From: Dioscorea cayenensis subsp. rotundata
Taxonomy: Eukaryota; Streptophyta; Magnoliopsida; Dioscoreales; Dioscoreaceae
Assembly: GCF_009730915.1 (NCBI RefSeq)
Contig: NC_052474.1
Span: forward strand, 1,399,501-1,463,500
Length of the DNA stretch: 64,000 nucleotides
Direction: 5' to 3'
Made by a program: the position numbers and the translations under genes. The notes beneath the pieces were generated by a model. It was not told the origin of the DNA. It saw only the letters and a list, made by a program, of their open reading frames with translations, and did not search any database. Positions 1-64,000 of this stretch are shown piece after piece (positions within the stretch are counted from its first letter, which is position 1; each line of letters opens with the position of its first letter).

Positions 1-543
1 GCAATCGATCATAATCACCAAATCAAAAACTTGCAAAGCCAACTAAAGCTCCTTTGCAATATTTGCTAAACTAGTTGATTCTAGTATGCTTGGTAGTTTC
101 TCGTTGAGGACATTACATAGTGTTATCAGAATATGCAGAAAAATAACGTGTTCTCAGCATGATGTTAATTTACCTTGGTTCATTAAACAAAAAGAGTTTT
201 GATTTCATTCATCTTAATTTTTTTAGTTTTCAATCACAATATTCCCTTTTTTTTAATTACCTTATCTTTTTCTTATCTTCTTAAACCCTACAATTGTTTA
301 TGCTTTTTTAATCTTAATGAATTGTTTATTGCCTTTCGAATCTTTTTAATAGTGAGTCTCGTGATTTTGAAAAAAAAATTATTTTATTGTAAATTCTAAT
401 ATGATTTAAATCCCTTGCCCTAAGTTTTGTTTCTTTAAAAGCCACTTACATATTTAGAAAAGCACTGCAAATTTGTTACTAAAATGTTCTCCATTCTTAT
501 GAAATAACTTGATTCATTCGTGCTCACACGCACACACACGAGC

Positions 544-691
544 TTGTGTATTTGTGGCTGTCCACATATTCGATTCTCATTAAATTCAAGTGTTGGATAC
601 TCTCCTATACCATTTGTGTGTGCATTTATGGCTGCCCACATATCTGGTTGTCATTAAATTCAAGTGTTGGACACTCTCCAATACTTGGATA
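544..691. repeat. Two-copy tandem repeat, 74-bp period
   Basis: The block holding TCATTAAATTCAAGTGTTGG occurs at 577 and again at 651, exactly 74 bases later. The flanking text (a variant of tgtggctgtccacatatt before it and actctcc after it) is repeated with about ten mismatches. This is a local duplication with no coding sense that I can see. Confidence 0.8.
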
Positions 692-826
692 CTCAACCCT
701 TTTACCCGCATCTAGGTAGCACTGACATGGATGCAATATTGTGTCAAAGATTCTAGTTCCTTTTAAATTTATGTTGGTTGATTTAGATGGCAATTTGTTC
801 TTTTGTTATATTTGTTCTAGGTCAAA

Positions 827-1258
827 AGATGTAATTTAATTTTCTGCAACATTCTGTTGTTTGTGCCAAATTTGATATTTTATAATGAAGCAATTTCATG
901 GCTTCCCTGCAGTTTTTTTAGGTTTACATAAATTGTACTGGCCCTTTTCTACTTTTTGGCTGCCTATAACTTTTTCTTGAGAAAAGAAATTTTGTCTTTA
1001 CCTTAATGAGACAAAGCTTTGTTTTGATGATAATGTATTGTCACAAACATGGATGCCATAGTTCAGGAGATATAATGTAGTTATCTGCAGCATTTTGTTA
1101 TTTCTGCCAAAACCATTATTCTACAGTGAAACAATTTCATAGCATTTAAGTTTAGATAATTTGTATGAACCCATGTCTACTTTGTTACTTGTAACTTTGG
1201 AGGGAGAAAAGAGATTTGATATATTAATAATGAGATAAAACTTTATTGTGATTAGACT
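827..1258. repeat. Diverged tandem duplication, about 241-bp period
   Basis: The segment starting at 827 (agatgtaatttaattttctg) is matched, with many substitutions and small gaps, by the segment starting at 1068 (agatataatgtagttatctg). The likeness continues through CAATTTCAT, TCTACTTT, GAGAAAAGA and AATGAGA landmarks. A weaker third piece of the same unit may begin near 1350. The divergence implies an old duplication. Confidence 0.65.
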
Positions 1259-2315
1259 CTAGTGTGATGAGGAGGATAATAGGAAGAAGTGCAACTGACA
1301 ATGGATGGCTTAAGCTGATCTGTCATCCTTTTCTGTAGCACCTAGCATATTGTATGAACTCTTGTCTACTTCTTCTTTCTTTCTTTCCTTCCTTTTATTA
1401 TTTATTTATTTTATGGCTGACCCAAATTAATAGCATTGGACTTTTCATCTCTTGACCAACTTGATGCCTCTGGAATATCCAGGATTTCTGGATGGATGTT
1501 ACTATTTTGAACATTTTGTTCAAATTAAATTTCAAAATTGAATAACGTTGAAATTTTGAAATTCTTTTTTTCTAGATATTATGAATCTTGAAGACATGGA
1601 AATCTTTTTCCTACTGTCTGCATTTAAAGGAGATTTAGTCATAACACTCCATACATTTCTGACACACTGTGTTGTCTTTTCTTTTTTTTTATTTTAATGA
1701 AGTATTATTCAATTGTTGAAAATGTATTTAGGCAACTTCATTGATTTCCCCTTACAAGTATGAAAGAATTGCTCAAGAAATATCCAACATGTGAAGGGGA
1801 TTTTTTTCTTTTTTTGGTGGGTATCTGATAATCCAATAACTGTATGCCTAAAAGCTTGCAGTTTGAAAAGAAAAGGGATACCAAGAAGAGGTCTTCTGTT
1901 TAACAAGGATTTGCATCTATGACTAGTCATTAATATGTTAGATCATGTTTATGCCTAAACTAAGTTCATGCAATAAAATTAGGGTTTTGGCATGGTTAGA
2001 GGGGCAGCAAGGCTCCTCGGAAAGAAGATGAGGGGGTGGACAGATAAATTAGCTTTTTTATTTATTACCCTGACCCTGATACATCATTAGCCTTAAATAC
2101 TAATTAATAAGCCCAAATATATTGGATCTGGGAGCCTACTAGTAACATATGACCTGTCTCATACATATCATACTGCCTTTTTAATGGACTCATACACTTG
2201 GACCATTCCTAAAATCAGATTTAGAACTTAGTAAAACTGTATCCTAACAAAATATCTAAAACTAAGATAATGATGTTTTTCTCACTGATACTATATTAAC
2301 TGAATACTATGATTT

Positions 2316-2875
2316 CTAGAAGGCCCCACTCCTTATAGATCTCCTTCTCTTTGTAGTCTTTTTTGTGTCAAATATCTTGTGGATCTCTTTTGCAGTCTCC
2401 ATTTTGAGTATGTCAGCCACTGGTTTGGTCTTCATATTGTTTAGTGGCATTAGTCCCTTCATTTTCAGCTGGTATGCAATAAGGAGGAAAGTGTAGAGTA
2501 GGTTGAGGTCTGTTTTCATCATGTGCTCTTTGTCCCATGCTTGAGCTTCTCTTTCATGACTATGTCAGTGTCACTGTTTTGACTTTCATGAACAGCTTCC
2601 TGTTGCTTTTTTTTTTCTATTTTTGGCGACTTGAGAGTGTAGAGCTTTCAGATAGGTATTACCTTTTCAGTACAGTCATCGTCAATGAGCTCTTAATCAC
2701 CAGAGGCTTCTTTGCTGGCCCATTCTCTGATAAAAATTTCTCTGTCCAATCTCATGCAAGTTAGGTATTGCCTTTTCAGTACAGTCATCGTCAATGAGCT
2801 CTTAATCACCAGAGGCTTCTTTGCTGGCCCATTCTCTGCTAAAAATTTCTCTCTGTCCAATCTCATGCAAGTTTT
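2316..2875 (-). pseudogene. Degenerate SKP1-like gene (SCF ubiquitin ligase adaptor), antisense to GOT1
   Basis: Read on the minus strand, pieces in different frames match SKP1 in order. They are: a KFLAENGPAKKPLVIK segment (equivalent to the first SKP1 strand and helix), LIDDDCTEK before the I-P dipeptide, WDKEHMMKTD, an LLIAYQLKMKGL segment (equivalent to LAANYLNIKGL), and VADILKMETAKEIHKIFD (equivalent to VADMIKGKTPEEIRKTFN). The N-terminal part is present twice because of a 109-bp tandem duplication, which is not a multiple of three. The frame changes several times and there are stops, so no SKP1 protein can be made. An SKP1-like gene with a nearly complete frame lies 2 kb downstream on the other strand, which suggests a small SKP1-like cluster. 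Confidence 0.82.
2654..2873. repeat. 109-bp tandem duplication inside the SKP1-like pseudogene
   Basis: The sequence from 2654 recurs from 2763 with only a few differences (a-to-g in the ttacctt/ttgcctt stretch, tgataaaa/tgctaaaa, and an extra CT pair in the second copy). The high identity makes this a recent event compared with the decay of the surrounding pseudogene. Confidence 0.92.
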
Positions 2876-3253
2876 TATCTTTAATTATATTGTCATTAAT
2901 TAGTTATATATGGTTTCTGAAATATGAAAGAAAGAAGCATTGCTGGGAAAGACTATACATGAGAAGTGAACACCTAGGCAATGTGTTGATATATTTAAAA
3001 ATGTGCTGGAGTCAAGACTGAGTTAACTATGGACATAGTTTGATTACAGTTAGTTAACTTAGTTCAATGTTAGACTTCTTTCTAGATCAGAGAAATGATA
3101 GTTGTGACTAATAATGTTCGGTCCTGTTATGAACGGATTTTGGTAAAGGCCATTTTGTGATACTTCACTATAATAATTGGTTCATTATTAACTTATTGTG
3201 GCAGCAATTTTTTTGCCATCCTTTCTAATTCTATTTTCTCTCATGTGAATCAG

Positions 3254-4044
3254 AGATTGGGCTGGGGCTAACTGGGTTTGGCATGTTCTTCTCATTTTTG
3301 GGAATCATTTTCTTCTTTGATAAAGGTCTTCTGGCCATGGGCAATGTGAGTCTTGTTTTTTTGTTGGTCATTTCTAACTTGTATCCTTTCCTTGTAAGTA
3401 TCTATGTATGAATATATGCGTTGATAACAGTGGTCATGTTTGTATTTTGTCAGATTCTCTTTGTGTCAGGAGTGATGCTGACAATTGGACTGAAATCCAC
3501 CTTGCAATTCTTCACTAAACCGAAGAACTACAAGGTTTACTTATCATAAGTTTTGCAATTATGCAATTCCTTTTCTTTTTCTGTTTCCTTTTGTTGGTGA
3601 TCTCATTGACCTCTCAACAGGGGACAATCTCATTTGGAATTGGCTTTCTCTTGGTACTCATGGGATGGGCTGTCACCGGCATGATCTTGGAGGCTTATGG
3701 GTTTATCATACTCTTCAGGTTCATGTTTTTCTTTCTTCTATTGTTTTTTCTTCACATGTGTGTGTGTCTCTTGTTTTTGTTTTCCTTGAGTGCTTATGAT
3801 TTTTACATGGTTCATTATGCAGTGGCTTTTGGCCTACACTTTCAGTCTTCTTGCAAAGGATTCCCATTATTGGATGGCTATTCCAACAACCTTATGTGAC
3901 ATCGGTATGGCAACCTGATCTCTGATATTACCCATTGAGAATTTTAGGTAGCCTATCTTCTTTACATGCATTGACATATTTGATATGTTCTGCCTTTCCT
4001 TGCAGTTCTTTGATAGATACAGAGGTAAACGTGTACCCGTATGA
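3254..4044 (+). CDS. GOT1: Vesicle transport protein GOT1 (Got1/Sft2 family), 5'-partial
   Basis: A small four-helix membrane protein of the Golgi and ER that acts in ER-to-Golgi transport and fusion of COPII-type vesicles. Five exons are visible: 3254-3345, 3454-3534, 3621-3718, 3823-3904 and 4006-4044, all with GT-AG borders and compatible phases. The product starts in the conserved IGLGLTGFG segment, continues through FDKGLLAMGN, the FTKPKNYKGTISFG loop and GFWPTLSVF, and ends in the family's typical FFDRYRGKRVPV tail. Hydrophobic helices alternate with short loops as expected. The usual short N-terminus ahead of IGLGL is not seen. The first visible exon begins in phase with a split Lys codon, so an upstream exon must exist. 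Reading frame intact. Confidence 0.93.
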
Positions 4045-4831
4045 TCATCTCATCGGTGCTTTTAGGGAAGTTTGCACAAGATAGATACTTGCTGATATAG
4101 CAAGCAACTTTGTCACCTTAAAATTGATTGATTTTGTGTAGTTGTAAGTCAGGTATTGTGATTCATACTTGTGAAGCCTAATCTTGGTGATGTAAATTCT
4201 CTCCAATGAACATTAGATATAGCTGACTTGCAATACTGCTCTTTTTTTCTTTTTCTTTTCTTTTTTTTTTAAAAAAAAATTTTGGTGGGATTGCCAAAAT
4301 TAAGATGCCTTTCTTGGTCTAATCATGTCTTCTGTGAGCATCTCACTGATTCTTTTTTGTCCTTACTTGACTTGCTCTAAGTTGTTGAATGATCTTTCTT
4401 TTATTGGGGACGGTGGTTGGCAAAAATCCTGGTTTTTTTTTTAAGAAAGAATAATGCTAATTTTGTAGGTCTTTTTTTAAAAAAAAAATTTTGAACAAAT
4501 ATAAAGCAGATTTGATAATAGTTGCTTTCAAAATTTCAAATTCGGATATTTTATCAAGCTTTTTAAATAACTATTTAAAAAATTCTAATAGCGGCTGCAT
4601 TATTCTGAAATCATTATTATTTAATTATAAATTATAATTTTTAATATTACATGGTACTTATCAAATCATTTAAAATAATTCTAATTAGATTTTTAGCCCA
4701 TACAGGACTCCCACTCAGACTCAAATAAAAACCCTCCATAAAAAATAAAACATATATATATATATAGCGTTCAATGTCTCTTGCTCTGAAATCAAATCAA
4801 AAGAAAGAAAAACAGAGAGAAGCAGCAAGCA
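4045..4831. other. Intergenic, GOT1 to SKP1-like gene
   Basis: GOT1 3' untranslated sequence followed by AT-rich DNA with long T and A runs near 4230-4290 and 4430-4490. The last 80 bases are the SKP1-like promoter. No other gene seen. Confidence 0.6.
4752..4766 (+). promoter_or_regulatory. TATA-type core promoter of the SKP1-like gene
   Basis: A run of alternating TA ends about 65 bases before the start codon. The spacing fits a TATA box with a short 5' leader of about 35 bases. Inference from position and composition only. Confidence 0.5.
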
Positions 4832-5315
4832 ATGGCGGAAAACATGGTGACACTGAGGAGCAAAGACAACAAAGAATTCAGAGTGAAGCAAAGCACAGCA
4901 GCGCAATCCAAGTTGCTGAAGAGCCTCATTGACCTAGGCTGCTGCACTGACCAACAAACAATCCCAATCTTTGAAGTCTCCAGCCATGTTCTTCAATCTC
5001 TGATTGAGTACTGCGAGAAACACGCCGAGTTATCACCAAGCCACAATACTGATGAGCTCTTGAAAGATTGGGATACTAATTTCATGAAGACAATGACCGA
5101 GAAGGAGGACATGGAATTCATTGGCTATCTCCTGATCGCGGCCAATTACCTGGAAGTCAAGGGATTGCTCAACCTCATTGCTGACGACGGTGGCTGATAT
5201 GATCAGAGGCAAGACTACTGAAGAAATTCGTACTATTTTGAACATCAAAAACGATCTCACCCCTGAAGAAGAACAAGATATCTATGCAGAGAACGCATGG
5301 GCCTTTTCAGATTGA
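4832..5315 (+). CDS. SKP1-like protein (SCF ubiquitin ligase adaptor), frame broken once near the C-terminus
   Basis: SKP1 bridges cullin 1 and F-box proteins in SCF ubiquitin ligases. The intronless frame begins [16 protein letters not shown] and shows the SKP1 BTB/POZ-like fold in order: the N-terminal strand-helix, [18 protein letters not shown], the variable acidic loop, WDTNFMKTM, then [15 protein letters not shown]. In the annotated frame translation stops at 5197, after about 121 residues. The expected C-terminal F-box-binding helices, [16 protein letters not shown] to WAFSD, follow directly in the next frame and end at 5315. One extra G in the GG around 5189-5191 explains the shift. 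With it ignored the protein would be about 160 residues, the usual SKP1 length. It may be a consensus error or a young pseudogene. Intronless SKP1-like copies are common in plants. Confidence 0.85.
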
Positions 5316-6665
5316 TTTTTATTTTTTTATTTTTTATTTTTTTAACTTTTTATCTATACAGATTTTTGCTCATTGATTTGTTAATTGATTGATTTTCTTT
5401 TTAGTCAGTACCAAAGTTATTAATAGGTGATTTTTTTTTTCTCCCCCCTTCTTCATTTGTTGTTTAGAAAATCATTGATATGAATCCCCACTTATAAGTA
5501 AATAAAAAATTTAAAACATTAATTTTAACTAATATTAATTAAATTAAAAATAAAAAAATATTGGTGGTCATAGTTGATAAAAGTTTTCTCTGACCTAACA
5601 TTACAAAAGGCAAAAACAGTTTCAATAGAGAACCTCTCATGGTTTTTATAACTCAAAAGATGAAAAAGCAAGAATATGTAGCTAAATATAAAGTTGCAAA
5701 AGATCTATTACCAAGCTACAATATACAACCGCAACAACACATGTTAATTTCACAAATATATTCAGTTTAGTACATTTAATTATTTGATAGTTAGCTGTTT
5801 CTAAATCCTTATACAACAATGACTTAACTGATTCTCATTAAAATTAACTTCTACTTCATTGCATCTGTCCTCTAAATTGCTTCTTGAAGAAAATATAAAT
5901 GACAGTTAATTTGCTTCTTCATATTATTAAAATACAACCTTCACTAACCAAGGCAAGATCAGTTAATACAGCATTAACTATAAATAGTCAATTGGAACTA
6001 TCAGCTCTTTTTCATTACCAATCAATGTGACCTAAACTAATACGAGCAATTCGAGAAAAGAAAAAAGAGCACATTGGGTATGCAAATGCATAAAATCTGA
6101 ATCAAGATACAGGTGTATCATCTTCAAACAAATTCAACAGGTACTCATATAACATTGCAGAATAAAATAGCTGTACAAAAAGGCAGATGGCTAACCTTGC
6201 CCAGTGTGCAATCTCTAGACCTCATCAAGGTTCTCTGTGTTTCAACTTTCAATCATCTATCATTTAGCAGGGCATAACGCATCACCAAAGCTCTCTTTCA
6301 TACCACTCCTGCAGAAAGGCCATCAATTGCCAGCTTTAAGTGAAAAATACAACATTTCCACTAACCATTGCACAGAGTAATCCAAAAAGAAAATAGATCA
6401 CCCAGGAAAAAGTTGAGAGTAATCCAAAAGGAAAATAGATCACTCTGGCAAATCTTTAGCCAATCAGCAGCAGCCATGGAAGGAATGCACTTCTCTTCAC
6501 TTCTCATTCATCAGAAAGAGTAAAATCTATTTAATTTACAGGATACATTCTAACATCATACATGGACCGGCTTCCCAGACCAAACTGTTATGAAGATCTT
6601 TCCTTCAAATTTATCCATGAAATATTAATACGTATAATGTAGAATTGAATGTTAGAACACAACTA
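5316..6665. other. Intergenic between convergent SKP1-like and maturase genes
   Basis: AT-rich 3' flanks of two tail-to-tail genes. Between 6350 and 6440 the words aatccaaaaagaaaatagatcac and aatccaaaaggaaaatagatcac form a near-identical short direct repeat about 50 bases apart. No coding potential or RNA gene recognised. Confidence 0.6.
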
Positions 6666-8804
6666 TCACATCTGTGCAGCCTGCATAACACTTCCACTCT
6701 CTTCCTCGTCGCCTGATTCAAACTTACCCTCATGCTTATCCAATCTCAAAAGCTCTTCCTTAGCTCTTTGAGTATTGCCTGCTCCTAATGGCGGCAACAT
6801 AAGTGCATTCTTCTTATAATTCCAAACAAGAATGGACATATAATCCTGCGGCGTTATAAGCCCCTCTTCTCTAAGAGCCTTTCGCTGCTCCTCCAAGGTC
6901 ATTGGGTCCTCCAGCCTTAGGTATTCTAATATAATTTTCTCATGCTCCGGCCTCCATCCACTTGGAAACGGAGTGTAGTCTGTGTCAGGAACAAGAGACA
7001 TCCGGGTGAACTGCAGACCATCAATGGAATCCAAAAGACCCATTCTCAACAAGTTCTGGTACTCCGGAGATTGACCCTTCTTATCCTTCAATGGTCGGCT
7101 AAGATTTCTTGATGCAATCTTGTAAACCTTAGCCCTAGAACGAAGCTTGTACTTAGCAGCATAAAGCTTTGCAAGTGAACCCCTAATGATATAAGAACAG
7201 AAGTTCACAATTTTCTTTCTGTTATCTGCATATCGGTACCATTCTACCATGGTGGACAAGAACTTGTTCATCTGTGCATTGGTGTGTGCTTGTGTAGCAT
7301 GGAACATCCTAAAACAAGGTTGTGGGTCAGGATCCCTATCACCTTTCAAGAATTCCAGCCTCCGAAACTGCTTAATGCACTGCTTCAAGCTTGCTGTGAC
7401 TGACAACAGTGTGCCTACACCCTTCTCACTGATGATCTTACCACCTGTTGCGGTGTATCGAAGTGTTGGGTAAACCACACGTCGACACAGAACATGGTCA
7501 AGAAACATTATCCCCTTAGTGATGTGTTCAATTGGAAGGCTCTCATTGTCCAACTTGAGCTGAAACCTCTGATCGACAAACTCAATCAACTGCTTCCTCA
7601 GCACCGCAGCATCAGCCCGAGGTCCCCTAATACCGATAAGGAAATGCCCGCCATACCGAATATAATCCATCTTCCTGGTCTTATCCGGGCCACTAGTTGG
7701 TACAAATTCCGGCCAAGAGGTGTTACCTTGCTCCCCATCCCCTTCCTCACTATTCCAAATAACATCACTTTTGGAAGGCTTGTAAAACTCCTTGATCTTC
7801 TCCTCCACCCACTTATCCAATTCATCGAGAACCAGATTAGCAAGCAATGGACTCAGTGAACCGCAATGTCCCCAATCCGGAACCTTTGCTGCTTCCTCTG
7901 GCGCAAACCCAAAGAAGGTTTGGAGCCAGTAAGGATCAGGCTTTGGTTCATCCTCAGCTAACACCTTCTTCTTCTGATACTTCCTCTTCTTCTTCTTCTT
8001 CTTTCTCTCCTCTTCATTCTCAGGACGACCAACAATAACTGGAGTGACAAGCGCGGACTTGATCAAATCTACGATCTTTTTATCACGAACATCACGAATC
8101 ACGGCATTGAGGACCAAACCAGTATCAATACTTTCAAAAACCGAAGAGAGATCACCCTTAACGTACCACAAGTAGCCGGCGAAGTTCCGGCGGATAGTGC
8201 GGATGACGGTGTGGGCGGTGCGGCCAGGGCGGAAAGCAAAGGACTTGGAGGAGAAGCGGGCTTCATAGACGGGCTCGAGGAGCATGAGGAGGATCTCCTG
8301 GACGACGCGGTCCTGGAAAGGGGGAGGCTGGGAGGAGGTGAGGAGATGGCGGATCTTACGCTTGGAAAGAGTGGAAGGATCGGTCTTGTCGTTGGGAGCG
8401 CGGAGGAGGAGGTTGAGGCGGCCGCCCCAGCGGAAACGACCATCGAGAACGGCATTGCGGAGGGCGAGGAGCGCGTCCAGGGTGGACCGGGGGATGGAGG
8501 AGCGGGTTTGGTAGGATCCCGTGGCATCGGCAGCGGCCTTCTGGTAGGCGAGGAGCCAGAGCTCAGGCCGGGAGAGGAGAGGGGAAAGGGGAGGAGGCGA
8601 AGAGGTTGGGGAGCGGAAGTTGGTGATCCAGAGGTTGGATAGGGTGGAGATCGGGTCGGGAAGCTGGGGGAGCTCATCAGAAGGGGGTTCGAGGACGCGG
8701 CGCTGGCGGTATGGTGGCGGCGTGGGAGCGGTAGAGAAGAAGGAGATGCGATGCATCATCGGTGATATGGGCCGGAGAAGACGGCAGGGAATGTGGCGGA
8801 GCAT
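6666..8804 (-). CDS. nMAT2: Nuclear-encoded mitochondrial group II intron maturase, type I (nMAT1/nMAT2 class, probably nMAT2)
   Basis: Assists splicing of group II introns in mitochondrial transcripts. Single exon, 712 codons, from the ATG at 8804; an upstream in-frame stretch has only TTG and would put an acidic segment ahead of the Arg-rich, Ser-rich leader MLRHIPCRLLRPI, which looks like a mitochondrial presequence. Reverse-transcriptase blocks in order: FAFRPGRTAHT (about 190), KGDLSSVFESID (about 216), a Lys-rich insertion (about 268-282), GSLSPLLANLVLDELD (about 315), then YIRYGGHFLIGI (about 381), where the catalytic YADD is YGGH, so polymerase activity must be lost. The maturase domain X follows (about 520-575, with KLRSRAKVYKIA). 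No C-terminal endonuclease domain is present, which defines type I. The GC-rich 5' half and AT-richer 3' half form a steep gradient. It shares a short divergent promoter region with RABH1B. Confidence 0.9.
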   Translation of the reverse strand: MLRHIPCRLLRPISPMMHRISFFSTAPTPPPYRQRRVLEPPSDELPQLPDPISTLSNLWITNFRSPTSSPPPLSPLLSRPELWLLAYQKAAADATGSYQTRSSIPRSTLDALLALRNAVLDGRFRWGGRLNLLLRAPNDKTDPSTLSKRKIRHLLTSSQPPPFQDRVVQEILLMLLEPVYEARFSSKSFAFRPGRTAHTVIRTIRRNFAGYLWYVKGDLSSVFESIDTGLVLNAVIRDVRDKKIVDLIKSALVTPVIVGRPENEEERKKKKKKRKYQKKKVLAEDEPKPDPYWLQTFFGFAPEEAAKVPDWGHCGSLSPLLANLVLDELDKWVEEKIKEFYKPSKSDVIWNSEEGDGEQGNTSWPEFVPTSGPDKTRKMDYIRYGGHFLIGIRGPRADAAVLRKQLIEFVDQRFQLKLDNESLPIEHITKGIMFLDHVLCRRVVYPTLRYTATGGKIISEKGVGTLLSVTASLKQCIKQFRRLEFLKGDRDPDPQPCFRMFHATQAHTNAQMNKFLSTMVEWYRYADNRKKIVNFCSYIIRGSLAKLYAAKYKLRSRAKVYKIASRNLSRPLKDKKGQSPEYQNLLRMGLLDSIDGLQFTRMSLVPDTDYTPFPSGWRPEHEKIILEYLRLEDPMTLEEQRKALREEGLITPQDYMSILVWNYKKNALMLPPLGAGNTQRAKEELLRLDKHEGKFESGDEEESGSVMQAAQM

Positions 8805-11844
<3,040 letters not shown>

Positions 11845-14780
11845 ACCTTCTTGTCGGTTTGTAGGCTGTGCTCAACTTGTCAATGTGATGTGCTGCATGG
11901 TCTCTGAAGGTTCTTCCTGTCTCCAATGACTGAATTCACAATCAGATCTGTGGAAACTGTGATGACTTTCTCTGGAGGAGGCTGCTTATTAGTATGAAGG
12001 TTGAATCTATTTTCTGGTTAGCTTGTTTTAGTTACTTATATTTTCTTTCTTTGTCTTTACTGTTGTCAATAGAACCATTTTCCATAAGAAGTCATTGAGA
12101 ACTGTAGTCACAACTCGTGGATAACTGTTTTAGTTGCATCATGAACATCAAGAATAATTGATATAGTTAATATTTGTGATTTCTTACCTGCATACATAGC
12201 AGGCAGAAATTTTGTTTCATTCTTTTTGATTAGTGATATGATAAGTTTTCAAAACTTGTTTGCTAGTGTTTACAACTCTCTGTTCATTGTCCATTTCTGC
12301 AACAGTAATTTATTCACAGTTTATGTTTAGGTTATTAACTTTGGATTAGTAGATGCTAAAAGGTGGTTCATGCGTTTGAATGTATGCATGAGATCATGCA
12401 GGCCAAGCAAATGCTGATGTTGAACATGAACAAGAGGAATAGACAGGTTGTAGCAAAAATGATAGATTTGGACACAAATTGTTAAGTAATCCATATGCCA
12501 ACTATAATGACTGATTCATTAAATGACAATTTAAATAATAGGTTATTATACTAATGATTTGTAGACCAAGACCCTTTCTTGTATTCATAGTTATTTGAGG
12601 CACTCGTAATCAAAACAATCTTTTAAGTGACAGTTACAATGGAGGTCTTGGGTAATCTTGATTCTAAGTTAATGGTTAAAAGCTAACATAGTATTTCCAA
12701 TGATCAATCACTCAAATATCTTTGTCAAGTGCTCCTCCCCACACGGATAAAACACCATGAAGAAAGCAAACAAGCGTTTTCTTTGATAGGTCATGTCCCA
12801 AAGTCCATCCTTATCTCCAAATTTGGTGGAAAATATAAAAGTCTTCTCTCTCTGATATTGAAGTCAATGTACATAAGGTTTCTCAATCTGGACATGGGTT
12901 CATTAACCATGGAACCTTGAGGTAATGTTATTTAAAACTTTCTCACACCTTGTGTGGCAGAACAGTATAAAAGAAACTTTGCTTTTAAAAAAGCAAAGTC
13001 TCTGAATCATTCTCTTGCTTTATTTTAAAACTTTGCCAAGTTAAGCAGTGCCTTTTATTGCTGTTTTAATATTGAATAACAGGCATGATGGGTTGCTTCT
13101 TTTAGAGACAATTTTCTGGATTATTTTTTTGTTGTGAGACTTTGTTGTGAGTTTGACGAGGCCTTATCAGCCGTGTTGACCCACAAATTGTGATTTATAA
13201 TATGATTGAGATGTATTTTTGGCCTTTTTCTCTAATGTAATATTTGGACGTAAATATCTATTTTAGGTGTTATCTAACAAAGGCTGCAACTATGATATTG
13301 ATGAATATATTAATTTTTACGTCTCATCTTTGAATATATATTTCTTTGGTTTTCCGCTGGAAGCATTCCAAGTAGGGCAATAAGAACAATCAAAAGTTAG
13401 TCTAGTGTGTGTTTCACGTCACTCAAATTTGTCTTTTCTTACTGGCCAATTCTAAGTATGCAAGCATATCCTAGATTGAAAAAGAAGAGAGTAAACTCAT
13501 CATTTTGTTGGCCATTAAGGAAAATGTTTTAAATATTCTCACATCCACATTTTACTCGCTAAAGTTAAAAAAAACACCCACACACAATAATGAGTGTGAG
13601 AAGTTTTTTATTATTTCTTCTTCTTAGGCAAATTTTTGAGATAGAGCGACAAAGCGCTAACTCTCAGTTGATATTTATCAAAAATAAAATAAAATAAAAT
13701 AAAATAAAACCTTACTTTTCAAGGATCAATATGAGGGCTTCAATGAAGATTTCCAAACATGCCATGCTTTTTTGATTTTACAATGCATTAGTTTTTTTTC
13801 TTTTCAGATCAAGTAGAACAAGACGTTTGATGATGTTTAGGAAGTGTGAAAAAAGAAAAAGTCCAATTTTTATTTGACCAAAGTTACCCAAAGATATTTT
13901 CTACTACATCTTGTTTGAGCTCTAGTAGACTTTTCTAAGCATTGTGAATGTCATAGAAGACACACCACTACCACTTGCAGATCTTGTTTTCAATGAATAA
14001 AAAACTTAATTTTTGTAGTCTAGAAAAAAGAAAGCTAGCTATGTTTTGCCAATAATCAACACCACCAACATGTGTAAAGTAAAGCCTTTGTATTTGCATT
14101 GATAAGACTAACCAAACAAAAACATTATAAAACAAGGACGAGGTCATAATACTCTTCAAAATTATTCAATTTTAGATGCAAAGCTAAAAAATTGATTGAT
14201 TGATTGATAGATAGATAGACAAAAAATTATAATATAATAATAAGGCATTAATCCAAGCCTAAGTCACTCTAGTGCCTAAAAAAAACTCCATGCTAAGACT
14301 GCCAAAATTGGTCAATGGTTGCATCTAATGGGGGTAGTTGAACACCTCCAAATATGTCTCTGTGTAAATGCATACAACTATCACTAGGGCTGCGACCATC
14401 AATCCACCTCCATCTCCCACCAAACTACTATTTATTATTATTTATTATTTATTATTTATTATTTATTATTTATTATTTATTTAGATGAGAAGGGCAAATG
14501 TGTCTTTTTTTAATTCAAAAGGAAGCCAACTGTATCAACCGAGTGACCGTTAACCATGTACTTTCGCATTTTTAAAATTAAAAAAAAAAGAGAGAAAAAA
14601 GGCCCGGTTTTGGATGAAACCACGTTTTTTTTATACCCGCTTTTTTATATATAGAAAAAAAAAACTATGAAAGAGAGCTAATTTGGATCGCAATTAATTG
14701 TGATTTTTTTCTTTTTTTTTAATATAGAAAAAGAAGAGAATGGCAAATGGGTAATTAACAGGAGAAGAGGGGGGAAATCG
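11845..14780. other. Intergenic, AT-rich
   Basis: RABH1B 3' flank, then unassigned DNA. Contains a short (AAAAT)n run near 13681-13710, a GATT/GATA tetranucleotide run near 14195-14220, and the TTATTTA-type run listed below. No protein or RNA gene recognised. Confidence 0.6.
14428..14483. repeat. TTATTTA-type simple repeat
   Basis: A run of seven-base units of T and A (tttatta and rotations), about eight copies, in intergenic DNA. Confidence 0.85.
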
Positions 14781-15569
14781 TCACCGGAATCGCCCGAAGT
14801 CCGCCAGCTTCCGTGACCGATTTGGGCCGAAGGACTCGGCGCCGGCGCCGGCGCCGCTGCTTCTTGGGTGCGCTAGCACCGGCCGTAGCTCACCGGAGAA
14901 CCCGATCTCTGCTGCCGGCGCTGCGTGACACCGCCTCCCGGCCGGCAAGGTGTGCACCAGCGGGCTTAGGCACATGGTGAACCCGCTGCCGCCTTGCCGG
15001 TGGCGATGGTGGTGATGCACCGTTCTCATTGGCGTCGGCATCGTTCTCCGGCTCATTCCGGAGGCTTCCGTCGAGTACCCGCTCTCCGATACCGTGTCCC
15101 TATCGTCGTCGTCCTCCGCCGCCGGCGACATCCCCCTGTCCCGGCACGCTATCCTCACCGGCGGAGGGGAACTCATCTTCGTCTTCTTTCTCCTCCGACG
15201 GCCAGGAATCAGCTTCGAGATCCATGAAATTGAGCCAAATCGCTTCGATTTCACCGGATCGGTGTGATGCTCATTGGATCGGGGGTGGGAGAAGAGGGAA
15301 GATAGAAAAGATCGGCTCCGGCGAGCGGTGGCGGTGGAGGACGGGGCTACCTGCGGGGTGCTGAAGAAGAGGAGTTGACGACGTGGTCCAGCGGAATCGA
15401 CGGAGCGACGATTGGGTGAAATGGAGGCCGGGAGCAATATTGGTTCTGGCCGGCGCCGGGGAGTGTCGGCGAGGGCAATCTGAGCGGCGAGGACGTCAAG
15501 GAGCCGGTCCCGGAGGCAAGAGGCACAAACACCGGGACCGACCTCGTAGGGATGGCGCTTGCACTTCAT
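14781..15569 (-). CDS. Small OCTOPUS-like (DUF740-related) protein, unknown role
   Basis: Single-exon frame of about 262 codons from the ATG at 15569. The N-terminus reads MKCKRHPYEVGPGVCASCLR, a Cys-His-Cys-x-x-Cys pattern like that at the start of plant OCTOPUS/DUF740 proteins, followed by RDRLL. The rest is low-complexity and basic or Ser-rich: RRSRSFLSSLFSHP, a WISKLIPGRRRRKK cluster, an acidic EDDDDRD patch with SESGYST, a His-rich stretch, and a Gly/Ala-rich tail ending LADFGRF. No membrane segment. The gene is far more GC-rich than its surroundings. Members of the OCTOPUS family associate with the plasma membrane and affect vascular development, but this short form has no known function that I can assign. 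The ATG is supported by the motif directly after it. Confidence 0.75.
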   Translation of the reverse strand: MKCKRHPYEVGPGVCASCLRDRLLDVLAAQIALADTPRRRPEPILLPASISPNRRSVDSAGPRRQLLFFSTPQVAPSSTATARRSRSFLSSLFSHPRSNEHHTDPVKSKRFGSISWISKLIPGRRRRKKTKMSSPPPVRIACRDRGMSPAAEDDDDRDTVSESGYSTEASGMSRRTMPTPMRTVHHHHRHRQGGSGFTMCLSPLVHTLPAGRRCHAAPAAEIGFSGELRPVLAHPRSSGAGAGAESFGPNRSRKLADFGRFR

Positions 15570-15642
15570 CTCCAACGACCCCCTACTCCTAACTTCGCCG
15601 CCATTGAGGAAGGGGATCGAGAGTTCTAAGCTTTCGAGCTTC

Positions 15643-15664
15643 GAGGATTAGGGTTAGGGTTTGA
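15643..15664 (-). promoter_or_regulatory. Telo-box-like tandem motif upstream of the OCTOPUS-like gene
   Basis: The plus strand reads gattagggttagggttt, that is two AAACCCTA-type units on the coding strand, about 75 bases before the start codon. Telo-boxes are common in 5' regions of plant genes active in dividing cells. Position and motif are seen; function is inferred. Confidence 0.5.
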
Positions 15665-18600
15665 AGCTTCTTCGTCTTCGTCTCGTCGATTTCGATTTCG
15701 ATTTCGATCCGAGAAACGGCGAGAGTTTTCGAATGCTTTTCTCTGTGAGTTATAATGAAATGTCGCTTAATAATGTTCCTGCGGTGCTTTTATGATCGCT
15801 TAAACGGTACCGAAGAAAAATGTTTGAATACTTCCAACTGTGAGCTTATAAGTAATTATTATTATTATTATTATTATTATATAATTTAGAATGGATGTGT
15901 GATAGAGAATTTATATATTTTTAGAATCTAAAATTTTGACTTAAATTTTAGAAAAATCAATTAATCTAACTATTTGAGTTGTAGATTATTATTGTCCTTG
16001 TCTGATTTTATCTTTTAAACTATTGTAAAAAATTTGTTTATTGTGTATATTACTAATCACTAAATTATAATTTAATTTAAAAATTACATATGAATATATT
16101 AATGTAGATTGGGGATAGAATAATTAATCAATAGAAAAAATAATATAGTAGAATAATCAAACAATTACAATGTTCATTTAATAATAACATAATTTGAGGT
16201 TTAAACAATCCCAATATAAGCCTGAAAAGTTCAACCCCTCATAATACATGGTTAAGTGTAGAGGTGGTTTGTTTAGTAAATAAATAACGAATACAATAAT
16301 TTATATTGAAGTTTTATAAATTTATTTATATTTTAAATAATGTTATAATAATAATAATACTCCTACTATTTATATATATATATATATATATCAAAGAATA
16401 GTTATTATTTATAAACTCACATATACATTAAAAATTCGTTTTGCTTGTTTATTGGTGAATTCTTCTATTTGTTTTTTTCATTAGATATAATGTTCAAAAC
16501 CCTCAAACCATTTTTCCATTTTACCAAATAGTTTGTCCTCTTCTATATTTAAATAAATATATCAACAGCGTGTGATATATTGTTTTTTTTTTTTTTAATA
16601 CCAAATAGAAATAATAAGAAGAAGAAGAAGAAAGGGAAGTGGTCGGCATGTAATAGAAGGCATTTTAATTCCATTTCTTTATGAGGATCTACGCGTAAAG
16701 TGTGTCATGAAGTTAAGAAAGTTAAGTTGTTCCGGGGGTGCATTGTAACGGAGAGAAAAAGCCCGCGTGGCATTGGTGGTCAAAAGGTCAGGATTGTATT
16801 TACTCCGATCGAAAGGCACCAGACGTACGTCAATCCAACGGCGGAGCTATCACGGGACAAATTCTAACCTTTTTTCCTCTTTTTTTTTTTAAATATATTC
16901 TTTTAAACTTTTTACCTTTCAGTTTTTACCATAGATTCCTTCGCGTGTTTTTTGGATTGTGATAAAATTAATTTAAAAAAATAGATAAAATTCTAAACTT
17001 ATCTTCTATTATCTCTCTTGATCAAGTGTTCACGTAAGGACATAATTTTCTTTTATTCTTTTTTTTATTTTTTGAATTTGGGTTGTTTGATTATATTTAT
17101 CCAAGTTAATATTAGAATTTCTTATTTTAACCAATATCCTTTAGTTAAGCAGCATGCTTCTCACTAGGAAAAAACAGATATATTTGAAGTGAAATTATAA
17201 TAGCTCTAGAGTAAATTAAAAGCTTTTTTTATATTAAAAATTTACTCTTTTCGTATCATTTATTTTCTATTTTTTATTTGTTTTCTTCTGTATAATTCCC
17301 GTATTTTTATTATTAATTAATAAGTTATTTATTTATTTATATATTTATTTTAAATATAATAAGGACTAGTAAAAACGTTCCGAAACTTTCATGGACTAAT
17401 AAGTAAGTTTATTTTTAATATATCAATTTTTCTGTTAATTGCTGACATAACATAATTTATAAAGATCACCATGCATCCCATCTTGCACAAATTTAAAGTA
17501 ATTTTTGCTTATTTAGCAAGTTATAACAAGGAAAAGTATATGTTTTTCGTAAAAGCGTTTGCATGCCCTTAATAATTTTTTTTAAAAAAAAACGCAAATC
17601 CTGTGTTTTTGTTTAACATGTTATTTATTTTGTAGATATATCTTATAAATTTTTATGTTGAGAGATTATTTTATTTTTTTTCTTCTTGTTTATTTATTAG
17701 CAAGCTTTTTGAGATCTAGAACTTAGTGTTAAAAAAAAAAGTATGAAAATCACTGTATTATTTTTATATATCTTAAAGACTTTATTTCCGAAACATATCC
17801 TAAAAAAAAAAAATATTTTGAGGAATTTATTATTTTTGTAGTTTTTTCTCTTTCGTCCAGCCAATTTTTTCTTGGCAAGTTTATTTGGATCTTTTTATCA
17901 GACCAAGAGCATGTTTAAAATCTCTAATCATGCTACTGTAATGTGAAAGTACTATTTATGTTATGTTTATTTATACTTAATATTGTATATTAATTCTCAA
18001 TAAAAATTTTTTGTGAGGAGGAAATTGTATGCTTCATCGTTTTTAGACCGCATGACTGAAGAATTTATATCATAAAATCATGAGGTTAATATATTAGATT
18101 TGACCTACATGATAGATTTTTATTGTCCCACATGTTAGTCCATTCCCCAAATAATAAATCGTTAAAAAATTATTAAACCACTAAAATCTATTTAAAAAAA
18201 AAAAAAACTCTCAAGAGAGGTGCTTGTTGTCTGTCTGTGATAATATATTAAAAATTTAATGCTTATAAAATAAACAAAAACTCGTCTTTGTTAAATAAAA
18301 TAAAATAAAAATACAACTGTTAGGGTGTAATAAAAGTTAAAATGATGCTTTTCGTAAATGAAATTTTGAGAGAGAGAGAGAAATCCTTTAGTTTTTCCCA
18401 TCTAACCAATTATTTTTAAAAAAGAAGGAAACAAATAAAAAGAAAACTAGTGGTTTGTTGGTATATATACAAAGACCATGATCAGAAAAATGAGTAGTGA
18501 ATTAAGCGTGTTGCATCAGAGAACTGATGGAGATGCTGCAAGCCTGCAACTACCATGAAAGTTAATACGTTCCATATTAAACCAAATACGTGCTTCCAAC

Positions 18601-21600
18601 CGCCGAGTTTCATTTACATCTTTCTTCCATTCTTCTTCTCTCGTTTTCACCACTTCTCTTATTTTATTTTATTTTATTTTATTTTTAATTATAACTGTAA
18701 CATAAACTTGTATCAGAAAAATTCAATATATAAAAAAAAAAATTTGAAGTTAATCACTAATTGGAAGATACTGAAGGAATTAAGTTGGAGGATTCAGCGA
18801 TAACTATCAAAATCAAATCGAGTATTGATTTCCGTGGATTTTTCCATAAATAAACTCAACTAAATAACTCAACCATTATTCATTTAGAGAGCTTTATCTA
18901 CTATCTGCTATCGGTTTAAATTTTATTTTTACCTACAATTTATGTTACTTAGCTCTCATAACTCTTATAATCATCACTCATGGATTTCATAGCATCCCTA
19001 ATCTCTTTGTTAAGATAGATTTATGATTTTTTTATCTCACTTTATTTGGTTTATAAAATTTTATGATAATTTTTTTAATAAAGTTGTAATTTACTTATTT
19101 TCATTAAATAAAATAAAAAAAAAATTGTAAAAATGCTTCAAATTTCACAATCCTTAACCAAGACCAAGCTTTTATTAAAAAGGTACTTTCTCTAATTATA
19201 ATAATTGTTCATTTGATCTAGAAGGTTTATCAGAAGAGTATTTATTTATATGTCATTATCCATCAAGGTGAAACAATGATACATCTAGAACTTGTTGAAA
19301 AATAATCAACCAGACTAGGTTAGAAAGAAGCAAAGTTTTGGCCGCAATTAAGTAGACCCATTCATGAAACTAAGCAAAAGGATAATGGGTTTGTTGAGCA
19401 GTCTACAAAGGATTTATTTCTCTTTTACTTAATCTCCGACACACCATCACATCGTTTTAGTTTTTTCTCAAATACTTTCAATTACAAAAGACAAATGGCA
19501 AACTTAATTTAATCAAACCATGTTTTTCATAAATTTGATGTGGTATATGAGTCTTTTATTTATTTATATTTGTTTAATAAAATAAATAAATCATATACAT
19601 TATCTAAGCAGAGAATAAAACAAAATACAAAATAGACCAAAACACAATTTGGTATAAAACAGGAGAAGTCTTTTATTTTTAATTATAATACTAAAAAATA
19701 TAAATTAATGAGAAGATTTTAATCTAATCATACTATTTATTTTTATATTGATATAAAAATGAATAGTATGATGAGATTAAAACTGTATTAAAAAAAATAA
19801 TTGTATGAAAATTAATAATTTATATAACATCTAAAAAATGTTATCACAACACTTGGAGTTCTTTTCTTGGCTCCGTTAATTTTTCAAGTTTTTGCACATC
19901 ATCATGGTAAGGTTTAAAGAAATATATTCATATGGATCATTGTTTTTTAATTTTTCAAAAATGATTAATTTCTCAAGTAATTCTTATCATCTTTGTTTTG
20001 AATGTATTTAAACCCAGTTTTAGACTTTTAGTATCCATTCACACTGTATTTGACTTGACTTTACACCAATATTTGTTATGTTTGGAAGCAGTTGCAGCGG
20101 ACACATGGAATGGATGGTTGCATTTAATTTTTGTATTGAATTCCACAGCCAATTTGCAATTGCTATCAATTAGTAGTATTAACAGATTTTATTTACTTAT
20201 TTATTTATTTTAAAAACCACAAGCACATATTAATATTTTTATTACACATAAATTAATACTTTTGAACCCACCATGTCAAAGAGCTTGCGTACATAAACAT
20301 TTGAACTCTCACCACTCCACACACACATAAAAGATCTATGTTAGTGCATTTAATCACTTAAATTAGTGGCTTTGACTTAATGGCAATATTTGAATTAGCA
20401 TTTTTGTTACCAATATAATATATTTTTTTAATAAAATTTGGACAAGCATGTACATACATTAAGTTATTATCTCAATATACTTTTGCCTTCATCTCATATG
20501 AACTAGAGATTCAAACATTTTTTATATGCAGGACATGAATATCTTTTTTTTAAAGAAGATTTAGTGTCAATAAATTAAAACATTGTATATATATATTTTC
20601 TTACATTAAAAATTTATAATAAAATCATTTGAAATTTCTAGTTCAAATGTGAGTGGATGAGTGGACTTAAATGGCAAGCCGTGTTGAACTTCTTGTTAAC
20701 TTCTTGGATGAAAATGAAAACAAGGCTGTGAGAGCCATCACATTTATGAGAACTTTCATGGCATGATTTTCTAATTCGAAGAAGAGAAATTTCAAAGATG
20801 TTTTATGTCTTTGATTCTGGAATTGCAACAATCAATCTAGAACCACATTAATTGGAGAGCAGCCGGCAAGCAACTTAATTAAGGTCACGCTCAACCGGAT
20901 CATGACAAGCCATGTGGCCAATCTTGGACTCTTTCATGCCATTGCACTGAAAAATCAAAGTTCAAAATAGTAGTACTTAACTGCATTTATTTCGTGGAGG
21001 CACTGCCCCAGTCTCCTTTTTTTTTAAGTTTAGTATTTTCTTCAATTTGGTTGTTTGAGATGCTGGTATTACATCCATTAGTTGCTATAATCATGGTTCT
21101 TTGCTTTTGAAAAGTTGAAGTTGAAATAGCACTTTGCATCTATTTTGTGTTTCAAACATGTATGGAATTATACCAACTACAGTATTTAATGATCCCATAA
21201 AAATTTATCACGTGAAACAAGCTAATATGTAGAACAATGACAATTTGTTATATACGCCCAAGATGATATATCATAGATTATAACTTTATAATGATAAATT
21301 CTCTTGTCATATAATCATGGAGGGGTGAAGAATAGAACTCCGCCCATGGGAATGCAATGAAGGAAGTGGCGGGGAGTCAGTTGGCACCAAGAGAAATTTC
21401 AAGATATCAGTTGGTCATGTGGGCAACGGGTTGTCGGCTGAGTCATCAAAGTTTAAATTGATTGGTGGACGCGTGAAGAGGTAGGTGACGTGGCTGAATC
21501 TCCACGAGCTGAGAGAAAAAGTAACAGGATTTGGTGGAAGAGTTCAAGACTCGTGGGTTATCATACTTCTAATGACGTGGACAAAGGAAATGTTTAGATT

Positions 21601-22193
21601 GGTGGAGAAGAATGAGTTAATTAGAATAATGTTCAAGAGATTATAAAAAGCAAGGAGAATAGAGAAAGACAATGAAGAACAAAGTAGAATCTTAGGCTTG
21701 GTTGAGCTTTCCGGTGAATCTTCTCTTGCCACCTTGGCAGTAGGAAAGTCTTTCTCATTATCTAGAATATTTTTTTATTCAATTTTCTTATATCTATACC
21801 TCTGTGAGCTTCGTAATGTTTGTTAATAAATTTCATGTTGATTGATGGATGTTTGATAAATTGTTTGGTTGATTTAAACATTTAGGAGTTATAATAAGCT
21901 TTTGTTGTTGACTCCTTGCTAACTGGAGTTAGAGTGGAGATAATTCAATTAAATTGATTGTTCTATTGATTTTGGTGTTTTGTGAATCTCTGATCCACAA
22001 AAAGTGGAGACTCTAATAAATAGTGAATAAATAATATTATATAATTTTTGAATAGTATCATGAAATTATACAATATTATATAATATGAGGTCAAAAGATT
22101 TGATCATTGATCTACCCATTCACAATTTTAAAGGGATATAATTGGATTACCAATATTTAATTTGTATCAGTATTTTATTCAATTTTTTTAATT

Positions 22194-22430
22194 AAATCAC
22201 ACCATTATTGAGTAAATAGTTTTTTTTTTTTTCTTCCAACTTATAATCAAAGCTCTAGCACTCAAATACCATCTGTGATTTGCCCACAATTTATAAAAAA
22301 AAACATTTTGTTTAAATCACACCATTATCTAGTAATGGTTATTTTTATTTTTTTCCCAACTCATAGTCAAAGGTGGAGAGTTCAAATACCACCTGAAATT
22401 CACCCACATTTTATTTTTGAAAATTTTTTA
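22194..22430. repeat. Two-copy tandem repeat, 120-bp period
   Basis: The word aaatcacaccattat occurs at 22194 and 22314. Each copy continues through a T-run, caact-ata-tcaaag, tcaaatacca-ctg and a ttcaccca/ttgccca block. Copies differ by scattered substitutions. No coding sense. Confidence 0.8.
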
Positions 22431-22744
22431 ATAATGAAAACATATGATTTCAAATATATATATACAAGGAGTTAAATTTTTAATTCAAATTAAAGAAAAG
22501 CAAGGCTTTTTTTTTTTCATATACACCCTATGTTAAAACCAATATTTGCGTTTTCAAAATTAGTTCTACTAAAAGAGTATATAAGGAAAATATAGATTTA
22601 TCAAAGGTTATATACGAAAAAGAAAAACACATATCCGTTGGGACCCGCTTCAGAATTACAGGGAAAAGGAAACAGGAAAGAATAGTAACAGAACTTCTTC
22701 GCATCTTCTTCGAGCTCAGCCTCGCTTCCTGCTTCTGCTCCTCC

Positions 22745-22772
22745 GATCTCTCTCTCTCTCTCTCTCTCTCTC
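22745..22772 (+). promoter_or_regulatory. CT-repeat 5' leader of NAD-ME1
   Basis: An almost pure CT run ends four bases before the start codon. CT (GAGA on the other strand) tracts are frequent in plant 5' untranslated regions and core promoters. Confidence 0.65.
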
Positions 22773-22776
22773 ATCA

Positions 22777-32739
<9,963 letters not shown>

Positions 32740-35700
32740 AAACATTCTTACTTAAAAGACGAGAAAACTAGAGGCAAAATCCATTTTTCCTTTTGTATAG
32801 TTTCCTATATATAACAAAAGAGGGAGATGGCAATGTTGGTTGGACTCTCCAAAATATTTATTCTGGTCAGCATTGTTGCAGATTCCTTCTTGATTGAAAG
32901 CCATGGATCTGAATGATAGAACCTAAGTATTGTTTCTCACTGTTACTTTTCCATCTGAAAATCTTGAAGCTTGTTTGCTGCTGTGTAGCTGCTCCATACA
33001 TTGAACCAGTGATGTTTGACAAGGATTTTATAATTGTAAGCTTCATTACTCACAATGTATCATCTGACACTGCTTGTGGTTCTGATGTTTATCAAGCATT
33101 TTCCTGAATTACCTTACCATCTTGTGTTTGCCTTATGCATGTAAAGACAAGCAAGCCCCTTGTGGATTTATAGCTGAACATTTGATGACAATACGAAGTC
33201 CATGAGTTTTTTTTTATGAATTAATCAAATGGACTATTATCATATGCTCTTCTTCAGATTAATCATGCACTGAGGGTTTTGCATTTTTGTGCGCATGTAC
33301 GACTATGTATCACAAATTCATCAAAACTCTTCTTGGATTTACTTCTGAAACTTTCAAGAATCATTCTCGTGGGATGTTGAACAGGTTGGTTGAAGAGCTG
33401 AGAGGTTGCACCAAACCAAATTCATTAAAAACGATGATTTGATGCTTCCTTTCTAATATTAAAGATATGAGCCATAATGGTTGTGGTCCCAATCTGCACT
33501 TATTTTCACGGATGGAACTTCCCATAACGGAATGAAAACAAGTATAATACAGGGGAAAATTACTGTACACTCTTGGGACAATTGCACTGTGATCAAATTA
33601 CTCCCTCAATTCCATTTTATCTGTGTCTATTTCTAAAAGTTTTCTTTGTTTGAAATTATATGTACTTTAAGTATTAATTTTCCAAATTTAATTCTGTTTA
33701 AATACGTTAAGGCCACCATTGTCATATTAAATGAAATATTTAAATAAATCAATTAGCAAAATAAATTGCTCTTTCTTCTAACATTGGTTTTAATGGAGTA
33801 TTACAAACCCATGCCTTTCTTTTTTAAAAAAAAATAAAAAAAAATCAATGTACATGAAAATAGTCTAAGGCTAGAACAAGAATTGAATAATGAGAGAAGG
33901 GAGAGACATGATCAGAGGAAAGAGACTAAGAAATTAGTAAAAATAAGAAAACGAAGAGTAATGTGTATGAAATTCTTAACTTTAACGGTTGGACAGATAA
34001 AATGGAACAAAGGAAAATATGCATGAAATTCTTAACTATAACGGTTTTTCTTACTTTTCATGAAAAGGTTGAGATGGACAGATAAAATGGGACAAAGGGT
34101 GTAGCTCTCTTGACTTTTTCAATGACCAACATATTCCTACTTTACCTAAAATTCCTCATCAATTTTTGAAGAAATTAAATCAACTTTTTAATTTTTTGTA
34201 ATATAAAAAATAACCTTGTTTCCTTTTATTTTATTCTTTTACTCTATTCTTTCTTTCTTTTTTTCTTAGGTTTTTCATTTTTGTATATGTTCTCTTTTGT
34301 TTGTTATTCTTGTTACTCTCCTTTTTGTTGAACATGTCTTTCTTTCTATTGTTTATCTTCTTCTTCTTCATGAGTTTTTTTTTTTTTTTAAAAATCTTAT
34401 GTTTGTCGTATAACTCTATTAACAATGTTTGTTCTTCTGGCATGAATCATGAATTAAGATGACGTTGAAGAAATAGAAGATAAATGATGATGGGTAGGTG
34501 GAATTTGAAACGTATATATTCTTAAATATATAAAAATTCAATTTTGAACAAATTATATGGCATACTTTGGTAGTTAAGATATTTGGGTTGTAATCAATTA
34601 ATCATGGCTCAAATCCTTACACTTAAATTTTTTTTTCAATAGGTCACTTACCAGTCATTGCAGAATTAGTAAGTGACCATCAAGTCACTAGGTGCTATTA
34701 CTTACCTAAGAAGCAAATGAATTACAAAAGAATAAATGCACTTTTTTATAATTCAAATAAATTAAAAATATGGGTAACACGCTAAATTTTTTTAGCATTA
34801 ATTGTTTGCTATACTTTATTGGAGTATAAAAAAGAATTTTAAAATCACCCGCAAATTTATAGGGATCTCAAAGTCAACGACAACTATTAAGTGTCATCCT
34901 TCCCAATATTGCTTACAGAGTTGTGACACTCATGGAGATTAACCCTAAGGTCCCATGCAGGGGAAATTTGAAAGCTCTTTGCTCATGCTATCACTTGGAA
35001 CATTTTGTTTAAGTAGAATGAGCGTATTTTTTTCAATAATAATAATAATTGCTTTTGACTTTGATTATTGTAAAGATTGATCATATGTCATTATTGTGAT
35101 TATTTGTAGTATTAGAAGTGAAGAGAGCAATGTTAGAGGATTCCATTGTGTCCATTACGCATAGTCTAAAATTTATGGGATCTCATATTAAGACAACAAG
35201 AGTGAGTGACGCTAGTAAAATGGCTTCTTCTTATGGCACTGGCTAGTCCTCCATTGTGCAATATCACAGTCTTTCTAAAAGTCCATTGTTTGTTAAATTT
35301 CGTCCCTTATATTGATTTGTTGTACCTTTTTCCTCTAATTATCCCGGATTCATTGAATCTTTTGTCACTTATGTTGAGTCTACTACTAATAAATTTATTG
35401 TAGTTTATTTTCTCTAGTTGGTTATTACTTGAGTTCTTTCGTTTTGCTTTTATTATTATTCTCCAATGTCTCTGTATTATTTACTTATTAATGCAAGTGA
35501 TTTATCCATAAATTTTTTTAAAAAAATATTTAAGGGCCTTCTGTGTCAAATGTCTATATAATTTATTATCTCACAAGAGCATGGGAACTTTTTTCATTGA
35601 TTGGTTTAAACCAGTCTGGAGAAAGATACACTACTGCTTCCTTTTTCCATTGTTAGATAAAAACAAAAGTATAAATGAAGTAATTAGCCAAAATGTTGAT

Positions 35701-36674
35701 TATGCGTCGAGCTTTGGGCACAACACGTGGTTGATGATTCCAATTACTGAGGTTAGCTTATACCCCCAATGCCTATGCACACTAATCCAATTGCTCTTCT
35801 TTTGATCATACTCATATACTTGCAAAGTTGCAATATTAATTCAATGTGCTTCTCCTTTTGTTTTAAATCTAAACTAGCTTTTACAATGTGATATTACTAT
35901 TCTAGACATTAATTTATTAGTTTAATATCCAAATTCCTCTGTTTAGCTGCAGTTACCCGAAATGAGAAGTCTAAAAAAGGTAGTAACTATTAACTAATTT
36001 AAGCAATTTGTCCTATTTTAAGGAAGGTTGGGTTATCAAGGCATTGAGAATTTGTATTGAAGTTAAAAGGTATAGATCCCTGCACATTATTGAAAAGTCT
36101 CGCACATTTCACATGCATTCTTCTCTTATAAATGTGTATAAATTTCACCTCTAGACCTTAAGCTTTCTCACAGAATAAGATCACTTATCATTCATAGATT
36201 TGTATTTTCAGTAAGTTCTTTTTTTCGTTTTTTTTGATGAGTTATCTGTGTTCTTTCTTTTAACTGATGAAACTTTTTTACTTTTGACATGTTGCTCGGA
36301 AAGTGAACTAAAATTATCTCATGGCTGTCTTTCGTGAACTACAAATTATGCTTGTTCTGAAATAAATAAAACCACTTGACTAAGTTTTTTCCTTTTTCTT
36401 CCTTCATGTGTAATAATTATCTTTGAATTTTTCTCTTTGTTGTTGTTCTAACTGATTTCACTGTAGATGATTATGCAGGTAACAAAGATTATCAGCAAAA
36501 AGCTTCAGAAATGAACATTAACTTTCAAGTGTTCTTCTTGTTATTTCTGTCACTAAGCACAACTATTTTTTTCTGTTCCTGCATACTCTAACAGTTTATC
36601 AATGGAGGAAAGAACACAAAGAATGAAGGCAGGCAAAAGTTTCATTTAGGAGGCAACCTTCTATAAATTCAAGA
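32740..36674. other. Intergenic, NAD-ME1 to FORKED-like gene
   Basis: NAD-ME1 3' flank, then the Stowaway-type MITE (listed), a pyrimidine-rich stretch at 34220-34400 and AT-rich DNA. From about 36460 the sequence becomes the 5' leader of the FORKED-like gene, probably with a further leader intron. No other gene recognised. Confidence 0.55.
33601..34101. mobile_element. Stowaway/mariner-type MITE
   Basis: The left end is TA then CTCCCTCAATTCCATTTTAT; the right end read inwards is TA then CACCCTTTGTCCCATTTTAT, and both continue ATCTGT. The CTCCCTC start, the TA target duplication (33599-33600 and 34102-34103) and the size of about 501 bp fit plant mariner/Stowaway elements. Just inside the right end the terminal motif occurs a second time (gacagataaaatggaacaaagg near 33992), so the right end is partly duplicated. 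No transposase frame. Confidence 0.72.
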
Positions 36675-39307
36675 ATGGTGAGAATCTTTGTTGCTTAATC
36701 AATTGAATACTTTTGTTTTACAGACCCATATCAATATATATATATATATATATAACTTGTATATATATTTCTTTTCATTTCTTATGAACTGATAAAATGG
36801 ATCATTGTTTGTCTTAATTTCTGGTTATTATAGAATGAAAGATTGGAGAAGATAAATGAAGTGAATGTAATGGAGCTACCATCAAGAGAAAAATCAGGAC
36901 AATCTACAGAAAGACAATGTCCTCTGGATTATCCAAAGAGTCCTTATCATGCAATGGAATTCCTCTCTCGAACTTGGAGCCCTTCATCTGATGACTTCTT
37001 TAAGTTATTCACAGTGAATGTAAGAGCTACTCTTTGTCTTTATTTGAAAACAGATTGAAATCTATGAGTTTTAGGACCACTTACCACATTTGTTACTGAT
37101 GAATTTGTTACTTCACTTGGAAAATTGAAACAATGAAATTTTTTTTAGACCCAAGAGATCTAGGGGGACCACATTTTTATTAGAGGGAGTCTCATTATTA
37201 TGGGGAATAAATCTCTTGTGTACATTGAATTCTATGCATGAAGTACAAAAGAGATCCTAATAATCCCATGTCTTTGAAATTGATATGAATATATAGTAAG
37301 TAAACTTTCTTTTGTTGGATTAAATCTTATTAATATACATTATTAAGTTGACAGTAGGAAAAATTTCTTGATTATATTTTTAAATCCATGATTAGTTAGT
37401 TTAATACACATTCTTGATATATTACAAATAGATCAAACAAACCAAGCTCTGATACCATGTTAGATGTCAACAAATTAAACATGTTATCTTTGGTCATAAT
37501 CAACACAAAAGCATAAGTATTTGAGATGAGATGAAAAGTCATATTTCACAAATTAAAGACTATTATTAGTTACTCTAAGAATAATATATGCAGAATTTAG
37601 TGCCCCGTCTTGAAGATAAAAATGATGCAAAAGAAGAGCATGAGGAACATGAAGAAGGTCAAATTCAATGCATCCAAGCTCAAGAATTGAACATGGGACA
37701 AAAAAAGGTGAGAAACTTGAAAACCAATTTTAGAACATATGACTTTGTGATCTTTTAGTCATCTGTGAGCTTGATTTTATATATACAGAAATGGCCAGTT
37801 CATGAAAGAGAACATCAAATTGGCAAGGTAAGAATTATATGATATTTGACTTTCTTCTTTTTTTCTTTTTAACTGGTAAAAGTTTAATCAAATATGTGTT
37901 TTTATTTCATAGATGAAATTAGGACAACCAAAGTCATGGTTGAGTAGAGAGCTTCTAAAAAATATCTTAAAAGTAAGTCCAAAAAGAAGGAAAGAAGAGC
38001 TTCGGTTGCATGTGTCTCAAGTCAATGCAGCACTCTCTGTAGCAAACTTAGCTGCAGCCATTTCAGGCATCTTAGCTAACTGTTCATTGGATCCAAACAA
38101 GCATGGTATAAACATGATGAACTTGATCAATGGAGGTCACGAAGAATGTGATCAAATTAAGATGAATTCAGTTCTTGCTTCAGCTGCAGCCTTGATAGCC
38201 ACAGTTTGTGCTGAGGCGGCTGAGTCGGTCGGCGCACAAAGAGCTCACATTTCTTCTGCAATCAGCTCCGGACTCCAAACTCGGACTTCTGCCGATATGC
38301 TCGATCTCACTGCAAATGCAGCCACAAGTAAGTATCAATGATAAGTAATAGTTTTACATGTGTTTTGTTTGCATATATATGCTTAATATATATATTAGGA
38401 TGATATATACATTTAATTCATGTTAATGGTTGGTGGTACTAGGAGGTTTGGATTGATATACAGAAACAATTAAGTGATTATTTAATAAATTGAGTAGTTT
38501 CTACATTAGGTTGTTACATATCATCACTTGTGAGGAGACTGTTTTCTTTACTATTGTTAAGTAATGTAATGCAGATATGCATGAACATATATCATTGAAT
38601 TAATTCAAAATGACAAAAAAATGGATGTAGGTTTAAGAGGAGTGGCAACACTTGAGAGAAGAGCAACATCAAAACTGTATATTTCTGATGATCAGAAGAT
38701 GCTGTCAAATGGATCAAAACTTCTCATTCGTACACCTGCTGGTGTGTGTTTATATATTTACTGTGATATATATATATATACTTATAAAAACATGCATACA
38801 TGACTTATGATTAAACTAATCACATAATTAAACTTGATTACGTGCATGAGTATAACTAATGAAAGATCTCTGATGGGGATTTGGAATGTGTGCATTAACT
38901 GAGGTTGTATGCAGGGAAGGTGGAACTAAGAAGTGTAAGGATATACCTTAAACACAGTAAACTCATTCTGCTACTCGGAAAGAAGCTTATGGGTGGATTC
39001 ATCACTACAAGCAAAGAATGTAAGTATTGTATTTGATAAAGATTATTTATTTATTTATTTATAAAATTAAGCTTAAACTTAAAAGCTAATCTCTTGTTCA
39101 GATAGGATTATTGATATAATGGAAGATAGAGGAGGAAAAGGAGCTGAATTCATAGAGGATGAATGTGGGATGTATTTTGTAACAATTGCTACTTCAGAGG
39201 GCACCATAAAGTTATTATTCCAAGATGAGAAGCAATTCAAGGCATGGAAATCAAGCATTTCTCACTTACTGTTCAGTAGTCATGGGTCATGCAAGCTCTT
39301 CTCTTAA
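36675..39307 (+). CDS. FORKED/VAN3-binding protein family member (DUF828 plus PH domain)
   Basis: Proteins of this family bind the ARF-GAP VAN3/SFC and help PIN trafficking and vein patterning. Model: start codon 36675-36677 directly before a donor, then 36834-37019, 37594-37707, 37789-37827, 37913-38327, 38631-38741, 38915-39019 and 39102-39307, giving 392 residues. Seen: SPYHAMEFLSRTWSPSSDDFFKLF, the family's N-terminal signature, in pieces; an acidic Glu/His-rich linker; HVSQVNAALSVANLAAAISG and ASAAALIATVCAEAAE helices of DUF828; then a PH-like end (LLIRTPAGKVELRSVRIYL, LLLGKKLMGGF, FKAWKSSISHLL). All introns GT-AG, frame intact. The start is uncertain: an ATG in exon 2 (NVMELPS) would also serve. 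Shorter than most family members. Confidence 0.88.
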
Positions 39308-40014
39308 GCCAGTATATTTGTTCCTAATTTAGCCCGCATGTTTAATTTTCATATACAAGAGCATGATTTGTATCATGAGATGTATTAATAAAGTGGAAAA
39401 TAATAACAAGTTTTAGTAACATTAATTGCTCCTTTTCTTTCTTGTTTATTTGTAAAAGAAGTTTTAGTAACTTTTACTTACTCGCTTTCCTTCCTGTTTC
39501 AGCATTTGAGTGGCATGCATGCATGATATTCAATTGTTTAATATCTATATATTAATCATATCTTAATATTAAAATCCATATCATTGTTTTAAACTCGTGG
39601 CCCGTGGGCTGTTTTTCCCTTTAATACTCCATAAGAACAAGGCCCAAAAACGGAGATAAGCCCGGCCCAATTTCCAAGCTGGATATCTTAAGAATCAAGG
39701 CACTCGTTAAGGCACTCGTCTAAGTCGCCGAGTTTGAAAGCCGTTTGAAATTCAAAACGAAGCCGCCCCGTGACACGTGGGATTTGGAATAACGAATACT
39801 TTAATTATTATTAAAAATCTCCATTTCTGATATCTAAGCGCTGTTATTCTTCCCAGAATGTCCCCGCTATTCCGGGTTCCAGAAGAATTCCCAGGGTCAG
39901 AATGGGAAGAATAGAAAGTACTATAAGGTCGGTCGACGACCAAAGAGAAGCAACGAAAGCAAGGACTTTCTCTTCTTCGTTTTTGCATTCCATCTTCGGA
40001 TTAGGGTTTGAGAG
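39308..40014 (+). promoter_or_regulatory. Dynamin gene promoter: site II motifs, G-box, telo-box
   Basis: Between the FORKED-like stop and the dynamin start lie GGCCC/GGGCT (39599-39610), GGCCCA (39641 and 39664) motifs of site II type, a CACGTG G-box near 39775, and a telo-box ATTAGGGTTT (40000-40009) directly before the ATG. Site II plus telo-box is a known combination in plant genes of dividing cells. Motifs are seen; their activity is inferred. Confidence 0.5.
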
Positions 40015-43000
40015 ATGGCGACCATGGAGAGCTTGATCGGGCTTGTTAATCGGATACAGAGGGCGTGCACAGTGCTCGGTGATTATGGCGGTGCTGATGG
40101 CGCTTTACCTACGCTTTGGGAGGCGCTACCCTCAGTCGCCGTCGTTGGTGGTCAGGTTGATTTTAGCTTCGTCTCTGATGTTTTTCTTATCTTGATTCTT
40201 TCTTGTGCTATATACGTGCCGCGGTTTGTGGATTTGGTTCTGAATTGGTTTTTGATTTTGGTGCCGATCAGAGTTCCGGCAAATCATCGGTGTTGGAGAG
40301 TATTGTTGGACGTGATTTTCTTCCCCGTGGATCTGGTGAGGATTCTTCTTCTTCTTTTTCTTCTTCTTTTTTTATATATAAAAAAATAAAAAAAAAAAAA
40401 CAAGTTCTTGATGGTTCTTGAAGGGATCGTGACCAGGAGACCGCTGGTGTTGCAGCTGCACCAGACGGAGGAAGGACAAGAAGAGTATGCTGAGTTCCTT
40501 CACTTGCGTAATAGGAAGTTCACGGATTTCTGTGAGTTTATTTCTTTCTGGTTGGAACTTCTAGTTGCTGATTGAAAACTTCGTGAATTTGTTTTTATCT
40601 GATAGGAATTGTTTAAACTGCTTCCTGCTTTTAATTTATTTGAGACGCATGGCTTCTTTTAGGGCATCATGATAGTTAGAAACGTCCACGTCTACAACTG
40701 TTCACTCAATACACTAAGTTTTGTTATTTATACATATTGATGTTATATGGTGGGGCAAGCTGTTTTATTGAGACTTTTATCCTAGCATGTTTGGTTCTTG
40801 ATGTTTTGAGGTGTAGTAAGCACTAAGTTAAATGATGCTTGAATTCATTTTTCTGATAGTTTATTTATCATATTGTCAACTTGATTTGGTAATACTTGGA
40901 TCCATTGTTTTGATTTGAATTTTGTAACAATTCATGTTTTTAACAAGTAATGTTTTGGACCATTATTGTTTTGATTTGAAATCTGTAACAATTCATGTTT
41001 TGGACCGTTATTTCACTCATTTGTAACAATTCATGTTTTGGACCGTTATTTCACTCATCCGTAACAATTCATGTTTTGGACCGTTATTTCACTCATCCGT
41101 AACAATTCATGTTTTGTAACAGGGAAAGATAGAATATGTGAAATGTAATTTCAGTAATTAGGGAAGTAGAAATGAGAGAGGAATTTTGGATGGATAATAC
41201 TGAGATTGGTAAAAATAGAAGTTTTTGGTATTTAGGCTCTAAAATCCAAGATGATAGGGGAATTTATTGAAAATATAACAAATTGGATGAAGGCAAGTTG
41301 GGTAAAAATGAAGGGAGCTCTTGGAGTTTTATGTGATCATAGAATACTCTTAGATTCAATCGGATGAAGATTATTTAAAGAATGAATTTTTTCTAAAATA
41401 AATTTGGGGTGGCACTGACAAGATGGAAGGTATGCTTTATAGAACAATAGTTAGACCAGCTATGATGTATGAGTCAAAATGTTGGGCGGTTAAGAAATAA
41501 ACACACTCAAAGGATGAACATGGTTTGAAATAAGAATGTTGTGATAGATGTCAAGCGCTAAAGATTATTTAAAGAATGAATTTTTTCAAAATAAATTAGG
41601 GGTGACACTGACAAGTTAAGAGAGAATCGGTTAAGATGGTATAGATATGTCAATTGAAGATTTGCAGATGCCCTATAAGAAAGTTGGGAGTTCTCCAGGT
41701 GGAAAGTCATAGAAAAAAATAGACTTAAAAAGTGTTTAGTAGAAACTTTACATAATGATATGTCCATATTTGGTTTATTTGGCCCTTTGGCCTTTGATAA
41801 AGCTACGTGAAAGTGAAAGATTCATGTAGTCATCCACATAGTCGGGACACTATGTGACTAACGGTTTGTTATTGTTGTTGTTGTAATTTTGGACCATTGG
41901 GTTTGTTTAATTATTCAATTTTCATGTATATTTTTAAGTATGCACCTTTGGAATCCTTTTTGTGTTCTTTTGGAATAGCTCAAAATTTGTTGTGTTTGAA
42001 AATAGTGTTGTTTTGATTTTCAAGCTGGATACAAAAAATACTCTAGTATGTGGGCATAATTAATAAGGTTTGTTTGTTGTGCACATATATATTATTGAGA
42101 TTCAAGTTCTTATCATAGTTTTCCAAAACCACATATCCTGCAACTGGTGTTATGGGGATGCCATATTAATGCAAAAATGTGGCATGCAGATATATTTTCT
42201 CAGTTTAATGTTAATTTTGTGGCACATTGGAGTTGCTAATGATCATGCTGCTTTTACACAGCGCTTGTGCGTCGAGAAATTCAAGATGAAACTGATAGGG
42301 TTACTGGAAAGACGAAAACAAATTTCTCCTGTACCCATCCAACTCAGCATTTACTCACCAAATGGTATGGACTCTCAGATTCCTTTTTTCTTAATTTAAG
42401 TGGTGTCATTGTTATAAGGTTTGAAGGTCACACATATATTGAGCTCGAGTTGTTATGAAATTCTATTTTTGATGGTTTACTATTACAATTTACCTGTTTA
42501 ACAGATTTAAGATGTTTTGCTTGAAGTCACACATCTTTGACCTTTTTCGACCATAATGTTTTCTTATGATTGTTGGGCTCTCTTTGCTTTAGGCTATTGT
42601 ATGAGCATATCCTGGATCTTTATCTCTTGACATTATTTTGCTGCGCTATTGATACAGTTGTGAACTTGACAATGATCGATCTGCCTGGTTTAACCAAGGT
42701 TGCTGTAGGTAAATTCTTTCTTCTTACCTCCTTAAGATAAGTGCTTTATAATGATGATTTATGTTCCTATCCTCATGTGGTGATTCTTTTGTTCTTGTTT
42801 TTGTTGTTGTTTTTTTTTTAAAATTGCAGAGGGACAACCAGAGAGTATTGTTTCAGATATTGAAAACATGGTTCGCTCATATGTAGAGAAGGTACTTGGT
42901 TGAGAAGTCAAATTTTATATTATTTGTTCAAATGATACATATGTAAACACAAATATCTCTTTCTTTAGTTAGACTTGTAGCAATATATGTAATCCCAATT

Positions 43001-46000
43001 TTAGTTCATACTGTCTTGGACTTTTTGTTGTTGTAAAAAGATCAACAATATTTTAAATATATAATTTATCGATAAGGTTATAACTGGTAGAGCAACTTTA
43101 TTTATGATGTTGCTGTAGTTGTTGATTAATGAGCTAAAAAATACTAGAGTACTGTGACTGTAAATGGGCAATCCTCAAGAGAATCTGAGGTGGTTTTGTC
43201 CTGCATACCTTTAAACCAGGTGCATGCTTTATCAGATTACTGTCATTGGATAACACCTCCATAATGCGATTTTTTTATATGCTTACTCCTGATTTCCTAA
43301 TAGATTATGAAATATATCAACTTGATTTCTTGGCTGCCGTTGTGGTTAAGTCTTACATGTCATCTTGTGTGTTTTGTAGCCGAACAGCATCATATTGGCA
43401 ATTTCTCCTGCGAACCAAGACATTGCCACATCTGATGCTATTAAACTTGCTCGGGAAGTTGATCCAACAGGTAACGAGACAGAGCTAGGACCCAACTATT
43501 GCCAAAAATTTATTTCGGCATATCACAAATTTGGTACCTTTAAGTTGCATGATGGTCTTAACTCGTTTTACTCTCCATCTACAATTAGGAGAACGCACAT
43601 TTGGAGTTCTGACAAAGCTAGATCTGATGGATAAGGGAACAAATGCACTTGATGTGAGTTAAGCCTCATCCTGCATGCATTCAAATTTGAAGATTCTTAA
43701 ATGTGTTGAATGCTTTTGTTGACTCCATTTCCCCTCTATTTTTTTCAATGTGCTTCCTTGCATTGCTTTCTATACTTGGTTAGGTTCTGATCTGGCTAGG
43801 TGTTTCTTATTAGGTTCTAGAAGGAAGATCTTACAGGCTGCAGCAGCCTTGGGTGGGAATTGTCAATCGTTCACAGGCAGACATCAATAAGAATGTTGAC
43901 ATGATTGCTGCCAGGAGAAATGAGCGAGAATACTTTGAGACTAGTACCGATTATTCACACTTAGCTAGCAAAATGGGTTCAGAATATCTTGCGAAACTTC
44001 TTTCAAAGGCAATAAAATGCAACCATTTTAATAGATGACGAAAATATGGTCTCCAGCTAATTTTGACTTTATTTTGTATTTGAATTGATTTTTTTATTCA
44101 GCATCTGGAGTCTGTAATTAGGTCACGCATACCAAGTATCACATCTTTGATAAACAAAACAATAGATGAACTGGAAAAAGAGATGGATCAAATTGGAAGA
44201 CCCGTTGCTGTTGATCCAGGGGTGAGTATTTCTATATAGTTTTTAATAATCTTAATTTCGTTTATGGATGAAGAAAGACCCTTTGCTGTTTATGCAGGCG
44301 CAATTGTACACCATATTGGAACTCTGTCGTGCTTTTGATCGTGTGTTTAAGGAGCATCTTGATGGAGGGTAAGAAGTTTTTATTTTCTTTGCTATTGTTT
44401 ACATGCATAGTTATTGCCACAAGAATGCAAAATGTTTTAATTTGTTAAAAATATAATGGTATTTGTGATGGCTGCATAAAATATAATGGTGTTTTTGAAT
44501 CATGTTTATTTTACTTTGTCTCATCTTTTAAGTTGTTTGATTCCCAAGGACTAGAAAATAACCTCATCTCTTTATAGATTTGCTACAAACATTGATATCA
44601 AGCTTGGTTATTTGTTGCACCCTCTTGATACAAATAAATTCATTTCACCTTTTCAAGCATGTTTTTATCATGTTCAAAGTAATAACTGTCACAATTTTTT
44701 TTTTCTTTCAGATTTTACTTTCCATTGAGTCAATAGACAGATATGAATATTTTCTCTAGTGAATTTTATCTATTTCTTTATTTTTTTGATTTTGACAAGA
44801 CTATCCTCACATTAGTGTCATATGCTGTTTAGCGCTGATGTTAGAAATCCGTGTAATAGAAAATAACTTCTGAAAGGAACTTTTCACTAAACATGTGAGG
44901 CAAGAAGTTCTTCATGATTCTAAGACATGTTGCCCAAGTAAAACTTGCGAGAGATTTTATTTGGAAATTTGAAATCGGTTTTTTCCTCTGCAGTTTATTC
45001 CTTTTGTGTTGTATTTAGATTATACTTTCATATTATTGGTATCTTATTAAGTGGATGACCACCTAATTGTAGGCGAGCTGGTGGTGATCGGATATATGGA
45101 GTTTTTGACAATCAACTCCCTGCTGCTTTGAAGAAGCTTCCTATTGATCGGCACCTCTCCCTGCAAAACGTGAGAAAAGTAGTCTCTGAGGCAGATGGTT
45201 ATCAGCCCCATCTAATTGCTCCTGAGCAAGGTTATCGTCGCCTGATTGAGGGGGCTCTGAGCTTCTTCAGGGGTCCAGCTGAAGCATCTGTGGATGCTGT
45301 AAGCATGTTCTTGATTTTTTTTTGTTTCCCTATTGTCATGCATTACACTTGTACTGATCACTTGATTAACATATACCACAGGTACACTTTGTTTTGAAGG
45401 AACTGGTGAGGAAGTCAATTGGAGAAACTCAGGTAATGGCATCAAATTTTTGGATATTTTGACCAACATGGGTTTCATCCTTACCAAATTAAGCACTTGC
45501 TGACCTATTTGATGATCAGGAATTGAGAAGATTCCCCTCCCTCCAAGCTGAACTAGCTGCTGCCTCGTACGAGGCGTTGGAAAGATTTCGTGAGGATGGT
45601 CGGAAGACTGCATTACGGTTAGTTGACATGGAAGCCTCATATCTAACAGTGGAATTCTTTCGTAAGCTCCCACAGGAAATGGGGAACCTCCAAGGCTATG
45701 GTCAAGGCCCAAGGTCAAAGTCAAGGTCACAGCCAAGGCCAGGGCCAAGGTCACAGCCCAAGGCCAAGGTCACAGCCAAGGCCAAGCCAAAGGTCAAGCC
45801 CAAGGCCAAGGTCACAGCCAAGGCCAAGCCAAAGGTCAAGCCCAAGGACCAGCGCAAGCGCCGTCTGCTTCTATTGATAGATATTCTGAGGGGCATTTCA
45901 GGAGGATAGCTTCCAATGTTTCATCTTATATAACGATGGTCTCGGATACACTTAGAAACACCATCCCAAAGGCAGTGGTTTATTGCCAAGTTAGAGAAGC

Positions 46001-46270
46001 CAAGAGATCTTTGCTCAATCATTTCTACACACTAATCGGGAAGAAAGAGGTTTCTCTCTCTTGTTATATCTTTTGCATTCAGTGTCTGTTAGTTAGTCCT
46101 CGGCAACTGTTTAGTCATGATTATGTTCTTACCTGGTGCAGGGCAAGCAGCTTGCGCAGCTCTTGGATGAGGATCCTGCGTTGATGGAGCGCAGGGTGCA
46201 ATGTGCTAAAAGGCTTGAGCTATACAAGTCTGCTAGGGATGAAATTGACTCTGTTGCTTGGACCAGATGA
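40015..46270 (+). CDS. DRP1E: Dynamin-related protein 1 class (closest to DRP1E/DRP1C), with Gln/Gly-rich linker and frame breaks
   Basis: Plant DRP1 GTPases act at the cell plate and in clathrin-mediated endocytosis. Fifteen exons: 40015-40155, 40272-40335, 40424-40531, 42262-42364, 42658-42708, 42830-42891, 43380-43470, 43589-43653, 43814-44008, 44102-44221, 44298-44368, 45073-45298, 45382-45432, 45520-46049, 46142-46270. P-loop GGQSSGKSS (about 45), [17 protein letters not shown], stalk [19 protein letters not shown], then GED with [20 protein letters not shown] and [10 protein letters not shown]. No PH or Pro-rich domain, as expected for DRP1. Exon 4 has one extra A in AAAA (42315-42318). 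Exon 14 has two extra C in CCC runs (45708-45710, 45757-45759). Ignoring these gives about 667 residues; family members are about 610-625, and the excess is a Q/G-rich linker. Intron 9 uses a GC donor. Confidence 0.92.
40985..41118. repeat. 38-bp minisatellite in dynamin intron 3
   Basis: The word gtaacaattcatgttttgga recurs at 40985, 41023, 41061 and (partial) 41099, an exact 38-base period with almost no differences. A more diverged copy precedes it near 40924. Confidence 0.93.
41120..41885 (+). mobile_element. RTE-type LINE remnant in dynamin intron 3
   Basis: Short coding-like fragments match the 3' part of plant RTE LINE ORFs: a [11 protein letters not shown]-like segment near 41220, a [11 protein letters not shown] segment with CWAVKK near 41435-41500, and RENRLRWY near 41620. 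The remnant ends in gttattgttgttgttgtaa near 41866-41885, the GTT-repeat tail typical of RTE elements. The frame is broken many times and the 5' part is missing. A 55-bp piece (aaagattatttaaagaatga...) occurs twice inside, near 41368 and 41561. Confidence 0.75.
45690..45855 (+). repeat. Gln/Gly-rich coding repeat in dynamin exon 14
   Basis: Built from CAAGGC/CAAGGT words. Two exact 42-bp copies lie at 45759-45800 and 45801-45842, followed by the start of a third. In the frame that joins the downstream GED, each copy encodes [14 protein letters not shown]. It sits exactly in the variable linker between stalk and GED, where other DRP1 proteins have a short unconserved segment. Confidence 0.85.
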
Positions 46271-47152
46271 GAGATGAGTTACATGGTATATATATACACT
46301 AGTTGGGAGTTACACTATACAATGTGCAGTGGCAGGTATCCATGATATCCGTGACCTGCTTGTTCTCATCCCATCCCTGGCCACTCGTGCCACTTGCCTT
46401 TCATTTGAAAACTGCACGCCCTTTTTTTTTTTCTTCTACAGGATTACATTGTTTACAGCTTTTGTATTGATGGTTCATTTGCTAAGTGTTGTTCATCAGA
46501 ACAAGATATCGATCATTAATTATACTAGCTATTATTATAGCAGCCATTTGTTTTCATTCTTGTTGAGGTACAATCATATTTTGTTTGTTATGATGAAAAA
46601 AAAAAAATAGAGATTTGATACATTTTCGCTCTGACCTTGATGATGAATTAACAAGATTCAGGTGGATAAACGGCCCTCCTCAATTTACTGTGATAGACAC
46701 TAAATGGCATTCTGTAGCATGGTTGTGATCATTGTTGGTTAATGGAATAATGTTACTGCCATCCAGAGTTTCTGGCAGCTACGTGAGTGCAAGTTCATGT
46801 ATTTTGGTACAGAAATTATGATTAAAGACTGCCTGAGAGCAACTCTCATGGCTTTGTGAAACAATAAATCATCCTGCAAGTCCTGCTTTTGCTAGGGGCA
46901 ATTGCAACAAAATTGAATCAACGACAAATTGGTGGTATGTGGTTTGTGAGTTCTAACTGCCGCTCGGAGCAACATTTTCTGTAGTATGGATATCATTGCC
47001 AAGCCTGGCAAGTACAATCATGTTAAACAAAATAAATGGGTACAAGCATATTAACCAAAATAAAGTTTTTTCTGGCATAAATATACTATGCATGTGGTTT
47101 TTCCTTTTTTGTCTGAAAAATTTGTACCAAACAGCATGCTACTACCATAGCT
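46271..47152. other. Intergenic between convergent dynamin and SGPP genes
   Basis: The 3' flanks of two tail-to-tail genes. Contains T-rich and A-rich runs near 46420 and 46600 and nothing that codes. Confidence 0.6.
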
Positions 47153-49861
47153 TTAAGCTGCTGCAGCTTTCTCAAGCTCTTCCAATGCACTCCAAAGCTT
47201 CGGGTCATCATAATCCTTAATGAGGAAAGTGGCTCCGGCATTTGTCAAGAGCTCCTCAGGATTTCTCGTCGGTAGGCCAATCACAGGCAATCCAGCTGCC
47301 ACGCCAGCTTTTATCCCTGAGGGTGAATCCTGAAGAGGCAAGTAAACATGTATAGGTAACAGGCTAACAGCAAAGAATGACACAAAAAAAATTTAAAATG
47401 TGCTGATTGTTATATGCAAGAAAACCACCTCAAAAACAAAAGTGTGCTCCCGGGAGAGATTGAGGACTTCAAGAGCCTTCAAATACGGATCTGGAAAGGG
47501 TTTGGCCCTCTCACACTCACTACCAACCACAACAAGTTGGAAGAAGTCCGTGAGACCAAGAAGCGAGATCATTAGTTCTGCATTGGGCCTTGGAGCATTT
47601 GTGACTGCTGCACGCTTTATACCATGATCCTCAATCCATTTACACAATTTATGGAGACCATTTACCGCTTTCAACTGCTCTGGTGCAAGCCTGCCAATGA
47701 TATATTTAAGAAAGTTTGTCCATACCAGATATGAAATTCATTAAGCATTAATGATGCAGAGATAGAGTGAATGCTTTACTTGCGGAAATACTCTTCCTTA
47801 TCATCCATGAATTTCATTGCCTTCTCATGATCCCAGTCAGGAAATAGTCTGCTGGCAATGTCTTCATTGTGCCCGCCAGCAATATTCTTGACAAAGAAGT
47901 CTTCATCTATAGGGACCCCATTGTTGTAACCAATCTGCAACAAGTATATAACTCTTATCACTCACCGTAGTTTTGCCTCATTTATTTGGGTAAGAACATG
48001 TAGATATCTCAGTCTGGACTGATATGAAAGATTTCCTACCTCTAGTAACATTTCTCGGAAAGCATAATGATGGACAGGATCTGTATCACATAATGTTCCA
48101 TCAATATCAAACAAAACTGCTTCAAGAGGAGCAAGTTTAGCCAATGAACAAGTGCTGCAACAAGATTAAGACTGAAAATTAGTACTGCCCAATAGCACAT
48201 TAATCTGTTTTCCTAGAAAAAGGTTCAGGATAAAAAAAATAAAATAAAATGGCAGACATGACAAAACATGATAACAAAACTGAACAACAGAGGAGGAACG
48301 TGTTTATTTGATCTAACACCAGTTGTAACCATAGAATAGTTTCAAGATGCTTTCGCCCATACAGGACTATCATAAATCTGTATGTAACGAAAATATGCAT
48401 GACAGAAAGCATGCTCATTTGAAATAGCAAAGGATCTTCCACCCAAATTGAATATGATTAAAACTAAACCTCACTTCAGTCTGCAACCACTAGACACAAG
48501 CATAACTTTTCAATCGAGAATGCCATACTACTTATTCACAAGCATTGTTAAAAAAAAAAATCTTTCTTTGCCATGTGTAGAAGTAAACTTCAATCAGTCT
48601 ATAAAACCTTCACCCTGGTAATCATAAAAACACTAAAAAATTATGCACTATAAACAAATTACACATCTCGAATGGTTTGACGATAATAGAAGTTACACAT
48701 TCAACCTATGAAGGCTTAGCTTTGGTGTATCGAACCATAGCTCTTGTCTGCTCTGACACCTCATTTAGAAAATTGTTTAAGCAACGTTTCATTTACTCTG
48801 ATCCATCATGTTAGAATGTGTTTTCTCATCAAATTATTTGAGTGAATGCAAGTAAAATTTACATGTCATATTCTTAAAATGAACACTACCACTAATAAGA
48901 AGGGTTCTGTCCTTAAACACATGTCAGACACAAAAGTTGGATCTTAAAAAATACTTTAAATGCATGACTGCAGGGCAACATTACAAACTATATCGCATGA
49001 TCAAAGGAATCAAATAATTAAAACCTGCCAAAACAATGGATGGATCATCAAAAGAATCATCAGAGCATCCCATGAGACTAGATACACCTAATTAATAACC
49101 AAAAATGAAAAGAACGGAAGAAAGAAAAGGAACAAAAATGATGATTAAAAACAAAATGGTTTCAACCCAAAAACAGAAGCAAAAACAATCCTATAACCCT
49201 TTTGATCAATTAAAGAAACTCAACATCTATATCCACAGTCAAAGCAATCTGTGAAAGAAATCGACCTTATAAAACATCACAACATCTCAAAAAAACATGA
49301 AAACCTAATTAAATGAAAAACAAAAAATTAAACAACTTTTCAGAATCAACAGACACCAACGTCAAAGCAAATCAAAGCAAAATGTTATTAATCCATAAAT
49401 AATCATCTGCCAATCTGCCAGCAAAACAATCTATAAATGAATTCAAGGACAGCAGATGGTTAAAATAGATCAAGGATTAACAAAACATCACAAAAACGCC
49501 ATGGTAAACCAAATTCATATAAACAGCAAAAAGAACAAAAATAATAATAATATATCAATAGGAAATGAATAAATTTCGTAGAGAAACCCTTTTAGATGAT
49601 TAAACACACTTAAAATTTCCATCAAACAACCAAAAATTACAAACGGCTTCACTGGCAACATCCAAACGATATCACAAACCATTACAACATCGCAAACAAA
49701 TTAAACAAACTAATCAACAAAGAAAAGAAAAAAAACCCTAAAATTTAATCAGATCGATCGCACATCAATCGGAGCTTCTAAAACCTAAGAATGCATGAAA
49801 AAAAATCCTCAAAAAAAAAAATTTTGAAAATTCGAAGCGATTACCTCTCAAGAACAGGCAT
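47153..49861 (-). CDS. SGPP: HAD-superfamily sugar phosphatase, SGPP type
   Basis: A haloacid-dehalogenase phosphatase that dephosphorylates small sugar phosphates; the Arabidopsis relative SGPP has broad sugar-phosphate activity. Five exons on the minus strand: 49845-49861, 48040-48154, 47780-47934, 47429-47690 and 47153-47329; 241 residues. HAD motifs in order: FDIDGT (nucleophile Asp about 22), AAVTNAPRPNAE (motif II), the Lys in RAKPFPDPY (motif III), and VFEDSPSGIKAG (motif IV acids). The cap segment IGYNNGVPIDEDFFVKNIAG matches SGPP. Exon 1 codes only five and two-thirds residues and is followed by a 1.7-kb intron. A CT-rich leader lies upstream. Frame intact. Confidence 0.92.
48155..49844 (-). 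other. SGPP intron 1 (1.7 kb)
   Basis: Unusually A-rich on the plus strand (T-rich in the sense of the gene), as plant introns are. Donor GTAATCG directly after a 17-nt coding exon, acceptor TTGCAG. A telo-box-like AACCCTAA lies near 49735. No nested gene or element ends seen. Confidence 0.8.
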
Positions 49862-49929
49862 CTTTTGAGATCGGAAAGCGATGCTCGTTTCAAATTCGAG
49901 CTTCTTAACTCAAGATCGAAAATTAAGCG

Positions 49930-49975
49930 ATCAAGAGATCGAGATCGAGATCGAGATCGAGAGAGAGAGAGAGTC
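49930..49975 (-). promoter_or_regulatory. CT-repeat 5' leader of SGPP
   Basis: In the sense of the gene, a CT run followed by TCGATC repeats, 70-115 bases before the start codon. The same kind of leader as NAD-ME1. Confidence 0.6.
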
Positions 49976-50540
49976 ACGAGGCAGAGACGGAGCGCGAAGG
50001 GAGGCATAAAAAAAGGAAGCGATGAGAAGGGAGATTCCCGGAATCTCTTCATACATAATGAATGACTCATGTTAAAATTCACGTGTCATAATTCATGACT
50101 TAATTAATTAAAATAATTAGTTTTGTTTTAACTAATTGCGTTTTTTTTAATCTGAAATTTAAAACTCAAGAATTTTATTTATACTGCATTGAAATATTAG
50201 AGAAAAATAAATATTTTATCATGTCAAAGAGGGAAACCATGTTTTTGTGATAAATATTTTAATTATAGGTTTGAGATGGGACGAGAAGAATGTGGGAAAA
50301 ATTGGACACTATTTTTTATACTTAATTTCTCAATTTTTTTAAATATTTTAATTATTTTTAAATATTAATATTGAAATAGGTTCAGTTTTTGAAAAAAAAA
50401 CAGAAATCTCGTCTAAATAATATATTAAATAGTATAATTTAGTATTTTTTTTTGGACTATAAGTAACACCCATATTCACTATATTTTATTTTTTTTATTG
50501 TACCCTTGCTCTTTTAACTCGTGGTTAGTGGAGAGTTATT

Positions 50541-50719
50541 TTATTTATTTATTTATTTTTTTAGAAAGGCGATAAATCGCGGACTCAGAGATGAACAGCG
50601 TGAGGGGAAAGCGTAGCATGTCAGATGTGGATCGAACTCGGGAGGCTACGCCCGACATTCGGGGTGAATCACCCCTACGTGAGGCCGATCTGCGATAGGC
50701 CAAGAATGGTGCGTTGGTG
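50541..50719 (-). mobile_element. tRNA-derived SINE with 14-bp target duplication
   Basis: Flanked by a perfect direct repeat AGTGGAGAGTTATT (50527-50540 and 50720-50733). On the minus strand the body is GC-rich, unlike its surroundings. It carries a GAGTTCGATCC word like the RNA polymerase III B box, preceded by a hairpin GGGGTGATTCACCCC, and ends in an A-rich AAATAAATAAATAA tail next to the target repeat. The size of about 179 bp, the tail and the target duplication all fit a plant SINE. A clear A box was not found. Confidence 0.82.
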
Positions 50720-53423
50720 AGTGGAGAGTTATTGTTCCTGTTTGTTTTAATTGAAATGATTTATTTATTTTTAAAAAAACAAAAACATATTAGTTGATGC
50801 CAAAGCTTAGTCGATATTATTAACTTGTAAAGTTGATTTTTACTGTTTTATTCAGTTTTGTAAACTATTTCTTATGTCTATGATTTACTCAGTTTTTACA
50901 AAATAATTTAATAGAAAAATAGTGTTATTTTTAAAAGTTGGTTATTTTTTAATGAAAATATCTAATGTGTACAGATTTATCACCACTTAAATGGGAACCA
51001 ACTTCAAAATGACTTTTGGTTCTCTAATTAAAAAAATATATATAGTTCAAAAAGAACAAATACTTGTTGGTTCAAAGATGATATTTAAACCTAGTCAAGA
51101 TTTGCCAACTTTTCAATGAAGAAATAATGTGTATTGTCACACATGTCTGGTAGTTATGGGAGACAGCAATGGGCATGGAATAAGCTGAGACAAAAGCCAA
51201 AAAAACAAAAAGAGGAACAAAGGTATATGTCTTCCAAAACTAAAAAGTTTTAGAACCAAATTAAATATTTAGAAAACCACAAATGACAAAAACAAAATAT
51301 TATTATCTCATCAAAACCTTGAAAAGCAGCATCTCAATTAAAGGCAAAAGCTTGAAGAGAAAGTCATTCTATTTTGTTGGAAAGATAACACTCAATCTTA
51401 GAGGTATATATATATATATATATATATAACCGTTCTATAAAATAAAAGGTTATTCTATTCTATTCTATTGGAACGGCCATAATTCATTGGTTTAAACAAA
51501 CAACATTAAAAAGTTTTATCACTTAAAAAAAGTATTATGAAAAATATATATCAGAGCACCAATTGTGATTTATCTATTTTTATAAATATATATAGATAAA
51601 TCAATGCACCAATTCAATAAAGTTGTGATTTATCCACATTTATTTAAAAAAAAAAATCAATGCACCAATAACATTTGTTCTCAAAGTTTTTATTAGATTT
51701 AAATGAAGATAATGAGATGTTCTAATCAAATCTTAGGATATATATATATATATATCCCTTTTGTTTCATTTTTCTATCAATAGAAATAAAAGTTTTTTTT
51801 TAAAAAAAATGGATAAACTGAAACAAAAGAATCAGAACAATGTTTTCTGTGTTCTTCATTGACATATTATTTGTAAAATTTTTAATTTTTATTAATATAA
51901 AATAGATAAATCATATCTATTAAAAAATAAAATATTTAGTATATATACAACGCAAAATATATAAAAATTACAAAATAAATATAAAACAAATTAGAACATA
52001 AGAATGACCATCTATCAAATGTGATTAAAATTTTTATATATCATATAATATCAAAATCCGCGTGACTTCAGTTTTAATGAAATTTTGTTTAATCATCCAT
52101 TGTTGCGATCAGAGTGATAATATTATTGATTTTCATATGAAAAGCCGAAGATTTATTTATTTTATTTAAAATATAATTGAGGATTTAAAGGATGTGTCTG
52201 ACGTGACTTATTCATATTATAAATTAAAAAAAAAAAAAAACTTTGATCATCCAAGAGTGGAATATTACCTGCCCAATCTTCTCTTATCTATTGGGATATT
52301 GCTGTACATATATCTACGCTAGCTTGTTTCTGGTTAAGAGGCTACCTTACTAGGATGAGGACCTTCATCATAATGGCATCCATGTAAGAGATGATGTAAT
52401 ATTGACATTGTCATAAGAGATTTAGAATTTTTCAGCAGCCAAACCTGAATTGAATACAAAGGAAGATTACAGGAAAAGAAAGATCTCAAAGACTTATTAA
52501 AGATCAAGTTCATATTATGTTCATTTTCTTATGTTAATAAGCCTATCAAACTTGTGTGTAAATCTCTATTAATTAAGGTTTAGCAAAAAGGAAGAGTGTT
52601 TTTTTCCTATCACCTTCCTTCCACTCACCAACTTGAATTGAGGGAAGCCTTGATGTGTGATCACAAGGGAAAGTTGGTAGAGATGGCCTTAGTGTTCAAG
52701 TGCCTAACTTTGGGTCCATGACAGACATAGATACATGTATATACTTCTTTTTGAATAAAATATTCAACTTAGTGGTATCAGAGCACTAAGTAAATAAACA
52801 TATATACTTTATACAATACTTTATAGTATAGAATAGAACAAGCAAATCATATCCAACACATTCCCTTCTTCTTGGTTTCATTTATGTATATTTTAATTCA
52901 ATATATAACAATGACACTAATTATATGTATATATAAGTATAAAATAATTAAAACCTTCACCTTAAGCATTGTTTGCATGGAGATTATGAGATAAAAGATA
53001 ATATAATTCCTGCCTTTATGGTCACATCTCTCCGCGTAACCGAGATTATTATATATATTAAGAACATAACACCTTCATGTGTGAGCGTGGCAAGTATAAA
53101 AACGAAACCAAAAAAAAAAAAAAAGTTGATGAACTTTTGATTATATGTAACTACCAAGATTTGAAGTCTAAAAGTGTTTGGTTGCAGACAATCCAATCCA
53201 TTTGAATGTCAAATAACAACATCTTTCTTTTGAGAGTTTTTTAAGAATGTCAAAGCTTGAGTTTTACCAAATGTAAGCCAGGTTGTGTTCTAGTTTCATT
53301 ATAAATACCCCAACCCCCATGCCCTCTTCATTGCATAAACAACAACAACAATAACAACAACAACTAATAGTACTACTAGTTTCTTCTTTTCTTGTTTGTA
53401 TTTTTGGGAGAGTTCATTAATTA

Positions 53424-54617
53424 ATGGCTATCTCTTCTTCTTCCAAACTCCTTGTTCTCCACTTCTTATTTGCTCTTTATTTATGCCAATCTCCTGCAAG
53501 AGCTGACACTACTGCTTTTATTCATTCAAGGGCTGCCTACTACCCAAATTCTGATCAACAAGGAACTTCAGGTTAAGTTCAATCCATGCATGCAATGATT
53601 ATAATTAACTAGAGAAGTCTTAGTTTTAATTACCCATTCTTACATATATATATATATGTACACTTTCAGATGGTGCATGTGGGTATAAAACTTTTGGAGC
53701 AACACTCAATGGTGGTGATGTTTCAGCAGCTTCAAATCTCTACAGGAATGGTGTGGGCTGTGGTGCATGCTACCAGGTTATATATTTTCTTTTAAATATT
53801 AAATCACTACTTTTTCAGCATCTTTTTAACAGCATTAACTTAATCCATATTCTCTGAAACTTTTTGTTGAAACAGGTTAGATGCACAGGTAACAGCCTCT
53901 GCTCACCGAACGGAGTAACGATCGTCATAACGGACTCAGGGAGCGAGTGGAAACACCGACTTCATACTGAGCCAGCATGCTTTTTCTAAGATGGGATTAA
54001 CTGCGGATGCTGGTGCTTCTCTCTTGTCACTTGGAGTAGTAGACATTGAGTACAGGAGGTAGTATATATATATATAATAAGAAGATTATTGTTAAGTAGT
54101 ATATAATTGATAATCTTAATGATTTATATATCAATGTTCCTTTAATTTTCAGGATATCATGTAGTTGGCCAAACAAAAATATCACATTCAAGATTGATGA
54201 GGCAAGCAACTTCCCAGGCTACTTGGCATTTCTGATAGAGTATCAACAAGGAGCTAAGGACATTACTGCTGTTCAAATCTGTGAGGTAATGAAAGAATGA
54301 TAACTCGATCTCCAATTCCAAGCATATTCTTTGAAGTTTTAACTATATAGTATAATAATTATTCAGCCCAAAAAACTTATGTTTGAATTGTGATTTGTGG
54401 TGTTTATATATAGACTGTGAATTTGACATGCAAGCTGTTGAACCGAAGCTATGGAACAGTGTGGACAGCGAACCCTCCTCCCAGTGGACCATTGTTGATA
54501 AAGATGCTTGTGAGTGGTGATGAGGATGGGGATGAGACATGGCTGGTGCCAATTAACACAATACCAGAGAACTGGAAGGCTGGAGATTCATATGACTCTG
54601 GAGTGCAATTGAACTAA
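53424..54617 (+). CDS. EXLB1: Expansin-like B protein, frame broken once in exon 3
   Basis: A secreted cell-wall protein of the expansin superfamily; the biochemical role of the EXLB branch is unproven. Five exons: 53424-53571, 53670-53776, 53876-54058, 54153-54285 and 54414-54617; about 257 residues if the frame is restored. Signal peptide: [14 protein letters not shown] then cleavage near ARA-D. Domain 1 has [20 protein letters not shown] and [12 protein letters not shown] with the conserved Cys residues; the HFD motif of alpha and beta expansins is absent, as in EXLB. Then GVVDIEYRR, and the domain 2 immunoglobulin-like end [15 protein letters not shown]. In exon 3 one extra base near 53947-53952 shifts the frame between ITDSGS and GNTDF. 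The same exon then stops early in the annotated frame although the conserved text continues in the next one. Confidence 0.9.
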
Positions 54618-55195
54618 TGGATCTCAAATAATTATATATTAATTTGTGGTTATATGTGTTTAATTCTTATTCATGTTTGTAGTATTCATATAGTGTTCTT
54701 TTGTTGTTGGCCATTGAGTTGATGTCTGGTATTTCTTTAAGTTATTAATTCAAAGAATAAAATTCAGTTCAGTGTGTATTCTTTATTTTGATATAAATAA
54801 AACCTTGTTATTTTCACACAATGACGGTCAATTATCTCCATTTTTTTTCAAAAAAAAAAAAAATCATGTTGATTTACCTTGTAATTTATATTTTTCATGG
54901 AGAACAAAGTGGAAACAGAAACCTATAACATTTGCAATTGATTATTGCTTATTGAATACTTCCTCAATTGTAAATAACCTGGCAAAATTTATTCTCACTT
55001 CATCAGAGGAAAAAAAACAAAAATAAACATCACTCTTTATCATCCTATGATGGGACTAGTTATACAGAATTTAAAAGAGAAAAAAACAAACAAACAAACA
55101 AACTCCAAAGATTTACATGTGAACAAGTTTTGCTCCCTTGTATTTTCTCTTAGGTGCTAACAGATAGTGTGGTGCAGTGTATTGTAGACCAGATC
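54618..55195. other. Intergenic between convergent expansin-like B and zinc-ribbon genes
   Basis: 3' flanks of both genes. A (CAAA)n run lies near 55085-55100. Nothing else recognised. Confidence 0.6.
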
Positions 55196-58100
55196 TTACT
55201 TCTCCTCAATCTCAATATCAATGATATCAGGGTCAGAAGGATTTGGCCGACTTCCACCTCCTCTACTTGAAAAATCATTTCCTGGTTGCCATACAATGTT
55301 TCTGCAGCCTGCGCAGCGGATGATCTGGTTACGATAGCCCACAAACCGCCTCTTACATGCTGGGCAAGAACCCTGTTACATTATAAGAAGACATATCACA
55401 AGCCACAACAAAAAGAAAGTGAAGTTTACTAGCTCAAATAGTAATTTAATGAAGGTTCCACTCCACCACAATTTGTGACTGACACAGGAGAAGTTGCATA
55501 ATTAGCTTTGAGTCAAATTTTCAAACTATTTCAAATGAAGTTGATCCTATTTGGTCAAGTACCTAGCAGCCAAATTGTATTTTTATTGTAATGTTTTGTT
55601 CGTGCATGGCACCCCATATAAATAAACAAAAGCAGAGAACATTAGAAATATATATATATACATATATTCACTTTCTTTTTTCATGAGACACATAAGGTTT
55701 TGACTAAAATATGAAGTATTAATTTCATTAACTTAGTTTAAGTAATGAGCCTCACAATACGTGTAGGAGTGCTCACTAAAAGTGTTACAACAAAGATACA
55801 GTTCCTTCCACGGAAAATCGCATCACTGTGTCATAGGTCATTGGTCTTTCTCTTCTTGCCAAACAATTCCACTTTATGCCCATCATTAATTAATGTAAGC
55901 AGAAGAAGCTGCACATATGGATAATGAAGAAACTATCTTTCACGGGTACTTTTTACTTTAGAAGAAACTGAATTATGTAAGCTTCAATCAATATTTCTTA
56001 ATTAAGGATGGTGACAAGTCAGAATAGGGTTGGATCCTTCCAGATTGAATTTACAAATGCGCCAATGGGCACCAAGGGCTCAGATCACATCATCAGAATA
56101 TATTGACTCTACTCCAAATCAGCATTACTAAGATTAGTTTATCGGATCAAGAATTGGGAACCAAACCTAAACCAATAAGGTATGGGATTTTGTGTTGGAT
56201 TCAAATTCTAGGTCCAAATATGAGCAAGTCCGTCCAACATTTTTATGTTAACCCTGCAAGATTATACATATGCACCTTGAAAATTCAACCATGCATATGC
56301 ATAAACTCAAACCCAAGGACAATTATGAATTTTGAATAGCCTGCAAGGATCTAGTAGAAATGCATTTTATGCATCAATTAGAATATGAAGTATTTAACTA
56401 CCAATACATTAATATTAATAAACTCCAAACCCATGAGCAATTATGAATTTTGAATAGGTTGTGAGGATTTAATAGAAAGATATTTTATGCATCAGATCAA
56501 ATACATAAGTACTTAACCACCAATACATTAATATTTATGAAACAATCTCTTCACATCAAGACTTTGGACAAAGTATAAGGAGCGAAACAAAAACATATGA
56601 TAAGTAGGAGAAAGATAAAAGTCATCTGGCAAGGATTGCGTTCAGGTATCTTTTTTAACATCTAAGATTCATAACCACAAATAGATATGCAAGCTTATAT
56701 GCCTACACTACTGATCTACTAACTTTGATTGCTTGCAGAAAATTAGAAATTGAAATAGCAGAAAACAGTGCACCTCAATAGCAAAGCTGTTGGCAAATGT
56801 TCCAATAAGTAAAGGAGCAGCAAATGGCAGTATCCATGTTGCTAAAAATAAAGAACCTAAACAACCACCCGGATAAAAGCAAAACCAGAGGAAGAAGATT
56901 GTCTGCAGAAAATAGAATGGAACAGGAAAAGGTGAGAAGTAATAATAAAGATAGATATAAATACCAATTATACTCCAAGGTCAGAATTTACTCAGCCCAC
57001 AAAAACTATGCTAACATATAATATTTAATAGATGATGCTTCAAAGCTTCAGTTCTAAATGAATTTTTAAAATAAAGTAAAAATAAGACTCAGCCTCTACA
57101 TTTATATACATGTTTTTCAGATATCTCATGGCAAATTTCAAATGCATGCAATGTTAAAAAAACATGCAGAGAACTCAAAAAGTTGAAAAAATTTTTTTAA
57201 AGAATCACAATATGCAGTTTGGAATCTTCAGGAAATACACTCTTTTTCTTGCAAGGGACTACATATATATTCATTAGAAATCTTGAATTCCTTTTAAGCA
57301 AGGTCACCCCATCCCTGCTCATATTTTTTGGTCATGCAAATCAAAAGAATAATAAGAAGAGAGAGAGATGTTCCAAAGGCATTAGAAAGCAACTTTCATG
57401 GAAATACAAAAGAAAGATTGATATGTATAGTACATAATCTTATATCCTAGTTCTGAACCATATACCCTTTTGCCTCACAAAGTTACTAAAAAAATGCCCT
57501 TTTCAACAAAGAAGCAGGTCCATGTAAAAGTCCTAGACAAACTGTGAATGCTTACAAACATATCAGGATCAATCTTCCAAAGAATTACCTAATCAAAAAA
57601 AACCATTTTGAACATATAGGGTATGCCAGTGCTATCCAAACAAATCCTCTCAGAGATACAATTGCATAGAGTGAAAGCAATAAAACTAATGACATAGAAG
57701 TGAATCAAACAATGGAACTCACAGCAAAACCCCTGCCCAGAGGAGTCTCAAGAAAATTACTCAGCTCTTTCCTGTACTGAAAAAGAGATCCCCAAAATCA
57801 GCATAACCAAAAAAGAAAAAAAAAATCGTGCTCAAAGACAGCGTAAGATCGACCCTGGGCCAGTTGCGCGAGAAATCCACAGAAAAGGAGCGCCATCGAC
57901 GCGCAATCCCTAGCTCCTGGTCCAGCTCGCGGGCACGGGCGGCAGCGGCCTGTGCAGCAGTGTCGAGGCGGCGGGAAATAGCAAACCTGCGGTCGAGACG
58001 CTCAGCGATTCTCCGGGACTCGAATGCTAAGGTTTCAAACCCTTCGTTGGCTCCTTTCCAGGCGTCCTTCAGGGCCTCGCCGGAGGCCACCCGCCGCGCG

Positions 58101-58207
58101 AAGCCTTCGAAGTCGCCCCGCCCGAACGCTCGCACGGCGTGCCGCCGCAGAGCTCGTGGCTTCACGGAAACAAAGACAGGGCGCCATGGCACGCTCGTCA
58201 TCACCAT
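55196..58207 (-). CDS. Membrane protein with N-terminal basic leader, one membrane hairpin and C-terminal zinc ribbon; family not recognised
   Basis: Four exons on the minus strand: 57854-58207, 57723-57776, 56774-56902 and 55196-55372; 237 residues, all GT-AG, frame intact. The ATG at 58207 is chosen because the codon further upstream is GTG. Residues 1-35 are Arg/Val-rich and look like an organelle targeting peptide. Residues 36-118 are Arg/Ala/Glu-rich and likely helical (FESRRIAERLDRRF, AAARARELDQELG). Exons 2-3 give one or two hydrophobic segments (TIFFLWFCFY and FLATWILPFAAPLLIGTFA). Exon 4 holds CPACKRRFVGYRN and CAGCRNIVWQP, a Cys4 zinc ribbon, then an acidic IIDIEIEE tail. A plastid or mitochondrial membrane place is inferred. 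I do not recognise a named family. Confidence 0.8.
56308..56540. repeat. Two-copy tandem repeat, 118-bp period, in the zinc-ribbon gene intron
   Basis: The word caaaccca at 56308 recurs at 56426, and each copy continues with aattatgaattttgaatag, then a ttttatgcatca block, then ccaatacattaatatt. About 85 percent alike by eye. Lies in the intron between exons 3 and 4. Confidence 0.85.
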
Positions 58208-58420
58208 GGTCGCTTCCACGGAAGCCTGAGAGAAGGGAAAGCTCGGGAAGGAGGGAGAGATCGCGGCTGTGGTCCATGGATGTTTCTCATTGGTGGGGGA
58301 CTATCGGCCGTACACTTGCCTCGAGATTTGGATCCCAAAATGAACCCGACAATGCGACCCGAATCCGAAATTAACAATGCAAATGGCAAATGCCCAACAA
58401 AGAGTAGAATTTCATTGCAT
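58208..58420 (-). promoter_or_regulatory. 5' flank of the zinc-ribbon gene, cut by the assembly gap
   Basis: About 210 bases upstream of the start codon remain before the run of N. GC-rich next to the gene, AT-richer further out. No TATA box recognised; part of the promoter is hidden by the gap. Confidence 0.5.
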
Positions 58421-59420
58421 NNNNNNNNNNNNNNNNNNNNNNNNNNNNNNNNNNNNNNNNNNNNNNNNNNNNNNNNNNNNNNNNNNNNNNNNNNNNNNNN
58501 NNNNNNNNNNNNNNNNNNNNNNNNNNNNNNNNNNNNNNNNNNNNNNNNNNNNNNNNNNNNNNNNNNNNNNNNNNNNNNNNNNNNNNNNNNNNNNNNNNNN
58601 NNNNNNNNNNNNNNNNNNNNNNNNNNNNNNNNNNNNNNNNNNNNNNNNNNNNNNNNNNNNNNNNNNNNNNNNNNNNNNNNNNNNNNNNNNNNNNNNNNNN
58701 NNNNNNNNNNNNNNNNNNNNNNNNNNNNNNNNNNNNNNNNNNNNNNNNNNNNNNNNNNNNNNNNNNNNNNNNNNNNNNNNNNNNNNNNNNNNNNNNNNNN
58801 NNNNNNNNNNNNNNNNNNNNNNNNNNNNNNNNNNNNNNNNNNNNNNNNNNNNNNNNNNNNNNNNNNNNNNNNNNNNNNNNNNNNNNNNNNNNNNNNNNNN
58901 NNNNNNNNNNNNNNNNNNNNNNNNNNNNNNNNNNNNNNNNNNNNNNNNNNNNNNNNNNNNNNNNNNNNNNNNNNNNNNNNNNNNNNNNNNNNNNNNNNNN
59001 NNNNNNNNNNNNNNNNNNNNNNNNNNNNNNNNNNNNNNNNNNNNNNNNNNNNNNNNNNNNNNNNNNNNNNNNNNNNNNNNNNNNNNNNNNNNNNNNNNNN
59101 NNNNNNNNNNNNNNNNNNNNNNNNNNNNNNNNNNNNNNNNNNNNNNNNNNNNNNNNNNNNNNNNNNNNNNNNNNNNNNNNNNNNNNNNNNNNNNNNNNNN
59201 NNNNNNNNNNNNNNNNNNNNNNNNNNNNNNNNNNNNNNNNNNNNNNNNNNNNNNNNNNNNNNNNNNNNNNNNNNNNNNNNNNNNNNNNNNNNNNNNNNNN
59301 NNNNNNNNNNNNNNNNNNNNNNNNNNNNNNNNNNNNNNNNNNNNNNNNNNNNNNNNNNNNNNNNNNNNNNNNNNNNNNNNNNNNNNNNNNNNNNNNNNNN
59401 NNNNNNNNNNNNNNNNNNNN
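58421..59420. other. Assembly gap of exactly 1000 N
   Basis: The round length suggests a placeholder of unknown true size joining two contigs. Order and distance of the LINE region relative to the zinc-ribbon gene therefore depend on scaffolding. Confidence 0.97.
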
Positions 59421-59930
59421 CCTATTGTTACCAACATCAGTAATGGATAGAAATAGAATGGTGGATTAATGAGCATCAAACATCTAGATAAGATAAACAG
59501 AATGCAATCAGGAAAGGTTGTCTTTTAACTGATAATTGTTGCCAAAGTTTATTATGAATATACACTTGGCAAGTGGTGCTGCAGGTGGATCTATTTCAGC
59601 TCAGATCAAGCTTAGGCAAATATAGAGAGAAAGTAGGAAGCAATAACCACCAATTCAAAATATCTTCCATCTATATTTCTCCCAATTGACAACCTGGGAA
59701 TTCAATTAAGGAGCTTCAGGTGCTCTGAATTCTCAGTCATTTTCAGTCAGTATGCTAAATCTAAAAGATATGCAAATCTTCAGCTTTTTAAATCTGTTGT
59801 GAATAAACGCCATGAACTCTGAGAATACTAAAGTATGCTAAATGTCCCAGAGTCTTAAAGGCATAGAGGAACTTCAATGGTCCCAGAGTATATGAATCTG
59901 ATTTATAGAGTGGAAACGACAGATTATATC
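59421..59930. other. Unassigned DNA between the gap and the LINE
   Basis: About 500 bases of AT-rich sequence. The words agtatgctaaat and tcccagagt occur twice within it. No gene or element end recognised. Confidence 0.5.
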
Positions 59931-61472
59931 AATGTTTGAGACGTGCACGGCATATGAGCTTCTCAAATCCAGTCTCCTTTCTGAACTTAATGCCATTGAT
60001 GTCATTGGTGAAAGTAGACCCCTCACTGAGGACGAATCCTCTCGTCTCTCACAAATCCGATCTGAGCTCTACACTATCTTAAATCAGGAGGAAATATATT
60101 AGAAGCAACGTTCTAGAATTACTTGGTTTAAAGAAGGGGATTCGAATACTAAATTTTTTCATCATGTTGCAAATGGCAGGAGAAATCTAAACCTTATTTC
60201 TCGCATCTTTCATAATGATCATTGGATTGCTGGCAATGAGCAAATTGGTAGGATCTTCACTGATCATTACCATTCTCTCTTTGGCTCTCCCTATCCAAAC
60301 AGATTCCTCCTCGACTAGCACTTCCTTTTTGACTATAAAGAAAGAGTTGACCTTTCCCATCTTGATTCACCTTTCACTCTTGTTGAAATTAAACAAGCTG
60401 TTTTCGATCTCAACCTTGACAAAGCTCCTGGCCCGGATGGATTCCCTATCCTCTTTTTCCAAAAACACTGGACCATCCTTCAGGATTCTATTGTTAAATT
60501 ATGCGAAGACTTTTTTGCGGGATCTATCAACCTTGAGCGTATTAACTGGATCAATATCGCTCTTATCGCAAAACATAACGTGCCAGGAAATGTTGCTAAT
60601 TTTAGACTCATCAGTCTTATCAACTCTACCTGTAAAATTATTTCTAAGATTCTTGCTAATCGGCTTAGCACAGTTATCAGTAACCTGGTGGACGATTCTC
60701 AATCTGGCTTTATTAAAGGAAGATGTATCGCGGAAAACATTGTTGGCGCCCAAGAAGTTATCTTTAATTTACAGAAACGAAAAATCCTAGGATATGCCTT
60801 CAAAGTGGACTTTGCTAAAGCCTTTGACTCCCTCAACTGGAACTTTCTCCTTGATATTCTTGCAGTTAGAGGATTTGGGCCTAAATGGATCTCTTGGATT
60901 CATACTATCCTTAGCACTGCCAAGATTCGGTTCCTCATTAATGGTACCACTCAAGGTTATGTCAGATGCAAAAGAGGTTTGAGGCAAGGTGATCCACTTT
61001 CCCCCTTACTCTTTGCCCTCGCTGCAGATGCCCTAAGCACAATGTTCTTTAATGCACTAAGATCCAAAGTGCTTGTGGGTGTACCTTTGAATCAATCGGT
61101 TAACTTTTGCCACTTTCAATACGCTGATGACCTCTTAATCTTCTCTGCTGGAGGTCAAGAAGATCTTCTTATCATTAAATTAATTCTTTATCTTTTTGAG
61201 GGATCTTCTGGCTTATCCATAAATTACTCAAAAAGTTGCTTGTACTCTACAAACTATGGATTCCAACCACACCACTGTTCTGCCAGAATCCTAAACTGCT
61301 CCAGAAATTGTCTACCAATTACTTATTTAGGGATTCCTCTTTCTGGTCGAAGACCAAGGCGTATTGACTGGGCAAAACTCACTGGCATGGTCCGCTCTAG
61401 ATTCACTTCTTGGAAAGCAAATTACTTATCTCTGGGTAGATGTCTAACCCTTGTGAACTCTGTACTTTCCAC
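59930..61472 (+). mobile_element. L1-type LINE, reverse transcriptase part of ORF2 (5'-truncated), left piece
   Basis: An essentially continuous frame from about 59941 shows L1-type ORF2 blocks: RSRITWFKEGDSNTKFFH, LDKAPGPDGFPILFFQ, NFRLISLINSTCKIISKILA, SGFIKGRCI, FKVDFAKAFDSLNW, RGLRQGDPLSPLLF and the catalytic FQYADDLLIFS (61115-61147), then LPITYLGIPLSGR. Two in-frame TAG codons (60100 and 60316) break it in the part ahead of the palm domain. The endonuclease domain and ORF1 are missing, so the copy is 5'-truncated. No 5' target repeat was found. The frame is interrupted at 61472 by the LTR-type insertion and resumes at 63787. Confidence 0.92.
61468..61472. repeat. 5-bp target site duplication, left copy
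   Basis: TCCAC directly before the TG end of the insertion; the same five bases follow its CA end at 63787-63791. Confidence 0.85.
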
Positions 61473-63786
61473 TGTCACGCCCCGAACCCGGCTCGCCAGG
61501 CTCAGTGCGCTGACAAACGGCCACACACCAACTAAGCCGAGGCCCAGTAGGCATGTAAGGCCTCAAAACCTGTTCTCAACAAATCACAAAAAAAAAATCT
61601 AACAGAGACTAAAGGCTAGAAACAAGAATGGAGTTCAACACTAAAAAGAAATAACTAAATGTCTTGCAGATACTACAAATTTAATCAAATAAAAACTATG
61701 TCCACAACAAACGGGACTTATTACATGCTAAGAAGATTGACGGTGGCCCAACGATCCTCGCTAAGCTATCCAGTCACCGACCTCTACTCCTGATCTGAAA
61801 GAAAATAACAACAAAATTTATGAGCTTGATGACCCAAGAAGCACCCACTAAAAATATAGGGATTACTTATCAAAAATCATAATTTAATAATTTGCAAAAA
61901 CCAACCATAAGTTTAATTCACATAACATAGATGTCAAAAATTAAGCATATAGGTCCCCCAAACAACTATTGCCCAAAACAAATCACAAAATTCATATATT
62001 TACCCTCGGTGACCCGAGACAAAACAAAAGTCATATTTTTACCCTCGGTGACCCGAGCCAAAATTAACAAAGGCCGATATTCTGCACCGACGGTAAGCAG
62101 TGGGAAACTATAGTTTCTAGAACAAAATACATGTCGACACGGTCAGTGTTTAACCCCCAGTGACAGGGTTATTGCATAGTTAGTTGGGGACTAGTTTTAT
62201 ATCAAAGTACCTTATGTTCACAAACGATGAACTAGCAAAATTCAAAACAAGCAAAGTACAAGAGTTTACAGTAACATGATCCCATTTTATGTCATATCAA
62301 AATAAACCAATTAATAGAATCCATACATTAACAGATAATAAAAATAATAATATTTGCTAAACAAAAATTAATTAAAATACCCAAAATCAGTAGAATAGAA
62401 AATCTGAATTTAAATAAAGTTAACAATAATCTTTAAATATAGTATCTGAAATTCACAAGCTATACTGTCTGAATAAAACAAATGAAATACAACTTTGAAA
62501 TTCAAAAGTTAACTATAATTTAAACAAAGGAATAATAATAATAAAAAAAAACAGGAATGAATGATATGATCCTGATTGCAAACGTAGTATATATAATAAT
62601 TAAAAATTTAAGGAAACTAACATTTAAATAATTTCCAGATCTCTTAGTTTAAACATATCTTTAATTCAAAAATTTAAATAATCATAAATCAAATACGTGA
62701 AATTTCAGATGGCAAATAATCAGGATTTAAAATGAATTAACTGAAAATTCAAATACTTGAAATATTCAGGATTTGAGTACACATCTAGACATTTCAGATT
62801 CTACAGGATATCATTAATTTGAAGTTTTAAATATATTAAAAATAATTCCGAAAATACTGTTAATTAAATAAATATAATTTGAATAATGAACTGAAACCTA
62901 TTTATCACAAAATAAATAAATAAAATACTTATTTTCACAAATTTAGCTAGTGTCAAAGAACGTATATACATAGCATATTTTATATGTGGGATACTTACCT
63001 GATATTCGCTAAATCCACAAAAATCCAAGTTGACTCCCACTTAACTCTCCACAAAAGAACCTATAGACATAAAATCAGTTCAATAACCCTAATTTTACAA
63101 ATTAACTAGGAGTCTTGGATTCCAAGTATAACACTTAATCTTATAAAGGATCTGAAAATAAATATCATTGGATACTATAAGACCTCAATCAAAAACACTC
63201 GCACATCCTAACCCAAACAAGATGCAAAGGCATCAAGAAGAAAAATTAAACTGCTAAAGCATTACTAATTAACCTTTGAAGGATAATATATATTCACACA
63301 ATGGCATCCATAAATAACCAGGATAAAACATGGAGAAGTAAAGCTTGCCCCGAATTCACCTGAACCACTAGCGGAACTATAAAGAACGTATTTAATAGAG
63401 AAACTTAAAAAGAACATGAAGAACCTACAAGCGTAGAACATCTAACATACAACACCAAACAAACACCCAACACCGCCAAACAAGACCACCACAAGGTATG
63501 CAATCGACGATCGCCCTAACCTTGTATTCAAGTCGCTAGATCCTCGCTTTGACAATCGGGACTAGGAGAACCTCTCAATTCGCCACCACAATGCTAAAGA
63601 GACGATAGGGAGAAGACTGCAGTTATCCCTTTTTATTGACATTTTATCGCGTAGGGTGGGAGGTTGCCTAAAAAATATGGGTAGAAGGTTATGAAAGGAT
63701 AAGATAAAACTTTTAAAAGAAACTAATTAAATTAAATAAAAAAAAAACAAAACAAAAAGATAATTTTAAAGAGAGTGGGGTCTACA
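61473..63786. mobile_element. Solo-LTR-like insertion (LTR retrotransposon fossil) inside the LINE
   Basis: About 2.3 kb bounded by TGTCACGCCCCGAACC on the left and GGGGTCTACA on the right, that is TG to CA ends, flanked by the 5-bp target duplication TCCAC. These are the marks of an LTR retrotransposon insertion. No gag, protease, reverse transcriptase or integrase coding is visible and no second terminal repeat is seen inside, so a solo LTR fits best. Read on the minus strand it would start TGTAGACCCC and end GGGGCGTGACA, an end style common in plant Ty3/gypsy LTRs, so minus orientation is likely but not certain. Contains a short tandem repeat of TTTACCCTCGGTGACCCGAG near 61999-62058. Younger than the LINE that it interrupts; the perfect target duplication suggests modest age. 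Confidence 0.8.
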
Positions 63787-64000
63787 TCCACCATTCCAGT
63801 TTACTGGATGTCTGTCTTCAAGCTCCCTATTTGGGTGATCAAAGATATTGATCAAATCCGAAGAGATTTCCTTTGGAAGGGCCCTGATCTGGGTCCTAAA
63901 GGAATCAAGTTGATCGCCTGGAATAGGATCAATAGACCACGCGACATGGGAGGCTGGGGAATTCTCAACCTTCAGGAATTTAATAAAGCTTTACTTGGAA
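63787..64000 (+). mobile_element. L1-type LINE, ORF2 right piece, continues past the window
   Basis: The LINE frame resumes directly after the insertion with IPVYWMSVFKLPIWVIKDID, then RRDFLWKG and NRPRDMGGWGILNL, the conserved segment that follows the reverse transcriptase in plant L1 ORF2 (before the zinc-knuckle region). The phase agrees with the left piece once the insertion and one target copy are left out. The 3' end lies beyond the window. Confidence 0.9.

Follow-up and report, generated by a model that had tools for sequence, protein, structure and literature searches.

The region analysed here (the window) is a 64,000-nucleotide stretch of the genome of Dioscorea cayenensis subsp. 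rotundata, C4:1399501-1463500, in an assembly of 584,211,761 bases in 2,249 contigs. A Dioscorea origin is borne out by a 38-residue fragment of dioscorin 5 (PDB 4twl), which has matches at 17 places in the assembly, with 92% and 89% identity for the top two and several matches clustered on C14 and C801. The window contains four genes from conserved families whose reading frames are broken at six sites in total:

4832..5315, plus strand: SKP1-like gene, one exon; net +1 change at 5183-5189, located by the two Pfam halves and by spacing against the paralogue L075
22777..32739, plus strand: NAD-ME1-like malic enzyme gene, 19 exon stretches read; net +1 change at 32485-32488
40015..46270, plus strand: DRP1-type dynamin gene; three net +1 changes, located by translations, paralogue and Pfam
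42315..42318, plus strand: AAAA, dynamin site 1; one-base gap against the paralogue L069
45708..45710, plus strand: CCC, dynamin site 2, in a hexamer repeat; located by repeat phase
45757..45759, plus strand: CCC, dynamin site 3, in the same hexamer repeat; located by repeat phase
53424..54617, plus strand: expansin-like B gene; net +1 change at 53945-53954, located by Pfam and by spacing against the paralogue L074

In all four genes, the translations give family sequence in one frame up to the break and in the +1 frame beyond it. The six net +1 breaks of the original prediction are thus present, as judged from translations and the letters at the sites, and the positions proposed for them are good to a few bases. 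The proposal that they mostly lengthen a short homopolymer holds for three of the six (AAAA, CCC and CCC), while the other three are not placeable to one base. The exon boundaries were drawn by eye, several of them about one base off the true splice sites. The remaining exons tried of the NAD-ME1, dynamin and expansin genes are open in the expected frame. Among the neighbouring genes thought to be clean, this was borne out for the exons tried of the GOT1, RABH1B and FORKED-like genes, and the intronless maturase gene forms one 712-codon frame.

The single exon of the SKP1-like gene is divided by its break into two recognizable halves, with a Pfam match to Skp1_POZ (1.9e-15) before it and to Skp1 (4.8e-20) after it. 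The upstream frame ends with LLNLIAD and the downstream frame begins with TVADMIRGK. The intact paralogue L075 reads LLELTTQRAADLIKGK here, with the same residue spacing as the two frames of the SKP1-like gene joined together; at the nucleotide level, the gene is one base too long in comparison to L075. A break had been proposed at the GG near 5189; a break does lie there, but the GG is only the right edge of the interval 5183-5189. In the NAD-ME1 gene, the break falls within exon 32466-32581, where 4 nt (32485-32488) separate IRDITK from the next ten-residue segment, leaving room for one residue. Indeed, phmmer aligns the protein with solved malic enzymes free of gaps, with one X at the break, in the three alignments shown. 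The short NAD-ME1 piece yielded no Pfam match. In the expansin-like B gene, the break is located within exon 53876-54060, and DSGS and TDF are separated by 10 nt (53945-53954) versus 9 in the paralogue L074. Expansin_C is matched after the break (1.7e-13), and DPBB_1 lies just below the Pfam cut-off before it.

The dynamin gene carries the other three changes. Exon 42263-42364 is identical to the C11 paralogue L069 at 95 of 111 positions in a blastn alignment, with a single 1-base gap adjoining AAAA. In exon 45521-46050, a CAAGGY-type hexamer repeat changes phase twice, first at CCC 45708-45710 and then at CCC 45757-45759. Past the repeat, the frame encodes the GED domain (Pfam, E = 8e-27); the piece preceding it gave no Pfam match. 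The repeat itself (45700-45860) codes for a Q/G-rich stretch and is absent from L069, so that sites 2 and 3 are defined by repeat phase alone. Short-query and protein searches of the assembly listed no near-identical second copy of the SKP1-like, NAD-ME1, dynamin repeat-exon or expansin stretches.

Breaks of the same kind are found in unrelated genes across the assembly, as expected of consensus error. The GRAS family, whose members are mostly single-exon, was chosen as a test family, and a search of the assembly returned 63 matches in 47 loci. Twelve loci, picked for broken-looking coordinates or stops, were fetched and read in three frames; the 35 not fetched include short pieces with stops (C918, C5:9.24M, C976 and C10:23.4M) that are perhaps pseudogenes. 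Nine of the 47 loci carry 12 frame changes, one each in L057, L058, L060, L061, L062 and L068 and two each in L063, L065 and L066, and all 12 were read as +1. The doubtful case is L063, a single net -1 by its coordinates, which was read as two +1 changes because a stretch of about nine residues matches in a short middle frame, the size of the first change not being pinned. With L063 taken as one net -1, the strict count is 10 of 11. The one-base size is pinned in L061 and L065 (by copies) and in L068 (1178 vs 1179), and the coordinates fit it in L066, whereas in the remaining loci the frame alone is certain. L066 (C19:29018933-29020492), with its two changes, is a GRAS gene that we take to be DELLA-like. 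Kept outside the count were L064 and L067, with introns assigned by eye, and L059, a poor copy treated apart. The BAHD family, in which an intron is present, and the UDPGT family, mostly matched in its core motif, do not enter the counts; the coordinates of the BAHD gene at C937 suggest one further +1.

The PPR family gave a similar result. Loci were scanned with a motif model derived from the PPR repeats themselves, starting from the best 150 of 3,567 candidates, which formed 85 clusters; 39 distinct loci were read. Five of these hold six +1 changes (one each in L010, L023, L046 and L051, and two in L025), and at five of the six the motif spacing is 106 nt rather than the regular 105. A single -1 was found in L039, in a copy that also has an in-frame stop, so that +1 accounts for six of seven PPR frame changes. 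L013, L026 and L040 (read as introns) and the weak or distant matches in L028 and L029/L037 are outside this count. When 17 of 18 changes were counted as +1, with L063 taken as two and before L068 was added, a sign test gave 0.00014, for events that are not fully independent.

Near-identical copies within the assembly differ by single-base indels and few substitutions, again in agreement with consensus error. L070 and L071 are PPR copies on C7, about 70 kb apart. From 172 to 1587 they show no substitutions, and L071 carries one extra base at each of six positions, in five cases lengthening a C or T run. L070 retains an intact 525-codon stop-to-stop frame. In the remainder of the frame the two copies differ by six substitutions, and beyond the frame L071 lacks one base relative to L070 at each of two places. 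Divergence made up of insertions with no substitutions, as between 172 and 1587, is not what natural evolution would seem to produce. In the natural control pair L019/L020, 22 coding substitutions follow the start codon at 156, and the only gaps, of 6 and 3 nt, are in-frame. Three GRAS copies on C15 (L059, L061 and L065, at 1.31, 1.26 and 1.09 Mb) lie within 0.23 Mb and are either duplicates or misplaced haplotigs. Over 1,284 aligned columns, the private differences are one insertion and one substitution in L061, two insertions and two substitutions in L065, and nine inserted, six deleted and seven substituted bases in L059. The pair L072/L073 is mixed, with one run longer and one shorter within the frame.

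The window holds six breaks in approximately 10 kb of measured coding sequence, i.e., the exons read plus three single-exon genes, with SGPP and the zinc-ribbon gene left out. The corresponding values are 12 breaks in 49.8 kb of matched sequence for GRAS and six in 60.1 kb for PPR. Since the window, which had been picked for being striking, is denser in breaks than these samples, the errors appear to be patchy.

On the sequence evidence, it is highly likely that the extra bases at the six sites are consensus errors of the assembly, absent from the DNA of the plant. The original prediction had favored this reading over four young pseudogenes, and the +1 bias in GRAS and PPR loci and the near-identical copies differing by insertions support it. 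The most likely origin would be noisy long reads, presumably nanopore reads, that were polished incompletely or over-corrected. Polishing would then lengthen short homopolymers and occasionally add a lone base, patchily across the genome, and reads of the plant would be expected to lack the extra base at all six sites. Polishing of nanopore assemblies has been described, in the accessible part of PMC7500977, to introduce more insertions than deletions and to over-predict homopolymer length, with errors that differed between very similar genomes. This behavior fits the pattern in the yam assembly. The Drechmeria coniospora assemblies of that report, as far as the accessible part goes, share with yam the frame breaks in single-exon conserved genes, the insertion excess, the over-long homopolymers and the differing errors in near-identical sequences; however, their errors were proven with reads, whereas those of yam are deduced from the assembly alone. 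Against consensus error stand the -1 in L039, the mixed differences in L059 and L072/L073, the shorter L071 after the frame, the higher density of breaks in the window than in the GRAS and PPR samples, and the three window sites that are not clearly homopolymeric. Taken over the window and L071, indels fall in homopolymers at three of six and five of six sites, respectively, the others being outside runs or unplaceable.

That the breaks arose when two divergent haplotypes were collapsed, with allelic differences fused into false frames especially at the dynamin repeat, is unlikely. Two of the six sites do lie within an internal repeat, and there is a precedent: in the available part of PMC8445201, a collapsed assembly contained false frame breaks caused by internal repeats and nearby allelic variants. 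The diploid Trypanosoma brucei assembly of that report resembles yam in its false frame breaks, some of them at internal repeats, but the part available makes no mention of an insertion bias, and otherwise identical copies are left unexplained. Haplotype collapse alone gives neither an insertion bias nor extra bases between otherwise identical copies, although allele collapse of the kind in PMC8445201 may contribute at the two sites within the dynamin repeat. It is quite unlikely that true frame-breaking alleles of this clonally propagated yam are hidden among the errors at one or two of the six sites; the SKP1-like gene would be the most plausible candidate.

The dynamin repeat might also be regarded as an unrecognized intron, which would render its two changes harmless. 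Candidate splice sites identified by eye, GT near 45702 and AG near 45851, would preserve the frame, and the absence of the repeat from L069 is compatible with an intron. Yet the stretch is not U-rich, its donor is weak, the repeat keeps codon phase inside each segment, and the other four sites would be left unexplained, which makes an intron very unlikely.

That the plant carries four genuine young pseudogenes here is the least credible of these alternatives and highly improbable. The SKP1-like family changes fast, and the closest paralogue of this member in the assembly is only 39% identical, so that its loss would be tolerable. NAD-ME1 and DRP1 dynamin, on the other hand, are housekeeping genes. 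Like young pseudogenes, the yam loci show one or few frame changes in otherwise intact genes; unlike them, they are insertion-only in the window, strongly insertion-biased elsewhere, and distributed over unrelated gene functions. In the exons tried, the damage to the four genes is of the +1 type only, instead of the mixed damage expected of young pseudogenes; the exons are open outside the sites, and GRAS and PPR genes show the same pattern. Programmed frameshifting was set aside on general considerations.

Collectively, a biological origin of the six breaks is very improbable. Because nine of 47 GRAS loci are apparently broken, this assembly needs re-polishing before claims of gene loss, pseudogenes or gene-family content can safely be drawn from it. 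In single-exon families, GRAS and PPR among them, a tally of frame changes by sign provides a quick, read-free check of base quality.

Several other features are present in the window. An intact 262-codon frame on the minus strand (14781-15569), missing from the original list, is DUF740-like, although below the Pfam cut-off. Positions 2654-2871 comprise an imperfect tandem repeat of two copies of about 109 bases. Exactly 1,000 N occupy 58421-59420 and resemble a scaffolding placeholder gap. A LINE-type reverse-transcriptase-like frame with in-frame stops, its family assigned by eye, extends over about 59941-61480 and 63781-64000; a further insert, starting TGTCACGCCCC, seems to interrupt it at about 61480-63780.
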